Assembly (NCBI GenBank): GCA_021740905.1
Contig: JAIOYV010000011.1
Location: forward strand, 1-64,000
From: Bacteroidales bacterium
GTDB lineage: Bacteria; Bacteroidota; Bacteroidia; Bacteroidales; M50B96
Direction of reading: 5' to 3'
DNA: 64,000 nucleotides
Shown here: piece after piece, positions 1 to 64,000 of the stretch
How the letters are laid out: the number at the start of each line of letters is the position of its first letter
Numbering within the stretch: position 1 is the first letter of the stretch
Made by a program: the position numbers and the translations under genes
The notes under the pieces: generated by a model
Databases searched by the model: none
Told to the model about the DNA's origin: nothing
Seen by the model: only the letters and a program-made list of their open reading frames with translations

Positions 1-2
1 AT

Positions 3-116
3 ATGTCCGAATATATCATTGATATTGAAACACATATACAGATCGAAAAATACGATGGGTTACCAAATAATCTATTTCTGGCAGTAAAAAAATTAGGAGT
101 TAATTATAGAAAATAA
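3..116 (+). CDS. Small ORF or 3' end of an upstream gene
   Basis: An open frame of 37 codons runs from an ATG at base 3 to a TAA at 114-116. The frame may continue upstream of the window, so this could be the C-terminal end of a larger protein. The visible product is hydrophilic and has no motif I recognise. It lies just before the Rpn relic and the 219-623 ORF. Confidence 0.25.
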   Translation: MSEYIIDIETHIQIEKYDGLPNNLFLAVKKLGVNYRK

Positions 117-209
117 AGTGCCCGCGAAAATCGGTGTTACATAGAGTTCATCAATATTGAACAGGTCTGAAATCTCTCTCACAGTAAAACCTTTTTTCCA
201 CAGTTTTAA
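114..209 (-). pseudogene. Relic of an Rpn-family nuclease C-terminus
   Basis: The minus-strand translation contains GFTVREISDLFNIDE, which also occurs at the C-terminus of the intact Rpn-family gene at 1014-1973. The DNA of the two places is also clearly alike (131-200 against 1056-1105). Only this short segment remains: no start codon or catalytic domain is attached, and the upstream part of the frame is antisense to the ORF at 219-623. It is a decayed copy of a gene family that multiplies in Bacteroidota genomes. Confidence 0.6.
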
Positions 210-218
210 ATTAAAATT

Positions 219-623
219 ATGATTCTTACAAATTTTGAAATACATGGGAATGGAACGAATAAGATGATTATATTGAATCAAAGTAATTTGAGGCATCTTG
301 AAGATCTGTTGAATACTAAATTAATTAATAGTGGTACTATTTTACATATGATTAATGATATACAGGAAATTCAGGTTAATTGGGGTAGTTTGAGTTCTAT
401 TGTAAATAGCAAATATAATGGGTTCTGGGATATTGAAATATTGACAGAATTTGGGGTTACTGGCACGTGGTTTACATTTGCTGGTTACCCAGAAGCTATT
501 ATATATATATCTGTTGATAATCAAGAGGTTTATATTGAAAATGAGTGCTTCGAAAGTCATCCCACTACTGTATTGTCTGTTACTGATTTTATTTCTGTAT
601 TAAATCAATGGAAAGATATTTGA
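219..623 (+). CDS. Hypothetical protein, 134 aa
   Basis: I do not recognise this protein. It is a soluble, acidic polypeptide without signal peptide or membrane segment, and with many aromatic and beta-prone stretches. Two starts are possible: ATG at 219 or ATG at 264, which would give 119 residues. Size, acidity and position beside accessory elements would fit an immunity-type or SMI1-like protein, but no motif proves this. The low GC content resembles accessory rather than core genes of the window. The only neighbours are Rpn-family relics. Confidence 0.5.
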   Translation: MILTNFEIHGNGTNKMIILNQSNLRHLEDLLNTKLINSGTILHMINDIQEIQVNWGSLSSIVNSKYNGFWDIEILTEFGVTGTWFTFAGYPEAIIYISVDNQEVYIENECFESHPTTVLSVTDFISVLNQWKDI

Positions 624-931
624 TCCTCTTTTAAGCTTTCCATATTTTTTCACCTAAAACAGCAATTATAAATACATCGGTAATAACGCGACGATACTAC
701 CCGACACTATCATCGGTTCTGAATAAGGTTGATCTTCCAAAACCTTTGGAATTCCTGGAGGATTAAATCCAAGAGCTTTTTGAGAAAATTTATTTTAAAG
801 ATTTACAATATAATAAAAGCCCCTGTGGGGATGCTGCTTATATAGCTTTTCATTAGTTTTACCTAACAGGTTCGATTATGAGATTCCTGAGATCGGAGTT
901 TTTATAGTACTTAATCCGGATGTAGGTGGAT
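624..931. other. Gap without a recognisable gene
   Basis: AT-rich DNA between the 134-aa ORF and the Rpn relic. It holds a short GCCCC/GGGG palindrome near 822-834 that resembles the REP-like repeats at 51-55 kb. A GGTTCGATT stretch near 870 looks like a T-arm, but no acceptor stem or anticodon arm can be drawn around it. Confidence 0.4.
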
Positions 932-986
932 TGCAGTTGTCATGGCTGATCTCCCTCCTTCTTCTAAATGGTTTTTAAGGGTTCTA
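932..986 (-). pseudogene. Second relic of an Rpn-family gene
   Basis: This segment aligns with 1222-1272 inside the intact Rpn gene; both share the stretch TTGTCATGGCT and CCTCCTTCTTCT. It corresponds to the EEGG...AMTTA part just before the KIEG repeats of the intact protein. No open frame surrounds it, so it is a fragment. Confidence 0.45.
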
Positions 987-1013
987 TATGCAATTAAACG
1001 AAATGTGAAGGCA

Positions 1014-1973
1014 TCACTTAATCAACCCATGTTCCCTTAATGTATTTATCACAAAAATCTCGTCAATGTTGAAAAGGTCTGAAATCTCTCTCACCGTAAA
1101 ACCTTTTAATTCATACAATTTGATGATTGTTTCCTTTTGGGTTTCAATTTTCCCTTCAATTTTCCCTTCAATTTTCCCTTCAATCTTCCCTTCAATCTTC
1201 CCTTCCCGTTTTAATTTCATTGCTGTTGTCATGGCTAATTTTCCTCCTTCTTCTGAGATTTTATTTAAGGTTTTTGTTATTTCATCTTTCTCTATCTCAA
1301 CATTGTAGAATAAATAATACAATGTTGTAATCAAATACTCCCGTCCGGCTTCGGTTTCAAGCAAGCTTTCGAGGTTCCTGTATATATCGGATAATTTAAT
1401 CTCCAGTTCATGTTCGTAGAATATGTTCTTCATTAAGCGCAACCCAATTTGTACGGATACTTTATTGAAGAGATTTTCGATTTCTTCATCAGAATAAGTT
1501 GACAGATCTGCCAACAAATAGTCAAAGCCGGGTAGGAACCTTGTCAAAAATCCATCACTTACTGGAAAATACTCTTCAAATTTTTTGTGCTCCCACTTTT
1601 TCTTTCCATGATAAACAATTAGGGGGACAACAGGCACAAGCGGCTGCTTTTGTTTGATGTTGGAATCCCATATCCCCAGGCAATATTTCAGCAATTGGAG
1701 ATGGGGATGAGCGGGCACTTTGCTTTTATGCTCGAACAGCAAAGCGATTTTAATGGAAGATTTGCCAGCATATTGGCAATTGTACACCAAATCGGAGAAG
1801 CTTTCTTTCAAATCCTTGCTGATGTATGAGTTATTGTCGGGTTTTAAAGTCGACAGGTCAAGCCTTTCCAAAAGATTTTCAGGAAAAACGTGGCTGATCA
1901 AATCCATTGCTTCTTCTTTCTTCGAAAAAGTTTCCTTGAAAAATCTATCGTGTGTGTATGCCGGTTTCATCAA
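1014..1973 (-). CDS. Rpn-family recombination-promoting nuclease / PD-(D/E)XK transposase-like protein
   Basis: The 319-residue protein starts MMKPAYTHDRFFKETFSKKEEAMDL, and the HDRFFKETF start is characteristic of the Rpn (RpnA-like, 'Transposase_31') family. Acidic and lysine residues in the N-terminal 150 positions (for example ALLFEHKSK around residue 80) fit the PD-(D/E)XK nuclease core. These proteins cut DNA and stimulate RecA-independent recombination in E. coli. A tract of five GKIE tetrapeptides follows at about residues 258-277, then a helical C-terminus (GFTVREISDLF). Such linkers are typical of the family. A TATTTTTG element at 1990-1997 on the minus strand fits a -7 box. The gene stands alone and is apparently intact. 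Confidence 0.85.
   Translation of the reverse strand: MMKPAYTHDRFFKETFSKKEEAMDLISHVFPENLLERLDLSTLKPDNNSYISKDLKESFSDLVYNCQYAGKSSIKIALLFEHKSKVPAHPHLQLLKYCLGIWDSNIKQKQPLVPVVPLIVYHGKKKWEHKKFEEYFPVSDGFLTRFLPGFDYLLADLSTYSDEEIENLFNKVSVQIGLRLMKNIFYEHELEIKLSDIYRNLESLLETEAGREYLITTLYYLFYNVEIEKDEITKTLNKISEEGGKLAMTTAMKLKREGKIEGKIEGKIEGKIEGKIETQKETIIKLYELKGFTVREISDLFNIDEIFVINTLREHGLIK
1143..1202 (-). repeat. Five tandem 12-bp repeats encoding GKIE
   Basis: Five head-to-tail 12-bp units (TTCAATTTTCCC on the plus strand; the last two have a C for a T) encode GKIE five times in the Rpn-family nuclease. Because 12 is a multiple of three, gain or loss of units changes the linker length without breaking the frame. 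Confidence 0.95.
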
Positions 1974-2070
1974 ATAGCATTTATTGGATCAAAAATACAA
2001 AATGTTTTGCAATGTGCCGGGAATATAAAAAATCCTGAACGAGAGAATGTCCAAATTTTGGTATTTTGCG

Positions 2071-2091
2071 GGCTTGAATAAAAGTCAAGCC
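2071..2091 (+). promoter_or_regulatory. Leader hairpin before the transglutaminase gene
   Basis: GGCTTGA and TCAAGCC form a perfect 7-bp stem with a 7-base loop ending 4 bases before the ATG at 2096. It would sit where the ribosome lands, so it could modulate translation; no effect is proven. Confidence 0.4.
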
Positions 2092-2095
2092 GGAA

Positions 2096-4726
2096 ATGAA
2101 AGTCTATCAATGTATTGGATTATTTGTGCTCGTTCTAAGTTTTGCTTCCTGTAAGCAAGAAGCTCATTTTATTTCCGATCCGGCCTACCTTAAGCTGGTC
2201 GTTGAAAATTTTCGGCTGCAAAAGGAATTTGCCAAAGAACGAGGCAAACAGCTTTTTGAAGTTTTTAATCAGGATTTAAGCCAGGAAGAAGAAGAAGCCC
2301 TTAAATTTCTTTATGCCTTTATGCCAATGGGCGACCTTGCAGATTATGATGGAAACTATTTCCTGTCGATGGTGCGGGCGAGCCTGGAAGCGCGAAAAGC
2401 AATGCCCTGGGGAAAGGATGTCCCGGAAGATATTTTCCGCCATTTTGTGCTGCCTTACCGGGTAAACAACGAAAACCTCGACACTGCCCGACTGGTATTT
2501 TATCGCGCCTTGAAAGACCGGGTTTCAAATTTATCTATGCAGGATGCCATCCTTGAAGTGAACCACTGGTGCCACGAACATGTGACTTACAAAGGGGCAG
2601 ATATCCGCACCTCTGCACCCTTGGCAACCTTGCGGACTGGCACCGGACGGTGTGGCGAGGAATCTACTTTTACAGTGGCAGCCTTGCGATCGGTGGGGAT
2701 TCCTGCGCGCCAGGTTTATGTACCACGTTGGGCACACAGCGACGACAACCACGCTTGGGTTGAGGCATGGGCCGATGGCGAATGGCATTTTTTGGGTGGC
2801 TGCGAGCCTGCCCCTCAACTCGACCAGGGTTGGTTTTCAGAACCTGCCCGCCGGGCTATGCTTGTCCATACAAAAGCTTTTGGAGCCTATTCCGGCCCCG
2901 AAGAAATTATCCACCAAAACAACCAATACAGCGAATTAAATGTGTTGAGCCGATATGCTGAAACGAAGAAGATTTTTGTGAAAGTTCACAATAAAAAGAA
3001 TACCCCAATTGAAAAATGTCAGGTGGATTTTGGATTGTACAACTATGCCGAATTTTTTCTTTTGGCCAGCCTTTCGACCGATAAAAGTGGTTTGTGTGAA
3101 TTTACAACAGGGCTAGGCGATTTGATGATTTGGACCTCAAAGGATGGGCTATTTTCTTGTAAGAAAATTACAGTGGCTGACACGGATACATTGACTATAA
3201 CCCTGGATGGGAATCAAGATCTTAGTCAAGGATTTGAGATGAACCTGTTTCCCCCAAGCCTGAAAGCACCAATAGAAATTTCAGAGGATGGTCTGGATGT
3301 TTGCAAGGCCAGGCTGATGTATGAGGATAGCCTTCGCAATGATTATGAAAGTGGTTTTATTTCGAAAGGGGAAGCTTTTTTGAAGGCTGAAGCTTTTATT
3401 ATGGACAAAGAAGAGGTGTGGGAATTTCTTGAAAAGAGTAGAGGAAACTGGGGTGAGCTTCTTTTCTATCTTGAAAAAGGAAAGGACAATCCAGAGGTTT
3501 TATCTTTGCTCGAAACTATTGCCGACAAGGATTTGCGTGACACTCCTTCGGAAATTTTGCTCGACCACCTTGGCCATTTCAAGAGAAATAATTTGGATGC
3601 GATTTCAGAAGAAGAAATTATGACCTTTGTCTTAAACCCCCGAATCAAAAATGAAATCATAGTACCCTATCGTTCCTATTTTCAGGAAAAATTTGAGGAA
3701 GACTTTCAAGCGAAGTGCCGACAAGATATACATGTTTTGGTCGATTGGATCGATCAGAATATCGTGATCAACAATGAAAAACAATATTACGATTTGCCTA
3801 TCACGCCCATTGGGGTGTATGAGTTGAAGCGATCGAACACCGAATCGCGAAACATCTTTTTTGTTGCTGCTTGCAGGAGTTTTGGCATCCCGTCTCGATA
3901 TGATCTTCCTACACATCTTCCACAAGTTTTAGCGAATGGAAATTGGGCGGATGTTTTTTTCAAAGATGAAAAAATAACTGCCCGGAATGTTTCCATTTCC
4001 TTCAACTTAAAAAACGACCCTGGTTTTACCCCCGAATATTATATCCATTTTACACTTGCTGCCATTCATGATTTTGGCTATAAAACATTGGAATTTGACT
4101 ACAGCGAAAAATGGAACGATTTTCCTGATACCTTGAAATTGTTTCCGGGCAAGTATCTGTTGTCAACGGGCAACCGCTTGGAAAATGGAGAAATTCTTGC
4201 CAACCTCAATTTCTTTGAATTGGAGGATGGAACACATGAAAATGTCGACATCAACATTCGGACACAAGCTTTGGAAATACGCACAATTGCAGAATTCAGC
4301 CTTGAAGGTCTGATTCAAATTGAAGCAAACAAAGAAGTTCTGATTTCAGAAAAAGAAGCTTTTGTGGCTATATTTATCGACCCTGACAAGGAACCAACCA
4401 AACATGTTTTTGCCGACATGGGTAATAAAATAGAGGATTTCAATAGTGAAAACATCCCCTTCTTTTTTATCCTTCCGGCTGAAACAAATCTAGCTTCTTT
4501 TTCAACCGAGAAATATATGGATGTTCCTGAAAAGTCAACATTTTGTTTAGATCGTGGAAATAATTTGTCCAAGCTCGAACTTCAGTTTAAAAAGAAATTA
4601 GGGCGTGACTTGCCTGTGATCCTTGTTTTCATACAACAGGGAGAATTGGTGTATTTATCGCATGGTTACAAGATTGGATTGCCCGATGAAATCTTGAAAT
4701 ACCTGAAACAAATGAATATTGATTAA
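2096..4726 (+). CDS. Transglutaminase-like domain lipoprotein
   Basis: This 876-residue protein has a lipoprotein signal (SFASC, Cys19), so it is probably anchored in the periplasm or outer membrane. A transglutaminase/papain-like core lies at about residues 140-245: Cys186 in GRCGEES and His219 in DNHAWVEAW. The position that usually carries the catalytic Asp reads FLGGCEPAP. As far as I recall, this CEP form with a following GWF and RAMLVHTKAFG block is usual in large Bacteroidota members. A second, degenerate copy of the fold appears near residues 585-620 (ACRSFGIPSR...GNWADVFF). The natural substrate is unknown; peptide or protein processing is an inference from the fold. It is transcribed alone, divergent from the Rpn gene. 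Confidence 0.85.
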   Translation: MKVYQCIGLFVLVLSFASCKQEAHFISDPAYLKLVVENFRLQKEFAKERGKQLFEVFNQDLSQEEEEALKFLYAFMPMGDLADYDGNYFLSMVRASLEARKAMPWGKDVPEDIFRHFVLPYRVNNENLDTARLVFYRALKDRVSNLSMQDAILEVNHWCHEHVTYKGADIRTSAPLATLRTGTGRCGEESTFTVAALRSVGIPARQVYVPRWAHSDDNHAWVEAWADGEWHFLGGCEPAPQLDQGWFSEPARRAMLVHTKAFGAYSGPEEIIHQNNQYSELNVLSRYAETKKIFVKVHNKKNTPIEKCQVDFGLYNYAEFFLLASLSTDKSGLCEFTTGLGDLMIWTSKDGLFSCKKITVADTDTLTITLDGNQDLSQGFEMNLFPPSLKAPIEISEDGLDVCKARLMYEDSLRNDYESGFISKGEAFLKAEAFIMDKEEVWEFLEKSRGNWGELLFYLEKGKDNPEVLSLLETIADKDLRDTPSEILLDHLGHFKRNNLDAISEEEIMTFVLNPRIKNEIIVPYRSYFQEKFEEDFQAKCRQDIHVLVDWIDQNIVINNEKQYYDLPITPIGVYELKRSNTESRNIFFVAACRSFGIPSRYDLPTHLPQVLANGNWADVFFKDEKITARNVSISFNLKNDPGFTPEYYIHFTLAAIHDFGYKTLEFDYSEKWNDFPDTLKLFPGKYLLSTGNRLENGEILANLNFFELEDGTHENVDINIRTQALEIRTIAEFSLEGLIQIEANKEVLISEKEAFVAIFIDPDKEPTKHVFADMGNKIEDFNSENIPFFFILPAETNLASFSTEKYMDVPEKSTFCLDRGNNLSKLELQFKKKLGRDLPVILVFIQQGELVYLSHGYKIGLPDEILKYLKQMNID

Positions 4727-4799
4727 TTGTTATTGATTAATATCCTTTACCCTGTGTTTAGCGTAACTTTCAAAATAAATCCCGCAAAATTGTATTTTA

Positions 4800-4860
4800 T
4801 TAATCTGCGAATCTGTGGCTTTAATAGCCCTTTGAAAAATGCCACAGATTCACAGATTAA
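4800..4860. repeat. Inverted repeat, 20-bp arms
   Basis: Left arm 4800-4819 and right arm 4841-4860 (GCCACAGATTCACAGATTAA) pair over 20 bases with one mismatch around a 21-base spacer. It lies between two convergent genes (transglutaminase and DUF6427). It could serve as a bidirectional terminator-like hairpin or be a dispersed MITE/REP-type element. Confidence 0.75.
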
Positions 4861-4951
4861 AAACATCACACACTATTGGCTCAGATTAATCAATCTGAAG
4901 AATGATTCTGCGCAATTACTAATTTTGAGCAAGTTATATAGACATTCTCAC

Positions 4952-5956
4952 TTAGATAAAAAGCCTATAAATAACCGGGAATAATTGCATACCCAAAATC
5001 AGTATAATAAAAACAACAATAAGGATATTTCCCAGCCAGTGGCTGCGGATTGCAATGAAATAATAGCTCAACAAAAAGGATAGAGGGATTGCAAAAACCG
5101 GCAGCATTTCGATTGAGGCTGACGAGATGAAAAAATATAGTACAAGGATTGTGGCAAAAACAACGAGTAAAACCCGCATGTATTTTCGGGTACTTATTTT
5201 ACTGGTTTGCAGTTCGCCAGCTACTTTAAAACTTGCCAAGATAATCATCAACAACAAAAATAGGAAAAAGACATAATCGGCTATATTTAAGCCAGTACCA
5301 TGATTTTTTAAAAAGAAATTGCTTTCGATTGTGTCCAAAAACCACATCAGGTTATTGCCTACATAAAAATAGCTCAAGCATAAAAAATAGGGCAAAAGAA
5401 TACCTAATATAGTAAGTAGCCAATTCCTAAACGAGAAGTTCCCAAGCAAAACCATGCCCAGCCATATAGCGACAATAAGGTATATCGAATTGAAATAAAA
5501 CAAGCTACTGATAGATATTAAAAGACCCGCATCGAAAAAATTGGTGAAACGGGAATCTTCTTTGTAGGTATCGAACAATTTGTCGAGGGCAAAAAGTAAA
5601 AATACGGCCGCTATCAATCCTGGATGTAAACGGTTCATGGGCAATAGGGCACTTTGCAAAACGATCAAAAAAAAGGCAACCAGATAAGACCTTGTTTCGA
5701 TGATCATGTATTTTTCGTTGATGCGTAGGATCAGGAAGGCCATCACAAAAACCAGAGCAATGGCAGGCAGATTATAGAAAAAGGGATAATCGTTCAGCAA
5801 AAGGTGGATAAGGTAATACAAGGGCATGGGATTTTTGTCAAATACCTGCCAGGTAATTTCTCCCGAAATAAATGTCTGCAACCACAAACCAATCCCAATA
5901 ATGGGGAGCAGCACAATGTAGGAAGCCCTGTTGCTTCGGATGTAATTTAGCAGCAT
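4952..5956 (-). CDS. DUF6427 family membrane protein
   Basis: A 334-residue integral membrane protein with roughly nine to ten hydrophobic segments spread over its whole length and short charged loops. It matches the Bacteroidota-restricted DUF6427 family, recognised by its MLLNYIRSNR-type N-terminus and by its usual place next to purD. No catalytic residue is apparent and the molecular function is unknown. It follows purD by only 12 bases, so the two are very probably co-transcribed. Confidence 0.75.
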   Translation of the reverse strand: MLLNYIRSNRASYIVLLPIIGIGLWLQTFISGEITWQVFDKNPMPLYYLIHLLLNDYPFFYNLPAIALVFVMAFLILRINEKYMIIETRSYLVAFFLIVLQSALLPMNRLHPGLIAAVFLLFALDKLFDTYKEDSRFTNFFDAGLLISISSLFYFNSIYLIVAIWLGMVLLGNFSFRNWLLTILGILLPYFLCLSYFYVGNNLMWFLDTIESNFFLKNHGTGLNIADYVFFLFLLLMIILASFKVAGELQTSKISTRKYMRVLLVVFATILVLYFFISSASIEMLPVFAIPLSFLLSYYFIAIRSHWLGNILIVVFIILILGMQLFPVIYRLFI

Positions 5957-5968
5957 ATTTATCTGTTT

Positions 5969-7237
5969 TTATAAGTCGAAACCAATATCCCTTCTATAAT
6001 TCTTTCCTTCGAATTGAATAATCTCAGCATTCTTGTTCGAGGTTGAAAGAGTTTCGTCTTTGTTTCTTCCATAAGAGCTGATTGCGATTACCCTGCCCCC
6101 ATTGGTTAGGATTTTCCCAATCTGCATTTTGGTCCCTGCATGAAAAACAAGGCTGTCCAAAATGGAGTCAATACCTGTAATCTCTTTGCCTTTTTCGTAC
6201 TCGCCAGGGTAGCCTTCTGAAACCAGCATGATGGTGGATACCGCCCTTTCATCAAATTCAATGGAAGTATCCGAAAGTTTTCCTTGTGCAGCAGCTACCA
6301 GCAAATCGAGAAAGTCACTTTTAATTCGGGGAAGAACAACCTCTGTTTCGGGATCGCCCATGCGCACATTGTACTCGATCACAAAAGGGTCGCCCGCCAC
6401 ATTCATCAAACCAATAAATACAAAACCTTTATAATCGAACCCTTTTTTTTGAAATCCGGAAATGGTTGGTTTGATAATGCGATCCTCGACTTTTTGCATG
6501 AATTCTTTATCAGCAAAAGGGACTGGCGAAACAGCACCCATGCCGCCGGTATTCAATCCGGTGTCGCCTTCGCCAATTCGTTTGTAGTCCTTGGCTTCGG
6601 GGAGTATTTTGTAGTTTTTTCCATCAGTCAAAACAAAAACAGAAAGTTCGATCCCTTTCAGGAATTCTTCGACAACCACAGTGGCACTGGCATTCCCAAA
6701 CTGCCCCTTTAGCATTTTCAGCAGGCTGCTTTTTGCTTCCGCGATATTATCGATAATTAAAACCCCCTTCCCGGCTGCAAGACCATCGGCTTTTAGCACA
6801 TAAGGGGCATTTATTTCTTGCAAAAATTGGTAGCCCTCTTCAATAGTTTCGAGTGTGAAATGTTTGTATGCCGCAGTGGGGATATTATTTTCAGACATGA
6901 ATTCCTTGGCGAATTGCTTGCTTCCTTCGAGCATGGCACCGGCTTTATCGGGACCCACAAAAAGGATATTTCGTAAGTCTGGGTCGTTTTTGAAAAAATC
7001 GCACAGCCCTTTCACCAAAGGATCTTCCGGGCCAACAACAACAAGCCCTATTTTATTTTCCAGTACAAATTTCCGGATGCCCTCAAAATCATCCGCATTG
7101 AGCGGGATATTTGTTCCCGCCTGGGTTGTTCCGGCATTTCCGGGGGCAATATAAAGTTTGTCTAGCTGCTTGCTTTGTGCTATTTTCCAGGCAAAGGCAT
7201 GTTCGCGCCCACCCGATCCAAGTATCAATACATTCAT
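5969..7237 (-). CDS. purD: Phosphoribosylamine--glycine ligase
   Basis: PurD joins 5-phosphoribosylamine and glycine with ATP to give GAR, the second step of purine synthesis in the cytoplasm. The 422 residues match the usual length. The N-terminal domain begins MNVLILGSGGREHAFAWK, followed by GPEDPLVKGL, the ATP-grasp domain (PYVLKADGLAAGKGVLI) and the NVRMGDPETEVVLPR signature. The start is fixed by homology. A CGAAATTA block at 7256-7263 reads TAATTTCG on the minus strand, close to a -7 box, but no -33 element is visible. It is the first gene of a pair with DUF6427. Confidence 0.97.
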   Translation of the reverse strand: MNVLILGSGGREHAFAWKIAQSKQLDKLYIAPGNAGTTQAGTNIPLNADDFEGIRKFVLENKIGLVVVGPEDPLVKGLCDFFKNDPDLRNILFVGPDKAGAMLEGSKQFAKEFMSENNIPTAAYKHFTLETIEEGYQFLQEINAPYVLKADGLAAGKGVLIIDNIAEAKSSLLKMLKGQFGNASATVVVEEFLKGIELSVFVLTDGKNYKILPEAKDYKRIGEGDTGLNTGGMGAVSPVPFADKEFMQKVEDRIIKPTISGFQKKGFDYKGFVFIGLMNVAGDPFVIEYNVRMGDPETEVVLPRIKSDFLDLLVAAAQGKLSDTSIEFDERAVSTIMLVSEGYPGEYEKGKEITGIDSILDSLVFHAGTKMQIGKILTNGGRVIAISSYGRNKDETLSTSNKNAEIIQFEGKNYRRDIGFDL

Positions 7238-7544
7238 GCTTTTTTGTTTTGCCTGCGAAATTAGTAAAATATTGGGGGGCGGGGAAGAAAAATGCAGGTA
7301 AGCTATTTTTTAGCCTCCTATTGCATACTTCCTTAGCCACTCAAAAGGGCTAAGGAAGTAGTTCAAATTCACCTCTTCGCCTCCCGCTTTTAGACGGGAC
7401 AAGTTATCGGCACTTGGCCTTGAGAAGGGGAAGCCCGGTTTGCCAAGAGTCGTCCATAAATTTACTTTGACTACACTTTCAATAGATCCTGTCTCCCCTC
7501 CCCGACGGGAGATGTCGACAGACAGAGGGGTGAAAAAAAATGAT
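7238..7544. other. Intergenic region between purD and the T9SS array
   Basis: About 300 bases hold the purD promoter region, the hairpin at 7327-7359 and a GC-rich repeat-like segment at 7490-7532 (CTCCCC...GGGAG palindrome) resembling the one at 56101-56200. I see no gene. Confidence 0.5.
7327..7359. repeat. Hairpin downstream of T9SS paralog 1
   Basis: ACTTCCTTAGCC (7327-7338) and GGCTAAGGAAGT (7348-7359) form a perfect 12-bp stem with a 9-base loop. It begins in the same way as the array hairpins (CATACTT...TTAGC), so it looks like a diverged member of that family, but lies 185 bases past the stop codon. Confidence 0.7.
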
Positions 7545-10500
7545 CTACTCCACCACCATTTTCCAAACCCACTTCATTTCTTTTTGCTGAACCATCAGAA
7601 AATAAATTCCCGGCACAACTTTGCCCAGCCCTATTTCTTCTGATAGCTTTCCTTCTTTGGATGATATTTCTTTCCGATAAATTTCCTGCCCGGTCGAATT
7701 GAAAATGTGCAAATTCAAGTCATCCTTCGATTCCAATCTTCCCGATAGGTAAAAGTTACCCTTGTTTGGATTTGGGTAGATCTGAATTGGAAACTCCCCA
7801 TCCATTTCTTCAATATCAAAAGTGAAGATTTGCAATGTTGATGTATCTGATCCACATTGGTTGGCGGAAACCAAAGTTGCAGTGTACCACATATTTTGGT
7901 TTAAGACGGGGTAATCATGTTCGGGGTTGGCCTCGATTGAAATGGGCGAACCATCGCCAAAATCCCAGAAATAGTAGTAGGCATTCTGCGACTGGTTGAT
8001 GAAATTGACATGGTTGAAGGCCTCGAAGAAATTGAAAGCGGAGCTTACCGGTAGCTGGTTCGTTACCCAAACAGAGTCGACGGTGATGCACCCAAGAGTG
8101 TCGGTAAGGGTTAAAGTGTAGAGACCAACGGAGTCGATTATTGAGTAATCGTTGTTGTAGCCATTGCTCCAGGAGTAATCGTAGAAGGGGTAATTGCCGC
8201 CATCAAGTGACAGGTTTTGGTTGGGGCATTTGGTAGTGTCGGTGGGGAGGATGGAAATTGGTAGTGGATAAAAATTGATATATAATTCCACTGTGTCTTC
8301 AAGTTCGCAATTTGAAGTAGATACGGTAACCTGATAGGTTGAAGTACCGGAAACACTCAACCAATTGTTGCCTGATCCGTTTGACCATTGATAATTAAAT
8401 CCGGGATTGAAATCAACAATAATTGTATCATCCTGGCATATCGTGGTATCAAAGCCTGGAAAAAAAACCAATTCCTCATAGTTCACAGAAATAGTATCGA
8501 ACCAGTTGCAAAAGCTATCGGCCAATGAAATCTGGACAGAATATTCTCCTGGTTCAGTAATATGCAAAGCCGAATCCAAAATCCCTGTAGACCAGTAACC
8601 CAAAATATTCTGTGGCAACTGCAACATGCAACTTTCATTTGGGCAAAGTAAAGTGTCATCTCCTATATCTAAAACAAAATCATAAGCATATTGAACATCT
8701 ATCCCAACTATTTCAATCCCACAATTGGTATAAGACTCACAAGTGAAAATCCCTGTTGTGTCTGCATTGAAAGTTATATTATTGCCTGTTTCTATCAAAT
8801 TACCTGATGGATCAAACCATAAAGGGTTTAATGGGTTGTAACGCAAACAATAGTTTTTGGCATAAAATGGTGTTTCGTTTAAAGAATCTAACACATAAGC
8901 AATAGTCCCATCTGCATTTTGAATCCCGGATACCCCATAGCCATAGCCCCATAAATGACAAACAGGACCATCAATAATATTTACATCAATTAATCCAGAG
9001 CTTTCATAAAGTACTATTTGAAAGTTACCATGCTTTGCAGTACAGGAATAAAGGCTTATATCTAAATAATTTACAACCAATTTCCGCAATGGCGCATTTC
9101 CTGTCACATAATAACTAATAGAACCACTTATTTCCGGGTTCCAATCGCGGTAAAGTGCTAATATTGCATTTCTGGGTCTGGCAGGATCTGGGTTGGGAAG
9201 AGGTTCTGTTGACCAAGGATCTAAGCCGGAATTAGACAAAGGAGAAAAGCTTATCCACCCATTCGAGCCTGCATAAAATTCATTCACGGTGTCTCCAAAA
9301 AAAGCAAAATCGAATCCGATAGGAAATGGTCCCCAGTATTTATCATCCTGCCATTGTGTTGTTACGGGAGTGCCCTCAATCAAGCTATCAGGATTGAAAG
9401 AAGGGAATTGAATATCGTAATACAAACCAGGAACAGAATTCGGATGTGTTAAGAAAGAAGCATTTCCGTTTATCGGATAACCCGGGCAATAAGCTGTACT
9501 GATGGTGGCATAGAGAGTATTCGGAAGGTATTGAATCATGAATGAATCGGTTGCAACACATCCAAAAGTATCAACAATTGCTAGTTGATAGCTATCACTT
9601 GGCAAAAACTGAAAAAGGCTGTCGTGGATAGGAGAAAGAAAAGTGTTGCTATTGATGCTTTGAATATAGATGCTGTCCAAGTATTCCTCTTGTCCCATAC
9701 TAACAATGACCTTTCCTGTTGAATCGCTACAATAGGCATCGGTAACAGATAAAAAGTGAGAAACCGGATATTGATAAGATAAAGTTACCGAATCAATAAT
9801 TTGATCACATAAATCACTTACTGTAAAAGAGTAATAACCGGGTGTAAGACCAGTGATAAAACTCTCTGTACTTCCATTCGACCACAAATAATTAACCGGA
9901 GGGTTTGAAGCAATTATTTCAACCCCGGCAAACCCATTGTTTAGATTCACACAATCATAAATATCCATACTATCAAGGAAAACAGATAGTGGAGGAAATT
10001 CGGGGATTTCAAATTCAAAATTGGCATAGCAAAGATTGGAATCAACAATAGTTAGTGTATATAAACCAGGCAAAAGACTGTCAACATTCTGGGAGCTTTC
10101 GCTATTCGACCAAGAATACGTAAAAGGGGCAGTACCATTTGACACGCTAATATCAATTGCTCCCGGGGTTTGTGAACAGGGATCGGTTTGGATGATATGA
10201 GAAATCTCGACAAATAAACTTGTGTCTTCAACAAAAATAAAACTATCGGCAACAACACAGCCCGAACTATCGGTTACTTCAACCCAATACTCACCAGCTT
10301 GCGTAATTAGCTTTTGGCTATTGGAACTACCATCCCACCAATGATAAGTAAATGGCTGATTACCTCCAATTAGCATTGCTTTGGCCAGACTTGGCAAACA
10401 TCCATTTGTAGAATAATCTATATCAATATGCAAAGGGATTGGATTGACCAAAATACTATCAGTATGTACACATCCTATCGAATCGGAGACAGTAACATGA

Positions 10501-12227
10501 TATTGCCCTGCAAGCATGGAGTCTATAAATAAAACGGACACACCCGTACTCCAAAGAACGGAATAAGGAGGGCTACCGTTTTCAATTTCAAGGTACAAAG
10601 AACATATACTATCCGAACAGTGAATATCTTCAATAATTTGAGAATGAATTGGGTCGGGGCCGGATATCGACAGTGTTGCCGATTCAGTACAATTAAGATT
10701 ACCTGTTACTGTCACACTGTATGTTCCCATAGTTAATCCCCCAATATCTTCGATAGTTTCACCGATATTCCAAAGTATTGAATAAGGTGTAACCCCACCT
10801 GTAATAGCAAGGTCGATGGCATCGTACGAACAAGAGTCGTGCAGGTGAGTAAGCAAAATATCCATTATTGGGGAGATGCTTACCCAGATAGAATCGGTTT
10901 CGAAATACCCATCAACATGGGCTATGGTAACTGAATAGATCCCAGAAATTGGAGTATTTCCAGTGAAACTTATCGAATCGGCGGTACTTCCATTGCTCCA
11001 ATTAAAGGTCAACATTGAATCGGCAGCGTTTGCATAAGTATGTACTGAAATAGGACTACCGTCGCATATCATAAAGGTATCAAGATTAATTCCTGCATTA
11101 AGCTCATATACATCATTAATGGTTATGGTCATTGGCTGGTATCCATGAATACACGAGTCGTAAAACTTTAAAATCAAATCCTCAGAAGGTTCTACCAAAG
11201 TGTCAGCCAAAATAGAAATAGGATAGTTATAGGACATCGCCCCTGAAGGTAGGACAAGGCTGTCTGGAATAATAATATCAATAACCGGTGATGCAATACT
11301 TAAGGTATCAACTTCGACATAAACAATCATCGGAGAACTTAAAAATGTGCTATCGCTTCTTGACAAATGGAACCATGCCGGGTAATCTTCAAAAAATTCT
11401 CCATTTCCACCATACGCTGATTCTACATCAACTATAAAGTTTCTTTTCGAGTTATTTTGATCTTTTACACAAAAAAATAGTCCGCTGTCAATTTCCCTGT
11501 CTACAAGCTCTCCAATAGATGCTGAAACAAAGTATGTTTCATTTGGGACTACAGGTATCGAAATAGTAATAACATCCGTATATCCATCGTATTGGATAGC
11601 CTCATTAGAGGGGGTTGTACCGTTCCCATTGCTGTTGAAATATTGCACATTACTTATGCTATTAACGGTATATGCACCAACAAAAGATGAGGATCCAGGT
11701 AAGAGAGCAACATTTTGTTGGGTATAATTGCCCCCAAAAGGTTTTGGACCCCAAATAAATATTCCACATACATCAGCCAGATAATATCCTTCATATTCTG
11801 GATATTCATCCGAGGCATAAACAAATGATAAGGAATAAACCGTGTCGCATGATACAAATCGAAAATTACAACTTGAAGCATCCCATACAGGACCGGAATA
11901 AAAGTTACTTAAGGTTGTTCCTCCCAACTTAGAATTGTCTGTACTAATCGCCTCCGAATCATTTGGACCAACCGCATCAAAAGCATTGCCTGTAGTTAAC
12001 AATATTCCCCGTTCGAGTGGAAATGTTGTGCCCGATGCATTAAATGTTGCATAGGAATTGATCTTACCAAAAAACTGAAGGTACTCAATGCCAGTATGTT
12101 TGTTGTTAAGAGATTCAACCGCATTCTCATCAAAAACTTTGATGGCAGGATTAACACTTATTGACTGAGAATAAGATAGATTAAATCCAGCAATGAAAAA
12201 GATAATTAGAATGATATAATATTTCAT
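7545..12227 (-). CDS. T9SS-exported SprB-repeat surface protein, paralog 1
   Basis: A 1560-residue secreted protein. I take the ATG at 12227 as start because a good signal peptide (MKYYIILIIFFIAGFNLSYS|QS) follows at once; an upstream in-frame ATG at 12293 would add 22 unlikely residues. Rough order: choice-of-anchor L domain 25-260 (SCDTVYSLSFVYASDEYPEY), Calx-beta-like region to 370, Ig-like module, SprB-like repeats 445-820 comprising one D-A-B-C block, an M module to 905, the GPFPIGFDF domain 910-1145, further Ig-like modules, PKD domain about 1394-1480 (WDFGDGSPI) and a type A sorting domain (IYPNPNKGNFYLSG) ending KMVVE. The T9SS should cross it through the outer membrane and cleave the tail. 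Such proteins act as adhesins or gliding-motility surface proteins; which applies here is unknown. Confidence 0.88.
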   Translation of the reverse strand: MKYYIILIIFFIAGFNLSYSQSISVNPAIKVFDENAVESLNNKHTGIEYLQFFGKINSYATFNASGTTFPLERGILLTTGNAFDAVGPNDSEAISTDNSKLGGTTLSNFYSGPVWDASSCNFRFVSCDTVYSLSFVYASDEYPEYEGYYLADVCGIFIWGPKPFGGNYTQQNVALLPGSSSFVGAYTVNSISNVQYFNSNGNGTTPSNEAIQYDGYTDVITISIPVVPNETYFVSASIGELVDREIDSGLFFCVKDQNNSKRNFIVDVESAYGGNGEFFEDYPAWFHLSRSDSTFLSSPMIVYVEVDTLSIASPVIDIIIPDSLVLPSGAMSYNYPISILADTLVEPSEDLILKFYDSCIHGYQPMTITINDVYELNAGINLDTFMICDGSPISVHTYANAADSMLTFNWSNGSTADSISFTGNTPISGIYSVTIAHVDGYFETDSIWVSISPIMDILLTHLHDSCSYDAIDLAITGGVTPYSILWNIGETIEDIGGLTMGTYSVTVTGNLNCTESATLSISGPDPIHSQIIEDIHCSDSICSLYLEIENGSPPYSVLWSTGVSVLFIDSMLAGQYHVTVSDSIGCVHTDSILVNPIPLHIDIDYSTNGCLPSLAKAMLIGGNQPFTYHWWDGSSNSQKLITQAGEYWVEVTDSSGCVVADSFIFVEDTSLFVEISHIIQTDPCSQTPGAIDISVSNGTAPFTYSWSNSESSQNVDSLLPGLYTLTIVDSNLCYANFEFEIPEFPPLSVFLDSMDIYDCVNLNNGFAGVEIIASNPPVNYLWSNGSTESFITGLTPGYYSFTVSDLCDQIIDSVTLSYQYPVSHFLSVTDAYCSDSTGKVIVSMGQEEYLDSIYIQSINSNTFLSPIHDSLFQFLPSDSYQLAIVDTFGCVATDSFMIQYLPNTLYATISTAYCPGYPINGNASFLTHPNSVPGLYYDIQFPSFNPDSLIEGTPVTTQWQDDKYWGPFPIGFDFAFFGDTVNEFYAGSNGWISFSPLSNSGLDPWSTEPLPNPDPARPRNAILALYRDWNPEISGSISYYVTGNAPLRKLVVNYLDISLYSCTAKHGNFQIVLYESSGLIDVNIIDGPVCHLWGYGYGVSGIQNADGTIAYVLDSLNETPFYAKNYCLRYNPLNPLWFDPSGNLIETGNNITFNADTTGIFTCESYTNCGIEIVGIDVQYAYDFVLDIGDDTLLCPNESCMLQLPQNILGYWSTGILDSALHITEPGEYSVQISLADSFCNWFDTISVNYEELVFFPGFDTTICQDDTIIVDFNPGFNYQWSNGSGNNWLSVSGTSTYQVTVSTSNCELEDTVELYINFYPLPISILPTDTTKCPNQNLSLDGGNYPFYDYSWSNGYNNDYSIIDSVGLYTLTLTDTLGCITVDSVWVTNQLPVSSAFNFFEAFNHVNFINQSQNAYYYFWDFGDGSPISIEANPEHDYPVLNQNMWYTATLVSANQCGSDTSTLQIFTFDIEEMDGEFPIQIYPNPNKGNFYLSGRLESKDDLNLHIFNSTGQEIYRKEISSKEGKLSEEIGLGKVVPGIYFLMVQQKEMKWVWKMVVE

Positions 12228-12297
12228 AATATGTATCATTAGTAAGCTTTGGCCGAGACAATTTTTTTCTGCATTTCGTTGTATCGCATTCAATTTT

Positions 12298-12389
12298 TTC
12301 TTTGCGAACCTTGCGGTTTTCTCTTTGCGCTCATTGCTTTTTTTTTAACCGCAATGTACGCTAAGGTTTTTTACAAAGTACGCAAAGGG
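12298..12389. repeat. Imperfect palindromic intergenic repeat (CTTTGCG type)
   Basis: A left part with CTTTGCGAACCTTGCGG and a right part ending in TTTACAAAGTACGCAAAG are imperfect reverse complements around a run of T. A related sequence occurs at 19011-19048. This looks like a dispersed REP/MITE-like element of the genome. Confidence 0.55.
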
Positions 12390-12470
12390 TTATTCCATCA
12401 CCATCTTCCATACTCACTTATTTTCATTTTGCTGAATCATCAGAAAATAAATCCCCGGTGTGACTTTGCC
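12390..12470 (-). pseudogene. Orphan T9SS sorting-domain tail
   Basis: The minus strand reads GKVTPGIYFLMIQQNENK, stop, VWKMVME, stop: the last ~26 codons of the array's sorting domain with one internal TGA. No gene is attached upstream; instead the hairpin 12473-12505 touches the GKV codons and the tail of paralog 2 lies beyond it. It appears to be a displaced older tail. Confidence 0.85.
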
Positions 12471-12472
12471 AT

Positions 12473-12505
12473 ACTTACTTAGCATCTCCAAGATGCTTAG
12501 TAAGT
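12473..12505. repeat. Array hairpin, copy A
   Basis: ACTTACTTAGCATCT and AGATGCTTAGTAAGT form a 15-bp stem with one mismatch and a 3-base loop (CCA). It starts 7 bases past the stop codon of paralog 2 on the minus strand. No T-tract follows the stem, so it is not a standard intrinsic terminator. Confidence 0.9.
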
Positions 12506-12512
12506 TTACCTC

Positions 12513-13352
12513 CTACTCCACCACCATCTTCCACACCCACTTATTTTCTTTTTGCTGAACAATCAGAAAATAAATCCCCGGTGCAACTTTACCCAGCCTT
12601 ATTTCTTCTGATAAATTTCCTTCTGTTGATGATATTTCCTTCTGATAAATTTCCTGCCCGGTCGAATTGTAAATGTGCAGGTTCAAGTCATCCTTCGATT
12701 CCAATCTTCCCGATAGGTAAAAGTTACCCTTGTTTGGATTTGGGTAGATCTGAATTGGAAACTCCCCATCCATTTCCTCAATATCAAAAGTGAAGATTTG
12801 CAATGTTGATGTATCTGATCCACATTGGTTGGCGGAAACCAAAGTTGCAGTGTACCACATATTTTGGTTTAAGACGGGGTAATCATGTTCGGGGTTGGCT
12901 TCTGTTGAGATGGGTGATCCATCGCCAAAGTCCCAGAAATAATAGTAGGCATCCTGCGACTGGTTGATGAAATTGACATGGTTGAATGCTTCGAAGAAGT
13001 TGAAGGCAGAGCTTACCTCGGGTTGTTCAGTAACCAAAACGGAGTCGATACTGACACAGCCATTGTCATCTGTTATAGTTACAGTTAGCAAACCCAGCGA
13101 ATCAATAGCTACCGTACTTGAAATATTTCCATTACTCCAAAGATATTCATAAGTGGGTTCATTTCCTCCGTCAAGAATCAAGTTAGAATCGGAACATTTT
13201 GCGGTATCTGAGGGGAGAATGGTAACAGGAAGTGGCAAGAGAACAGGCGACAATTCGAGCGTATCTTCGAGATTGCAATTAGGTGAAGAAACGGTTAAAT
13301 TATAACTTACCGGGCCAGAAATTTCAACCCAATTGTTGGTCGATCCGTTTGA
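12513..13352 (-). pseudogene. Severed 3' part of T9SS paralog 2 (PKD and sorting domain)
   Basis: This segment continues the frame of the 13353-18977 gene without interruption after the in-frame TGA. It encodes the rest of an Ig-like module (SNGSTNNWVEISGP), a SprB-like module, the PKD domain (WDFGDGSPISTEANPEHDY) and an intact sorting domain ending KMVVE. There is no good start codon or ribosome-binding region of its own. Without it, paralog 2 has no T9SS signal. Its last 300 bases are nearly identical to the end of paralog 1. Confidence 0.85.
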
Positions 13353-16300
13353 TCATAGGTAAGAAAAAGCTGTGTCAAGTTCAATCAAAATGTTATCACC
13401 CTCACAAATCATAGTATCCAATCCGGCATAGTAATTCATGTTTTCAAACGAAATCTGGATGGTATCGAACCAGGTACATAATCCATCAGCAATAGAAAAA
13501 TAAGCCGAGTATTCGCCCGGCTGGATTACTTCAACCATATTGCCAGTTGTACCGGTAGACCATTGTCCCGAATAATTTTGGGGCAGTTGCAACAGGCCTG
13601 TATCACCAGGACAAAGAAGTTGATCGGGGCCAAAGAATTGTGGATAGTCATTTAGTATCGGAACACTTATCTCAACACTTTCAAACCCACAAAAGGTTTG
13701 TGCTTCGCAAAAGTAAATTGTGCTCGAATCAACATTAAAAGTAATTGTATCCCCTTGCCCTATTAGATTGCCGAAGGAATTGTACCAAGCAGGTTTTTGT
13801 GGATTGTACCTGACAGAATAATTAAAAACCTGAAAATTGGTATTATTAAAACCGGGTGGGGTGTAACCAATAGTCCCGGAGGCATTTTGAATACCCAATA
13901 CGCCTTTACCCGAATTCCAGTTCGAACATGACGGTCCGGCAATAATATTCACATCGATAATATCCGAGCCTTCAAAAAGGACTACCTGAAAAGTGCCTAC
14001 TATTGAACTACAAACATAAAGGGGAACATCGATAAAATTTATCACGAGTTTCCGGCTGGGTGCAGTGCCGGTTATGTAGTATTTTATTGAAGTGCCCGAG
14101 CCGGGTTGCCAATCGCGATATAAGGCAAATATCGCATTACGTGGCCGGGTTGGATCCTGGTTTGGAATCGAGTGGGTTGCCCAAGGGTCGTAAGTGGTGC
14201 TGGACAAGGGAGAAAAGCTCACCCAACCATTTGAACCAACGTAGAAGTTTGTGACTGAATCACCAAAAAAATTAAAATCGAAACCAATTGGAAATGGCCC
14301 CCAATAATGATCATCCGTCAAGGTTTCTGTAACAAGAGTCCCGCCTGAAAGTGACTCCTGATGAAAAGGAAGGATCTCGGTATTATAATTACTTCCGGGC
14401 ACAGGATATGTTGGCAATTGAAAGACAGTGCTTCCGGTTACCGGATATCCCTGGCAGAAAGCCGGACTAATTGATGGCGTCAATAAACTTGGAACCAATA
14501 GAATTTCAACCGATTCGGTGTATGAACAACCAAACGTGTCTATAACGGTGTAAGTATAGCTGGCTTCGGGGAGTGACTGAAAAATTGATTTTGCATCAGG
14601 AAAATAAATATCCCCAGTTATACCGTTTTGCAAATACATGCTATCTATCATATTCGTTGGATATATTAAAGCTTCAACCTTACCCAAAGAATCGTAGCAA
14701 TAAGAATCACCTACCTCAAGGGAAACTGACAATGAATACTGAATGTCTATGAATACAGAATCGACTTTTTCCATACACAGGTCACCCACTGTTACATAAT
14801 AGATGCCTGAAGAAAGATTCTGAATCATGCTTTCGGTTCCACCGTTCGACCACATATAACTCACTGGTGGGGCCGCCGATAAAGCAAGGACCTGGGCCGA
14901 GCCATTACCAGTTGTCTGACAATTGGTAACCGGGCTTTTATTTATAGAATGTAACAATGTGATTTCGGGAAATGCCGGCACCGAGAAATCATAAACAGAA
15001 TAACAATAATTGGCATCGGTTAAAGTAAGTGAATAATCGCCTGGAAAAAGACTGTCAATGTTTTCAGTGGTTTCCCAGGTCGACCAAATGTAAGTAAAAG
15101 GAGCCATGCCATTTGTTACACTATAATCAGTTGTTCCAGGAGTAGGTGAACAGGGATCGAGAATTAGATTTTCGTTTACTTCAAGAAAAGCGCTTGTGTC
15201 AGCAACCACGGAAAATGTGTCAATTATTGTACAGCCCATAATATCGTGCACTTTCACCCAGTAAAGTCCTGCCTGTCCCAGTATAGTCTGAAAACCATAA
15301 TTTGTAGTTGACCAGTATGCACCATAAGGTGGCGTACCCCCTATCATTTCAACACTTGCCATGCTCGGGACACAACCTGCAGTTGAATAATTTATATTGA
15401 TATCGAAATAGATTGGGTTAAAGCCCATGAAACTGTCAGTCGAAACGCAGCCAAAAGCATCGGTAATTGTGACATAGTAATCGCCTGCAGGAACCGAATC
15501 AAGAATTGCCTCGGTGCTCCCGGTATTCCATAGATAAGTGTATGGAGGAGTGCCGTTGCTTACATTTACGGCTAGCCGTCCAAAGGAATCGTAGCAATGA
15601 AGAAGATTGATGATGTTTGCAGAAATTGGCACGTAAGGTTCAATCACAATAGAAGCAACTGTATCCAAACACATATCACTTATAGTTACATAGTAAATTC
15701 CAGGGCTAAGATTTTCTGCAATACTGTCGGTACTTCCTGTAGACCAAAGAAAACTAAGAGGTGGGGCAATTGTAGATGCTGATACCACTGCGCTTCCATT
15801 GCTCAAGCCCTGGCAATCGGTCACAGGGTTGGTGGTCAAAGTATATGAGATTGATACCCCTGGTACTGGCTGATTGTAGAAGTTGGAAACAGCCCAGCAA
15901 TAATTGCCATCAGTAATCGTAACCCTGTAGTAGCCTTGTACAAGACTATCAATTTCCTGGGTTGTTTCCCCGTTCGACCATAAAAAAGTAAAAGGTGAAA
16001 GCCCATTGGTGATATTAATACCAAGCGTTACAGGAGTAGGAGAACAAGGATGTACTATAATGTTTTGTGTAAATTGAAGAGATATGCTTGGGTCGGCAAC
16101 AATAGTAAAAGTGTCAGTTACATTACAACCCAAAGCATCTTGCACTTTTATCCAGTATGTTCCGGGTAAAATATGTATTTCAGGCGTATTGTAATTATTA
16201 CTCCAAAGATAGGTGTACGGAGGGCTTCCTCCACTAACTTCAACATTAGCATAGCTCCACATACAACCTGCGGTAGAATAATTTAGTGCGTCAATCGTTA

Positions 16301-18977
16301 AGGGTTCGAGATCCGGAACGAACAAGCTATCGGATGCCATACAACCACCGGAATCGGTAACTATAACACTGTAATTCCCGCTACCAATCGAATCGAGAAT
16401 TGCTTCTGTGCTTCCATTGTTCCAGAGATAAGAATAAGGCGATATTCCATTGTTCACTTCCACAAACAAACTTCCTATTGAATCGGTGCAGTCGATGTCA
16501 GGCACAATGGATAAACTGATGGGGATCGGAGGGTTAATTATTGCAATGTTGATAAAGCTGTTGCACAAATCACTCACGGTAAAGTAGTAAATACCAGCCA
16601 CAAGATTTTGTATGATACTGGTTGTATCACCTGTCGACCATACATAACTAACCGGCCCATTTGACGACTGAATTAGTATTTCAGCCTGGCCATTATCTAA
16701 AGTCAGGCAATTGGTCACATGGGTTGGAATAGAACTATATGTCAATTCAGGAAAAGTTGGAACATTGAAACCACTCGTCCAATAGCAATAATTAGCATCA
16801 GTTAGACTCACGCTATAAAAGCCGGGTGATAAGCCATCTATATCTTCAGAAGTTTCATAATTCGACCAGGTATACGAGATGGGGCTTAAGCCATTGTTTA
16901 TTGTAAGGTCGATTGAACCTTGATTCGGAAGACAACCCGAATTTATTTCTGATTCAAGTTGTAGAAAAGTGCTGGAGTCGGCAACAATAGTAAAGCTATC
17001 AACATAAGTACAACCAAGAGAATCCTCCACTTGCACCGTATATGTGCCTTCTTGCGAAATAACGATTTCAGGACCAAAATTGCCAGACGACCATGTAAAC
17101 AAATAAGGGGCTACGCCAGCTACGGGCTGTGCACTTGCCAGGCTTGGAAGGCATCCGGCGGTGGAATAACTCAACTCCAGGCCTAAGGGTATTGGGTTAA
17201 AGGCAATGATGCTGTCAATTTTAGTGCATCCCAGCGAGTCGGTGATTGTAACATAATAATCACCCGATGGGATAGAATCAAGCTCAGCTAAAGTATCGCC
17301 AGTGTTCCATAAATAGGAATATGGTGGAGTGCCATTATTTGTAGTTAAAAAAATGGTACCAAGAGAATCAGCACAAAATATTTCAGATGAAAAACTAGTT
17401 GTCATTGGATCAGTTGAATTTATGGTCTTCCATTTAATTGTTTCACATCCGAAGCCATCAGTAACAGTAAGTTGATATGCTCCAGAGCTTAATCCATAAA
17501 TATCCTCGGTAGTTTCCCCTGTGTTCCATAAATAGGAAAACGGTCCTGTCCCCCCCGAAATCTGACTATCAATGCCATCGAATCCACATGAATCGGATAA
17601 TTGAACAGCATTAATTGTAGGAGAATACAAGACTTCAACAAATACCGAATCGACAATTGAATCGACATTGTTGTACGTAGCTGTAACATAGTAATAGGAT
17701 GTAGAGAAGATACTGGCATTACCTCCAAAACCCGAGTAGGTCAATCCATTGCTCCATAAAAAACTTACAAAAGAACCTGTAGCATTGACTTCACAATTTA
17801 GAAAGATAGCATCACTTCCGCAAGCCGTAATCGTATCCTGTACAATCTCGGCAGTAAATACATATTCGTCTAATATTTGAGCTTTGATCCTTTTTTTGCT
17901 ATGCTCACAGATACTCCAAAAACTAATATCAAACCATTCGTTGATTTCTTGAATTGAATCGGCATACGTAATTAGAGGAATATCAATCCAACCAATCCCA
18001 GTTGGTATAACAATGCTATCAGGTAGAGTAAAATCTACACCCATAACCGCATTAGTTGGATTACTATTTTGCTCAACATAGATTGTATATGGAGAATTAT
18101 TAAAATTACTCGATTCAATTCGATGAAAATGAATATGTGTGGGGTACCCTTCATAGATTTCACCTATTGATTCCCCATAACCTCCACCCCAGCTTCCATA
18201 AGGAGATAAAAGTATGGCAGTGAAATCATTTTGATTGGCTGTTTCCTGATTTACCCAAAATAATATACCGCTATCGGATATAGAGTCGCCTACATCAGCT
18301 ATCGCAACATCAATAGTATATACTTCGCCCGGGACTATTGGGATATCAGCATTGATAACTGCTGTTAAATTATCATACCCTAAAACCAAAAAATTATTGA
18401 GAAAGTTCGCATTTGTAGTACTATTTATAGTTTCAATATTAACGGGTAAATTGGTCCCGGGAACCAAGGCAAAGTTGTGATTCTGATAGTTGCCACCCAA
18501 AGGATTTGGCCCACTAACAAATATTCCACAGACATCAATAAATGAACTACCTATTAATTCAGGATAGCCCTCTGAACCAAATACAAATGATAGGGAGTAA
18601 ATTGTATCACAAGAAATAATATCGAACGATAGCATGGAGGCATCCGTTGTGGCCTGATTGCTTATTGAATTTAATACTGGACTACCCAATCCTGTATTAT
18701 CAAAACCAACATTTCCCGAATTCGGCCAGCTTGCATTTATAGCTTTTCCAGTAGTTAGAATAATACCTGCACCATAAGATACGCCAAGACCTGGCATTTC
18801 ATAAGTGCCATAAGAAACTGAATCGCCTGTAAATTGTATGTTTTGCACACATGACATAGAAGTACGAAGATAGTTTTCTATTTGAACCGTATCGGGGTTC
18901 GGGGTTAAAACAAACTGAGCATCAGCGAATATTGTAGCTAGTAAAAAAATTATTGTAAGGAAAGACTTTGTTTTCAT
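13353..18977 (-). CDS. T9SS SprB-repeat surface protein, paralog 2, cut short by an in-frame TGA
   Basis: The 1874-residue open part of a gene that would make 2154 residues, the largest of the array. It has a signal peptide (MKTKSFLTIIFLLATIFADAQ), a choice-of-anchor L domain (about 30-275), a Calx-beta-like region, then SprB repeats at about 445-1420 containing three consecutive D-A-B-C blocks, one M module, the GPFPIGFDF domain (about 1505-1745) and Ig-like modules. The frame stops at TGA 13353-13355, where paralog 6 has Gln-Trp (FSYQW); the codons here read CTA TGA. The product would be exported to the periplasm but would lack the tail needed for outer-membrane passage. A very recent mutation, a sequencing error or readthrough are alternatives. 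Confidence 0.8.
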   Translation of the reverse strand: MKTKSFLTIIFLLATIFADAQFVLTPNPDTVQIENYLRTSMSCVQNIQFTGDSVSYGTYEMPGLGVSYGAGIILTTGKAINASWPNSGNVGFDNTGLGSPVLNSISNQATTDASMLSFDIISCDTIYSLSFVFGSEGYPELIGSSFIDVCGIFVSGPNPLGGNYQNHNFALVPGTNLPVNIETINSTTNANFLNNFLVLGYDNLTAVINADIPIVPGEVYTIDVAIADVGDSISDSGILFWVNQETANQNDFTAILLSPYGSWGGGYGESIGEIYEGYPTHIHFHRIESSNFNNSPYTIYVEQNSNPTNAVMGVDFTLPDSIVIPTGIGWIDIPLITYADSIQEINEWFDISFWSICEHSKKRIKAQILDEYVFTAEIVQDTITACGSDAIFLNCEVNATGSFVSFLWSNGLTYSGFGGNASIFSTSYYYVTATYNNVDSIVDSVFVEVLYSPTINAVQLSDSCGFDGIDSQISGGTGPFSYLWNTGETTEDIYGLSSGAYQLTVTDGFGCETIKWKTINSTDPMTTSFSSEIFCADSLGTIFLTTNNGTPPYSYLWNTGDTLAELDSIPSGDYYVTITDSLGCTKIDSIIAFNPIPLGLELSYSTAGCLPSLASAQPVAGVAPYLFTWSSGNFGPEIVISQEGTYTVQVEDSLGCTYVDSFTIVADSSTFLQLESEINSGCLPNQGSIDLTINNGLSPISYTWSNYETSEDIDGLSPGFYSVSLTDANYCYWTSGFNVPTFPELTYSSIPTHVTNCLTLDNGQAEILIQSSNGPVSYVWSTGDTTSIIQNLVAGIYYFTVSDLCNSFINIAIINPPIPISLSIVPDIDCTDSIGSLFVEVNNGISPYSYLWNNGSTEAILDSIGSGNYSVIVTDSGGCMASDSLFVPDLEPLTIDALNYSTAGCMWSYANVEVSGGSPPYTYLWSNNYNTPEIHILPGTYWIKVQDALGCNVTDTFTIVADPSISLQFTQNIIVHPCSPTPVTLGINITNGLSPFTFLWSNGETTQEIDSLVQGYYRVTITDGNYCWAVSNFYNQPVPGVSISYTLTTNPVTDCQGLSNGSAVVSASTIAPPLSFLWSTGSTDSIAENLSPGIYYVTISDMCLDTVASIVIEPYVPISANIINLLHCYDSFGRLAVNVSNGTPPYTYLWNTGSTEAILDSVPAGDYYVTITDAFGCVSTDSFMGFNPIYFDININYSTAGCVPSMASVEMIGGTPPYGAYWSTTNYGFQTILGQAGLYWVKVHDIMGCTIIDTFSVVADTSAFLEVNENLILDPCSPTPGTTDYSVTNGMAPFTYIWSTWETTENIDSLFPGDYSLTLTDANYCYSVYDFSVPAFPEITLLHSINKSPVTNCQTTGNGSAQVLALSAAPPVSYMWSNGGTESMIQNLSSGIYYVTVGDLCMEKVDSVFIDIQYSLSVSLEVGDSYCYDSLGKVEALIYPTNMIDSMYLQNGITGDIYFPDAKSIFQSLPEASYTYTVIDTFGCSYTESVEILLVPSLLTPSISPAFCQGYPVTGSTVFQLPTYPVPGSNYNTEILPFHQESLSGGTLVTETLTDDHYWGPFPIGFDFNFFGDSVTNFYVGSNGWVSFSPLSSTTYDPWATHSIPNQDPTRPRNAIFALYRDWQPGSGTSIKYYITGTAPSRKLVINFIDVPLYVCSSIVGTFQVVLFEGSDIIDVNIIAGPSCSNWNSGKGVLGIQNASGTIGYTPPGFNNTNFQVFNYSVRYNPQKPAWYNSFGNLIGQGDTITFNVDSSTIYFCEAQTFCGFESVEISVPILNDYPQFFGPDQLLCPGDTGLLQLPQNYSGQWSTGTTGNMVEVIQPGEYSAYFSIADGLCTWFDTIQISFENMNYYAGLDTMICEGDNILIELDTAFSYL
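14715..17400 (-). repeat. Three tandem ~890-bp D-A-B-C blocks in paralog 2
   Basis: Four SprB-type repeats recur in the same order three times, starting near 17,390, 16,500 and 15,600. D has C-x-DS-x-G...NGTPPYxYLWNTG, A has YSTAGC-x-PS...VVAD, B has PC-x-x-TPG...TDANYCY, and C has VTxC...NNGSA...SPGIYYxTxSD. Each unit of about 75 residues carries conserved Cys positions near its start and end. The blocks differ in DNA, so the expansion is not recent. Confidence 0.8.
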
Positions 18978-19010
18978 GGTAGTCGATTATGTTTAATTTC
19001 TATTCAGATT

Positions 19011-19195
19011 TTTTCTTCGTGTTCCTTGTGATTTTCCCTTTGTTGCGCATCAATAACATCTGTCCTGTCCGATTCTAATAAGTTTTCAATTTCGGTTGTG
19101 GTCAACAACGAAGGAGAACTTATTTGAATGGATTGCGCATACCCGGTTATACATAAAAAAAACAGAATGAGGAAAGAGAATAATAGAGTCTTCAT
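19011..19195 (-). pseudogene. N-terminal relic of another T9SS array gene
   Basis: From the ATG at 19195 the frame encodes a signal peptide (MKTLLFSFLILFFLCITGYAQS) and about 28 residues (SSPSLLTTTEIENLL...TDVIDAQ) that line up with the mature N-terminus of paralog 3 (YPSLVSDTMLVKEIL...TEVFNIQ). It then runs into the CTTTGCG-type intergenic repeat and ends. It is the remains of a lost paralog that lay between paralogs 3 and 2, although a short exported peptide could still be made. Confidence 0.65.
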
Positions 19196-19203
19196 AGCTT
19201 TTG

Positions 19204-19231
19204 CAAATTTACAATTGGTATTAGACACAAA
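19204..19231 (-). promoter_or_regulatory. Candidate promoter of the N-terminal relic
   Basis: TAAATTTG (19204-19211 on the minus strand) fits the -7 box TAnnTTTG and TTTG (19228-19231) the -33 box; the spacing of 16 is slightly short. It lies 9 bases before the relic's ATG and could now transcribe paralog 2. Confidence 0.4.
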
Positions 19232-19335
19232 AGACTTTAATATAATTTAAAGGTTGCCTAAAATTAGAGGCTTTGAATTATAAAATTCAAAATCAACAGA
19301 CAATACTTGACCCGAAATAGACGGGAATCAATTTA

Positions 19336-19415
19336 TCACTCCACCACCATCTTCCAAACCCACTTATTTTCTTATTGCTGAAGCATCAGAAAATACAAAC
19401 CGGTTCTACTTTGCC
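19336..19415 (-). pseudogene. Second orphan T9SS sorting-domain tail
   Basis: The minus strand reads GKVEP, a frameshift, then LYFLMLQQ, stop, ENKWVWKMVVE, stop: a decayed copy of the terminal ~26 codons of the array's sorting domain. As at 12390-12470, it begins at the GKV codons directly beside the hairpin that follows the neighbouring gene. Confidence 0.85.
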
Positions 19416-19417
19416 AT

Positions 19418-19450
19418 ACTTACTTAGCATCTCCAAGATGCTTAGTAAGT
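19418..19450. repeat. Array hairpin, copy B
   Basis: Same 33-base hairpin as copy A (15-bp stem with one mismatch, CCA loop), 7 bases past the stop codon of paralog 3. Copies A and B are identical for about 70 bases across the junction, from the orphan tail through the hairpin into the gene's last codons. Confidence 0.9.
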
Positions 19451-19457
19451 TTACCTC

Positions 19458-22400
19458 CTACTCCACCACCATCTTCCAAACCCATTTATTTTCTTTTTGC
19501 TGAACCATCAGAAAATAGATTCCAGAAGCAACTTGCCCCATCTCTATTTCTTCTGATAATTTTCCTTCTGTTGATGATATTTCCTTCTTATAAATTTCCT
19601 GCCCGGTCGAATTGTAAATGTGCAGGATCAATTCATCCTTCGATTCCAAACTTCCCGCTAGGAAAAAATCACCCTTATTAGGATTGGGATAAATCTGGAT
19701 CGGAGATTCCCCATCCATTTCCTCAATATCAAAAGTAAAAATTTGCATCATTGAAGTATCCGAGCCGCACTGGTTGGCTGAAACCAAGGTGGCCGTGTAC
19801 CACATATTTTGATTTAAAACCGGATAATCATGTTCGGGGTTTGATTCGTTTGAAATGGGTGAACCATCGCCAAAGTCCCAGAAATAGTAGTAGGCATTCT
19901 GCGATTGGTTGATGAATTGGACATGGTTGAAGGCCTCGAAGAAGTTGAAGGCGGAAGAAACATCGGCTTGATACGTTATCAGAACTGAGTCGGTAATAGA
20001 ACATCCGTAAGCATCGCTTTTATCCACAATGAAAAGACCTGCTGTATCGGTTGCCAGAATTGCATTAGCCGAACCATTATTCCAGAGGTAGGCGTAGGAA
20101 GTACCCCCAGCATCAATTTCGAAGGTATCGTTCAAACACATTGTTGTGTCGGAAGGAAGTATACCCAAAGGCAATGGGCGCATCGCAACTTCAAAGGAAT
20201 CGTGCCATTCACAATTGAGCGTTGAGACAGTAACAAAGTAATTGCCCGATGCTGAGATCGGAAAGATCGTATCGCTGCTTCCATTGTCCCAGAGATAGGT
20301 ATAATCCTGGCTTGTATGAAAGAGGATGGTGTCGCCTTCGCAAATATTTGGATCATAGTTGTACTCGTTTGTGTTTTCTTCGTATGCTATACTTGCTTCG
20401 GTAGACCAAATACAGATGCCTGCAGCTACACTTACGGAATAAATGCCGGCTCCGGGGATTTGGATGCTCTGCGTACTTGCCCCATTGTCCCAATGGTAAT
20501 AATCCCATCCCGGAAGGCTGATGATAAAATCCTGGCCTTCGCAAACTGCATTTGGGATTATTTCGGTTGTTAATGCCGGGTTGTTAAAAATAATCACAAA
20601 TGAGTCGGTTTCGAGGCCGCAATAACCATTGTACTCGGTGTAATAGATTCCGGGCACTTTAGCCGGAAAACTAACTTCTTCGCCTATTCCAACCTGAGTG
20701 CCCGATGGATCGTACCAGTGGATATGAGAAGGAGTAAATCGCCAACTCTCGTTATAAGCTTCCCAGGGTGTTTCGTTTCTTCCGGGGACAACATAAGCAA
20801 TTGTCCCTTCATCGTTTTGGATGCCACAAACACCCTCCCCACCCCAACCCAGTGCGTTAATGCAAGTTGGTACACTCGTAAGGTTAATATCCGCATAGTG
20901 GCCATTTTCATAAACGACAACCTGAAAATCACCAAAAAGAGTGGTACAATTATACAAGGCTATATCTTTCATGGTGACTACCAGTTTCCGGTTGGGAGAT
21001 ACACCAATGGTTTCGTAAAAAATCCCTCCACCCGGTAAGAATTCGGAAGGCATCCAATCACGAAAAGCCGGCATAATGGCAGCCTTTGGATACTTTGGAT
21101 TGGAAGCGGGAATTTCAGTGATATCCCATGTGTCGCCCGAACCAAAGGGGGGGACAAAACAAACCCAGCCATTGCTTCCTACATAAAACTCGGAGTATGT
21201 GTGATTAAAAAATGTAAAGTCGAATCCTATGGGCAACGGCCCGCTTCTTTGTTCATCAAGTAAAGCCGACAACCTGATTGCATTCGATGAAACAGGGATT
21301 GTATCGTATGCAATTTGTGCTACTTCGTAAGGTGATCCCTCATAACCAGCATGAAGCACTACTTCGTCTCCGGGACAATCTACAGAAATCATATTGGTGT
21401 CAAGCTGAATAAAATCGTCTATCAATTCATTAATAATTTCTGCCGAATCGGTGCATTGTAACCACCCATAAGTTACATGTAACATATAGTTTCCAACAGT
21501 CAACGAATCATAATAGGAAAGGAACTGCCCGGTAGAAGAATTTACCACATGAAATTGAAATGGTTGTGTACCATTAGGGTATATTCTAATAAATCCAAGC
21601 CCATCATTGCAATAGGAATTTCCTTTTTCAATTATATAGTAATTAGCTAAACTATATTCAATTTCGAGGCTGTCTTCGATTATGTTGTTGCAAGCATCAG
21701 ATGCGGTATAATAATAAATTCCCGGAGCGAGTGAGTCAATGCTTGCCGTTGTATCACCTGTCGACCATTGAAAAGAGTAGGGAAGTGTGCCTCCACCAGG
21801 AGTAAGAAAAATAGCTCCGTTTATGTAGGTTGAACAATTGGTAACAGGGACTATCAATTCATCAACAAAAAATTGGGAAATCTCAAGGATTTCAAAACTA
21901 TCGGTTTGAAAACAATAATTTTCGTCAATCACTGTCACTGAATAATTTCCTGGTGATGCCATAATCAAATCCTCGGTAGTTGCCCCGTTCGACCAGTTAA
22001 AAGTATATGGAGATGCCCCGGTTACAACAGTGATGTCGATTGTTCCGGGGGTTATGGAACATGGGTAAATTGTAATATTGTCGGCTATTTGCAGAAAGGT
22101 ACTCGAATCGGCAACCACCGTAAAAGTGTCAACCAGGGTACATCCTGCTCCATCCTGAACCGATACCCAATAATCACCAGCTTGTGAAAGTATTGTTTGG
22201 CTGCCATAATCCATGTTCGACCAATATACCCCATAAGGTGGAGTACCACCGTTTACATCTGCAATGGCAAAGCTCGGGATACATCCAGCAATTGAATAAT
22301 CTACTTTCATGCTTAAAGGAACAGGATTGAAACCAATCAAACTGTCTTCAATAATACAGCCTAAATTATCAATAACTGTAACATAATAATCACCTGCCAG

Positions 22401-23903
22401 GACGGAATCAATAAATTGAGTTGTAGCACTGGTATTCCAAAAATAGGAATACTGAGGATGTGCGTTTTGAACAAAGAACCCAATGGAGCCAAGTGAATCA
22501 TTACAAAAAGCTTCAGCATAAAAATCCATAATAAATGAGTCATTTGAAATTAATACATGTACAGAATCCACCATAAAATAGCCACCAACATGGCTTATAG
22601 TAACATAATACATATTATTAATTTCTGAATCTCCCTGAAAGAACAAGCTGTCCGCCGTACTTCCATCACTCCAGAGATAGCTTACCATAGAGTCGGGTGC
22701 ATAAGTATAGGTATTTATAACAGAGGGGGCACCAATACAGTTTTCGAAGGTGGGTTGTAAAATTCCTACCGTAAAAACTAGGGAATCCAAAATATTAGAT
22801 TGAAGTATTTGTCCCCCATGACAATATGCAGTATCGAAAACTATCGAGAGCCATTCATCCGTTTCAAGTATAGAATCTGAAATAACATCGAATGGATAAT
22901 CAAAACTCATTACACCCGCTGGAATGGTAATGCTATCGGGTAAAACTGAATAATCGGGTCCAGGTGTGGCACTCATTGAATTATTGCCTACTACAAGGTA
23001 GGTCGTTAAGCTTTGATTGAAATACAGAGAATCTGTTTTTTCGAAATGCAAGCTGGCAGGAAAACCTTCGACCAACTGATTGGGATTAGAATAGGTAGAT
23101 ACAAGAGAGACAGTAAATTCACTTTGAACTTGGGTATTAAGGTCGCCAGATACAAAAAGGCCACTGTCATAACTACCATTGCCTACATTGGCAATGGCAA
23201 TCTTTACATGGTAAGTTTCCCCCGGTACAATATCTACCTGACAGTTGATAGGAACTGTATAACCATCATATTGAAGGGCATCATCAGTAGTATAAAATGG
23301 CGAAAAATTATTAATAAAATAATTTGCGAAAAAAATGTGATTAATAGTATTATTACTTATCGGAAAAAGAGTGCCTGGTATAAGCGCAAAATTATAATTG
23401 TAATAAGGTGGGTTAATAGCCGGGTTGGGCCCGGAAATAAACACGGCATGGATATCGTGCATGGTGCCAATCAATTCAAGATAATTCTCGGACCCATAAA
23501 CAAGATTTAAATGGAAGGTATTGTTACATGAAATAAAATCGAACTCTAAAACTGACGCATCAGTTGTTGGGTTAGTAAGCAATGCGTTAAGATCAGGATC
23601 ACTTGGCCCTGTATTATCATAGCCGGTACTTAAACTATTGTTTGGCCCGGCTGCATTTGTGGCTTTACCTGTTGTCAAAAGTAGGCCACGGGGCATATCA
23701 AAATCGGAATACCCTTTTGTAAAAACACCATACGAAATCGGATCGCCCGAAAACTGAATATTAAACACTTCAGTGTAAGGATTGGCCAGAATTTCTTTTA
23801 CCAACATGGTATCGGACACCAAGGATGGATATACATTTATTGGTTGAGCAAGGGCAAAAAAACTAAGGCTCAACGAAAATAGAAGTAAGGTTATAACTTT
23901 CAT
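19458..23903 (-). CDS. T9SS-exported SprB-repeat surface protein, paralog 3
   Basis: A 1481-residue protein with signal peptide MKVITLLLFSLSLSFFALAQ, choice-of-anchor L domain about 25-270 (CNNTFHLNLVYGSENYLE), Calx-beta-like region (GVMSFDYPFDV) to about 375, an Ig-like module, one SprB D-A-B-C block at about 460-748, an M module, the GPLPIGFDFTFF domain at about 835-1075, Ig-like modules, PKD domain about 1315-1400 and a type A sorting domain (IYPNPNKGDFFLAG) ending KMVVE. It lies 60 bases after paralog 4 and is likely in the same transcript. Expected at the outer surface after T9SS export; adhesion or gliding function is inferred only from domain type. Confidence 0.9.
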   Translation of the reverse strand: MKVITLLLFSLSLSFFALAQPINVYPSLVSDTMLVKEILANPYTEVFNIQFSGDPISYGVFTKGYSDFDMPRGLLLTTGKATNAAGPNNSLSTGYDNTGPSDPDLNALLTNPTTDASVLEFDFISCNNTFHLNLVYGSENYLELIGTMHDIHAVFISGPNPAINPPYYNYNFALIPGTLFPISNNTINHIFFANYFINNFSPFYTTDDALQYDGYTVPINCQVDIVPGETYHVKIAIANVGNGSYDSGLFVSGDLNTQVQSEFTVSLVSTYSNPNQLVEGFPASLHFEKTDSLYFNQSLTTYLVVGNNSMSATPGPDYSVLPDSITIPAGVMSFDYPFDVISDSILETDEWLSIVFDTAYCHGGQILQSNILDSLVFTVGILQPTFENCIGAPSVINTYTYAPDSMVSYLWSDGSTADSLFFQGDSEINNMYYVTISHVGGYFMVDSVHVLISNDSFIMDFYAEAFCNDSLGSIGFFVQNAHPQYSYFWNTSATTQFIDSVLAGDYYVTVIDNLGCIIEDSLIGFNPVPLSMKVDYSIAGCIPSFAIADVNGGTPPYGVYWSNMDYGSQTILSQAGDYWVSVQDGAGCTLVDTFTVVADSSTFLQIADNITIYPCSITPGTIDITVVTGASPYTFNWSNGATTEDLIMASPGNYSVTVIDENYCFQTDSFEILEISQFFVDELIVPVTNCSTYINGAIFLTPGGGTLPYSFQWSTGDTTASIDSLAPGIYYYTASDACNNIIEDSLEIEYSLANYYIIEKGNSYCNDGLGFIRIYPNGTQPFQFHVVNSSTGQFLSYYDSLTVGNYMLHVTYGWLQCTDSAEIINELIDDFIQLDTNMISVDCPGDEVVLHAGYEGSPYEVAQIAYDTIPVSSNAIRLSALLDEQRSGPLPIGFDFTFFNHTYSEFYVGSNGWVCFVPPFGSGDTWDITEIPASNPKYPKAAIMPAFRDWMPSEFLPGGGIFYETIGVSPNRKLVVTMKDIALYNCTTLFGDFQVVVYENGHYADINLTSVPTCINALGWGGEGVCGIQNDEGTIAYVVPGRNETPWEAYNESWRFTPSHIHWYDPSGTQVGIGEEVSFPAKVPGIYYTEYNGYCGLETDSFVIIFNNPALTTEIIPNAVCEGQDFIISLPGWDYYHWDNGASTQSIQIPGAGIYSVSVAAGICIWSTEASIAYEENTNEYNYDPNICEGDTILFHTSQDYTYLWDNGSSDTIFPISASGNYFVTVSTLNCEWHDSFEVAMRPLPLGILPSDTTMCLNDTFEIDAGGTSYAYLWNNGSANAILATDTAGLFIVDKSDAYGCSITDSVLITYQADVSSAFNFFEAFNHVQFINQSQNAYYYFWDFGDGSPISNESNPEHDYPVLNQNMWYTATLVSANQCGSDTSMMQIFTFDIEEMDGESPIQIYPNPNKGDFFLAGSLESKDELILHIYNSTGQEIYKKEISSTEGKLSEEIEMGQVASGIYFLMVQQKENKWVWKMVVE

Positions 23904-23925
23904 GGTACGTTTTTAAGATGTCAAA

Positions 23926-23948
23926 TCAAATCATTTCGGTGTTTCAAA
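23926..23948 (-). promoter_or_regulatory. Upstream block shared by paralogs 3 and 6
   Basis: The core ATTTCGGTGTTT (plus strand 23933-23944) is also present 34 bases before the ATG of paralog 6; here it lies 30 bases before the ATG of paralog 3. Flanking TCAAAT and AAA are shared as well. It could be a promoter part or regulator site. Confidence 0.45.
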
Positions 23949-23963
23949 ACCCACATAACATTT

Positions 23964-26900
23964 TTACTCAACCACCATCTTCCAAACCCAGCTTTTTTCT
24001 TTTTGCTGAATCTTGAGAAAATAAATGCCGGGGGCTACTTTGCCCATTTTTATCTCTTCTGAAATGCTTCTTTCTAATGACGATATTTTTTTATTGAAAG
24101 TTGGCTCACCTATCGAATTAAAAATCTGAATACTCAAATCATCCTTCGATTCTAAACTTCCCAAAAGGAAAAATTTACCCTTGTTGGGATTGGGGAAAAT
24201 CTGGATCAGAGATTCTCCATCCATTTCTTCAATATCAAAGGTAAAGATTTGCATTGATGATGTATCCGAGCCACACTGATTGGCTGAAACCAAAGTGGCA
24301 GTGTACCACATATTTTGGTTTAAGACGGGGTAATCATGTTCGGGGTTGGCTTCTGTTGAGATGGGTGACCCATCGCCAAAGTCCCAGGAAAACCAATAGG
24401 CATTCTGCGATTGATTTTGGAATTGGACATGGTTATTGGTTTCAAAAAATTGGAAAGATGAATTTACCAGGAGCTGGTTCGTAACCCATACAGAGTCGAT
24501 AGTAACACAACCAAACGTATCAATAAGGGTTAAAGTGTACAAACCTACCGAGTCGATAATCGTGTAGTCGTTGTTGTAACCATTGCTCCAATAGTAATCG
24601 TAGAAGGGGTAATTCCCGCCATCGAGGGCCAGGTTTTGGCCGGGGCATTTGGTAGTGTCGGATGGAAGGATGCCAACAGGTAAAGGAAGCAAGGTCAGGT
24701 TTATTTCAACAGTGTCGGCCACGGTACACGTTGCCGATGAAACGGTTACGTAAAAGAAACCGGAACTACTGGTTAAAAAAACATTGGAGGTATTGCCATT
24801 TTCCCATTCATAAGAAAACATACTATCACAAACTATCCAGGCAGTATCTCCCTGGCAAATTTCAGAATCAAAAAATAGATCAAATTCCATATTCTCGAAA
24901 GAAACCGCAATGCTATCCTGCAACATGCAGAATTCGGTGGAAACAGTGACAAAATAATCCCCGGCCTGGTCAATTGAAATCGGATTTGTTGTTTCGCCTG
25001 TACTCCACTGGTAGGCATATCCCAATGGCATTTGCAAATAACCTGACCCATAAGGGCAAATTTCAATTTCGGGCCCTAAGTCGAGAGTTTGAATTACCTC
25101 ATCTAAGTAAAGATGGAAATTAATTTCTTCATTGCCATAGGGTGATTGAAGGTGCCCTGTGTAAGTTCCTCCAACTAATGGGACAAAAGAAACTTGATTT
25201 CCAGAACCAATGAAGTTTGAGTCAGGATCGTACCAATTTAAATGTATTGGACTATACCTATAGGATGAATTACCAGTCATGAAATAGGTATTATTGTATG
25301 CCTGATCGTACAAATAGGCTATTGTGCCGGAATCATTCTGAATTCCAATTACTCCATTTCCATTGTTCCAATAAGGATAGGTATCAACTAATAAATGGTT
25401 CATGAAAATGTAATTTGTGGATTCCTGTAAAACGATTTGGAAGGAGCTTGAAAAAGAACTGATGATACCATGTAATGGAATCTGTATAAAGCTAATCACA
25501 AGTTTACGATTGGGAGCTACTCCTGTTGTATAATATTTCACATTTCCCCCCTGGCTCAAATCCCAATCGCGATAGGCGGCCATAATACAACATCTGGGAT
25601 GTGTCGGATCCGGGTTTGGAATTGCCTGCGTCTCCCAGGGGTCGTAAGATGGATCACTTAAAGGTTGAAAACTAATCCATCCGTTTGAACCCACATAAAA
25701 TTCATTATACGAATCACCAAAAAAATCAAAATCAAATCCAAGTGGGAAAGGGCCAAAATAGGCATTGTCAACATGAATCCCGGGGACTGAAACCCCCAGA
25801 GTAGTGTCCTCATAAGTTAAAGGGAGGAGAGCAACATCATAGTAAAAATCGTTCCCAAAGTCGGGGTTGGTCAATAAGTTTGTAAAAAGCAAAACCGAAT
25901 CACCCGGGCAATTTACCAGGATCATGGTGTCGGTTGCCGGGACAATATTCGACTGATAACCGATATTTACATAAGATGTATCGATACATTGAAAGCTATC
26001 CATTATCGAAAGTAAATAAGATCCGGGGCTTAAATTCCAGTTTGCATTTTGAAACCCCGAATTAAGAATTTGCAAGGATGATAGGTTTTGAACCTGGGCC
26101 GTACCGAATTGACTTGGAGGATTAAAATTTACTTCTATGCTTCCTAAGGGATCGGCATAACTTGCATCTGTAACTACCACATTGTAATCGACAGCATACT
26201 CATATTCCAGTTGAATGGAATCAACTAAAACATGGTTACAGGCATCCTGAATGGTGAGATAATACATGCCGGGCTGGAGGCTATCTGCCGTAGCTGTGGT
26301 ATCGCCGTTCGACCACAAAAACGAATAGGGGGCCGTTCCGCCGATAACTGAACAAAGAGCCGAGCCATTGTCAAGGTTATGGCAGTCGGTTACATTCAGT
26401 GGAATTATTTCGGCGCTTAACGCTCCCGGGCCTGGCAGGTTGAAATCCCGTACCGAAAAACAGGAATAAACATCAGTTACCGTAAGGAAATACTCTCCAT
26501 AAGGAAGGTCATACACATCTTCATTTGTCGATCCGTTCGACCAGTTAAAAGTGTATGGGGGCAAACCCGAAAGAACATAAATTTCAATATTTACAGGCAG
26601 GTTGTCGCAATAATTATAAAAAATACTGTCGATGACATCCACATAAAAAGTAGAATCGATTGCGATATTGAACTGTTCGTAAAGCTCGCAACCATAAGAA
26701 TCAACCACAGAAACCGAATAAGGGCCGGGGGTTGGTATCGTAATTTGATTGGAAGTTTCTCCTGTTGACCAAGAAATCTGGACAGGATGGTTTGCACTAT
26801 CAAAAGTAAGATCTGCATGACCCGGGACACAAGAAATATCCTGATGAAGTAAAGATGCCGAAAATGGAAGAGGATTAAAGTTGATGATACTATCGGAAAC

Positions 26901-28667
26901 CTGGCAGCCATTGGAACCGGAAATAGTCACATAATAATTGCCAGCTACCACAGAATCCAACTGATTTGTGGTTTCGCCCGTAGCCCACTCAAAAGAGTAA
27001 GGCCCGGTTCCGAAATATGCTGAAGCAATCAGGTAGCCCAAGGAACTGTCGCAGTAGGAATAACCTGTAATGCTATGAGTAAAGAGTCCGGGTGAGTTCA
27101 CTTCAAAATCGGAAATTGCAGTGCAGCCAAATACATCAGTTACTGTTAGGGAATACGGCCCATTGCTAAGGCCTGAAACATTCTGTGTAGTGAAGCCAGT
27201 GTTCCAGCTAAAACTGTAAGGAGGATAGCCCCCGTTTACATTAACAGATACCGAATCGGGACTGCATGTGTCTGGAAATAGCTCCACCTGCACTTCCATC
27301 AAAGCGGAATGGTTTACCAGAACGCTGTCGGTAATTGTAAAGCCATCGCTGTGTGAAATGGTAACCGAATAATATTGAGAAAAGCCCCCAGCCTGGGCAA
27401 CAACCATATTATTTGTTGTGCTGCCGTTGCTCCACAAATAAGTTAGCATGGAATCGGCTGCATTTGCCGTTGCTTCGATATAAACCGGCCCATTGTTGCA
27501 ATTGTGGATCACTTCGGGTTCGATGCCGCCGATAAGCTGATAGCTGTCAGAAATTTCAGCATCGATAAACTTGCTGTTATATGGACAAGAAAAACCAGTT
27601 TGGATCAACAGGTTTTCAATACCCTCTGCCAAACTATCAGCAAAAACATTAATGGGCAAGGTAACTGACATTTGCCCCGGAGGAACGACAATGGTATCGG
27701 GCAATGCCGCATAGTCGATTGCTGACACAGCTGTTCCTGAGTAATTCATTGCCACCTTGAGGTAATTGTTCAGATTGACTGAATCGAGCTTTTCAACCAA
27801 CAAATTGGCTGGGTATCCCTCAAACAACTGATTGCTTAACCCATAGGGCGATTGTATAGACATGGAAAAATTGTCTAGGTTAAGGCCTGTTTGTAAAGCA
27901 CGAAACAAAACACCACTATCTAAAATACTATCCCCGGCATCGGCTATTGCAATAACAATATGATAAACTTCGCCAGGTATGATTGGTTTTCGACATGTAA
28001 TAGCTGTTGTATAGCCATCGTATTGAAGTGCCTGGTTTGATGGGCTTGACCCTGTTCCATTGTTGACATAATACATCGTGTTTGCCACATTGTTAATGTT
28101 GTTGATGCTAATCGGAATAAGTGTACCGGGGATAAGCGCAATATTCTGATTATTATAATCTGGATATGCGGAATTTGGATTTGGTCCCGAAATAAAAATC
28201 GCAAACACATCATTGAACGAAGTGCCCACCCATTCCAAGTACTCATCGGAGCCAAAAACCACCGACAATTTATACACACTATCACATGACACAATATCGA
28301 ATTCCAAAATAGAGGCATCATTTGTAGTTTGAGGAATAAGTGCATTTAATAATTCACTACTTGGTCCGGTGTTGTTATAGCTGATAGCTCCGGAATTATT
28401 TGGACCCTGCGCATTTGTGGCCTTACCACTTGTTAAGATAAGTCCGTAATTTAATGAGAAGCTCGTGTCCGAATTCGAAAAACGACCATAAGCCAGGGGA
28501 TCGCCCACATAACTTAGGTTGCTTACCTGGGTGGCCGAATTTTCGAGATATACCGAAGGATCGAAATTTCCAAAGTTTGTAGAGGGCGTAACCAGTATCG
28601 GCTGGGCATGGCTTGCTATAAAAGAGAATCCAATTATTAGAATTGAGAATAGTACGTTTTTTTTCAT
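23964..28667 (-). CDS. T9SS-exported SprB-repeat surface protein, paralog 4
   Basis: A 1567-residue protein with signal peptide MKKNVLFSILIIGFSFIASHAQ, choice-of-anchor L domain about 25-275 (SCDSVYKLSVVFGSDEYLEW), Calx-beta-like region, an Ig-like module, one leading SprB unit (CSPDSVSVNVNGGYPPYSF) and one D-A-B-C block at about 527-817, an M module to 900, the GPFPLGFDFDFFG domain at about 900-1150, Ig-like modules, PKD domain near 1395-1480 and the sorting domain (IFPNPNKGKFFLLG) ending KMVVE. Its penultimate module (KCPGQNLALDGGNYPFYDY) is nearly the same as in paralogs 1 and 5, whereas paralogs 2, 3 and 6 have other versions there, so the array is mosaic. Confidence 0.9.
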   Translation of the reverse strand: MKKNVLFSILIIGFSFIASHAQPILVTPSTNFGNFDPSVYLENSATQVSNLSYVGDPLAYGRFSNSDTSFSLNYGLILTSGKATNAQGPNNSGAISYNNTGPSSELLNALIPQTTNDASILEFDIVSCDSVYKLSVVFGSDEYLEWVGTSFNDVFAIFISGPNPNSAYPDYNNQNIALIPGTLIPISINNINNVANTMYYVNNGTGSSPSNQALQYDGYTTAITCRKPIIPGEVYHIVIAIADAGDSILDSGVLFRALQTGLNLDNFSMSIQSPYGLSNQLFEGYPANLLVEKLDSVNLNNYLKVAMNYSGTAVSAIDYAALPDTIVVPPGQMSVTLPINVFADSLAEGIENLLIQTGFSCPYNSKFIDAEISDSYQLIGGIEPEVIHNCNNGPVYIEATANAADSMLTYLWSNGSTTNNMVVAQAGGFSQYYSVTISHSDGFTITDSVLVNHSALMEVQVELFPDTCSPDSVSVNVNGGYPPYSFSWNTGFTTQNVSGLSNGPYSLTVTDVFGCTAISDFEVNSPGLFTHSITGYSYCDSSLGYLIASAYFGTGPYSFEWATGETTNQLDSVVAGNYYVTISGSNGCQVSDSIINFNPLPFSASLLHQDISCVPGHADLTFDSANHPVQISWSTGETSNQITIPTPGPYSVSVVDSYGCELYEQFNIAIDSTFYVDVIDSIFYNYCDNLPVNIEIYVLSGLPPYTFNWSNGSTNEDVYDLPYGEYFLTVTDVYSCFSVRDFNLPGPGALSAEIIPLNVTDCHNLDNGSALCSVIGGTAPYSFLWSNGDTTATADSLQPGMYYLTIQDACNHVLVDSIQLEYEYAVDYNVVVTDASYADPLGSIEVNFNPPSQFGTAQVQNLSSLQILNSGFQNANWNLSPGSYLLSIMDSFQCIDTSYVNIGYQSNIVPATDTMILVNCPGDSVLLFTNLLTNPDFGNDFYYDVALLPLTYEDTTLGVSVPGIHVDNAYFGPFPLGFDFDFFGDSYNEFYVGSNGWISFQPLSDPSYDPWETQAIPNPDPTHPRCCIMAAYRDWDLSQGGNVKYYTTGVAPNRKLVISFIQIPLHGIISSFSSSFQIVLQESTNYIFMNHLLVDTYPYWNNGNGVIGIQNDSGTIAYLYDQAYNNTYFMTGNSSYRYSPIHLNWYDPDSNFIGSGNQVSFVPLVGGTYTGHLQSPYGNEEINFHLYLDEVIQTLDLGPEIEICPYGSGYLQMPLGYAYQWSTGETTNPISIDQAGDYFVTVSTEFCMLQDSIAVSFENMEFDLFFDSEICQGDTAWIVCDSMFSYEWENGNTSNVFLTSSSGFFYVTVSSATCTVADTVEINLTLLPLPVGILPSDTTKCPGQNLALDGGNYPFYDYYWSNGYNNDYTIIDSVGLYTLTLIDTFGCVTIDSVWVTNQLLVNSSFQFFETNNHVQFQNQSQNAYWFSWDFGDGSPISTEANPEHDYPVLNQNMWYTATLVSANQCGSDTSSMQIFTFDIEEMDGESLIQIFPNPNKGKFFLLGSLESKDDLSIQIFNSIGEPTFNKKISSLERSISEEIKMGKVAPGIYFLKIQQKEKSWVWKMVVE

Positions 28668-28773
28668 AGCAATTGAATTAATGGTAATCAGTAAAATGCA
28701 ATTCCAAACTTAGACAAATTATTGCTCATTTGCGTTGTATGGTTTAATCCCTTTTTTGACCTTCCTTCTGCAT

Positions 28774-28806
28774 ACTTACTAAGCATCTCCAAGATGCTTA
28801 GTAAGT
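28774..28806. repeat. Array hairpin, copy C (perfect)
   Basis: ACTTACTAAGCATCT and AGATGCTTAGTAAGT form a perfect 15-bp stem with a CCA loop, 7 bases past the stop codon of paralog 5. Unlike copies A and B, no orphan tail lies beyond it. Confidence 0.92.
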
Positions 28807-28813
28807 TCACATC

Positions 28814-31800
28814 CTATTCCACCACCATCTTCCACACCCACTTATTTTCTTTTTGCTGAACAATCAGAAAATAAATCCCCGGTGCAACTTTGCCCAGCTT
28901 AATTTCTTGTGATAGTTTTCCTTCTGTCGATGATATTTTCTTCCAATAAATTTCCTGCCCCGTGGAATTGAAAACACTCAATTGCAAGTTATCTTTCGAG
29001 TCCAAACTTCCCGATAGGAAAAAATTACCCTTGTTAGGGTTGGGGTAAATTTGAAGCGGAGATTCTCCGTCCATTTCCTCAATATCAAAAGTAAAGATTT
29101 GCATCATCGAAGTATCCGAGCCACACTGGTTTGCGGAAACCAAAGTGGCGGTGTACCACATATTTTGGTTCAAGACAGGGTAATCATGTTCGGGGTTGGC
29201 TTCTGTTGAGATAGGCGAACCATCGCCAAAGTCCCAGAAATAGTAGTAGGCATCCTGCGACTGGTTGATGAAATTGACATGGTTGAAGGCTTCGAAGAAT
29301 TGGAAGGCGGAGCTAACCGGTAGCTGGTTCGTTACCCAAACAGAATCGACGGTGATGCAGCCAAACGTATCAATAAGGGTTAAAGTGTACAATCCAACCG
29401 AATCAATGATAGTGTAGTCGTTGTTGTAACCATTGCTCCAATAGTAATCGTAGAAGGGGTAATTACCACCATCGAGAGCCAGGTTTTGGTCGGGACATTT
29501 GGTGGTGTCGGTAGGGAGGATTAAATATGGGGATTGAAAATTATCAATTATAAAATCAATTGTATCAGGCACATCACAAATTCCATTCGATACGGTAACA
29601 GCATAGGTGGTGCTACTTGACAGGCTGAGCCAATTGTTAAACGTAAGGTTTTCCCATTGGTAAGAGAAAGCGGTGTCGAAAAGATAGAATACGGTGTCGC
29701 CCGGACAAACTATGGTGTCGTAAGTATTCTGGTAATTAAATTCGTAGTAACCGACAAAAACTGAATCGTACCAGTTGCAATTGCCATCGGCAAGAGAAAG
29801 ATGAACGGAATATTCTCCTTGCTGCGTGACACAAAGACTCGAATCCGTTAAGCCAGTTGACCATTCTCCCACAAAATCCTGAGGTAAATCCAATTGAAGT
29901 GTATGACCAGGACATATTATGGTATCACTCCCAAGATCGAGGGAAAAATTATAAACATAAGGGATTTCAAACTCAATAGATTCAAGCCCACAATAAGTAG
30001 TTTGTTCGCAGGCATAAAATCCTGGAAGTATGGATCCAAAATCTATGGTCGATCCCCGGCCAATAACAACTCCTGTGGGATTATACCAGGTAGGTGTCAA
30101 TGGTCTGAAGCGTACAGAAAAGTCATAGATCTCAAAATTTGTATTGTTACACCCAGGCACTGTATATGCAATAGTACCACTGGCATTTTGAATTCCAATA
30201 ACCCCTCTTCCTGAGTTCCAGCTTGGGCAAGTTGGCCCGTTTACGATATTTACATCAACAAAATTACTACTTTCGTGAAGTACTACCTGGAATGAGCCAT
30301 AAATTGAATCGCAAATCGAAGAATATAAGCTAACTTGGTAAAAATTAACAACTAATTTTTGATTAGGTACAGTACCAGTAACTTTATATTTTATATGTCC
30401 ATGTATGCCGGGATTCCAATCACGGTATAAAGCAAAGATTGCATTGCGTGGATTCCATGGACTTGTATAAGGAACAGAATGAGGAAGAAAAATGTCATTG
30501 GATGGGCTTACTATTGGGAAAAAGCTTACCCAACCATTACAACTAACATAAAACTGTGATACCGTATCACCAAAATATTCAAAATCGAAACCTATTGGAA
30601 ATGGTCCATAATATACATCATCAGATAAATATGATATAACCGACGTCCCTCCAGCAAAAGGTTCGTAATTAAAAGACGGATATTCAAGTAAATAGTAAGG
30701 ATAAATATTGGGATATATCTGTGATTGACTATTAGCTTCACCAGAAACGGGGTAACCCGGGCAATATGCAGTATCAATATCAACGGCAAGCATGTTTGGA
30801 AAAAAATCGATATGAACACTATCATAATTGATGCAGCCTAAAGTATCGTGTGAAGTCAAGAGATAATCGCCGGCTGGTAGTGAATCAATTGGGTCATTGT
30901 TACCAGGGTAATAAATATAGTTGGTTGAATCAGCCAGGTTTGTCAGAAACATACTCATCGGTATTGATGACCATGGGTAAAAAAAACCAACAGAGACCAT
31001 TCCTGTTGAGTCATTGCAATAAGCATCAGTTATCTGTAAAAAATGACCTACCGAAAATTGATATTCAACCTGTAAAGTATCTACATATTCGCACCAACTA
31101 TCACTTACCGTAACATAGTATTCACCTGTACTTAGGTTATTAAGTATACGAGTTGTTTGTCCTGAAGACCAAAGAAACGCTACTGGTGAAGAAGCGGAAA
31201 CATTGAATACTATTGCACTTCCATTATTAAGGTTATGGCAGTCTGTTGCTGGGTTTGCGTGAGATGAAAAAATAAGGCTGGGATGCATATTAATAGATAT
31301 CGAATCGATTTGACTGAAACCATTAACATGACTAATTGTAACATAATACATTCCTGTCATCTGACCTGTCATTGTAAACGAAAGACTACTACTGGTGCTA
31401 CCATTGCTCCACAAATAAGAGACCAGACTGTCGGCGGCATTGGCGAATGTAGTAATAGTGCCAGGACTTCCATCGCAAATAATAATACTATCCTGGTCGA
31501 TACCCGCTTCAAATACATAATTATCGAAAATCCGCGCTTCTATTTCCTGCCCTCCGTAAGGACATGTATCCTGGCAAGTAAGATATATCCACTCATCATT
31601 CTCCGGCAATCCATCATCAATAATAGTTAAAGGAAAATCCATCGTCATGCATCCTGCCGTGATAATAATACTATCAGGTAATGCAATATAGTCCATACCC
31701 GATGTGGCACTTAAAGTATTGCTGCCAACTACAAGTGGAACAACCATCGAAAAATTCAAATCGGCACTATCGAGCTTGGTAAAACGCAACGAGGCAGGAT

Positions 31801-32644
31801 ATCCCTCGAACAACTGGTTGACAAATCCATAGGCCGATTCGAGCGTCACGGAAAATAAGTTTTCGGTAAATGCTTCGGAATTGGCACAAAAAAATATGCC
31901 ACTATCGATAATGTGATCACCGGCATCGGCCACTCCAACAAAAACATGATAAACTTCGCCAGGAATTATTGGAATATGAACATCCATCACCACCGTATAT
32001 CCATCGTACTGAAGTGTATTGTTTGAAGGAGTAGAACCCGTTCCATTTGAAACATAATAAATGGAATTTGATTGGGCATTAACAGTATGTGCAGTGACAG
32101 AAATATTTGTTCCTGGGACAAGTGCGAAATTTGTATTCACGTAATTTCCGCCCGATGGATTTGGCCCGCTTACCAAAATTCCGAATACATCGTTGAAAGA
32201 AGCATTAACCCATTCGGGGTATTCATCCGAGCCGAACACGTACGATAAAGCGTACACGGTATCGCAAGAAATTATGTCGAATTCTAAAATGGAGGCATCA
32301 TTTGTATTTTGCGGGATCATTGCATTTAATTCAGGGCTGGACGGGCCTGCATTATTATAGCTTATGCCTGATGCATAGTTAGGGCCAATTGCATTTATTG
32401 CTTTTCCACTTGTCAATAATATACCACTGTGAAGTGAAAAATTAGAGTTGCCCTTTGTGAAAACACCATACGAAATTGGATCGCCTGTAAATTGAATATT
32501 AAAGACTTCTGTTCCCGAATTGTCAAGTAGTTCCTTTATAAGCATCGTATCCCCAGCCAAAGAAGTATTTACAGTAATTGGCTGCGACCAAGATTGAAAA
32601 AAGAGGAACAAACAAAAGATTGAAAATATAAAACGATATTTCAT
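28814..32644 (-). CDS. T9SS-exported surface protein, paralog 5 (shortest)
   Basis: At 1276 residues this is the smallest array member. It has a signal peptide (MKYRFIFSIFCLFLFFQSWSQ), choice-of-anchor L domain about 25-270 (SCDTVYALSYVFGSDEYPEW), Calx-beta-like region, an Ig-like module, then only one C-type SprB unit (about 451-528) in place of a D-A-B-C block. One M module, the GPFPIGFDFEYFG domain about 610-850, Ig-like modules, the PKD domain near 1108-1195 and the sorting domain (IYPNPNKGNFFLSG) ending KMVVE follow. It is 85 bases after paralog 6, so co-transcription is likely. It shows the minimal architecture on which the longer paralogs add repeat blocks. Confidence 0.9.
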   Translation of the reverse strand: MKYRFIFSIFCLFLFFQSWSQPITVNTSLAGDTMLIKELLDNSGTEVFNIQFTGDPISYGVFTKGNSNFSLHSGILLTSGKAINAIGPNYASGISYNNAGPSSPELNAMIPQNTNDASILEFDIISCDTVYALSYVFGSDEYPEWVNASFNDVFGILVSGPNPSGGNYVNTNFALVPGTNISVTAHTVNAQSNSIYYVSNGTGSTPSNNTLQYDGYTVVMDVHIPIIPGEVYHVFVGVADAGDHIIDSGIFFCANSEAFTENLFSVTLESAYGFVNQLFEGYPASLRFTKLDSADLNFSMVVPLVVGSNTLSATSGMDYIALPDSIIITAGCMTMDFPLTIIDDGLPENDEWIYLTCQDTCPYGGQEIEARIFDNYVFEAGIDQDSIIICDGSPGTITTFANAADSLVSYLWSNGSTSSSLSFTMTGQMTGMYYVTISHVNGFSQIDSISINMHPSLIFSSHANPATDCHNLNNGSAIVFNVSASSPVAFLWSSGQTTRILNNLSTGEYYVTVSDSWCEYVDTLQVEYQFSVGHFLQITDAYCNDSTGMVSVGFFYPWSSIPMSMFLTNLADSTNYIYYPGNNDPIDSLPAGDYLLTSHDTLGCINYDSVHIDFFPNMLAVDIDTAYCPGYPVSGEANSQSQIYPNIYPYYLLEYPSFNYEPFAGGTSVISYLSDDVYYGPFPIGFDFEYFGDTVSQFYVSCNGWVSFFPIVSPSNDIFLPHSVPYTSPWNPRNAIFALYRDWNPGIHGHIKYKVTGTVPNQKLVVNFYQVSLYSSICDSIYGSFQVVLHESSNFVDVNIVNGPTCPSWNSGRGVIGIQNASGTIAYTVPGCNNTNFEIYDFSVRFRPLTPTWYNPTGVVIGRGSTIDFGSILPGFYACEQTTYCGLESIEFEIPYVYNFSLDLGSDTIICPGHTLQLDLPQDFVGEWSTGLTDSSLCVTQQGEYSVHLSLADGNCNWYDSVFVGYYEFNYQNTYDTIVCPGDTVFYLFDTAFSYQWENLTFNNWLSLSSSTTYAVTVSNGICDVPDTIDFIIDNFQSPYLILPTDTTKCPDQNLALDGGNYPFYDYYWSNGYNNDYTIIDSVGLYTLTLIDTFGCITVDSVWVTNQLPVSSAFQFFEAFNHVNFINQSQDAYYYFWDFGDGSPISTEANPEHDYPVLNQNMWYTATLVSANQCGSDTSMMQIFTFDIEEMDGESPLQIYPNPNKGNFFLSGSLDSKDNLQLSVFNSTGQEIYWKKISSTEGKLSQEIKLGKVAPGIYFLIVQQKENKWVWKMVVE

Positions 32645-32729
32645 AGCACATATTTTTAGAGGTAACTTTCGATTATATAATCTCAGATCATTAATATTAA
32701 TTCCGGGTTGTTTGAAAAACTCATTTTCT

Positions 32730-35700
32730 TTACTCCACCACCATTTTCCACACCCATTTATTTTCTTGTTGCTGAACCATCAGAAAATAAATGCCCGGTG
32801 CAACTTTCCCCAGCTCTATTTCTTCCGATAGCTTTCCTTCTTTGGATGATATTTCTTTCCGATAAACTTCCTGCCCGGTTGAATTGAAAATGCTCACCTT
32901 CAAATCGTCCTTCGATTCTATATTTCCCGACAGGAAAAAATTACCCTTGTTAGGGTTGGGGTAAATCTGAATAGGAGATTCCCCATCCATTTCCTCAATA
33001 TCAAAAGTAAAAATTTGCATCGTAGAAGTATCCGAGCCACACTGGTTTGCGGAAACCAAAGTGGCGGTGTACCACATATTTTGGTTCAAGACAGGGTAAT
33101 CATGTTCGGGGTTTGCTTCGTTAGAAATGGGTGATCCATCGCCAAAGTCCCACAAATAGTAGTAGGCATTCTGCGACTGGTTGATGAAATTGACATGGTT
33201 GAAGGCTTCGAAGAATTGGAAGGAAGAATTGACAGGGGCTTCCTCGCTCACCCAAACTGCATCGACGATTTGGCATCCTAAAATATCGGTGATGGTAACC
33301 AGGTACAAGCCAAGTGTGTCGATGATAGCCGTGTCTGTAAGGAAACCATTGTTCCACGTGTAGGAGTAGGATGGCTCGTTTCCGCCATCTAACAAAAGAC
33401 TTAACCCAGGGCACTTTGTTGTATCATCGGGGAGGACTGTTACGGGGAGCGGATAAAATCCTGGCGACAATTCAACGGTATCTTCCAAATCGCAATTTGC
33501 ATTTGAAACGGTAACTTGAAAGGTGGAAGGTCCGGAAATACTCAACCAATTAGTGTTCGATCCATTGGTCCATTGATAAGAAAAAGCCGTATCAAATTCA
33601 ACCACAATGGTATCTCCCGGACATATCATAGTATCGAGGCCGGGAAAGTAATCAAATACTTCATAGTTGATAGAAACTGTATCGGACCAATTGCAGTAGC
33701 CGTTGGCCAGGGAAACTTGCACCGAATATTCGCCCGGCTGACTAACCCACAATGCCGTATCAGTAAGCCCTGTCGACCAATCGCCGGAAATTGTTGGGGG
33801 CAATTGCAATAAAACCGTTTCGTAAGGGCAAAGCAATTGGTCGGGTCCCAGGTCAAGTGTGAAATCATAAAAAAACGGAACATCTATTTCAACGGTTTCA
33901 AGTCCGCAGCCAGTATAAGCTTCGCAAGTATATGTCCCGGGAAGGTATGTGCCAAAATTAACTGCATCGCCTTCTCCAATAAAAGTTCCTATTGGATCGT
34001 ACCACAAGGGTTTTTGGGGATTGTACCGCACCGAATAATTGGATAACTGGAAATTGGTATTATTATAACCTTGTACAGGATAAGCCACAGTCCCATCAGC
34101 ATTTTGAATCCCCAATACTCCATTGCCACTGTTCCATGAGGGGCACGAAGGACCGTCAATAATATTCACATCAACTATATCGGAAGTTTCATAGAGTACC
34201 ACCTGGAAAGTGCCAAGACTATTTGTACAGCTAAACAAAGGAACATCAACATAATTTACAACCAGTTTTCGAAAGGGGGCTGTTCCGGTTACATAATATT
34301 TGATGGAGCCATTCCCACCAGTTCCAGGATACCAGTCGCGGTACAAGGCAAAAATAGCATTGCGGGGTCGGGAAGGATCGGGATTAGGTATAGGCATGGT
34401 TATCCAGGGGTCATAAGTTGAACTGGATAAAGGCGAAAAACTGACCCAGCCATTGGAGCCTACATAAAATTGTGTAACTACGTTTCCGAAGAAAGAAAAA
34501 TCGAAACCAATGGGAAATGGCCCCCAATAATAATCATCGATCAAGTTTGGTGTTATGAGTGTACCGCCCATAAGTATTTCGTGATTGAACACAGGGAATT
34601 GGATATCATAAAGCGAACCAGGCATTGAATTTCCCGTGACCAGCACAGTAGCATTGCCAGTTACCGGATAACCCGCACAGTACGCCGTGTCGATGGTAGC
34701 ACTTAACAAATTGGGGAAATATTCGATTTGAAGAGGGTAGGTCACCGAACATCCAAAGGTATCGACCAAAGTAAACGTATAATCATCTTGTGGAAGCCAT
34801 TTGAAAAGGCCACTGGCATCGGGATAAAACAACCCGCCGGTAAGATTGCTTTGAAGGTACATGCTGTCCAAAAATTCATACGTGTTCAACAAAATCTGAA
34901 CAGTACCTGTAGAGTCGCTGCACAAAGCATCGGTGACATCCAGCGAGAAGGAGGTGGGAAAAACAACCCCGACAAATACAGAATCGGTGGCAGTACATCC
35001 ATACATGTCCACTATTGTGAATACATAACTGCCTGATGGAAGAAAATGAAAGATGCCGGTTGAATCAGGGTAAAAAATTCCGCCGGAGAGATTATTTTGC
35101 AGGTACATGGTGTCCAGTAGTTCAACCGGGTTGACAAAAACCTGCACACTTCCTGTAGAATCATTGCAATTCGCATGGGTAACATTTAGGTTGAAAGAAG
35201 AAAGAATTTCAATCCCCACAAAAACAGAATCACTATTTGCGCATCCAAAGGTATCGACCAATGTGAAAAGGAAATTGCCCGAAGGAAGCGAATAAAAAAT
35301 ACCGGACGAATCGGGAAAATAGAATTCGCCACCGGAAGTGTTTTGCAAAAACATACTATCCACTAAACTTGGAGGATTCACTGAAACGCTAACCGTTCCC
35401 ACCGAATCGTTGCAATGGGTATTGGTGCTGGCAAGGCTTAAGGCAAGAGGATTTTGATAGACGATATTTACAAAATCCACAAACTCTTCGCATTGATCGC
35501 TGATGGTAACATGAAAAATACCCGGGCTAAGGTTTTGGATCAGGCTGTCAGTACTTCCGTTCGACCATTGGTAATTAACCGGAGATACTAGCGAAAAAGC
35601 AGTTGCCACAGCCGAGCCATTGTTCAATCCAATACAATCGGTTGCCAGAGTATGGCTAAGGGTATAACTCAGCGTTGTGACTGGCGAAACGGGGATGTTG

Positions 35701-38603
35701 AATTCGTACACGCTATAGCAATAGTTGGCATCGGTAATTGAAAGCGAATAAGAGCCTGGCGCAAGACTGTCCACATCCTCTGTTGTTTTCCAGTTCGACC
35801 ACAGATAAGTAAATGGAGCCGCCCCGTTTACTATTGAAATGTCGATTGTACCGGGGGTAGTGGAGCAAGGGTCGAGGATAATATTTTCGCTGATCTCCAA
35901 AAAACTACTCGTATCGGCCACTATATTGAAAGTGTCGATAATGGAGCAACCGGTTAAGTCCTGCACTTTTACCCAGTATTCTCCGGCTTGCTGAATCAGG
36001 GTTTGAGCTCCATAAGTGTTAGTCGACCAAAACACCCCATAAGGAGGCGTACCGCCACTTGCCTGAACGTTTGCTACACTGGGAATACAGCCTGCGGTAG
36101 AGTAGTTTAGGTTGATTTCGAGGGGAATAAGTGAATATCCTATTAGGCTCGCAGTTGCCATGCAACCATAATCATCAATAACAGTAACAAAGTAGTCACC
36201 ACCTGAAACCGAATCGATCTGAGCATCTGTACTTCCGGTATTCCAAAGATATGTGAAAGGAGGGGTGCCATTATCAATATTCAGTTCTAAATCCCAAGTA
36301 CCTGCAAGGCAATCGTCATCGGGAATAATTGCTATAGATAGGAGGGCAGGTGGTTCAATGATAACTGAATCTAAAATCACACTACACAAATCACTAATAG
36401 TAAAATAATAGGTTCCGGGTGATAGATCATCAATCGAGGCAAGTATACTTCCATTCGACCAATTATAATTGACCTGGCCATAATGAGATTGTATAAAAAT
36501 TTCTACAAATCCATTATTCATAGTAGCACAGTTAGTTACTGATGAATAATTGAACGAGTACGACAAGTTGGTCAACGGATCGATTGTGATAGGAATTTGC
36601 GACCAAAAACAATAATTGGCATCGGTTACACTTACGGAATAATTATATGGCCAGAGATTTTCAATATCCTCGGTTGTCATAAAATTAGACCACTTGAATG
36701 AATACGGACTGGTGCCATTTACAATTGTAAGGTTTATTGATCCGGAGAAAGGTGTACAACCCAGACCAATTTCATAATCAATTTGAAGAGACAAGCTGGT
36801 ATCTTGAACAATGAAAAACGAATCGGAAACAACACAACCACTGGCATCTTCAATGGATATCGAATAGATTCCATCTTGTGTAATAACTTTATTGTTGTCG
36901 GTTTGTAGGCCCGGTATCCATTCGTACGAGTAGGGTGGTGTTCCTCCTGTTGCTGTAGCGATTGCCACACTTGGGATGCACCCGGCATTTGAGTATTCAA
37001 GACCCATGCTTAATGGAATAGGATTAAAATTCACTACACTATCAACGGTTAAACATCCCGAATTATCAAAAACTGTTAGCCAGTAATCACCAGCAAAAAC
37101 CGGGTTGAGAATAGCAGTAGTGGCACTTGTACTCCATTGAAAAAGATAGGGAGGGCTGCCATCAGTAGCCATAACCGCAAATATTCCTGTGGTATCAATA
37201 CACGACTTTTGTATCGCAATACTTGTATTTACCTGACCAGAGAATAACTCGTCAGAAACATAGTCTACCATCGAAAATCCATCGACATGAGAAATCGTTA
37301 CGGAATAGGTCGATAAAAAAATGGAAACACCCGAAACAATTAAACTGTCGGCTGTACTTCCATCGCTCCAAAGATAAGTAAGCATTGAATCGGCAGCATT
37401 GGCAAAGGTGTGAAGGGTAACCGTATTGCTAATACAATTTGAATACGTTTCTTGTGCAATACCGGCATCAAACATAAATGCGTCCTGAATTATTGCCTGG
37501 ATAATTGGTCCACCACTTGGACAGGTATCACTAAAATTAACCGACAACCATTCATTGGGTTCACTTACTCCATCTGCATAAATTGTAAGTGGATAATCGA
37601 AAGTCATCGACCCAGCCGGAATGACTATACTCCCGGGTAATGCTTGATAATCTACACCAGGGTTGGCATTACCTGCATTCGTAAGAACCTCCAGGTTAAC
37701 CACAAAGTTGTTGTTGAGAATTGCACTATCTGTTTTCTCAAAATGCAAATGTGCAGGATATCCCTCGAACAATTGATTGGCGAAACCATAAGGGGATTCT
37801 AATGAAACCGAATATTCGCTGATATGCAAAGTGCTTTGATCAGCACAAAATAAAATGCCACTGTCAACATTACTATCTGTTGCATCTCCAATAACCACAG
37901 CAACATGATAAACTTCACCAGGTACAATCGGTATCTTGCAAGTTATAGGGATTGTATACCCATCGTACTGTAAAGCTTCATTATTTGAAACATAACCATC
38001 TCCGTTAAAGAAAAAATAGTCAGAGTTGGTAGTATTATTAACATTATTAATGCAAATCGGTAATGTTGTTTGCGGGATTACGGCAAAATTTTGATTAACA
38101 TAAGGAGATGAATTTGGATTTGGCCCAGAAACAAAAATACCACATCCATCATTGTAATTACTATTTACACTTTCTAAGTATTCTTCCGAACCAAAAACCA
38201 ATTTAAGAAGATAAAAATTATCACACGAAACAAAATCGAATTCCAATACCGAAGCATCATGTGTTGATTGAAATAATAGGCCATTAAGTAATAAATTATC
38301 AGGGCTGTTATTATTATAAAAGATACCGGTAGAATTATTTGGTCCCACAGCATTTATTGCCTTGCCATTTGTAAGGATGATTCCCCGTGGTAAATCAAAA
38401 TTTGAATTCTCTTTGGTAAAAATTCCATACGAAATCGGATCGCCGGAAAATTGAATATTAAAAATATCGGTGTAAGGATTGTCCAGGAGTTCCTTAATAA
38501 GCATTGTATCTGTTGCAAGGGATGTATTAACAGCTATAGGTTGAGCTATAACATTATAAGAGACCAGGATGCAGAATGTAAACAGGGTTAAGGTATGTTT
38601 CAT
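32730..38603 (-). CDS. T9SS-exported SprB-repeat surface protein, paralog 6
   Basis: The longest intact member, 1957 residues, and first in the direction of transcription. It has a signal peptide (MKHTLTLFTFCILVSYNVIAQ), choice-of-anchor L domain about 25-275 (SCDNFYLLKLVFGSEEYLES), Calx-beta-like region, an Ig-like module, two SprB D-A-B-C blocks at about 457-1056, three M modules in tandem to about 1300, the GPFPIGFDFSFFG domain about 1300-1545, Ig-like modules, PKD domain about 1790-1875 and the sorting domain (IYPNPNKGNFFLSG) ending KMVVE. The many paired Cys residues suggest disulfide-stabilised beta modules. T9SS export to the outer surface is expected; the ligand is unknown. Confidence 0.9.
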   Translation of the reverse strand: MKHTLTLFTFCILVSYNVIAQPIAVNTSLATDTMLIKELLDNPYTDIFNIQFSGDPISYGIFTKENSNFDLPRGIILTNGKAINAVGPNNSTGIFYNNNSPDNLLLNGLLFQSTHDASVLEFDFVSCDNFYLLKLVFGSEEYLESVNSNYNDGCGIFVSGPNPNSSPYVNQNFAVIPQTTLPICINNVNNTTNSDYFFFNGDGYVSNNEALQYDGYTIPITCKIPIVPGEVYHVAVVIGDATDSNVDSGILFCADQSTLHISEYSVSLESPYGFANQLFEGYPAHLHFEKTDSAILNNNFVVNLEVLTNAGNANPGVDYQALPGSIVIPAGSMTFDYPLTIYADGVSEPNEWLSVNFSDTCPSGGPIIQAIIQDAFMFDAGIAQETYSNCISNTVTLHTFANAADSMLTYLWSDGSTADSLIVSGVSIFLSTYSVTISHVDGFSMVDYVSDELFSGQVNTSIAIQKSCIDTTGIFAVMATDGSPPYLFQWSTSATTAILNPVFAGDYWLTVFDNSGCLTVDSVVNFNPIPLSMGLEYSNAGCIPSVAIATATGGTPPYSYEWIPGLQTDNNKVITQDGIYSISIEDASGCVVSDSFFIVQDTSLSLQIDYEIGLGCTPFSGSINLTIVNGTSPYSFKWSNFMTTEDIENLWPYNYSVSVTDANYCFWSQIPITIDPLTNLSYSFNYSSVTNCATMNNGFVEIFIQSHYGQVNYNWSNGSILASIDDLSPGTYYFTISDLCSVILDSVIIEPPALLSIAIIPDDDCLAGTWDLELNIDNGTPPFTYLWNTGSTDAQIDSVSGGDYFVTVIDDYGCMATASLIGYSLIPLEINLNYSTAGCIPSVANVQASGGTPPYGVFWSTNTYGAQTLIQQAGEYWVKVQDLTGCSIIDTFNIVADTSSFLEISENIILDPCSTTPGTIDISIVNGAAPFTYLWSNWKTTEDVDSLAPGSYSLSITDANYCYSVYEFNIPVSPVTTLSYTLSHTLATDCIGLNNGSAVATAFSLVSPVNYQWSNGSTDSLIQNLSPGIFHVTISDQCEEFVDFVNIVYQNPLALSLASTNTHCNDSVGTVSVSVNPPSLVDSMFLQNTSGGEFYFPDSSGIFYSLPSGNFLFTLVDTFGCANSDSVFVGIEILSSFNLNVTHANCNDSTGSVQVFVNPVELLDTMYLQNNLSGGIFYPDSTGIFHFLPSGSYVFTIVDMYGCTATDSVFVGVVFPTSFSLDVTDALCSDSTGTVQILLNTYEFLDSMYLQSNLTGGLFYPDASGLFKWLPQDDYTFTLVDTFGCSVTYPLQIEYFPNLLSATIDTAYCAGYPVTGNATVLVTGNSMPGSLYDIQFPVFNHEILMGGTLITPNLIDDYYWGPFPIGFDFSFFGNVVTQFYVGSNGWVSFSPLSSSTYDPWITMPIPNPDPSRPRNAIFALYRDWYPGTGGNGSIKYYVTGTAPFRKLVVNYVDVPLFSCTNSLGTFQVVLYETSDIVDVNIIDGPSCPSWNSGNGVLGIQNADGTVAYPVQGYNNTNFQLSNYSVRYNPQKPLWYDPIGTFIGEGDAVNFGTYLPGTYTCEAYTGCGLETVEIDVPFFYDFTLDLGPDQLLCPYETVLLQLPPTISGDWSTGLTDTALWVSQPGEYSVQVSLANGYCNWSDTVSINYEVFDYFPGLDTMICPGDTIVVEFDTAFSYQWTNGSNTNWLSISGPSTFQVTVSNANCDLEDTVELSPGFYPLPVTVLPDDTTKCPGLSLLLDGGNEPSYSYTWNNGFLTDTAIIDTLGLYLVTITDILGCQIVDAVWVSEEAPVNSSFQFFEAFNHVNFINQSQNAYYYLWDFGDGSPISNEANPEHDYPVLNQNMWYTATLVSANQCGSDTSTMQIFTFDIEEMDGESPIQIYPNPNKGNFFLSGNIESKDDLKVSIFNSTGQEVYRKEISSKEGKLSEEIELGKVAPGIYFLMVQQQENKWVWKMVVE
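34730..35450 (-). repeat. Three tandem M modules in paralog 6
   Basis: Three copies of a unit of roughly 80 residues with the pattern C-x-DS-x-G, LxDxMYLQ, FYPDxSGxF, LPSGxxxFTxVDxxGC follow one another. The other paralogs carry one such unit at this place, so this is a local expansion. Confidence 0.85.
35435..37230 (-). repeat. Two tandem D-A-B-C SprB blocks in paralog 6
   Basis: Two successive blocks of about 895 bp, starting near 37,220 and 36,320, repeat the same order of four SprB unit types seen three times in paralog 2 and once in paralogs 1, 3 and 4. Confidence 0.8.
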
Positions 38604-39021
38604 GGCTTCAATTTTTTATGTGCGCTAGTCAAATTAATTTCGGTGTTTAAAGGTACGGAAAAAAGTATTTAAAAAATGTACATCAATATTGTTTTTCGTC
38701 TTGGTACTTTTAATCGCATAAAACCTTTCAACAATTAAATAGAGCCTGGAAGCGGTAAAGGTTGCATGTAAAAATGGTTTATTTTTGGGATAGGAGTGCA
38801 GGCTTAACACCGAAGTTCCTTACTACGTTACCAATGACAGTATTTTGTAAGGGGCAGGCTGGTAGCATGTATGATAAATTGAATTCAGAATAAGGATCAA
38901 GGATTTATGATTTATGATCTGGTGGGCCGCACCGAACATCGTATATCAAAAATCGTTGATCTTAAATCATAAATCAATTCCAAAATACCATCTTTTCCTT
39001 ATTGATAGGTGGATGAAAACC
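38604..39021. other. Upstream region of the T9SS array
   Basis: About 420 bases without a gene. It includes the shared block at 38629-38651 and an inverted repeat at 38902-38975 (left arm GGATTTATGATTTATGATCT, right arm GATCTTAAATCATAAATC). The array promoter should lie near 38620-38700, but no clean TTTG/TAnnTTTG pair was found. Confidence 0.5.
38629..38651 (-). promoter_or_regulatory. Upstream block of paralog 6, shared with paralog 3
   Basis: Contains ATTTCGGTGTTT (38637-38648) with flanking TCAAAT and AAA, as before paralog 3, and lies at a comparable distance (34 bases) from the ATG. Confidence 0.45.
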
Positions 39022-39052
39022 AAAAAAAAGGCCACCCTCCCAGGTAGCCTTT
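39022..39052 (-). terminator. Intrinsic terminator of the DUF4468-like gene
   Basis: On the minus strand AAAGGCTACC and GGTGGCCTTT form a 10-bp stem (one G-T pair), followed by a run of T. It lies about 44 bases past the stop codon at 39096. Confidence 0.85.
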
Positions 39053-39095
39053 CGTTTAATTTTTCAGGCAATTACTTGCCAGGAAGCTTGTCCTA

Positions 39096-39518
39096 CTACT
39101 TCTCAACTTTCTTCAATGCAGGGTTCATCACTTCCTTGATCTGGGTACTCAGGTCGTCCATGTATTTTTTTACCTCGGTATTTTCTTCCATCGAGAGTTT
39201 TGAAATGGTATAGGTATATCCGTTATCTTTCAAATCGAAGCGAATGGTATAACCTAAAGTGGCACCCGATTTCATGGGCACTTCAACATCCACGCCAACC
39301 AGATTTTCATCAATCTCACGGGCAGTGACTATTCGGTTTTCAGTGCGATAGTATGTGGTCACCCAGGTGTAGGCACGATTGTGCAGGTCGGCCAAATTCG
39401 TTTTTTCAACCACAATGCTTTTGGTCAGATACACCTCATTTACTTTTACCTGGGCTTGCACCGCGTACGAAAAGCTAAGGACAAAAGCCAACAATAGAAT
39501 TCCAGAAATTTTTTTCAT
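39096..39518 (-). CDS. Exported DUF4468-like protein
   Basis: A 140-residue protein with a clear signal peptide (MKKISGILLLAFVLSFSYAVQAQ), so it is periplasmic or surface-exposed. The mature part has a pattern like DUF4468 of Bacteroidota: an early LHNRAYTWVTTYY segment, then TAREIDENLVGVDVEVP and a closing beta strand (YTIRFDLKDNGYTYTISKL). A helical tail with alternating charges follows (about residues 110-140). The assignment rests on this pattern only; the function of the family is not known. It has its own promoter and terminator. Confidence 0.6.
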   Translation of the reverse strand: MKKISGILLLAFVLSFSYAVQAQVKVNEVYLTKSIVVEKTNLADLHNRAYTWVTTYYRTENRIVTAREIDENLVGVDVEVPMKSGATLGYTIRFDLKDNGYTYTISKLSMEENTEVKKYMDDLSTQIKEVMNPALKKVEK

Positions 39519-39540
39519 CGTTTTACATTTTAATTTTTTA

Positions 39541-39572
39541 CGAAATTAGTTTAATTCATCTATACTTTCAAA
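39541..39572 (-). promoter_or_regulatory. Promoter of the DUF4468-like gene
   Basis: On the minus strand TTTG (39569-39572), a 20-base spacer and TAATTTCG (39541-39548) fit the Bacteroidota sigma-70 pattern with one deviation. It overlaps the end of ispD, which shows that the gene is transcribed on its own. Confidence 0.6.
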
Positions 39573-40231
39573 GTTTTTAACAGGGCTTCGGCAATCAATA
39601 AATCCCCGGGGGTAGTTATTTTTAAGTTTTCCGGGTTTCCATCCACCAAAAAGACCTCTTTACCATAAGCCTCCATTACAGTGGCATCGTCGGTAAAGGC
39701 CGGTATATATGTTTGTTGATAAGCAGACTTAATCTCATCTGTGCGGAACACTTGAGGGGTTTGTACAATTTTTATCTGATCACGGTTGAAAGCCGCATGG
39801 CCACCACTATTCACAATCCGCACCGAATCGTTCATGTTGGTAATGGGGACTGCATTCCCCAGTTCATCGGCTTTCTGAAATACGAGGCGGATTGTTGATT
39901 GGGAAACCAGCGGCCTCACGCCATCGTGTATGGCGACAAGGCCTTCGCTTATCAATTTCAATGCGTTTTGTACCGATTGAAAACGGGTTTCACCTCCTGG
40001 GGTTAGATTGTGGGGAATGGAAAATTGATACTCTGTGCAAAGCTTTCTCCAGAAATCGAATTGGCTTTCGGGCAAGGCAAGTACCATGTTTATGTTGGGG
40101 TTGTATTTGTAAAATGCCTCCATACTGTGCATCAATACAGGCATATTTCCCAGAACTAAAAACTGCTTGGGAATGTATGACTGCATCCGGGTTCCACTTC
40201 CGCCTGCAACGATGACGACATTTTTTTTCAT
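39560..40231 (-). CDS. ispD: 2-C-methyl-D-erythritol 4-phosphate cytidylyltransferase
   Basis: IspD transfers CMP from CTP to methylerythritol phosphate in the MEP pathway of isoprenoid synthesis, in the cytoplasm. Its 223 residues match the family length. Visible signatures are the nucleotide-binding loop VAGGSGTRMQSYIPKQF (residues 7-23), the GGETRFQSVQNAL block, AIHDGVRPLV and the late FTDDATVMEAYG and VDGNPENLKITTPGDL motifs. It lies about 40 bases upstream of the DUF4468-like gene on the same strand, but that gene has its own promoter. No other isoprenoid gene is in the window. Confidence 0.95.
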   Translation of the reverse strand: MKKNVVIVAGGSGTRMQSYIPKQFLVLGNMPVLMHSMEAFYKYNPNINMVLALPESQFDFWRKLCTEYQFSIPHNLTPGGETRFQSVQNALKLISEGLVAIHDGVRPLVSQSTIRLVFQKADELGNAVPITNMNDSVRIVNSGGHAAFNRDQIKIVQTPQVFRTDEIKSAYQQTYIPAFTDDATVMEAYGKEVFLVDGNPENLKITTPGDLLIAEALLKTLKV

Positions 40232-40595
40232 ACGCCTAAGACGGGAGTTATTGGTTTTGGTTGCTAGTGGAGAGTTGGATAGTTCTGAGTTGAAGAGTTG
40301 AAAGTTGAAAAGTTAATTGATTTTAGGAGGACAGTGGCCGTTCCGGATAGTAGAGACGCACGGCGTGCGTCTGTTCGAGCAAACTTGTGGCGGAGGCAAT
40401 AATTGAGACGCATGCCATGCGTCTCTACTAGACTGTTAAGATCTACTACCCCGTAAGCAACATCGAACTCCCCAAGCTTTTCCCTACAAAACTTTGGCAT
40501 AGTAGGGCAGAACTGTTTTCAACTCCGAACTCACCAACTCCGAACTTTTCAACTTTTCAACTCATTCCACAATTTTTTAAGCTGAAATTAAATAC
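40232..40595. other. Repeat-filled gap between ispD and ppdK
   Basis: Contains the GAGACGCA palindromes (40348-40433) flanked by stretches made of 'AGTTGAAAAG' (40275-40315) and its complement 'CTTTTCAACT' (40518-40565). The same kind of words recurs at 57510-57550 and 63450-63516. No gene is seen. Confidence 0.5.
40348..40433. repeat. GAGACGCA palindrome pair
   Basis: Two near-perfect palindromes, AGACGCACGGCGTGCGTCT (40354-40372) and GAGACGCATGCCATGCGTCTC (40405-40425), flanked by TAGTAGAGAC and GTCTCTACTA so that the whole element is also an inverted repeat. It looks like a REP-type dispersed element. Confidence 0.8.
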
Positions 40596-40603
40596 TAAAT
40601 TTG
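40596..40603 (+). promoter_or_regulatory. Candidate -7 box of ppdK
   Basis: TAAATTTG matches TAnnTTTG. The -33 region (about 40573) has only a T-run. Transcription would start near 40611 and give a 5' leader of about 50 bases. Confidence 0.45.
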
Positions 40604-40663
40604 CAGCTAATTTTTCAAAAATCAAATTGATTTTAAAGTATTTAAATATAAACCAATTACATT

Positions 40664-43378
40664 ATGGCAAATAAAAATGTATACACTTTTGGCGCAGGAA
40701 AAGCCGAAGGAAAAGCTGACATGAAAAACCTGTTAGGTGGTAAAGGTGCTAACCTTGCCGAGATGAATCTTATCGGTGTTCCTGTTCCTGCCGGGTTCAC
40801 TATCACAACCGAAGTTTGTACCGATTACAATTTACGCGGCAAAGATGCTGTTGTGGCAACCATAAAGGCAGAAGTTGAGGCAGCTGTAAAGGCTACCGAA
40901 AAAGTAATGAATGCAAAATTTGATGCAAAAGATGGTTCATTTCCTTTGTTAGTATCTGTACGTTCGGGTGCCCGTGCTTCCATGCCAGGTATGATGAACA
41001 CCGTACTCAACCTGGGGATGAATGATGACACAGTAAAGATTGTTGCTGAAAAATCGGGCAACCCGAAATTCGCGTACGATTCGTACCGCCGTTTCATCCA
41101 CATGTACGGCGATGTAGTTATGGGCGTTGAAGCGGAAGAAGGACACCACAATCCATTCGAGGTAGTACTCGACGAAATGAAAGAAGCCAAAGGTTATAAA
41201 GTCGATACTGAATTGACCGTTGAAGACCTAAAAGACCTGGTTGAGAAATACAAAGCTGTTGTACGCAAATATGCCGGGGTTGATTTCCCGACCAATCCCT
41301 GGGATCAACTATGGGGAGCTGTTTGTGCTGTGTTCGATTCATGGAATACGCCCCGCGCAATCCTTTACCGCCGCATGGAAAATATTCCTTCGGAATGGGG
41401 AACTGCCGTAAATGTTCAAGCCATGGTATATGGCAACATGGGCGAAACTTCGGCAACCGGTGTTTGTTTCTCGCGTGATGCTGCTACTGGCGAAGATATC
41501 TTCAATGGCGAATATTTGATCAATGCACAAGGTGAAGATGTAGTTGCCGGTGTCCGTACACCTCTTGAGATTACGTTGGAAGGATCAAAAAGATGGGCCG
41601 AACGTAATGGAACTTCAGAAGCCGACCGCAAAGCTAACTTTCCATCATTGGAAGAAGCCATGCCTGAGTTGTATGCTCAATTGAATGAAGTTCAGCAAAA
41701 ATTGGAAAATCACTACCACGATATGCAGGACATGGAGTTCACCATTCAGGATGGTAAGCTTTGGATGTTGCAGACCCGTAACGGAAAACGTACTGGTGCT
41801 GCCATGGTAAAAATGGCTGTCGATATGTTAGAGCAAGGTTTGATCGATGAGAAAACCGCCATCCTGCGTCAGGAGCCAAACAAACTGGATGAGTTACTTC
41901 ACCCAGTATTTGATGGGGCTGCCATTGCTGCTGCCAAAGAACTTTCGAAAGGTTTGCCAGCATCTCCGGGCGCTGCAACCGGTCAAATCGTTTTTTCTGC
42001 CGACAAAGCTGAAGAATGGGCTGCTACAGGCAAAAAAGTAATCCTCGTCCGTCGCGAGACTTCGCCAGAAGATTTAAAAGGGATGTACGCCGCTGAAGGT
42101 ATTTTAACCGAGCGTGGTGGTATGACCTCTCACGCTGCTGTTGTGGCCCGTGGAATGGGAAAATGTTGTATTTCGTCAGCCGCAAACATGACTGTTACCG
42201 GAACCACAATGACCATTAAAGGCGTTGTTTACAAAGAAGGCGATTTCATTTCGCTAAATGGAACCACAGGAATTGTCTACGAAGGTAAAGTAGCAACCAT
42301 CACCCCAACTTTGGATGGTGACTTTGGCAAACTCATGGACTTAGCTGAAAAGAACACCAGAATGTATGTTCGCACCAACGCCGATACTCCTGCCGATGCA
42401 AAAGCTGCCCGTGAATTTGGGGCAAAAGGAATTGGCCTTACCCGTACTGAGCACATGTTTTTTGAAGGCGACCGTATCTGGAAAATGCGTGAGATGATCC
42501 TTGCTGAAGATGAAGCGGGTCGTAAGGCTGCACTCGCAAAATTATTGCCCATCCAGCGCGAAGATTTCTACGGAATCCTGAAAGCTATGGACGGGTATGG
42601 CGTAACCATTCGTTTACTCGATCCTCCTTTGCACGAGTTCACACCAAACGATGTTGAATCTCAAACAGAAATGGCCGAGAAATTAGGTGTCGCTTTTGAA
42701 AAAGTGAAAGCCGAAGTGGAAGCCCTCCACGAATTCAACCCTATGTTAGGGCACCGTGGTTGCCGTCTGGGAAACACCTATCCTGAAATTACCGAAATGC
42801 AAGCACGTGCTATTATTGAAGCTGCCTGCGATTTAAAGAAAGAAGGATTAGATCCAAAGCCAGAGATTATGGTTCCGCTAATTGGTACTATGAAAGAATT
42901 CACCATGCAGGAAGAAATCATCCGCACCACCGCTGCTGCCGTATTTTCAGAGAAAGGTGTTAAAGTTGACTTCCTTGTAGGTACTATGATTGAAATTCCA
43001 CGTGCTGCATTAGTAGCCGACACAATTGCCAAACATGCCGAGTTCTTCTCGTTCGGGACCAACGACCTGACCCAGATGGGCTTTGGATATTCCCGCGACG
43101 ATGCCGGAAAATTCTTACCTATATACATCAACAAGGGTATCCTAAAGCATGATCCTTTCCAGGTATTAGACCAGGAAGGAATTGGCCAATTGGTACAGAT
43201 GGGTTGCGAAAAAGGAAAAGCTGGCCGTCCTGACCTCAAAATAGGTATCTGTGGCGAGCACGGTGGCGAACCTTCATCCGTTGAGTTCTGCCACAGGGTA
43301 GGAATGGACTATGTAAGCTGTTCACCTTTCCGTGTACCGATAGCAAGGTTGGCTGCCGCACAGGCAAACCTGCGATAG
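40664..43378 (+). CDS. ppdK: Pyruvate, phosphate dikinase
   Basis: PPDK interconverts pyruvate, ATP and phosphate with PEP, AMP and pyrophosphate in the cytoplasm. In many anaerobic or fermentative bacteria it works in glycolysis or gluconeogenesis. The 904 residues are slightly longer than the common 875-890. The N-terminal ATP-binding domain starts with the VYTFGAGKAEGKADM and LLGGKGANLAEM motifs. The central swivelling His domain has GGMTSHAAVVARGMG with His490, and the C-terminal PEP domain ends with CSPFRVPIARLAAAQA, with catalytic Cys886. It is a single gene with a candidate promoter and a terminator. Codon use is smooth and typical of a highly expressed gene. Confidence 0.98.
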   Translation: MANKNVYTFGAGKAEGKADMKNLLGGKGANLAEMNLIGVPVPAGFTITTEVCTDYNLRGKDAVVATIKAEVEAAVKATEKVMNAKFDAKDGSFPLLVSVRSGARASMPGMMNTVLNLGMNDDTVKIVAEKSGNPKFAYDSYRRFIHMYGDVVMGVEAEEGHHNPFEVVLDEMKEAKGYKVDTELTVEDLKDLVEKYKAVVRKYAGVDFPTNPWDQLWGAVCAVFDSWNTPRAILYRRMENIPSEWGTAVNVQAMVYGNMGETSATGVCFSRDAATGEDIFNGEYLINAQGEDVVAGVRTPLEITLEGSKRWAERNGTSEADRKANFPSLEEAMPELYAQLNEVQQKLENHYHDMQDMEFTIQDGKLWMLQTRNGKRTGAAMVKMAVDMLEQGLIDEKTAILRQEPNKLDELLHPVFDGAAIAAAKELSKGLPASPGAATGQIVFSADKAEEWAATGKKVILVRRETSPEDLKGMYAAEGILTERGGMTSHAAVVARGMGKCCISSAANMTVTGTTMTIKGVVYKEGDFISLNGTTGIVYEGKVATITPTLDGDFGKLMDLAEKNTRMYVRTNADTPADAKAAREFGAKGIGLTRTEHMFFEGDRIWKMREMILAEDEAGRKAALAKLLPIQREDFYGILKAMDGYGVTIRLLDPPLHEFTPNDVESQTEMAEKLGVAFEKVKAEVEALHEFNPMLGHRGCRLGNTYPEITEMQARAIIEAACDLKKEGLDPKPEIMVPLIGTMKEFTMQEEIIRTTAAAVFSEKGVKVDFLVGTMIEIPRAALVADTIAKHAEFFSFGTNDLTQMGFGYSRDDAGKFLPIYINKGILKHDPFQVLDQEGIGQLVQMGCEKGKAGRPDLKIGICGEHGGEPSSVEFCHRVGMDYVSCSPFRVPIARLAAAQANLR

Positions 43379-43407
43379 TTAATTACTGAATAACAATCAA
43401 TATACTT

Positions 43408-43442
43408 AAAAAGCCCGGTGGAATTTTCTATCGGGCTTTTTT
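43408..43442 (+). terminator. Intrinsic terminator of ppdK
   Basis: AAGCCCG (43411-43417) and CGGGCTT (43432-43438) pair, preceded by A's and followed by T's, 30 bases past the ppdK stop codon. Confidence 0.9.
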
Positions 43443-43460
43443 ATAGGTCAGCCTTTAAAT

Positions 43461-43508
43461 GAGCTCCACCAAGGGCTTCGCTTGGAGCGAAACCCTCGGT
43501 AGCTCCAG
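43461..43508. repeat. ACCGAGGG palindrome, copy 1
   Basis: GAGCTCCACCAAGGGCTTCG pairs imperfectly with the right half CGAAACCCTCGGTAGCTCC. It is a diverged version of the element at 44414-44460, with the same central AAGCGAA/TTCGCTT core. Confidence 0.75.
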
Positions 43509-43670
43509 AGTACTTTCGCAAGAGATGCCAACACTAATCCAGGATCCCTTGGCTGGTGTGCAATTGTACCGAAAACTGTAATTTAACTATTGAAGTAGAT
43601 TTGAAAACAAAGCCTGTGTAACAAAAGCAACAGAATGATAAGAATCATATCTTTTCTGTTGTAGAAATAA

Positions 43671-43678
43671 TAATTTTG
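43671..43678 (+). promoter_or_regulatory. Candidate -7 box of the lipocalin-like gene
   Basis: TAATTTTG matches TAnnTTTG, 65 bases before the ATG at 43744. The -33 element is weak. Confidence 0.38.
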
Positions 43679-43743
43679 TCAGTATAAACGACAACTCAAA
43701 CACATAGACAATTAATTATCAATATACACCTAACACAAAAAAA

Positions 43744-44265
43744 ATGAAACTATTTAAACTACTATTAGTTGTTGCAGTTCTTGGCATATTTATGTCGTGC
43801 GAAGAAGACGAAGGGAACACGCCATCATCAAACCTTGTAGGAAACTGGCGAATGACAGAGCTGGAGTACTCGGGTGAAAACATGTATGATCCGCCAAGTG
43901 AATTTACCCCAAGCTCAACCTTTATCGGAACGGGTCAGGATATCGATCTTGTTATGACTTTCTCAGAAAACCCACATCAATACACATCCACCGGATCTTA
44001 TGTTATTAATGTGGCAACCACAATCGAAGGGTTTCCAACTATGTCTATGGATCAAACATTCACCGGCTTTGCAGCTGATGGATCATGGAGCCAGTCTGGA
44101 AATCAAATAACTTTTACAACACCTGACGGTGATCAAACTGGAGAAATTCTTGAATTAACTGCAACAAAGCTTGTGCTTGGCGTGACCGCGATACAAGAAA
44201 CCACAGGAAGTGGCATTACTCTTACCACCACCGTTGAGGGTTCCTATACATTTGAAAAAGAATAA
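43744..44265 (+). CDS. Lipocalin-like domain lipoprotein
   Basis: A 173-residue lipoprotein: signal MKLFKLLLVVAVLGIFMSC with Cys19 as lipidation site, followed by an acidic run (EEDEG) that in Bacteroidota can direct lipoproteins to the cell surface. The mature part opens with LVGNWRMTELEYSG, the typical first strand of lipocalin-like domains of this phylum, and closes with LTTTVEGSYTFEKE. The ligand is unknown. The gene stands alone with its own terminator at 44362-44397. Confidence 0.75.
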   Translation: MKLFKLLLVVAVLGIFMSCEEDEGNTPSSNLVGNWRMTELEYSGENMYDPPSEFTPSSTFIGTGQDIDLVMTFSENPHQYTSTGSYVINVATTIEGFPTMSMDQTFTGFAADGSWSQSGNQITFTTPDGDQTGEILELTATKLVLGVTAIQETTGSGITLTTTVEGSYTFEKE

Positions 44266-44361
44266 GGTAAAATAGGATAAATGATCATTTTTTATTGCTG
44301 ATTAATTTGGAATAGCAATTCGTATTCAGCATTAATCATTTGTCATTAATCATTATAAAAT

Positions 44362-44397
44362 AAAAAAGGCCCATCGAATTTTCGGTGGGCTTTTTTT
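44362..44397 (+). terminator. Intrinsic terminator of the lipocalin-like gene
   Basis: GCCCATCGAA and TTCGGTGGGC pair (one G-T), preceded by A's and followed by seven T's. Confidence 0.88.
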
Positions 44398-44413
44398 GTT
44401 GGCTCCGAGCTTA

Positions 44414-44460
44414 TGCAGCTACCGAGGGCTTTGCTCGAAGCGAAACCCTCGGTAGCTGCA
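44414..44460. repeat. ACCGAGGG palindrome, copy 2
   Basis: TGCAGCTACCGAGGG pairs perfectly with CCCTCGGTAGCTGCA around a centre that is itself nearly palindromic (GCTCGAAGC). It lies in the gap between the lipocalin-like gene and argJ and resembles the element at 43461-43508. Confidence 0.85.
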
Positions 44461-44486
44461 GGGAGACACCGTCTAAGGGTCTGGCC

Positions 44487-44519
44487 AGCGTCGGTGTCGC
44501 TTCGAGCGACGCCGACGCT
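44487..44519. repeat. AGCGTCGG palindrome
   Basis: AGCGTCGGTGTCGCT and AGCGACGCCGACGCT form a 15-bp stem with one G-T pair and a TCG loop. GC-rich compared with the surroundings. Confidence 0.8.
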
Positions 44520-44549
44520 AGTTTTGACAATCAATTTCAGTCACCCAAT

Positions 44550-44600
44550 CCACACGAAAGAATTTTCCGAAATTCGGGACAAACTGTGCGGTAGCCCGGG
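44550..44600. repeat. CCGAAATTCGG-containing repeat, copy 1
   Basis: About 50 bases around the palindrome CCGAAATTCGG that recur at 49361-49412, including CCACA before it and GACAA-CTGTG-GGTAGCC after it. The two copies bracket the arg operon. Confidence 0.7.
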
Positions 44601-44663
44601 GGCTGAGGATACACCATGATAATTGAATTAAAATCTAACAATGAACTATTATTTTGTCATGTA

Positions 44664-45875
44664 TTATGTCGTATATACCGAATTAAACAACACATAGTCG
44701 GTGGTTAAATCGGTTCCCCATCCTTTTGAGTTGGCTTTGCCGTTGTGAAGATCCAGTACAATCTTAAGGTGAGATTCCCTCAATAGTTTTTTGATGTAGT
44801 TGGGGTCGAATTCCAATGGGGTTCCTTGTTCCAACACCTTTATCGATTTTTTATCAGAACCAATATAAAGATCAATTTTTTCATAATCAAAAGGAAGGCC
44901 TGCATTACCGGCTGCACTTATAATCCTTCCCCAATTGGGGTCGCGGCCAAACATGGCTGTTTTAACCAGCGAGGAATCTGAAATTTTCCGGATCATTATC
45001 CTGGCATACTCTTCGGTTGGCGCGTTCACTATTTCATATTCGATAAACTTTGAGGCCCCTTCGCCATCTGAAACGATAAGCTGGGCCAAGTGGATCATCA
45101 TTTCTTCCAGGTGTTTCTTGAAAATAGCATAGACTTTTTCTTTTTTAGATTTAATGATATCGTTTTGAGCCAAACCATTGGCCAACACGATAACCATATC
45201 ATTGGTCGACGTGTCACCATCCACAGTAATCATATTGAACGATTTGTCAACCGTTTCCTTTACCAGTGTTTTTAAAAGCTTAGGTTCAATAGCGATGTCC
45301 GTAACAATGAACGCCAACATGGTGGCCATATTGGGGTGGATCATTCCAGAACCTTTCGCAATTCCTCCCATATTAATTTCACGGCCATCCACCTCAAACT
45401 CGACAAAACCTTCTTTGGCAAAGGTATCGGTGGTTAAAATCGCATTTGCAACAAAAGATCCTGCATTGGACCTGTTGGTCAGATTTTTTGTGTTTTCCCG
45501 GATGCCATTCACAATTTCAGTGGTTGGAAATTTGACCCCAATAATACCGGTGGAAGCCACCAATACCAGCTCTTTATCTATTTTTAATTCTTCGGCCAAC
45601 GATTGGGCCATGGCTTCGGCACCTTCCATTCCTTGTATTCCTGTGGCGGCGTTTGCGTTTCCCGCATTAATCACAATGGCTTGTGCTTTTCCATCTGCAA
45701 TATGTTTTCTTGACAGGGTAACTGGCGCAGCAACCACTTGGTTTTGGGTAAACACCGCTGCTGCACTTGCCGGCACCCTTGAGAAAATGATGGCTAAATC
45801 CCTTTTCATTGACTTAACACCTGTATGTGCGCCCCAACAAGTTATCCCTCTTACGTTTGTTATATTTTTAATCAT
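44664..45875 (-). CDS. argJ: Glutamate N-acetyltransferase / amino-acid N-acetyltransferase
   Basis: ArgJ moves the acetyl group from acetylornithine to glutamate and in bifunctional forms also uses acetyl-CoA, closing the acetyl cycle of arginine synthesis. Its 403 residues are typical. The precursor is cut by itself at the conserved Thr185 in NMATMLAFI. Other family blocks are VAAPVTLSR, NAGNANAATG, VASTGIIG and FGRDPNWGRI. It is the last gene of argB-argD-argC-argJ, 45 bases after argC. From sequence alone I cannot say whether it is mono- or bifunctional. Confidence 0.96.
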   Translation of the reverse strand: MIKNITNVRGITCWGAHTGVKSMKRDLAIIFSRVPASAAAVFTQNQVVAAPVTLSRKHIADGKAQAIVINAGNANAATGIQGMEGAEAMAQSLAEELKIDKELVLVASTGIIGVKFPTTEIVNGIRENTKNLTNRSNAGSFVANAILTTDTFAKEGFVEFEVDGREINMGGIAKGSGMIHPNMATMLAFIVTDIAIEPKLLKTLVKETVDKSFNMITVDGDTSTNDMVIVLANGLAQNDIIKSKKEKVYAIFKKHLEEMMIHLAQLIVSDGEGASKFIEYEIVNAPTEEYARIMIRKISDSSLVKTAMFGRDPNWGRIISAAGNAGLPFDYEKIDLYIGSDKKSIKVLEQGTPLEFDPNYIKKLLRESHLKIVLDLHNGKANSKGWGTDLTTDYVLFNSVYTT

Positions 45876-45920
45876 TTCAGTAAATTTTATCGTTTGTTCA
45901 ATTTTCGCCTAAATTAATTA

Positions 45921-46958
45921 TTAGGGGTTTAAAGGTATTAGATTCAGTCCCTGGGTTTCGTCCAGGCCAAACATGATATTCATGTTTTGGACAGCTTGCC
46001 CGGCTGCTCCTTTGATAAGATTGTCTATAACGCTAACAATAATCACCATATTGGTTCGCTTATCGTAGGTTACATATAAATCGCAGTAATTGGTACCTCT
46101 GACATCTTTTATGGCTGGCACTTGTTTTCTTAATCTGACAAAAGGTGCATTTGCATAAAAGCTGGCGTAAAGTTCTTTTAGTTTGATGTCATCCATTTTT
46201 CCTGTAGGACGTGCATAAATAGTGGTTAAAATACCACGGTCTACAGGCAACAAATGCGGTGTAAACTGAATCAATGTTTCTTTTCCCGAAACATCATCTA
46301 ATATCCCTTGAATTTCAATAGTATGTCTGTGATATTTTAATCCATAAGCCTTGAAATTATCGTTTACATTCGAATAAAGGTTTACCGTTTTTGCTTTTAT
46401 TCCTGCCCCGGTAACACCCGTTTTTGAATCGACAATAATGCGGTCTATTTCAATCAGGTTGGCTTTTAGTAAAGGTGCGAGGCCTAAAATAGCACTCGTT
46501 GGAAAACAGCCCGGGTTGGCAATTAGGTTCGCATCTTTAATTTTATCGAAATACAATTCAGGACTTCCGAATACAGCTTTTTCAATTCCTTCAGGATAAA
46601 TGTGATCTATTTTATACCACTCCTCATAAACTTCTTTTGAACTCAAACGGAAATCGCCGGAAAGATCAATAATTTTAAATGATTTGTCTTTGAAACGTTT
46701 CGCAAAATCCATGGAAATACCGTGAGGCAAAGCAAGAAAAACAAGGTCCAGTTCGTATTCATCGATTTGATTTATCGACACCAATTTTTGTTCTGCAATT
46801 CCCTGTAAAAAAGGATGCACATCAGAAAACAATTCTCCTGCCCGACTTTCAGAAGTAATCATGGTGATCTCAACATCGGGGTGATTGGTGAGAATACGTA
46901 CCAATTCTGATCCGGTATAACCCGTTGCACCTATAATTCCCATTTTCTTTTTAGTCAT
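45921..46958 (-). CDS. argC: N-acetyl-gamma-glutamyl-phosphate reductase
   Basis: ArgC reduces N-acetylglutamyl phosphate with NADPH to the semialdehyde, the third step to ornithine, in the cytoplasm. The 345 residues carry the nucleotide loop GIIGATGYTGSELVRIL near the N-terminus, LALPHG, and the catalytic Cys151 in NPGCFPT. The ATG at 46956-46958 lies inside the end of argD, giving an 8-base overlap and suggesting translational coupling. Confidence 0.97.
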   Translation of the reverse strand: MTKKKMGIIGATGYTGSELVRILTNHPDVEITMITSESRAGELFSDVHPFLQGIAEQKLVSINQIDEYELDLVFLALPHGISMDFAKRFKDKSFKIIDLSGDFRLSSKEVYEEWYKIDHIYPEGIEKAVFGSPELYFDKIKDANLIANPGCFPTSAILGLAPLLKANLIEIDRIIVDSKTGVTGAGIKAKTVNLYSNVNDNFKAYGLKYHRHTIEIQGILDDVSGKETLIQFTPHLLPVDRGILTTIYARPTGKMDDIKLKELYASFYANAPFVRLRKQVPAIKDVRGTNYCDLYVTYDKRTNMVIIVSVIDNLIKGAAGQAVQNMNIMFGLDETQGLNLIPLNP

Positions 46959-48147
46959 TGTCTTGTATTTCTTTTAATGATTTTTTTAATACTTCCACTG
47001 CCTTTTCCAAATCTTCGTAACTTATATTTAAAGGGGGTACCAGGCGTAACACCCTATCGGCAGTAGCATTTGCCAGCACCCCATTTTCAAGCATTTTCTG
47101 TACTAAAGGTTTTGTCTCAAAATTAAACTCTATGCCAATCATCAATCCTAAGCCCCGGATTTCTTTGATGTCTGGATTATTCATTGCTGAAATTTCAGCC
47201 TTTAGCCAATTGCCTTTTTCTTCAGCTTGTTGCAACAGGTTTTCAGTTTCAATAACTTCGATGGTTGCCAACGAAGCGGCGCACACCAATGGATTTCCCC
47301 CAAAGGTTGTTCCGTGATCCCCAAATTCAATGGCCGAACTTACTTTTTCATTCGAAAGAATGGCCCCGATTGGAACCCCTCCGCCTAATGCTTTGGCCAA
47401 AGTCATAATATCCGGTTCAACCTCAAAATGTTCTTTGGCAAACATTTTCCCTGTTCGGCCAACACCACACTGAATTTCATCGAAAATCAACACGATATGT
47501 TGTTCATCACAAAAGGTTCTCAATGCTTTAAGAAAAGTTTTATTCGCGAAATTAACACCACCTTCCCCCTGGATAGGTTCAACAATAATGGCCGCTGTAT
47601 TGTTGTCGGCAGTTTTTTTAATGGCTTCCATATCATTAAAAGGCACCTGGAAAAATCCCTGCGGAATAGGTTCAAATCCTTTTTGATAGGCTTTTTTACC
47701 TGTTGCAATAGTGGCCAATGTACGTCCGTGAAAGGAGTTTTCAAAAGAAATGATATTTCCACCGCGTCCAACACTGTGCGCATATTTACGTGCTATTTTA
47801 ATGGCGCCCTCAACAGATTCCGCACCGCTATTCGCAAAAAACACCCGATCTAAACCGGATAATTCCACCAGCTTTATAGAAAGCATCACCTGTGGTCTGC
47901 TCAAATAAAAGTTTGAAATATGAATCAGTTTGGCTGCCTGATCCTGGATGGCTTTTACCACTTTTGGATGACTGTGGCCAACGCTATTTACAGCGATGCC
48001 GCCCAACATATCTATGAATTCGTTGCCTTCCACATCCCAAATATGGGAGCCATTTCCATGGTCAAATGTTAAAGGGTGGCGTTTGAAAGTTTGTAAATAA
48101 TACTTCTTATCGAGATCGTTGTATGTACTGTTCAATTTATGTGTCAT
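46951..48147 (-). CDS. argD: Acetylornithine aminotransferase
   Basis: ArgD is a class III PLP aminotransferase that forms N-acetylornithine from the semialdehyde and glutamate. I place the start at ATG 48147 (MTHKLNSTYNDLDKKYYLQT), giving 398 residues as usual. The longer frame to 48288 would overlap argB by about 125 bases and adds sequence without homology. Family motifs are NSGAESVEGAIK, FHGRT, DEIQCGVGRTG, and the PLP-binding Lys252 in TLAKALGGG. It begins 16 bases after argB and overlaps argC. Enzymes of this type often also act on succinyl-diaminopimelate. Confidence 0.96.
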   Translation of the reverse strand: MTHKLNSTYNDLDKKYYLQTFKRHPLTFDHGNGSHIWDVEGNEFIDMLGGIAVNSVGHSHPKVVKAIQDQAAKLIHISNFYLSRPQVMLSIKLVELSGLDRVFFANSGAESVEGAIKIARKYAHSVGRGGNIISFENSFHGRTLATIATGKKAYQKGFEPIPQGFFQVPFNDMEAIKKTADNNTAAIIVEPIQGEGGVNFANKTFLKALRTFCDEQHIVLIFDEIQCGVGRTGKMFAKEHFEVEPDIMTLAKALGGGVPIGAILSNEKVSSAIEFGDHGTTFGGNPLVCAASLATIEVIETENLLQQAEEKGNWLKAEISAMNNPDIKEIRGLGLMIGIEFNFETKPLVQKMLENGVLANATADRVLRLVPPLNISYEDLEKAVEVLKKSLKEIQDND

Positions 48148-48163
48148 TGTTTGTATTTTTAAA

Positions 48164-48985
48164 TTATGCGCTGATTGCTGTTCCAACTTCTTTCTTTTCA
48201 AAAAGGCTTGCAATCTGCTCTGGGACTGTCCCATTGATGATTCGTGCCAGTTTGGCTCCTTTTTCCAAGGCAATTTCACACGAATCAATTTTGGGGATCA
48301 TCCCGCCCTGGATACATTTTATTTCTTTTAGATGATTTATTTCCGCTACTTTAAGTTCATGGATAAGGGAAGCCGGATTGTCTTTATCAAGTCTTAACCC
48401 GTCAACATCAGTTAAAATAATGTATTGTTCTGCACTAAGAGCACCAGCAATATGACCGGCAAACAAATCCCCGTTAATATTATAATCAATCCCCTTTTTA
48501 TCGGAAGCAATACAAGTGATTACCGGAATGAAATCATTTTCCAATAGCAATTCGATTAAGGAAGCGTCAACGTTTTCCACGTCACCAACCTGCCCCAAAT
48601 CGACCAGTTCTGTCTTACCGTTTTTTGTATGCTGATGCAAACGCTTTTTTGCTGTTACTGTATGTCCGTCTTTGCCTGATAAACCAACCGCTTTATGTCC
48701 CATGGCATTGATTATGGAAATTAAGCTGCCATTCACTTTTCCTTTAAGTGCCATTTCTACATATTCCATGGCCTCTGGTGTAGTTTTTCGCTGGCCGTCG
48801 ATAAACTCAGAATCTATATTCACTTTTTCCAAAGTTTGCTTGATAAAAGGACCTCCTCCATGAACAATCACAACCTGGTATCCTTTATCTTTCAAAGAGC
48901 AAATATTTTCTACTATCTTCGATTTAAGATTTTGATTCGTCATGGCATTGCCACCATATTTGAATACTATTATGTTTTCTTTCAT
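48164..48985 (-). CDS. argB: Acetylglutamate kinase
   Basis: ArgB phosphorylates N-acetylglutamate with ATP, the second step of ornithine synthesis. The 273 residues begin with the amino-acid-kinase start KYGGNAM, followed by VIVHGGGPFIKQ, GLSGKDG and NINGDLFAGHIAGAL. This length and the lack of an N-terminal helix suggest an E. coli-like dimeric, arginine-insensitive enzyme; that is an inference. It is the first gene of the operon. A hairpin at 48996-49013 lies 10 bases before the start. Confidence 0.95.
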   Translation of the reverse strand: MKENIIVFKYGGNAMTNQNLKSKIVENICSLKDKGYQVVIVHGGGPFIKQTLEKVNIDSEFIDGQRKTTPEAMEYVEMALKGKVNGSLISIINAMGHKAVGLSGKDGHTVTAKKRLHQHTKNGKTELVDLGQVGDVENVDASLIELLLENDFIPVITCIASDKKGIDYNINGDLFAGHIAGALSAEQYIILTDVDGLRLDKDNPASLIHELKVAEINHLKEIKCIQGGMIPKIDSCEIALEKGAKLARIINGTVPEQIASLFEKKEVGTAISA

Positions 48986-48995
48986 TCTTCGTTTT

Positions 48996-49013
48996 AGGGC
49001 TTAAAAAAGCCCT
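48996..49013 (-). promoter_or_regulatory. Leader hairpin of the arg operon
   Basis: AGGGCTT and AAGCCCT form a perfect 7-bp stem with an AAAA/TTTT loop, ending 10 bases before argB's ATG on the minus strand. It could affect translation start or attenuation; no leader peptide was recognised. Confidence 0.45.
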
Positions 49014-49360
49014 GATTATTTATATTTCTAATTCATCTTGCTTTCCAATCAAGACAACATTGTCTCCCACTTTCGGTTCATATATTTTTGCACATTCTAC
49101 TATTATCACATTCTTTAGTGCCTAAAAATAGCCACAACTACAATCTGGTTATCAACAACATAAACTCTGGCTGTAATGGGAAATCACCCAAGTATTTGGA
49201 AATATTTTTGATATTCAATTGGTTAGAGTCGAAAACCAAAATTATATCTTATTATAAATGCAAAGGTAATCAGATAGTTGGGATTTTCAATAAAAAAACT
49301 GGATGACACCTTGTCGCTGTAAAATTCCGGGCCTATTTTATCTATGAACAGCGCCCTCTA
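49014..49360. other. Gap between arg operon and exporter operon
   Basis: AT-rich DNA in which I see no convincing gene. A 72-codon frame at 49088-49306 has no family features and is probably chance. The arg promoter should be here; TACCTTTG on the minus strand at 49260-49267 is a possible -7 box without a matching -33. Confidence 0.4.
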
Positions 49361-49412
49361 CCCACATGAAAGGATTTCCCGAAATTCGGGACAAGCTGTG
49401 AGGTAGCCGGGT
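49361..49412. repeat. CCGAAATTCGG-containing repeat, copy 2
   Basis: Second copy of the 44550-44600 element, with the palindrome CCCGAAATTCGGG and the same flanks in the same orientation. Confidence 0.7.
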
Positions 49413-49428
49413 CTAACTTAGAACAATT

Positions 49429-49444
49429 TTAACTACTTAGTTAA
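49429..49444 (+). promoter_or_regulatory. Putative operator of the TetR-type regulator
   Basis: TTAACTA-CT-TAGTTAA is a palindrome with perfect 7-bp arms, 17 bases before the -33 box of the TetR gene. A half-site-like GGTTAAACTA recurs past the start site near 49505. Autoregulation by the downstream TetR protein is the obvious reading. Confidence 0.6.
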
Positions 49445-49461
49445 ACTTTTTACTTAAAACC

Positions 49462-49492
49462 TTTGGTAAATAAAAAAACTGCCATATATTTG
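49462..49492 (+). promoter_or_regulatory. Promoter of the exporter operon
   Basis: TTTG (49462-49465), a 19-base spacer and TATATTTG (49485-49492): an exact match to the Bacteroidota consensus. The ATG follows 36 bases later. Confidence 0.8.
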
Positions 49493-49528
49493 CACTGACC
49501 AGATGGTTAAACTATTTGCTTTAATAAT

Positions 49529-50140
49529 ATGGATAATACAGAAACAAAAATCATTGATGCCGCCCGTAGGGTATTCGTTGCCAAAGGACTCGATGGAGCA
49601 CGGATGCAGGAAATAGCCGACGAAGCGGGCATAAACAAAGCCCTTTTGCATTACTACTTTAGGTCGAAACAAAAACTGTTCGATGCCATTTTCGAGGAGG
49701 CCTTTCAGCAATTCATCCCTACAATGGGTGCTACAATAGCCTCGGGGAAAAACCCACAAGAGATTATCACTATATTTATTGATGCCTACTTTAGGGTACT
49801 GGAACAAAATCCCTTTCTGCCTCAATTCGTAATTGGTGAATTAAACCGCGACCCATCGCGCCTGGCCACCTTTATGGCCGAAAAAATTGGACTTACCTCA
49901 TTGGTCGATAAAGCTATGTCTCTCTTTCAAAACGAGGGCTTCAACCTGAAAAACCCACAACAATTCATGATCTCCTTGATAAGTATGATAATATTTCCTT
50001 TTGTGGCGAAGCCTATATTACATCACATAATCTTTAAAGGAGACCAGCTTTTGGTCGATCAATTTTTTGCTGAAAGAAAGAGCTATGTGACCACCTCTGC
50101 TCTCCAGCTTTTAGCATCTTCTTTGAACGAAAACAATTAA
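49529..50140 (+). CDS. TetR/AcrR family transcriptional regulator
   Basis: A 203-residue regulator. The N-terminal 50 residues are a clear TetR helix-turn-helix: TKIIDAARRVFVAKGLDGARMQEIADEAGINKALLHYYFRSKQKLFDAIF. The C-terminal ligand domain is variable and gives no hint of the inducer. It is the first gene of an exporter operon, only 4 bases from the TolC gene. A palindrome (49429-49444) at its promoter suggests that it represses itself and the operon. The layout resembles E. coli CecR with ybhGFSR, but ligand similarity is not shown. Confidence 0.93.
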   Translation: MDNTETKIIDAARRVFVAKGLDGARMQEIADEAGINKALLHYYFRSKQKLFDAIFEEAFQQFIPTMGATIASGKNPQEIITIFIDAYFRVLEQNPFLPQFVIGELNRDPSRLATFMAEKIGLTSLVDKAMSLFQNEGFNLKNPQQFMISLISMIIFPFVAKPILHHIIFKGDQLLVDQFFAERKSYVTTSALQLLASSLNENN

Positions 50141-50144
50141 CACT

Positions 50145-51434
50145 ATGAGAACAAAACTTTCAATAATCCTGATTCTTTTTCTTAGCTATGGAGCTAATGC
50201 CCAGGAAAAAATCGAATTGTTTGACCTCTTTTCCCAAGCCAAACAAAACCATCCCTTAAAAAAACAGGCCGATTTGTACCAAAAGCAATCGGGCTTAAAC
50301 CAGCAGGCATTGAAGAAAAACTACTATCCTCAACTAAACCTGAACGGGCAAATGAGCTACCAGTCGGACGTAACAGAAATCAACATCCCGGTGCCTGGCA
50401 TTGCCCTGCCAGAAATTGCAAAAGATCAATACAAATTGAACCTCGATGCCAGCCAATTGATTTATGATGGGGGCATCAACCAATCGCAGCAAAAACTGGA
50501 GGAGCTGAAAAGCCTGGCCATGAAAACAGGCGTGGACGTGGAACTGTATAAAGTATACGACCAGGTTAGTAATATGTACTTTGGGATATTGCTGATAGAT
50601 GAAAATCAAAAAGCCATCGATGAAAGCCTGAAAGAACTGAACAAACGAATTGAAGTGGCCGAAGCAGCTGTACAAAACGGGGTGATCACACGCAACAATC
50701 TCGATAAACTAAAGGCCAGCAAACTCCAACTGGATGCCAAACAAATCGAACTAAAATACAAGCGTACCGGTTTGCTGAAAAGCCTTTCGCAGCTTACAGG
50801 GCAGGAATATTCAACAGAAATAAGGCTGGATTATCCCAAAGAAAACAAAACCCTGCCAACAGGATTTGCCCGGCCCGAACATCAGTTGTTCGCAAACCAG
50901 CAAGCATTGAACCGGGAGCAAATCGACCTGCAACAAAAGACCCGACTCCCAAAAGCGTATGCCTTTGGCCAGGCAGGATATGGCCGGCCCGGTTACAATA
51001 TGTTCACCGAAGATTTTGACGACTACTATATGATTGGCCTGAAACTAAGCTGGAACATTTACGACTGGGGTCAAACCCGCGACAGAAAAGATGCACTGGC
51101 CATCGAGCAGGATATCATCAACAATAAAAAAGAGGCTTTCGATTTGAACCTGAAAATTGTCCAAGGAAACTATTTGACCGAACTCGAAAAGCTGGATGCC
51201 CTGATGCTGAACGAAGCCCAGATTGTACAGATGCAGCAGGAAATCCTGGAACGGACTTCTGCCGAATTGGACAATGGGACAATCACATCGGTGGATTACC
51301 TCAGCGATCTCAACAACTTTGCCCAGTCCAACATCCGCCTCAACACCCTGATGGTCCAGAAGCTGCAAACTCAGGTGAGTTTATTGATCCTTAGTGGAGA
51401 AATTGAACAGTCGGCAGAATACAGTCGGCAGTAA
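50145..51434 (+). CDS. TolC family outer-membrane efflux protein
   Basis: A 429-residue protein with signal peptide MRTKLSIILILFLSYGANAQ and two long helical halves typical of TolC (roughly residues 20-210 and 230-420), with LNLDASQLIYDGG and LKLSWNIYDWGQTRDRK as the strand-containing blocks. It should form the trimeric outer-membrane duct for the HlyD/ABC exporter encoded next. The last residues EQSAEYSRQ are encoded by CAGTCGGCAG words that also occur in the intergenic DNA at 57410-57440, so the C-terminus may have been altered by a repeat. Confidence 0.92.
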   Translation: MRTKLSIILILFLSYGANAQEKIELFDLFSQAKQNHPLKKQADLYQKQSGLNQQALKKNYYPQLNLNGQMSYQSDVTEINIPVPGIALPEIAKDQYKLNLDASQLIYDGGINQSQQKLEELKSLAMKTGVDVELYKVYDQVSNMYFGILLIDENQKAIDESLKELNKRIEVAEAAVQNGVITRNNLDKLKASKLQLDAKQIELKYKRTGLLKSLSQLTGQEYSTEIRLDYPKENKTLPTGFARPEHQLFANQQALNREQIDLQQKTRLPKAYAFGQAGYGRPGYNMFTEDFDDYYMIGLKLSWNIYDWGQTRDRKDALAIEQDIINNKKEAFDLNLKIVQGNYLTELEKLDALMLNEAQIVQMQQEILERTSAELDNGTITSVDYLSDLNNFAQSNIRLNTLMVQKLQTQVSLLILSGEIEQSAEYSRQ

Positions 51435-51440
51435 GCAAGA

Positions 51441-51528
51441 AAAGCCCCAAAGGGGCGTAATCATTAGCACAGGGTGAAGCCCTGTGAATATAGGACATAA
51501 TGAAAGACAAGCCCCAACGGGGTGAAAT
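51441..51528. repeat. GCCCC-type REP-like element 1
   Basis: AGCCCCAAAGGGGCG, then TTAGCACAGGGTGAAGCCCTGTG (two abutting palindromes), then GCCCCAACGGGGTG. Related elements lie at 53616, 54604 and 54741. Confidence 0.8.
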
Positions 51529-51562
51529 CAAAAAAGATAAAATAAACGTAACTAAATAAAAC

Positions 51563-52447
51563 ATGAACACACGAATATTTCTAATTGCAATCATTGCCCT
51601 CATAGCTACATTTTGCAACTCCGACAACAACCAATCGGTGGCCTATGGTAATTTCGAATCCGACGAACTCTATGTCTCAGCCAAAGGTAACGGCGAATTG
51701 CTCGGTTTCCAAATTGAAAAGGGACAAGAATTAGTGGCTGGGCAGATAGTGGGCTATATCGACACCACCACCTTAAATCTACAGGTAGATCAATTGCAAG
51801 CAAAGCAGTCGGCCATTCCAATTGCTTTGGAGGAACTGAACTCACAGCTAAAATTACTCAACTTGAAAAAGGAAAACCTGCAGATCAATTTCAACCGGAT
51901 ATCTGAATTGTTGAAAAAAGAGGCTGCCACCCAACAGCAGTTCGACAACATGAAAACCGAACTGGAAGTGGCCGAACAACAGATTGCCCAAATAAGTGTA
52001 AAACGAAAAAGCATCCTGCATGAATCCAAAGTCCTGGATAAACAAATCGACCTGATCCGCCACCAGATTTCGGAATCGAAAATTATCAACCCAATAAAGG
52101 GGGTAGTCCTCGACAAATTTATCGAAGAGCACGAACTCTGTGGCATGGGCAAGCCTATTTACAAAATTGCGAACCTCGACCAGATTAACTTGAAAGCTTA
52201 TGTGAGTGCCCGACAATTGGCTGGGATTACAATAGGACAGCAAGTAAAAGTCGCCATTGATGGCCCTGATGAAGGACTGATTTTTTACGATGGCACAATC
52301 TCATGGATTTCGCCGGAAGCCGAGTTTACCCCCAAAGTAATCCAAACCCCTGAAGAACGACTCAACCTGGTGTATGCCATAAAAGTGAAGGTTGAAAACG
52401 ATGGAAAGATTAAAATTGGGATGCCGGGGGAAGTGCACTTTAATTAG
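51563..52447 (+). CDS. HlyD/YbhG-type membrane fusion protein
   Basis: A 294-residue periplasmic adaptor. The N-terminus MNTRIFLIAIIALIATFC could be a signal peptide, or a lipoprotein signal with an atypical lipobox (ATFC). The lipoyl-like half-motif GNGELLGFQIEKGQELVAGQIVGYID is followed by a coiled coil at about residues 70-165, then the second lipoyl half and a beta-barrel domain (INLKAYVSARQLAGITIGQQVKVAIDG). It should connect the inner-membrane ABC transporter with TolC. The short adaptor type and neighbours resemble YbhG. Confidence 0.9.
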   Translation: MNTRIFLIAIIALIATFCNSDNNQSVAYGNFESDELYVSAKGNGELLGFQIEKGQELVAGQIVGYIDTTTLNLQVDQLQAKQSAIPIALEELNSQLKLLNLKKENLQINFNRISELLKKEAATQQQFDNMKTELEVAEQQIAQISVKRKSILHESKVLDKQIDLIRHQISESKIINPIKGVVLDKFIEEHELCGMGKPIYKIANLDQINLKAYVSARQLAGITIGQQVKVAIDGPDEGLIFYDGTISWISPEAEFTPKVIQTPEERLNLVYAIKVKVENDGKIKIGMPGEVHFN

Positions 52448-52557
52448 TATCGAGTAATTAGTATTAAGACATAAGACTCAAAAATAAAATGTAATTTCAA
52501 TCTAACTACTCGATACTATGTACTTGATACTTTGTACTTGATACTTCATACTAAATA
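52446..52557. repeat. TACTTGATACT repeats between HlyD and ABC genes
   Basis: AGTATCGAGTA (52446-52456) and its exact reverse complement TACTCGATACT (52507-52517) bracket the gap, and GTACTTGATACTT recurs in tandem at 52519-52545. The first arm overlaps the HlyD stop codon. Confidence 0.7.
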
Positions 52558-52563
52558 TTAAAA

Positions 52564-53487
52564 ATGAAAATAGCCCAAATACATAATCTCTCAAAATCCT
52601 ACAGCGACACACAGGCTTTGAAGAATATCTCGCTTGAAGTGGAACAAGGCGAACTGTTTGGTTTGATTGGCCCCGATGGAGCCGGAAAAACCACCCTGTT
52701 CCGGATCCTGGTAAGCCTATTATTGCCCGACAAGGGCGAGGTATTTCTCCTCGGAAAAGATGTAAAAAAGGACTTCAAAGAACTACGCCAGCACATTGGC
52801 TACATGCCCGGTCGGTTTTCTTTATATGAAGATTTAACCGTTGAGGAAAACCTGTATTTTTACGCCACCGTATTTGGCACCACCATTCAGGAAAACTACC
52901 ACCTGATAAAAGATATCTACCAACAAATTGAAATGTTTAAAACCCGCCGGGCAGGGAAACTATCGGGAGGGATGAAACAAAAGCTGGCCCTGTGTTGCGC
53001 CCTCATCCACAACCCCGAAGTAATTGTTTTAGACGAACCCACCACAGGTGTTGATGCTGTTTCCCGGAAAGAGTTCTGGGACATGCTCAAATCCTTAAAA
53101 AAACAGGGGATCACCGTATTGGTTTCCACACCCTACATGGACGAGGCTTCGATGTGCGACCGGGTGGCCTTGATTCAAAAGGGAGAATTGCTATCAGTAG
53201 CTCCACCTGCACAGATCGAGTCAGAATTCGAGGGCGACTTATTCGAGATCAAAGCCGATAATCTTCATTCATTAAAAAACAAGCTGAACGAAAAATATGG
53301 AGAACACTCGGCCCACCTTTTCGGACAAAGCATCCATTTCTCAAATCCCAATCAGGAAATTTCAGAACAAGAACTTAGCGATTTGATAGAGCAGGAGGGT
53401 TTTCACCCTTCTTCAATTAAAAAGATAAAAGCTGGAATTGAGGACTGTTTTATGCACCTGATGACGGCGAAGAAAGGAATTGAGTAG
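52564..53487 (+). CDS. ABC transporter ATP-binding protein (first half of a YbhF-like pair)
   Basis: A 307-residue ATPase with Walker A GPDGAGKTT (residues 36-44), a canonical signature LSGGMKQKL, Walker B VIVLDEPTTGVD and a switch His replaced in VLVSTPYMDEA (Pro in place of His). A C-terminal extension of about 80 residues follows, as in drug exporters. In E. coli YbhF two ABC domains are fused: the first has LSGGMKQKL and the second PLGWKQ. Here the first and second domains are separate genes. It should energise the two permeases encoded downstream. Confidence 0.93.
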   Translation: MKIAQIHNLSKSYSDTQALKNISLEVEQGELFGLIGPDGAGKTTLFRILVSLLLPDKGEVFLLGKDVKKDFKELRQHIGYMPGRFSLYEDLTVEENLYFYATVFGTTIQENYHLIKDIYQQIEMFKTRRAGKLSGGMKQKLALCCALIHNPEVIVLDEPTTGVDAVSRKEFWDMLKSLKKQGITVLVSTPYMDEASMCDRVALIQKGELLSVAPPAQIESEFEGDLFEIKADNLHSLKNKLNEKYGEHSAHLFGQSIHFSNPNQEISEQELSDLIEQEGFHPSSIKKIKAGIEDCFMHLMTAKKGIE

Positions 53488-53583
53488 TTAGGAAAATTAG
53501 GGAATTAAGGAGATGGGAAATTAGGGAATTATTGGACAACGAAAAAACCCGAAAGGAGTTGAATATCAATAACCCGGTATGGA

Positions 53584-53671
53584 ACTCGCCAAAGGCGAGT
53601 GGAATGTCGGAGAGAAAAGCCCCAAAGGGGTGTAATCATTAGCCCAGTCTGTAGCGAAGGGCTGGGAATAG
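53584..53671. repeat. GCCCC-type REP-like element 2
   Basis: CTCGCCAAAGGCGAG (53584-53599 region) followed by AGCCCCAAAGGGGTG, then TTAGCCCAG-N-CTGGG. It fills most of the 290-base gap between the two ATPase genes. Confidence 0.75.
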
Positions 53672-53779
53672 GAGGTGCCTATGAAATCGCCGGAGGTGAC
53701 AGGTAATAAGATTGACAAAAGATTTTCCCGGCGAAACATGGAGAATAATGGTAGAAGGCGGTTAATACAAGTTATATAA

Positions 53780-54520
53780 ATGAAAGAACAAGACGATAAA
53801 CAAATAATCATCCACGTCGACAACCTCGTAAAAAAATTCGGCGACTTCGAGGCCAACAAAGACCTATGCTTCGATGTGTACAAAGGCGAAATATTTGGCT
53901 TCCTCGGAGCCAATGGAGCCGGGAAAACTACCGCCATCAAAATCCTCAGTGGCCTCTCTTCACCCACTTCGGGCATTGTTGAGGTGGCCGGTTTCGATGT
54001 ATATAAAAATGCCGATGACATAAAACGCAACATCGGCTACATGAGCCAAAAATTTTCGCTTTACGAAGATTTGACCGTGAAGGAAAACATCCGCTTTTAT
54101 GGAGGCATCTATGGAATGAGGGCGAAACTAATTAAGGAACGCACCCACGAACTTCTTTCCCGATTAGAGATGACAGATTATGCTGATAAGTTGATCGCTG
54201 AAATCCCATTAGGCTGGAAACAGAAACTGGCCTTTTCTGTGGCGGTATTACATCGGCCTAAAATCGTTTTCCTCGACGAACCGACTGGTGGCGTTGATCC
54301 TATTACCCGCCGCCAGTTTTGGGATTTGATCTACGAGGCCGTGGAAGATGGTATCACCGTTTTTGTCACCACACACTACATGGACGAGGCTGAGTATTGC
54401 CACCGGGTTTCCATTATGGTGGATGGACGGATTGCTGCCCTCGACACACCGGATGGTTTGAAGCAACAATACGGGGCAGGAAGTATGAATGATGTGTTTT
54501 TGAAATTAGCACGTGCATGA
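53780..54520 (+). CDS. ABC transporter ATP-binding protein (second half of a YbhF-like pair)
   Basis: A 246-residue ATPase with Walker A GANGAGKTT, Walker B KIVFLDEPTGGVD and switch His in VFVTTHYMDEA. The signature loop reads IPLGWKQKL in place of LSGGxxQ, a change that is characteristic of the second ABC domain of YbhF/RbbA-type proteins. The pair 52564/53780 therefore probably forms a heterodimer in which the two sites differ in activity: the first gene has the normal signature but an altered switch His, the second the opposite. Confidence 0.93.
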   Translation: MKEQDDKQIIIHVDNLVKKFGDFEANKDLCFDVYKGEIFGFLGANGAGKTTAIKILSGLSSPTSGIVEVAGFDVYKNADDIKRNIGYMSQKFSLYEDLTVKENIRFYGGIYGMRAKLIKERTHELLSRLEMTDYADKLIAEIPLGWKQKLAFSVAVLHRPKIVFLDEPTGGVDPITRRQFWDLIYEAVEDGITVFVTTHYMDEAEYCHRVSIMVDGRIAALDTPDGLKQQYGAGSMNDVFLKLARA

Positions 54521-54603
54521 AATTGGAAAATAGAAATTTGAAATTTGGCAGGAAGGATTAAAATCAATCCAAATGATGAATAGTTGGAGTTTAAAATACA
54601 AAA

Positions 54604-54697
54604 TTGATTTCGCCCCGTTGGGGCTATGGAACCTCCTGTCAATCCCTTTACACAGGGCTTCACCCTGCGCTAATTATTTTCGCCCCGTTGGGGCTTT
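54604..54697. repeat. GCCCC-type REP-like element 3
   Basis: CGCCCCGTTGGGGCT occurs twice (54611-54625 and 54681-54695), bracketing CACAGGGCTTCACCCTGCG. Orientation is opposite to element 1. Confidence 0.8.
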
Positions 54698-54740
54698 TCG
54701 TCAAACAAAAACCAATTTGGAGTCTGGAATCATATTAAGT

Positions 54741-54856
54741 ATTAGCCCCAAAGGGGTGTTATCATTAGCCCAGGGTGTATTTTTCGGCGAAGTCGAAAAT
54801 AGCCCTGGGATATCAATCGGCCTAAATAATATTAGCCCCATCGGGGCGAAATCAAT
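54741..54856. repeat. GCCCC-type REP-like element 4
   Basis: TTAGCCCCAAAGGGGTG and TTAGCCCCATCGGGGCG bracket AGCCCAGGGTG...TAGCCCTGGG, which itself encloses a smaller palindrome (TTTTCGGCGAAGTCGAAAA). Elements 3 and 4 fill the 387-base gap before the first permease gene. Confidence 0.8.
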
Positions 54857-54907
54857 TAAATTCGTCACAGGGACTATGATCCCACCCACTAAATCAATTT
54901 AATAAAG

Positions 54908-56014
54908 ATGAACCGATTCTTCGCTTTTGTAAAAAAAGAGTTCCTGCATATTTTTCGCGACTACCGGACAATGATCATCCTGTTTGGGATGCCCATTGCC
55001 CAGTTGCTCATTTTTGGTTTTGTGATTTCCAACGAAATCCGCGATGCCCACATTGCCATTCTCGATCATTCGAAGGATGAGCATACCCAAAAGATTACAG
55101 AGAAGCTGGTTTCGTCGGGGTACTTTATTTTGTCCGATGAGTTGAAAAACGAGAACGAAATTGATGCCTGTTTCCGGGCCGGGAACGCGAAACTGGCACT
55201 GGTATTCGAGCCAGGTTTTGGCCGATTGCTCGAAAAAACAGGCAAGGCCAACCTGCAAATCATTGCCGATGCATCTGACCCTAACTCTGCCGAGATGTTG
55301 AGCAATTATACCCAAGCCATTATATCAGCCTACATTAAAGACCTGAACATGGCTGGATATGGCAACAAGATTATCCGTGCCGAAACCCGGATGCAATTCA
55401 ACCCGGGACTGAAAGGTGTGTTCATGTTTGTGCCCGGCACAATGGCATTGATCCTCATGCTCATTTCTGCCATGATGACCTCCATAACCATAGCCCGCGA
55501 GAAAGAAACCGGAACGATGGAAGTATTGCTCATTTCTCCCCTTCGGCCTATTCAAATCATCCTGGGAAAGGTTGCCCCTTACTTGCTCCTTTCGTTCATT
55601 AATGCCATTGTGATCCTTGCCCTCGGATTTTTCGTTTTTGGACTTCCAATACGCGGTAGCTTGATTTTATTGTTGGCCGAAAGCATGTTGTTTATATTGA
55701 TGGCCCTAAGCCTGGGCATCTTGATTTCTACGGTGGCCAAATCGCAACAAGTGGCCATGTTCATCTCCATGTTTGCCCTGTTGCTGCCCACTATGTTACT
55801 TTCAGGCTTTATCTTTCCCATCGAAAACATGCCGGTAATCTTGCAATACCTAAGTGCCATTATGCCGCCACGCTGGTTTATCGTCATCATAAAAAATATT
55901 ATGCTGAAAGGAACAGGTTTTCTATTTGTGTGGAAAGAAACCCTCATCCTTACCCTTATGGCCATTGCCTTTGTAGTTGTTAGTGTAAAGAAATTTAAAC
56001 TGAGACTGGAGTAA
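54908..56014 (+). CDS. ABC-2 family permease (YbhS/YhhJ-like)
   Basis: A 368-residue inner-membrane protein: one N-terminal membrane segment (MIILFGMPIAQLLIFGFVIS, about residues 20-40), a large periplasmic loop to about 170, then five hydrophobic segments ending near 360. The sequence ISPLRPIQIILGK after the REKETGTMEVLL motif is the coupling region typical of ABC-2 exporters. With the other permease it forms the membrane channel of the exporter. Substrate unknown; relatives move cationic drugs or membrane lipids. Confidence 0.93.
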   Translation: MNRFFAFVKKEFLHIFRDYRTMIILFGMPIAQLLIFGFVISNEIRDAHIAILDHSKDEHTQKITEKLVSSGYFILSDELKNENEIDACFRAGNAKLALVFEPGFGRLLEKTGKANLQIIADASDPNSAEMLSNYTQAIISAYIKDLNMAGYGNKIIRAETRMQFNPGLKGVFMFVPGTMALILMLISAMMTSITIAREKETGTMEVLLISPLRPIQIILGKVAPYLLLSFINAIVILALGFFVFGLPIRGSLILLLAESMLFILMALSLGILISTVAKSQQVAMFISMFALLLPTMLLSGFIFPIENMPVILQYLSAIMPPRWFIVIIKNIMLKGTGFLFVWKETLILTLMAIAFVVVSVKKFKLRLE

Positions 56015-56100
56015 AAAATTTTCAAATAATATATCTAAGCAATGATTTTAAAAGTAAAAAATAGGGTCTATCTTAATGACAATTTGCTACGAAGCACTAT

Positions 56101-56200
56101 CTCCCCTTGGGGGGAGACTAAGAGGGGGGAGTTCCTGCTAATACCTCCACCCCCTAACCCCGCCAGTCCCGACTACATCGGGATAGACTGGGGGACATCC
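56101..56200. repeat. CTCCCC/TCCCGA repeat between the permease genes
   Basis: Contains CTCCCCTTGGGGGGAG and TCCCGACTACATCGGGA palindromes within GC-rich DNA that differs from the genes around it. A related segment lies at 7490-7532. Confidence 0.6.
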
Positions 56201-56282
56201 TCCGAAATATCAACCACAAGTACGATTGATTTCTTGCAATTATTATATTTTCAATTTGCTTAATTCAATAAGAACTAGTCTT

Positions 56283-57404
56283 ATGCGCACGATCCTATAC
56301 ATTTTACAAAAAGAATTCATCCAGGTTTTTCGTAACAAGACCATGTTGCCCATCATTTTTATATTGCCCCTGGTGCAGTTGATCATATTGGTGTATGCGG
56401 CTTCACTTGAATTGAAAGACATAAAAATGGAGGTGGTCGATTTCGACAACAGCAGCATATCACGCGAAATTATCAGCGGCTTTCAGGCATCGCCATTCTA
56501 CACCATCACCGATTTTAAACATTCAGTTGATGAAGCTGAAAAGTCGATAATAGACAACACGGCAGATGTGGTGATGGTGATCCCGGCAGGCATCGAGAAA
56601 GACCTGTTGAATGGGATGTCGCCGGGGGTTCAATTTCAGATTGACGCCATAAACGGAATGACGGCAGGCCTGATCAATTCCTATTCCTCCCAGATTTTGA
56701 TGGGCATAAACACAAAGCTATCGGCACGACTGATGCGCTTTTCTGACCAGGTACCTCAAATGAAGCAAATAGAAATAAGCCGCAGGTTTTGGTACAATGC
56801 CGGGCTTAACTACAAACATTACATGGTGCCCGGTATCCTTGTTATTTTGGTTACGGTGATCGGCATGTTTTTGACAGCCCTGAATATTGTGCGCGAAAAA
56901 GAAATGGGCACCATCGAGCAAATCAACGTGACACCCATCAAAAAATATCAGTTTATGATGGGAAAGCTGATCCCCTTTTTGATAATCGGACTATTCGAAC
57001 TTGCCCTGGGTTTGACATTTGGTTGGATCGTTTTTGATCTTCCGTTCCGGGGAAGCCTTTTGGTGCTGTTTGCCTTTGCCTTTTTGTATTTGATCCTCGT
57101 ACTAGGCTTTGGCCTTTTGCTGTCCACCATTTCGAACACCCAGCAGCAGGTCATGTTTATGTCGTTCTTTTTCTTGCTTGTTTTTATATTGATGAGCGGG
57201 CTTTTCACGCCCATCGAAACCATGCCCCACTGGGCACAGCAAGTCAACATCATCAACCCCTTTGCTTATTTTATGAAAGTGAACCGGATGGTATTGCTGA
57301 AAGGGTCGGGCTTTGCCGATCTGACCAAAGAATTTTTGTACATTGGCATATATGCAACGGTGGTTTTATCGTTTGCAGTGAAGTATTATCGGAAGACGGT
57401 TTAG
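56283..57404 (+). CDS. ABC-2 family permease (YbhR-like)
   Basis: The second permease of the exporter, 373 residues from ATG 56283 (MRTILYILQKEFIQVFRNKTM). An upstream ATG at 56226 would add 19 residues without homology. The topology matches its partner: N-terminal segment (MLPIIFILPLVQLIILVYAA), periplasmic loop, five C-terminal segments, coupling motif REKEMGTIEQINVTPIKKYQ. The two permeases are similar but clearly diverged, as usual for a heterodimer. Confidence 0.92.
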   Translation: MRTILYILQKEFIQVFRNKTMLPIIFILPLVQLIILVYAASLELKDIKMEVVDFDNSSISREIISGFQASPFYTITDFKHSVDEAEKSIIDNTADVVMVIPAGIEKDLLNGMSPGVQFQIDAINGMTAGLINSYSSQILMGINTKLSARLMRFSDQVPQMKQIEISRRFWYNAGLNYKHYMVPGILVILVTVIGMFLTALNIVREKEMGTIEQINVTPIKKYQFMMGKLIPFLIIGLFELALGLTFGWIVFDLPFRGSLLVLFAFAFLYLILVLGFGLLLSTISNTQQQVMFMSFFFLLVFILMSGLFTPIETMPHWAQQVNIINPFAYFMKVNRMVLLKGSGFADLTKEFLYIGIYATVVLSFAVKYYRKTV

Positions 57405-57553
57405 CAGTATTCAGTCCACAGTCGGCAGTTGGCTATTGGCAGTCTTTAAAATTGTGAAGAACATAGAATGAAATTGGAAATTAGAAAATTGAAATTAGGC
57501 AAGTCGGGAAGTTAACTCAGAACTTTTTAACTTTGAACTCAGAACTATCAGAA

Positions 57554-59761
57554 ATGAAAACCTCTACCCAAATAGTAATCTTAATTCTTCTGATAAACCT
57601 GATGCCCTATCTGGTTTTTGAGGGATTTTCGCAAGAAAATAAACGCCCCAAAATCGGCCTTGTGTTAAGTGGTGGCGGGGCCAAAGGCTTTGCCCATCTG
57701 GGGGCCATCAAAGTGCTCGAAGAAGCGGGCATCCAAGTCGATGTTATTTCTGGAACCAGCATTGGTAGCATTGTCGGAGGGTTTTATGCCATGGGTTATC
57801 CGGTAGAATTTATCGACTCGTTGGTACGACATGCCAATTGGCAATATCTTTTAACCGATGAAATCAACCGGAATGATATGGCCTTGTACGAAAAGGAAAT
57901 CCAGGACCTTTACTTTTTTCAATTGCCCTTTAGCGAAGGAAAATTTAGTTTGCCGGGTGGTTTGATTGCGGGTCGCAACCTTCTCAATTTCTTTACCCGC
58001 TACTCCTTTCCAGTCCACAACCAAGAGGATTTCACTCAATTTCCACGGCCCTTTGCCTGCATAGCTGCCGATGCCATTACCGGCGAAGTGGTGGTTTTGG
58101 ATCATGGTTATTTTCCCGATGCCATCCGGGCCAGTATGTCGATCCCCACACTTTTCGACCCCGTGGAAATGGATGGGCATTTATTGGTCGATGGGGGCTT
58201 GATCAATAATTTCCCGGTGCAGGAGGCCATCAATTTAGGGGCAGATATAATTATTGGAATTGATGTGCAGAATCCAACTTTCAGCACAAAAGATGAAATA
58301 CTTGCCAATCCCACCCGTATCCTGACCCAGGCCGGGAACATCCTACGTCAACCTTTGTTTGATAAAAATCTGAGGCTTTGCGATTACTACATCAGGCCCG
58401 ACATCGCAGGTTTTAGTTCCTCTTCTTTCCAAGATGTCGACACATTGATAAAACGGGGGGAAGATGCAGCCCGAAAAATGTTGCCGGTTTTCAAACAACT
58501 TGCCGAATCGCTCAACCGGATTTCTCCCCCTGTCATTTCTCCAAAAACAAAATATCCTGTAGATTCAATCCTGATAAATCACGTAATTATTTCGGGGTTG
58601 AATGAATTGGAAATAGAGCAGTTTCTATCGATCATTGAAGTGGAGGAGGGCCATTCCTATTTGATCGCTGATATCAGCCATAAAATAGACCGTGCCTACC
58701 AACACATTCTCTATCAAAAAATCGATTATCGTTTGCAGGAAAACACAGAAGGCGAAGGCTACGAATTAATTGTCAAGGTTCTCCAAAACTCGACCCATGG
58801 ATTCAATCTGGGACTGCATTTCGATAATTATTTCAACGCTTCGGTGCGTATGAATGTGGTGTACCGCAACGTGACCCGGCGAAACGGGCGCCTGTCGTTT
58901 AGTGGCGAGCTGGGCGAAAACCATTATTTCAAGGCCGAATACCTGAAAGACAACGGCTACAAGCCGGGCTTGTACGGCAGTCTGGGCTACGACCGGCGCG
59001 AGTGGCTTTTATACAATGGCAAGGATGTCACCACTAGTTTATACACTACCCGTTTTTGTGCCAACCTGGGGGTGACGGCATTTTTCCGGGGAAACGGGAT
59101 GTTCCGTGTGGGCTTCACACCCGAATTTGTGAACCGGAAACGAAATATAGGCTTCGACCTGTTGAGCGACCCCAATAAACAGTATTATAGCTACTATGGA
59201 CAGTTTTTGGTCGATACCTACACCGAAGGATATTACCCCCGGAAAGGCAACCGGGTGTTTGGATCGGCAAAAATAATAACTGACAATTTCTACGAATTGG
59301 AGGGTGGCGAACCCATCCTTCAACTGATATTAAGATACAACACAGTTATCCCCATCAACAAAAAATGGAATGCCGGATATGGCTTATATGCTGGTGAGAT
59401 TTTGGGCACTAACCCGGAGGCGGGCTACTTGAACTTCAGCATGGGTGGTTTTTGGGATGAGTACACAAGCACCAATTTTCCTTTCTTTGGCCTGGCCCTG
59501 ATGCAGGAAACTGGATATTCATTACTCGCCACACGCCTCGACCTAAACTACTACCCCAGCTTTAACAATGTCATTTTCTTAAGGACAAATGTTGGAAAAG
59601 CCGACAGCAATTTCGAAAACATCTTTAATGGGGATGATTATATTGGCGGGCTTGGACTTGGCTATGGCTATAAAAGTATTTTCGGTCCTCTCGAAGCCTT
59701 AATCACTTTTTCGGAAGAAAACGGGTTGGGCTTTGTGCTGAATTTGGGGTATACGTTGTAG
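57554..59761 (+). CDS. Patatin-like phospholipase with Omp85-type beta-barrel
   Basis: 735 residues from ATG 57554 (MKTSTQIVILILLINLMPYL, a signal peptide); the upstream ATG at 57533 would give a poorer one. The patatin domain spans about residues 33-300: oxyanion loop SGGGAKG (39-45), nucleophile Ser69 in GTSIG, and Asp213 in DGG. A POTRA-like stretch at about 335-415 and a surface-antigen beta-barrel to the C-terminal Leu follow. The layout is that of the PlpD/FplA group (type Vd), whose lipase domain acts on phospholipids outside or is released. It ends the exporter operon, so a role in envelope lipids together with the exporter is possible but unproven. Confidence 0.92.
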   Translation: MKTSTQIVILILLINLMPYLVFEGFSQENKRPKIGLVLSGGGAKGFAHLGAIKVLEEAGIQVDVISGTSIGSIVGGFYAMGYPVEFIDSLVRHANWQYLLTDEINRNDMALYEKEIQDLYFFQLPFSEGKFSLPGGLIAGRNLLNFFTRYSFPVHNQEDFTQFPRPFACIAADAITGEVVVLDHGYFPDAIRASMSIPTLFDPVEMDGHLLVDGGLINNFPVQEAINLGADIIIGIDVQNPTFSTKDEILANPTRILTQAGNILRQPLFDKNLRLCDYYIRPDIAGFSSSSFQDVDTLIKRGEDAARKMLPVFKQLAESLNRISPPVISPKTKYPVDSILINHVIISGLNELEIEQFLSIIEVEEGHSYLIADISHKIDRAYQHILYQKIDYRLQENTEGEGYELIVKVLQNSTHGFNLGLHFDNYFNASVRMNVVYRNVTRRNGRLSFSGELGENHYFKAEYLKDNGYKPGLYGSLGYDRREWLLYNGKDVTTSLYTTRFCANLGVTAFFRGNGMFRVGFTPEFVNRKRNIGFDLLSDPNKQYYSYYGQFLVDTYTEGYYPRKGNRVFGSAKIITDNFYELEGGEPILQLILRYNTVIPINKKWNAGYGLYAGEILGTNPEAGYLNFSMGGFWDEYTSTNFPFFGLALMQETGYSLLATRLDLNYYPSFNNVIFLRTNVGKADSNFENIFNGDDYIGGLGLGYGYKSIFGPLEALITFSEENGLGFVLNLGYTL

Positions 59762-59808
59762 GGGATTTTATTATTGAATGTCTGTTGTTTATATATTTAT
59801 TGATGACC

Positions 59809-60194
59809 TTATTCCAGTTCAATAATTCCCTGCCTAAAATCAACAGTAATTTTTTTATTTCTGAAGAAGTCTAATCCTATCAATCCGTCAACATAAGTTG
59901 TTACAGGCAATTTGTGTGAGATTACTTTGAAGTTTTGTCTTGTCAAACCTAATGCTCTTATTGAAGATATTTTATACAAATGTGCTTGTTCTATTTTACT
60001 TCCGGTTGTGATGCTTTTTTTTCACGAATATCAGCCTGATTATACCCCAAACTCTCCAACACATCAGGATTTACTAATGTTTTGGTTGCTCCTGTGTCGA
60101 TTGCAAAAGTAAAAGTCCCGATCCCAGTTCTGCCTTTTATCGAAACATGGATTAAAACCAGTCCATGTTTTCCGTTAAATTGAGCTGGGCTCAT
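59809..60194 (-). pseudogene. Retropepsin-like aspartic protease, frameshifted
   Basis: From ATG 60194 the frame encodes the catalytic motif AIDTGATKTLVNPDVLESLGY and stops after residue 67 (SQPEVK). In the next frame the family's second half continues directly: EQAHLYKISSIRALGLTRQN, then LPVTTYVDGLIGLDFF, ending at TAA 59809-59811. A single-base change near 59992 would restore a protein of about 127 residues. These small bacterial aspartyl proteases have unknown substrates. The start overlaps the stop of the gene before it (ATGA), so the pair was translationally coupled. A sequencing error is the main alternative. Confidence 0.8.
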
Positions 60195-60433
60195 AGCACA
60201 TAAACTTCATTAACTGGCAATTTCCCCATATAAAGTACCGCAAAATTTTTATCCTTGCTTTCATCCTTTTTCAGGGCTTCGTAAACTTTGCTTTTGTCTT
60301 TGTCAAAGAAAATCAACTCGCCTTCAACAAATTTGTTTTGCTCCGAATATTCAGGGTTATAAATCAATGCCCAAGCATCTCCGACAAGTTTTTTTATCTG
60401 ACTTGATTTCATTTTTTCACTTGTAAGTATCAT
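60191..60433 (-). CDS. Hypothetical protein coupled to the retropepsin-like gene
   Basis: An 80-residue soluble protein. I take ATG 60433 (MILTSEKMKSSQIKKLVGDA) as start because the promoter at 60448-60479 lies inside the longer frame that begins at 60493. It is lysine-rich, with a mixed alpha/beta pattern (GDAWALIYNPEYSEQNKFVEGELIFFD). I do not recognise a family. The stop overlaps the start of the retropepsin gene, a pairing that suggests a related function, perhaps as a regulator or substrate. Confidence 0.65.
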   Translation of the reverse strand: MILTSEKMKSSQIKKLVGDAWALIYNPEYSEQNKFVEGELIFFDKDKSKVYEALKKDESKDKNFAVLYMGKLPVNEVYVL

Positions 60434-60447
60434 GTTTGTTTTTTTAT

Positions 60448-60479
60448 CAAAATTAAGATTATCAAAGGAGATTGTCAAA
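60448..60479 (-). promoter_or_regulatory. Promoter of the 80-aa gene and retropepsin
   Basis: On the minus strand TTTG (60476-60479), a 20-base spacer and TAATTTTG (60448-60455). It fits the consensus exactly and decides for the start at 60433. Confidence 0.7.
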
Positions 60480-60523
60480 TCTATAATTTCCAATTGAGAG
60501 GATTGGTGATAGGATCAAATGTG

Positions 60524-60605
60524 TTTTCGATCCTTGGAAGCCATCATTGCATTTACCGAAGACAACGGGTTGGGCTTTGTGGTGAATCTTGGGTATAAGT
60601 TGTAA
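60524..60605 (+). pseudogene. Duplicate C-terminal end of the patatin/beta-barrel gene
   Basis: The plus strand encodes LEAIIAFTEDNGLGFVVNLG then YKL and stop, matching the last residues of the gene at 57554-59761 (LEALITFSEENGLGFVLNLG then YTL). The DNA is similar over about 80 bases. Nothing else of that gene is present, so it is a tail relic 760 bases downstream of the intact copy. Confidence 0.88.
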
Positions 60606-60648
60606 TGTTTTATGGATGGCCAGTAAGGGATCTCATAGCAATTCCATT

Positions 60649-61260
60649 TTAATTTAGTACTAATTTTATTGTCCAAATTGCTGGTCCACCGTTTCCGATT
60701 TCAAGTTTTAAATATATTTTTTCTTTTAAAATTTCGATAAGTAGTTCTGAAATTTCTGTGTTGTCTTTTGTTTCATTTCCAAGCCCGATTTCAATTACTA
60801 AGTTTTCAGTCAATAATGTTGTTGAAGCACAGTTTTTGAAATTGTCAAGGTTCTCAAAGTTTTTAAGTTTAGCAATGTCTTCGTCAGGAATACAACATGC
60901 GTGAAATTCAATTATTCTCAAAAATGCTTCTGCCGCTAGCCTGTCAGAGTTAAATGCCTTTATATTGATTGAATTATATATATCTTTATATTTTCCTGTT
61001 TTATCGCAATAATATTTAAATAATTGTTCTTCTAAAATCCCTGCAGTATTTTCTCTTGCAGACAATAATTTGTCTTGTTTGAATTCAGGTCTTTTTGTAT
61101 GGATGTGATTCACAATTTGGTCAAAAGCTTTGGAATTACTTGTCAAACTGTCGGTTTCAGTTATGAACTGTTCAAGTTTGGTCAATTGATTTTCTGTCTT
61201 GTTGTTTTGGCAAGAAAAAAAACTCAATAATATCAATATGATTGTTAGTTGTCGTGTCAT
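60649..61260 (-). CDS. Hypothetical lipoprotein
   Basis: A 203-residue protein with lipoprotein signal MTRQLTIILILLSFFSC (Cys17). The mature part is mostly helical and charged (about 20-150) with three Cys residues in the middle (ACC near 120 and NCA near 143), and ends in a short beta-rich domain (KIYLKLEIGNGGPAIWTIKL). I do not recognise a family. It begins 20 bases after hepT and may be transcribed with the toxin-antitoxin pair, which is unusual for that system. Confidence 0.7.
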   Translation of the reverse strand: MTRQLTIILILLSFFSCQNNKTENQLTKLEQFITETDSLTSNSKAFDQIVNHIHTKRPEFKQDKLLSARENTAGILEEQLFKYYCDKTGKYKDIYNSINIKAFNSDRLAAEAFLRIIEFHACCIPDEDIAKLKNFENLDNFKNCASTTLLTENLVIEIGLGNETKDNTEISELLIEILKEKIYLKLEIGNGGPAIWTIKLVLN

Positions 61261-61280
61261 TTTACAATGCCCATAGTTCT

Positions 61281-61616
61281 CTATTTTTCAAGTAGATCAG
61301 AAGTTTCTAATTTTAACAATGGCAAGTGCCTCACGATTGTTCCCCAGATAATCTCATCGTCAATTCGGTCATAGCCATGGATTACTCTATTTCGCAGACT
61401 GATTATTTGCTTTTTACTTGAAATTTCAAGTGTAGGATCAATTTTCTCAATTCGGCTCATAGCTTCACCAATTATTTCAAATTCCCTTTCTACAGCCCTG
61501 CGGAGCATTTTATCCGACATGTAGACATTGAAATTGCGCTTCTCACCAAGAAAATTCTCAATAGATTCAATAGATTCAAGGATGTCAAACAAATACTTTT
61601 TAATTTCAATTTCCAT
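61281..61616 (-). CDS. hepT: HepT-like ribonuclease toxin (DUF86)
   Basis: A 111-residue helical protein of the HEPN/DUF86 group. The RX4HXY active motif is present as Arg75-NRVI-His80-G-Tyr82; in the known system the toxin cuts RNA and the antitoxin MntA adds AMP to the Tyr of this motif. Length fits the family (110-140). The start lies 11 bases inside the end of mntA, which ensures coupled synthesis. The next gene, a lipoprotein, is 20 bases away. Confidence 0.92.
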   Translation of the reverse strand: MEIEIKKYLFDILESIESIENFLGEKRNFNVYMSDKMLRRAVEREFEIIGEAMSRIEKIDPTLEISSKKQIISLRNRVIHGYDRIDDEIIWGTIVRHLPLLKLETSDLLEK

Positions 61617-61911
61617 AAATCAAGGTTTTTGTTTGATTTACCGAATTAATAAAATAGGGATTTCTCAACGACTTTTCGGTCACCAAATCTACGGGTCTAT
61701 TGAATAGTTCTTCAAACTTCTCGGCTAAGTCAAAATAGCTGTCAGCATAATCCCCAAAGTCCATGGGATTAAACGAAATTAGCAAATCGATATCGCTTTT
61801 ATCGTTAAACCGGTCCGTACATATCGAGCCAAAAGCAAATAAGTTCTTCACATTATAAGCCATACAGAGTGCTTTAATTTTATCCATATTATTTGCCAAT
61901 AGTGTGTGCAT
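61606..61911 (-). CDS. mntA: MntA-like nucleotidyltransferase antitoxin
   Basis: A 101-residue minimal nucleotidyltransferase with the GSX10DXD motif (Gly28-Ser29...Asp40-Ile-Asp42) and a later acidic residue region in EELFNRPVDLVTE that provides the third metal ligand (Asp in PVDLV). In type VII systems MntA neutralises HepT by AMPylation. It lies first in the operon, overlaps hepT by 11 bases and has a consensus promoter immediately upstream. Confidence 0.92.
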   Translation of the reverse strand: MHTLLANNMDKIKALCMAYNVKNLFAFGSICTDRFNDKSDIDLLISFNPMDFGDYADSYFDLAEKFEELFNRPVDLVTEKSLRNPYFINSVNQTKTLIYGN

Positions 61912-61924
61912 ACCAACTTTTTTA

Positions 61925-61956
61925 CAAACTTACAATTAAGGCTAAACATTAACAAA
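61925..61956 (-). promoter_or_regulatory. Promoter of mntA-hepT
   Basis: On the minus strand TTTG (61953-61956), a 20-base spacer and TAAGTTTG (61925-61932), 14 bases from the mntA ATG. The leader would be very short. Confidence 0.75.
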
Positions 61957-61986
61957 CTCTTTGAGTAAAGTCAAGTGTTGGTGTTT

Positions 61987-62568
61987 TCATTTTTCGTATT
62001 GGAAATGCCCAATAATTTTGAAGTTGAATAGGCAGTCTTCCAAAACCTGCCCGGCTCCAATATTGTGAACTATCAGGTTTCTTCCATTGGGCGATTTTTT
62101 GTTTGCCACAATTCCGATATGGGTTATCCCGCCACCCAAATCCCAACATACTATATCGCCTGGCAGATAATCTTTTGCTTCCTGCGATATTTTTTTTACG
62201 AATCCGTGCCTCGTAAAAAAGGTCATTAAGTTTGGAACCCGGCGGTGGTCGATGTTTTTGTCGGGTTTCGATAGGTCCCAGTTCTGTGGATATTTTCCGA
62301 AATTTGATATCATGTCCTCGTGGACTTCTTTCTGTAGGTCGATCCCAAGTTTTCGGTAGGCCCGGATAATCACATCGGTGCAAACACCTTTATCAGCCGG
62401 AATGTCACCGTTTGGATAATCGATCTGGAAATAGGCAGGATCGTATTGCACTTTCTGATTGGTCAACACAAGTGCCGAGTCGGCCAATTGCTTGTAAAAA
62501 TTTTCCTGTCCAACAACTGTCGAAAAAGAGAAAATTAAAAATGTGATTAGAAGAGGGACTTTGGTCAT
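61987..62568 (-). CDS. DUF1287 domain protein (NlpC/P60-like amidase fold)
   Basis: A 193-residue exported protein (signal peptide MTKVPLLITFLIFSFSTVVG). DUF1287 members have a papain-like fold and are thought to act on peptidoglycan or peptides. Visible are the catalytic Cys63 in GVCTDVIIRAYR, the DHRRVPNLMTFF block that is hallmark of the family, His150 in GGGITHIGIV and the closing VHNIGAGQVLED. Length is as expected. It is a single gene facing away from GroES-like; no promoter was recognised. Confidence 0.88.
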   Translation of the reverse strand: MTKVPLLITFLIFSFSTVVGQENFYKQLADSALVLTNQKVQYDPAYFQIDYPNGDIPADKGVCTDVIIRAYRKLGIDLQKEVHEDMISNFGKYPQNWDLSKPDKNIDHRRVPNLMTFFTRHGFVKKISQEAKDYLPGDIVCWDLGGGITHIGIVANKKSPNGRNLIVHNIGAGQVLEDCLFNFKIIGHFQYEK

Positions 62569-62629
62569 AATATAGACTTGTTATTCTATTGTCTTATACT
62601 TTGTTCCGTTTTAAGCTTTAAACCCATCT

Positions 62630-62863
62630 TTATGAAGCTTTTGAAAAAATAATTTTGTTCCTAACCGAATCGGCTGCAAATAAAAGGCAGGAAGTAATGT
62701 CTTCTTTTGTGATGTTAGGATAGGCGGTAAGTAAATCTTCTATTGTGTCTCCTGCAGCTAATTTCTCAAGAATTAAATCCACAGGAACGCGGGTATTGAT
62801 GATAACGGGTTTTCCAAATAACTTGTCAGGTTTCGATTCAATATGCTTTTTCCAGTCAATCAT
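62630..62863 (-). CDS. DUF433 domain protein
   Basis: A 77-residue protein; the start at ATG 62863 (MIDWKKHIESKPDKLFGKPV) fits the family and an ATG at 62923 would add 20 unrelated residues. The block GKPVIINTRVPVDLILEKLAAGDTIEDLLTAYPNIT is a typical DUF433 winged-helix sequence. Such proteins are often antitoxins paired with a PIN-like (DUF5615) toxin, but no partner is found here, so it may be an orphan. Confidence 0.88.
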   Translation of the reverse strand: MIDWKKHIESKPDKLFGKPVIINTRVPVDLILEKLAAGDTIEDLLTAYPNITKEDITSCLLFAADSVRNKIIFSKAS

Positions 62864-62909
62864 GTCTTTTTTTTTCAAAATTACAATTATTCTCCATTGA
62901 AAACAAGAA

Positions 62910-62938
62910 TTGGAGTTCCCCAATTTTCTTTACATTTG
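62910..62938 (+). promoter_or_regulatory. Candidate promoter of the GroES-like gene
   Basis: TACATTTG (62931-62938) matches the -7 box; TTGG at 62910-62913 is a weak -33 with a 17-base spacer. The ATG is 22 bases further on. Confidence 0.5.
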
Positions 62939-62960
62939 ACCTGCAAAAATAAACATAGCC

Positions 62961-63344
62961 ATGTCAGTTCAGATTGATGAAAAAGATTTAAAGAAATTTA
63001 TTGTGATTGGCGACCGGGTGTTGATCCGGCCAAAAAGCCTCCAGGACAGAACAAAGTCTGGGTTGTTCTTGCCACCTGGCGTGCAGGAAAAGGAAAAAAT
63101 CCACAGTGGCTATGTGCTGAAAGTGGGGCCAGGCTATCCCATCCCGGCCATAAATGAAGCTGACGAACCCTGGAAAGACCGCCACGATGAGGTGAAATAT
63201 GTGCCCCTTCAAACCAAAGAAGGCGACCTGGCTGTCTACCTTCAAAACAGCTCGTATGAGATTGAGTTCAACCGCGAAAAGTTGATTATTGTGCCTCACT
63301 CGGCTATCTTGCTCCTTATCAGGGATGAGGATCTATTTAAGTGA
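62961..63344 (+). CDS. GroES-like (Cpn10 family) protein
   Basis: A 127-residue relative of co-chaperonin GroES. The first strand FIVIGDRVLIRPKS, the mobile-loop-like segment LQDRTKSGLFLPPGVQEKEKIHSG and VLKVGPG are clear; the last strand is replaced by REKLIIVPHSAILLLI. It is about 30 residues longer than GroES because of an insert around residues 58-85 (PAINEADEPWKDRHDE). There is no groEL beside it and the gene starts with its own promoter, so it is probably the divergent stand-alone Cpn10 of Bacteroidota, not the main chaperonin lid. Confidence 0.88.
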   Translation: MSVQIDEKDLKKFIVIGDRVLIRPKSLQDRTKSGLFLPPGVQEKEKIHSGYVLKVGPGYPIPAINEADEPWKDRHDEVKYVPLQTKEGDLAVYLQNSSYEIEFNREKLIIVPHSAILLLIRDEDLFK

Positions 63345-63439
63345 AATTTGAAATTGTTGGAACAAAGTGGAAATCCCGAGAGGAACGCTGTGTCCCGGCC
63401 ATCCGGGGATTAGGGAAAAATTCGAAACCACCAAATATA

Positions 63440-63520
63440 AACTTTCCTTTAAACTTTGAACTTTTCAATTTCCTAACTCAGAACTTCTCAACTCTTCAGC
63501 TCAGAACTTCTCAACTAATA
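63440..63520. repeat. CAGAACTTCTCAACT direct repeats
   Basis: CTCAGAACTTCTCAACT occurs exactly at 63477-63493 and 63500-63516, within a longer run of similar words (ACTTTGAACTTTTCAA). The same kind of low-complexity DNA is at 40275-40565 and 57510-57550. Confidence 0.75.
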
Positions 63521-63578
63521 CAACTGAACATTTACTAGCTGCAATCTGTTTGCTCTCGCATATTGAATTTTACAGATC

Positions 63579-64000
63579 ATGGTCAAAGAGAAAAACAAGG
63601 AATTCCTATATAACACGATAGATAAAAGAGTATTGAAAGAACAATTGATGGCCGAGGATTTCAAGCGTATAACACTGTCGTTTTACAGGTATGTAATTTT
63701 GGATAACCCAGTTGAATTTCGGGACAACCTTTACCGGGCATTGGCCGCATTGAATGCCTTTGGCAGAATCTATGTGGCCCGCGAAGGCATCAATGCACAG
63801 ATGAGCGTGCCGGAAGCCAAATGGACGGAATTCAAAACAATGTTGGATTCTTTTTCGGAGCTGAAAAATATGCCTCTGAAAATTGCCGTGGAAGATGATG
63901 GAAAATCATTTTATGTGTTGAAAATCAAAGTACGCCATAAAATCCTTGCCGATGGTTTGGAAGATGGAAGTTATGATGTAACCAATGTGGGCAATCACCT
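63579..64000 (+). CDS. trhO: tRNA uridine-34 hydroxylase (rhodanese family), N-terminal part
   Basis: The first 140 codons of TrhO (YceA family), which makes 5-hydroxyuridine at the wobble position of tRNAs using oxygen. The segment starting MVKEKNKEFLYNTIDKRVLK holds the acylphosphatase-like N-terminal domain with FKRITLSFYRYV, the signature YVAREGINAQMSVP and the block LKIKVRHKILADGL. The rhodanese domain with the catalytic Cys would follow beyond base 64000. The frame is open to the window end. Confidence 0.9.
   Translation, partial: MVKEKNKEFLYNTIDKRVLKEQLMAEDFKRITLSFYRYVILDNPVEFRDNLYRALAALNAFGRIYVAREGINAQMSVPEAKWTEFKTMLDSFSELKNMPLKIAVEDDGKSFYVLKIKVRHKILADGLEDGSYDVTNVGNH

Follow-up and report, generated by a model that had tools for sequence, protein, structure and literature searches.

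Introduction

Few proteins of the Bacteroidota are as large, or as poorly understood, as the SprB-type giants. The SprB of Flavobacterium johnsoniae, a gliding adhesin, has a type B sorting domain. Here we describe an array of giant T9SS proteins in a window of a Bacteroidales genome (by window we mean the whole stretch of 64,000 nucleotides that was analysed). These proteins resemble the SprB-repeat (PF13573) T9SS giants in their SprB units, T9SS tail, very large size and the presence of many paralogs per genome. They differ from them by the typed units arranged in a fixed order, by a tail of type A instead of type B, and by the choice_anch_L head. In contrast to the SprB of F. johnsoniae, they have no identifiable type B sorting domain: TIGR04131 matched neither paralogs 1, 2, 5 and 6 nor the separate ORF encoding the tail of paralog 2.

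Three other kinds of proteins provide useful comparisons. Duplication units made of several domains have long been known, e.g., the seven nebulin repeats (Bjorklund et al. 2006, PMC1553488). The array shares with them growth in steps of several domains and a peak of similarity at a fixed lag above one (lags 4 and 8 in paralog 2), but its unit consists of four SprB units, is bacterial, and varies as the same block across tandem paralogs. Periscope proteins (PMC8201768, PMC9704523) also have a head, a stalk of folded repeats and a C-terminal anchor, and their length depends on the number of repeats. Their repeats are highly similar, whereas those of the array are old and diverged, and here it is between paralogs that length differs. 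Finally, the array proteins have the tandemly repeated stalk domains of fibrillar adhesins (PMC8286594), and no known adhesive domain is found among their Pfam matches.

The array and the layout of its proteins

Six long ORFs, all on the minus strand, run from position 38603 down to 7545, between ispD (39560-40231) and purD (5969-7237). The host genome comprises 6.54 Mb in 160 contigs, and the window corresponds to contig 30. The ORFs are tandem paralogs, which we numbered by position: paralog 1 (7545-12293, with the true start probably at an ATG near 12227, Met at residue 23), paralog 2 (12513-18977, interrupted), paralog 3 (19458-23903), paralog 4 (23964-28667), paralog 5 (28814-32644) and paralog 6 (32730-38603), the gene of the array that is transcribed first. 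A strong terminator-like hairpin (12 pairs) lies on the minus strand at 39026-39053, between ispD and paralog 6; given this position upstream of paralog 6, the array is probably transcribed from a promoter of its own. The counts of promoter-like and terminator-like sequences, compared with shuffles, showed no useful excess.

The domains follow one order: the choice_anch_L head comes first, then the string of Ig-like SprB units, a globular middle domain that is conserved, further Ig-like domains, a PKD domain and lastly the type A sorting tail. In paralog 1, for example, the succession is choice_anch_L, Ig-like, the SprB units, the globular domain, Ig-like domains, PKD and the T9SS type A tail. 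The choice_anch_L N-terminus was found with NCBIfam in all four paralogs scanned (1, 2, 5 and 6). Pfam identified PKD and the type A tail in paralogs 1 and 3-6, and the type A sorting domain (TIGR04183 / PF18962) is above the cut-off in the same proteins; for paralog 2 these regions are found only in the separate downstream ORF. TIGR04183 itself matches paralogs 1, 5 and 6 and the tail ORF of paralog 2, while CHU_C stayed under the cut-off in the Pfam scans of the paralogs. SprB (PF13573) was matched in five of the six proteins, with scores above the curated cut-off of 28 bits in paralogs 1, 2, 4 and 6 and of 26.7 bits in paralog 3; the Pfam scan of paralog 5 gave no SprB match. The host genome encodes the translocon protein SprA (SprA_N above the cut-off, E 4e-177) and contains at least 150 SprB matches.

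The first-pass annotation described the domains before and after the repeats as constant, which fails for paralog 2. An in-frame TGA (13353-13355), at a position occupied by Trp in all five other paralogs, ends its main ORF (13353-18977) and severs the last Ig-like part, the PKD and the sorting domain, which lie in a separate ORF of 246 residues (12513-13253). The TGA is followed by about 280 stop-free codons, and the similarity of the tail is normal. It could be a sequencing error, the mark of a young pseudogene or a site of readthrough. If it is real, paralog 2, the longest of the six, seems unable to be sorted and may not be exported; the three blocks that we assign to it below are a statement about the gene. 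Between paralogs 2 and 1 there is also a vestige of a type A tail, short and interrupted by one TGA (12393-12476), which may be left over from a lost copy or from a partial duplication. A dispersed fragment of a seventh copy, with stops, is found on contig 80 of the host genome (locus L155, 12726-13923). It is 76% identical to the end of paralog 4 and is a pseudogene piece.

Units of six types form an ordered block

We cut the SprB-like units at the first conserved cysteine and built a maximum-likelihood tree of them. Four unit types had been proposed, with the expectation that units of one type from different genes would cluster together. They do so in clear clades, and each of the four types forms its own (UFBoot: D 98, A 97, B 84, C 90), but the types are six in all, because F (97) and E (96) are also monophyletic. 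Typing with profiles that left one gene out at a time was correct for 43 of the 44 units, the exception being the diverged E of paralog 3. The units are mostly spaced by 71-77 residues.

The general architecture is F?-(DABC)0-3-E1-3, i.e., an optional F, up to three whole blocks, and one to three E. Paralog 1 is F-DABC-E (F 10626-10838, block 9738-10625, E 9513-9737), and paralog 4 has the same composition (F 27060-27272, block 26166-27059, E 25941-26165), with the first Cys missing from its E. Paralog 2 is F-DABC-DABC-DABC-E (F 17382-17594; blocks 16497-17381, 15603-16496 and 14706-15602; E 14481-14705), paralog 3 is DABC-E (block 21618-22511, E 21393-21617), and paralog 6 is DABC-DABC-E-E-E (blocks 36318-37208 and 35421-36317, triple E 34704-35420). 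The exception is paralog 5, with C-E (30800-31246; C 31025-31246, E 30800-31024). The F unit, ahead of the block, is thus present in paralogs 1, 2 and 4 and absent from paralogs 3, 5 and 6, whereas the E unit, behind the block, is found in all six, with three copies in paralog 6. The whole-block counts are those claimed in the first-pass annotation: none in paralog 5, one in paralogs 1, 3 and 4, two in paralog 6 and three in paralog 2. Paralog 5 was said to have only a C unit; it does lack a whole block, but it also retains an E.

The order D-A-B-C is indeed fixed. The adjacencies D>A, A>B and B>C are kept in 30 of the 30 possible cases in the window and two relatives (see below), when 20,000 within-gene shuffles reached at most 17 of them. 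In family members, D, A and B units never occur alone, and a DABC run was absent from the 1019 units that we typed in 42 long SprB ORFs unrelated to the array. In paralog 2, the similarity between units peaks at lag 4 (z 5.5) and at lag 8 (z 4.5).

For types A to D, units of the same type are 39-44% identical and units of different types only 24-29%. This would fit a scenario in which expansion by blocks of unlike units was favoured because neighbours then stay dissimilar and misfolding between them is avoided, in line with the observation that adjacent domains are usually less than 50% identical in large multidomain proteins (PMC8201768). However, each of the three adjacent E units of paralog 6 shares 51-54% identity with the E unit nearest to it, and neighbours are the most similar units (best lag 1) in the SprB arrays L138, L139, L149, L164, L167 and L169. 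We regard this scenario as improbable. The triple E itself expanded one unit at a time, independently of the block.

Whole units explain protein length

We subtracted from each protein the sizes of its variable units: 297 residues per block, 71 for F, 74 for C and 82 per extra E. This leaves 1192 residues in paralog 1 (1560-297-71, starting the count at residue 23, the likely Met), 1192 in paralog 2 (2154-891-71, ignoring the in-frame stop), 1184 in paralog 3 (1481-297), 1199 in paralog 4 (1567-297-71), 1202 in paralog 5 (1276-74) and 1199 in paralog 6 (1957-594-164). Since the remainder is 1184-1202 residues in all paralogs, the number of units explains the variation in length within about ten residues. 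The block of 297 residues corresponds to the higher-order unit of ~300 residues that had been proposed. The accompanying claim that size follows the number of blocks holds in that block multiples subtract out, but the presence of F and the number of E vary too. As these vary singly, the block is not the sole step size.

Distribution of the block and of other unit periods

We searched with a block profile four genomes of the family and then 393 from the order and 395 from the class. In the family genomes, the eight blocks of the window scored 414-471 bits, those of two relatives (genomes G002 and G003) scored 328 and 249 bits, and ordinary SprB arrays scored from about 191 bits down. Outside the family, nothing exceeded 213 bits in the genomes of the order and class. 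We considered and rejected a wide distribution of the block, given this drop from 249 bits to at most 213. The carriers are thus three genomes: the host and the two relatives, which belong to two other genera of the same family. A search seeded from the near-identical tail retrieved one distant locus in Saprospiraceae, whose units fit none of the types.

Each relative has one typed block, and the order D-A-B-C, for which relatives were the proposed check, is kept in both. Using profiles made from the window only, the units of G002 were typed as D-A-B-C-E with 98/79/59/80/57 bits, against 42/29/33/35/13 for the next-best types; those of G003 were typed as F-D-A-B-C with smaller margins. The six types remained monophyletic when both relatives were added to the tree. 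The protein of G002 has ~950 residues and a signal-peptide-like start, soon followed by D-A-B-C-E, without the choice_anch_L head. The protein of G003 is head-F-D-A-B-C, without E. The occurrence of one block in each of G002 and G003 suggests, within this set of three genomes, that a single block is ancestral.

A second tandem array is found in three family genomes (L077 7825-15999 on host-genome contig 87; also L074 and L075). In it, the choice_anch_L head and the globular domain of the middle region, whose identity to that of paralog 6 reaches 62%, each have a gene of their own, and these genes lie side by side. That they are fused in the window and separate neighbours there suggests that the two work together.

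The first-pass annotation knew of no described higher-order unit of this kind. Units of several domains are, as mentioned above, long known, and we found multi-unit periods in 5 of 36 other long SprB arrays of the host and other genomes (2, 3, 4, 4 and 16 units), a fraction that does not estimate a frequency because the arrays were chosen by SprB matches or block similarity. The strongest period is of three units, in an ORF of 5352 residues on host-genome contig 61 (L137, 3770-19825; z about 10 at lag 3, and also lag 6), whose units are up to 98% identical. An ORF of 6285 residues in another genome (L157, 116-18970 of G097 contig 198) has a period of 16 units with identical units, and is a better candidate than the window for recent duplication of a long block. 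Our literature search found no paper on higher-order SprB units.

Age and history of the blocks

Pairwise identities between blocks are 32-57% (with the relatives included, the minimum falls to 30%), and synonymous sites are saturated along the proteins (pS about 0.75). The last ~170 residues, which comprise the PKD and the sorting tail (e.g., 32730-33245), are the exception: their DNA is ~84% identical, with pS of 0.42-0.47 against ~0.75 elsewhere. The tail thus looks to have been homogenised between paralogs more recently than the rest. Identities of just 32-57% between blocks indicate an old divergence and not a switching repeat. This bears on the idea that the number of blocks changes rapidly within a population to alter reach, as in Periscope proteins, whose layout of head, repeated stalk and C-terminal anchor is similar (PMC8201768). 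Such switching requires highly similar repeats, which is at odds with this divergence and saturation, and tandem DNA repeats were not found in the block regions; we think it very improbable. The same divergence is too great for an assembler to have collapsed or multiplied blocks, and the same ordered block is found in independent genomes. Wrong counts of blocks or genes are hence barely credible, even if the genome is fragmented in 160 contigs, paralog 2 has an in-frame stop, and all tails are ~84% identical in DNA.

The first blocks of paralogs 2 and 6 pair in the tree (UFBoot 92-93), and their last blocks are the closest of all block pairs (57% identity). These pairings suggest that the block was duplicated before paralogs 2 and 6 split. 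Paralog 4 groups with the gene of G003 (support 99), suggesting that some paralogs are older than the split of the genera. The trees of the N-terminal and post-repeat regions conflict, since paralog 6 is placed with paralog 3 in the former and with paralog 2 in the latter. This is expected if paralogs swapped segments, and points to a mosaic history in which the exact events are uncertain; some supports in the block tree are weak (42-71).

The scenario that we favour would start from one ancestral gene with F-D-A-B-C-E, which gene duplication would have turned into tandem paralogs. Units of like type lie one block apart, and recombination between them would then add or remove whole blocks. The line of paralogs 2 and 6 would have gained extra blocks in this way, and paralog 5 would have lost F-D-A-B. 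With an ordered ancestor and recombination a block apart, the fixed order is mainly a matter of inheritance and does not require selection.

Alternatively, D-A-B-C could be an obligate structural super-unit, with specific junctions D-A, A-B and B-C, whose order is kept by selection as well as by descent. The order is kept in three genera at 30-40% identity, and the lack of lone D, A or B units is what a super-unit would produce. In D and A, the stretch following the second Cys (last strand and linker) approaches the core in conservation (0.38 vs 0.46 and 0.34 vs 0.40), a hint, from sequence conservation, of selection on the order; it is much less so in B and C (0.22 vs 0.45 and 0.23 vs 0.44). 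However, paralog 5 has C alone of the block, F and E vary singly, and one ancestral order followed by in-register recombination predicts the same pattern. Furthermore, the visible independent events that changed blocks are few and insufficient to show a constraint. We find an obligate super-unit unlikely. The related proposal that the block is a structural quantum, i.e., that with type-specific junctions it is the smallest unit that can be added and reach changes in steps of about four Ig-like domains, seems to us a shade more doubtful. In summary, descent is favoured over selection as the cause of the fixed order, even if the evidence separates the two poorly.

Structure and proposed role

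The predicted structure of D-A-B-C-E, which answers the suggestion that one block be modelled, is all beta and multi-domain (mean pLDDT 81.6). Its pTM of 0.39 means that the model supports the folds of the domains, not their relative positions or a straight rod. A model of 1181 residues of paralog 5 (pLDDT 34.5) was set aside, and the structural reading covers D-A-B-C-E. The best fold matches of this region are chains of Ig-like domains, the first being the grappling hook protein GhpA of Aureispira (Foldseek E 5e-13). VIA-align comparisons with GhpA (PDB 9flp, 9flw and others) gave Z of 8.4-10.1 for the best six chains, with rmsd of 16-23 over 278-347 residues. GhpA is also a giant protein secreted by the T9SS (PMC11205867), but it has no significant sequence match to the array, and the fold match may reflect the shared Ig-like chain alone. 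The sequence search of the PDB returned matches only for the PKD region (collagenase, an endoglucanase), the block being marginal (E 0.0025).

The modelled Ig-like chain is compatible with a stalk. The first-pass annotation had suggested a length-varying stalk or adhesin, and the stalk part of this proposal fits the model, whereas ongoing variation in length does not fit blocks of such low identity and saturated pS. Type A tails are covalently anchored to surface lipopolysaccharide (PMC9143113). If the tail is anchored at the surface, the string of SprB units is most likely a spacer that sets the distance of the N-terminal head from the cell. The reach would go from about 2 units in paralog 5 to 14 in paralog 2, and because the several lengths are encoded by separate fixed genes, a cell could display mixed reaches. 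The protein of G002 has a block without the choice_anch_L head, which implies that the block need not hold out a head. It may have another role, e.g., binding of its own.

Taken together, the array is probably an old family of T9SS surface proteins with an Ig-like stalk, derived from an F-DABC-E ancestor by duplication and loss of whole blocks, with the SprB string acting as a spacer. The pattern itself is genuine, ancient and passed on by descent, and it has the look of a variable-length spacer, not of a new kind of system. The family is a small, clean case: the identity, the order and the copy number of its units can all be read off and given an age, and the differences in length between its paralogs turn out to consist of whole units. 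It provides a system to ask whether selection or mere inheritance sets the order of domains in long stalks.

Follow-up and report, generated by a model that had tools for sequence, protein, structure and literature searches.

Six large genes stand in tandem on the minus strand of a 64,000-nt stretch of DNA (the window) from a Bacteroidales draft genome (6.5 Mb, 160 contigs). Behind two of them, the gene end is followed by a hairpin and then by a decayed second copy of the same kind of end. How can a gene come to be trailed by a dead tail twice within one array, and does such an arrangement betray a system for exchange of secretion signals? We suggest, with moderate confidence and from sequence comparison, that the two junctions are a scar left by two successive recombination steps among paralogous, tandemly arrayed genes for T9SS-secreted proteins. 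We take this scar as a trace of gene reshuffling, not as a tail-switching system.

The gene array and its two junctions

The array consists of g7 (32730..38603), g6 (28814..32644), g5 (23964..28667), g4 (19458..23903), g2 (12513..18977) and g1 (7545..12293), and T9SS type A sorting domain (PF18962/TIGR04183) forms the end of all six genes. The five full-length proteins, those of g1 and g4-g7, match PF18962 with E values from 1.6e-11 to 3.3e-14; g4 and g6 also exceed the TIGR04183 cut-off, and a choice-of-anchor L domain was matched at their N-termini. Besides the sorting domain, most of the five proteins match SprB or PKD repeats (g7, for example, combines SprB/PKD repeats with the type A domain). 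The sixth gene, g2, had been taken for intact in an earlier note on this DNA. Instead, we found an in-frame TGA at 13353-13355 (minus strand), about 280 codons before the end of the gene, in a YLW motif of the repeat domain where g4 has tryptophan. The tail of g2 is homologous to the sorting domain but lies beyond this TGA, and is thus cut off from the rest of the gene. No gene of at least 100 aa was found between the array genes. A seventh tail of the array type is present on another contig (L070, G000:C80:12723-13319), with an in-frame TAG within its sorting domain; its downstream DNA resembles that behind g1, which suggests a duplication that would have taken in the 3´ flank of g1.

Behind both g4, whose sorting domain is intact, and g2, the minus strand reads in the following order: WKMVVE-TAG, a spacer of 7 nt (GAGGTAA), a hairpin of 33 nt, the two bases AT and finally the dead tail copy. 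The palindrome at these two loci is ACTTACTAAGCATCT-TGG-AGATGCTAAGTAAGT. After it and the AT comes GGCAAAGT..., coding for GKV(T/E)PG... and continuing through to the end of the sorting domain. Each of these orphans comprises the last 26 codons of the domain, beginning at GKV. Orphan 1 (12390..12470, minus strand), behind g2, carries one in-frame TGA and then TAA, while orphan 2 (19336..19415, minus strand), behind g4, has a broken frame and an in-frame stop; both can be read as real old tails (GKVTPGIYFLMIQQ... and GKVEPGLYFLMLQQ...). The longest identity between the two junctions is 71 bp: minus-strand positions 12463..12533 on the g2 side are the same as 19408..19478 on the g4 side, and the stretch covers gene end, stop, spacer, hairpin and orphan start. 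The earlier note had described this order at both loci, with identity of about 70 bases, and in this respect its description is borne out.

A profile built from the six array tails and run across the genome matches both orphans (genome-wide E 2.6e-8 and 6.5e-7), and among its 57 matches the orphans are the only ones confined to the last 27-28 profile columns (172/173-199). As 0 matches to the hairpin are expected in shuffled sequence, the geometry of the junctions is not a product of chance. Compared with intact array tails, the orphans show 10-18 differences over about 83 positions; they are close homologues (80-88% identical) of the pieces that replaced them. We also considered them as functional extensions and rejected this: the frame stays open past the stop of g2 or g4 into the hairpin, yet each orphan is interrupted, which leaves both as untranslatable remnants.

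The hairpin and its distribution

Four array genes have the hairpin behind them, always on the minus strand. The copy behind g6 (28774..28806), 7 nt past the stop, is perfect. The one behind g4 (19418..19450) has one A-A mismatch in its stem and is identical to that behind g2 (12473..12505), whereas the copy behind g1 (7327..7359), about 185 nt behind the gene, is degenerate. The stem variant common to g2 and g4 is missing from the g6 copy; because this stem position varies across the hairpin family, the common variant is only supporting evidence for kinship of the two junctions. Neither g6 nor g1 is followed by an orphan, and g5 and g7 have neither hairpin nor orphan behind them. A faint orphan suspected behind the g6 hairpin was dismissed, its local alignment being no better than that of shuffles (p 0.31).

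In the 6.5-Mb genome, the 33-nt hairpin with its 15-bp stem gives 57 strand-wise matches, which correspond to about 29 sites. The stem is kept, with a compensatory change at one variable pair, 5-29. Only two other genomes among 393 sampled of the order contain the hairpin; further ones were reached by a pattern scan, so the distribution is patchy. Its other bearers include Salinivirgaceae, Saccharicrinis and Carboxylicivirga. With plain open reading frames taken as gene calls, hairpins are rarer between divergent genes than random intergenic positions are (6/66 vs 75/269, p=0.001), and the median distance to the nearest upstream stop is 44 nt. Seven hairpins of the genome itself (around 1500 in L034, L030, L032, L037, L012, L044 and L031) have about 60 nt of 3´ flank in common (TANCGAGG ... 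CCAATATGGGTAAGTTAATTCGACAGTC). Since several copies thus extend beyond the palindrome, the hairpin probably constitutes the core part of a larger element, itself dispersed.

Its nature can be narrowed down to some extent. A known RNA family is not indicated, as no Rfam match was obtained at E<=1, and an intrinsic terminator is not either, for the hairpin has no T-run and was missed by a terminator scan. REP elements, palindromes of 20-40 bp, lie mostly downstream of codirectional or convergent genes and in duplicated clusters (PMC3733652). The hairpin resembles them in being a 33-nt palindrome that is dispersed, located mostly past genes and found in duplicated clusters. Unlike them, it has a low copy number (about 29) and no GTAG/CGTC tag: no conserved tetranucleotide, GTAG or CGTC foot was detected beside 81 hairpins. 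Nor does it lie beside the Y1_Tnp (RAYT-like) genes of the genome within flanks of up to 1.5 kb; the palindromes that do adjoin them there have other sequences, and mobilisation by RAYT was dismissed as an explanation. A different palindrome, CACCACAATTTATTGTGGTG, stands in several copies on the flanks of one such gene (L073). The hairpin is a dispersed REP-like element of 3´ ends, which perhaps acts on the mRNA 3´ end.

History of the two junctions

The noncoding junction shows 0/50 differences between the two loci, against 15/72 in the adjoining orphan bodies (Fisher p=3.5e-4), and the orphan bodies have no derived bases in common. Junction and orphans therefore differ in history. The DNA downstream of orphan 1 is unrelated to that downstream of orphan 2, and spacer plus hairpin, looked for behind either orphan, are absent at both, which excludes simple tandem copying in the window. 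Further, the last 510 bp of g2 form a mosaic, resembling first g1, then g4 and then g6 (permutation p 0.0035, 0.001 and 0.003). Such mosaic tails show recombination between the array genes independently of the junction. A single ancestral origin of the junction is very likely. Each orphan resembles what was once the native end at its locus, with the shared unit of tail, hairpin and junction in front of it, so in at least one case copied sequence has pushed an end downstream.

We propose that in step 1, which is inferred and would have happened only once, the end of an array gene with a REP-like hairpin past its stop, as g6 has now, became fused, through short homology at or near the ATG behind that hairpin, with a different sorting-domain end at its GKV region. 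The product would be a tail, stop, hairpin and dead tail in succession. A sorting domain of the type ...TGGGCAAAGT could have been the partner, and the microhomology fits. The flanks of the g6 and g1 hairpins both start with ATGCA and agree at 17/25 positions (p<1e-4), whereas the flank at g2 and g4 is cut after ATG and runs on as GCAAAGT, as would fit a microhomology join. The homology from which this step is inferred amounts to at most about 3 bp. Step 2, which is the supported one, would be homologous recombination (gene conversion or unequal crossover) between array genes, by which gene end, hairpin and first orphan bases were copied onto a second array gene. Since every intact array tail has homology to an orphan, the exchange on the right could be resolved inside the recipient's own old tail, leaving a second orphan followed by native downstream DNA. 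The orphans would since have been inert and decaying, and the hairpin would have been carried along by chance.

The count of 0/50 could stem in part from constraint on the hairpin or from later conversion of an older duplicated junction, and the kinship of the orphans, only about 80 bp long, is weakly resolved. Collapsed or chimeric assembly of similar genes may also play a part in a draft of 160 contigs. A search for an orthologous array in other genomes gave one distant match only (66%, in G002, a genome of the same family), and none was found in GTDB contigs; with no close relative having the array, no ancestral locus without the junction was seen.

The same comparisons bear on the rival explanations. 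One junction event might have been followed by plain duplication of tail, hairpin and orphan, with neutral divergence since. The genome has only two copies, both in one array, with identical junctions and a common hairpin variant, which speaks for this course. But the orphans differ at 15/72 positions next to a noncoding junction without differences, they have no derived bases in common, and the duplication would need to end exactly at the orphan end. We find this course rather unlikely; it would be tenable only with a later re-homogenisation of the junction alone. The earlier note had set one event plus duplication against its own view, and of that alternative the single origin stands as very likely, while simple segmental duplication does not fit the unequal divergence. 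The note itself favoured a cassette of tail plus hairpin. A dedicated cassette that inserts behind gene ends or replaces them, comparable to tip displacement in Rhs/CDI loci, would account for the succession of new tail, hairpin and displaced old tail at two loci. Against it, the hairpin is no private part of a cassette: it is a dispersed repeat of about 29 copies. Many unrelated genes have it behind them with no tail attached, and at g6 and g1 no orphan follows it. Further, no tail-hairpin unit exists in the genome besides those of g2 and g4, and the replaced tail is almost the same in kind as its replacement, so that no switch took place. What remains of that proposal is displacement as such, an end moved downstream by copied sequence, in line with the 0/50 and 15/72 counts and the unrelated downstream DNA; the dedicated cassette we consider highly improbable.

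The parallel with CDI/Rhs is weak too, since the displaced piece is a homologue without upstream domain. In Rhs loci the alternative tips are unrelated to one another, come with fragments of the core and have been proposed to reach the locus on circles (Jackson et al. 2009, PMC2935791). As in displacement of Rhs C-termini, the old end is stranded downstream. Unlike there, the orphan is the same sorting domain as the attached end, not a non-homologous alternative; it begins at GKV inside the domain, directly after hairpin and AT, with no core fragment; and no immunity gene accompanies it among genes of at least 100 aa. Among ordinary processes, gene conversion in an array of paralogues comes closest. 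P. gingivalis surface proteins with T9SS C-terminal domains are described as evolving in concert through gene conversion or unequal crossover (PMC5266723), and there, as here, mosaic ends are swapped between neighbouring paralogues of secreted surface proteins. In contrast to that case, a noncoding junction travelled with the exchanged sequence here, and a dead second end stayed behind. What is peculiar about the two-step scar is its self-copying: flanked on either side by tail homology, the junction can spread to a neighbouring gene and take the place of that gene's own end. Copying between near-identical surface-protein genes can in this way strand the recipient's own secretion tail, and hairpin plus orphan tail need not imply a cassette or a switching system.

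Possible hairpin-linked duplications in other genomes

The hairpin might, alternatively, promote local tandem duplication of adjoining DNA, so that a copy of the gene tail lands behind it as a REP-like by-product unrelated to secretion. Among gene ends in DNA fetched across genomes, those that have a hairpin no more than 150 nt away are followed by a tail copy in 3/69 cases, those lacking one in 1/657 (p=0.003; p=0.024 with the two window loci taken as one), a comparison that the window itself prompted; when the window is left out, 1/67 against 1/657 is not significant. In the window, moreover, the second tail copy has no hairpin behind it and simple tandem duplication does not fit; tandem duplication could have made the first junction only if a second hairpin was later lost. 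For the window we judge this explanation unlikely, and hairpin-linked tail duplication is only a lead. A more active role, in which hairpins of this family bring about duplication or displacement of adjoining gene 3´ ends in Bacteroidota and scars recur on unrelated genes, seems to us decidedly unlikely.

In Salinivirgaceae GH45 a hairpin of the same family lies 45 nt behind a gene related to the 23S rRNA methyltransferase RlmI (its matches fall well below the RlmI cut-off). Tail and stop are followed there (L087:2018-3610) by 45 nt, a hairpin, a decayed copy of the 26 final codons and a second, decayed hairpin, in a 255-bp tandem duplication. As this RlmI-like housekeeping gene shows the same order, the succession of tail, hairpin and dead tail is probably not special to secretion. 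Should the case turn out to be general, such hairpins would serve as natural markers of duplications linked to palindromes. Two further hairpins fit the same explanation: in Saccharicrinis UBA6048 one lies within a 168-bp tandem duplication (L090:689-1013), and another is enclosed in a direct duplication of about 73 bp (L136:1469-1600).
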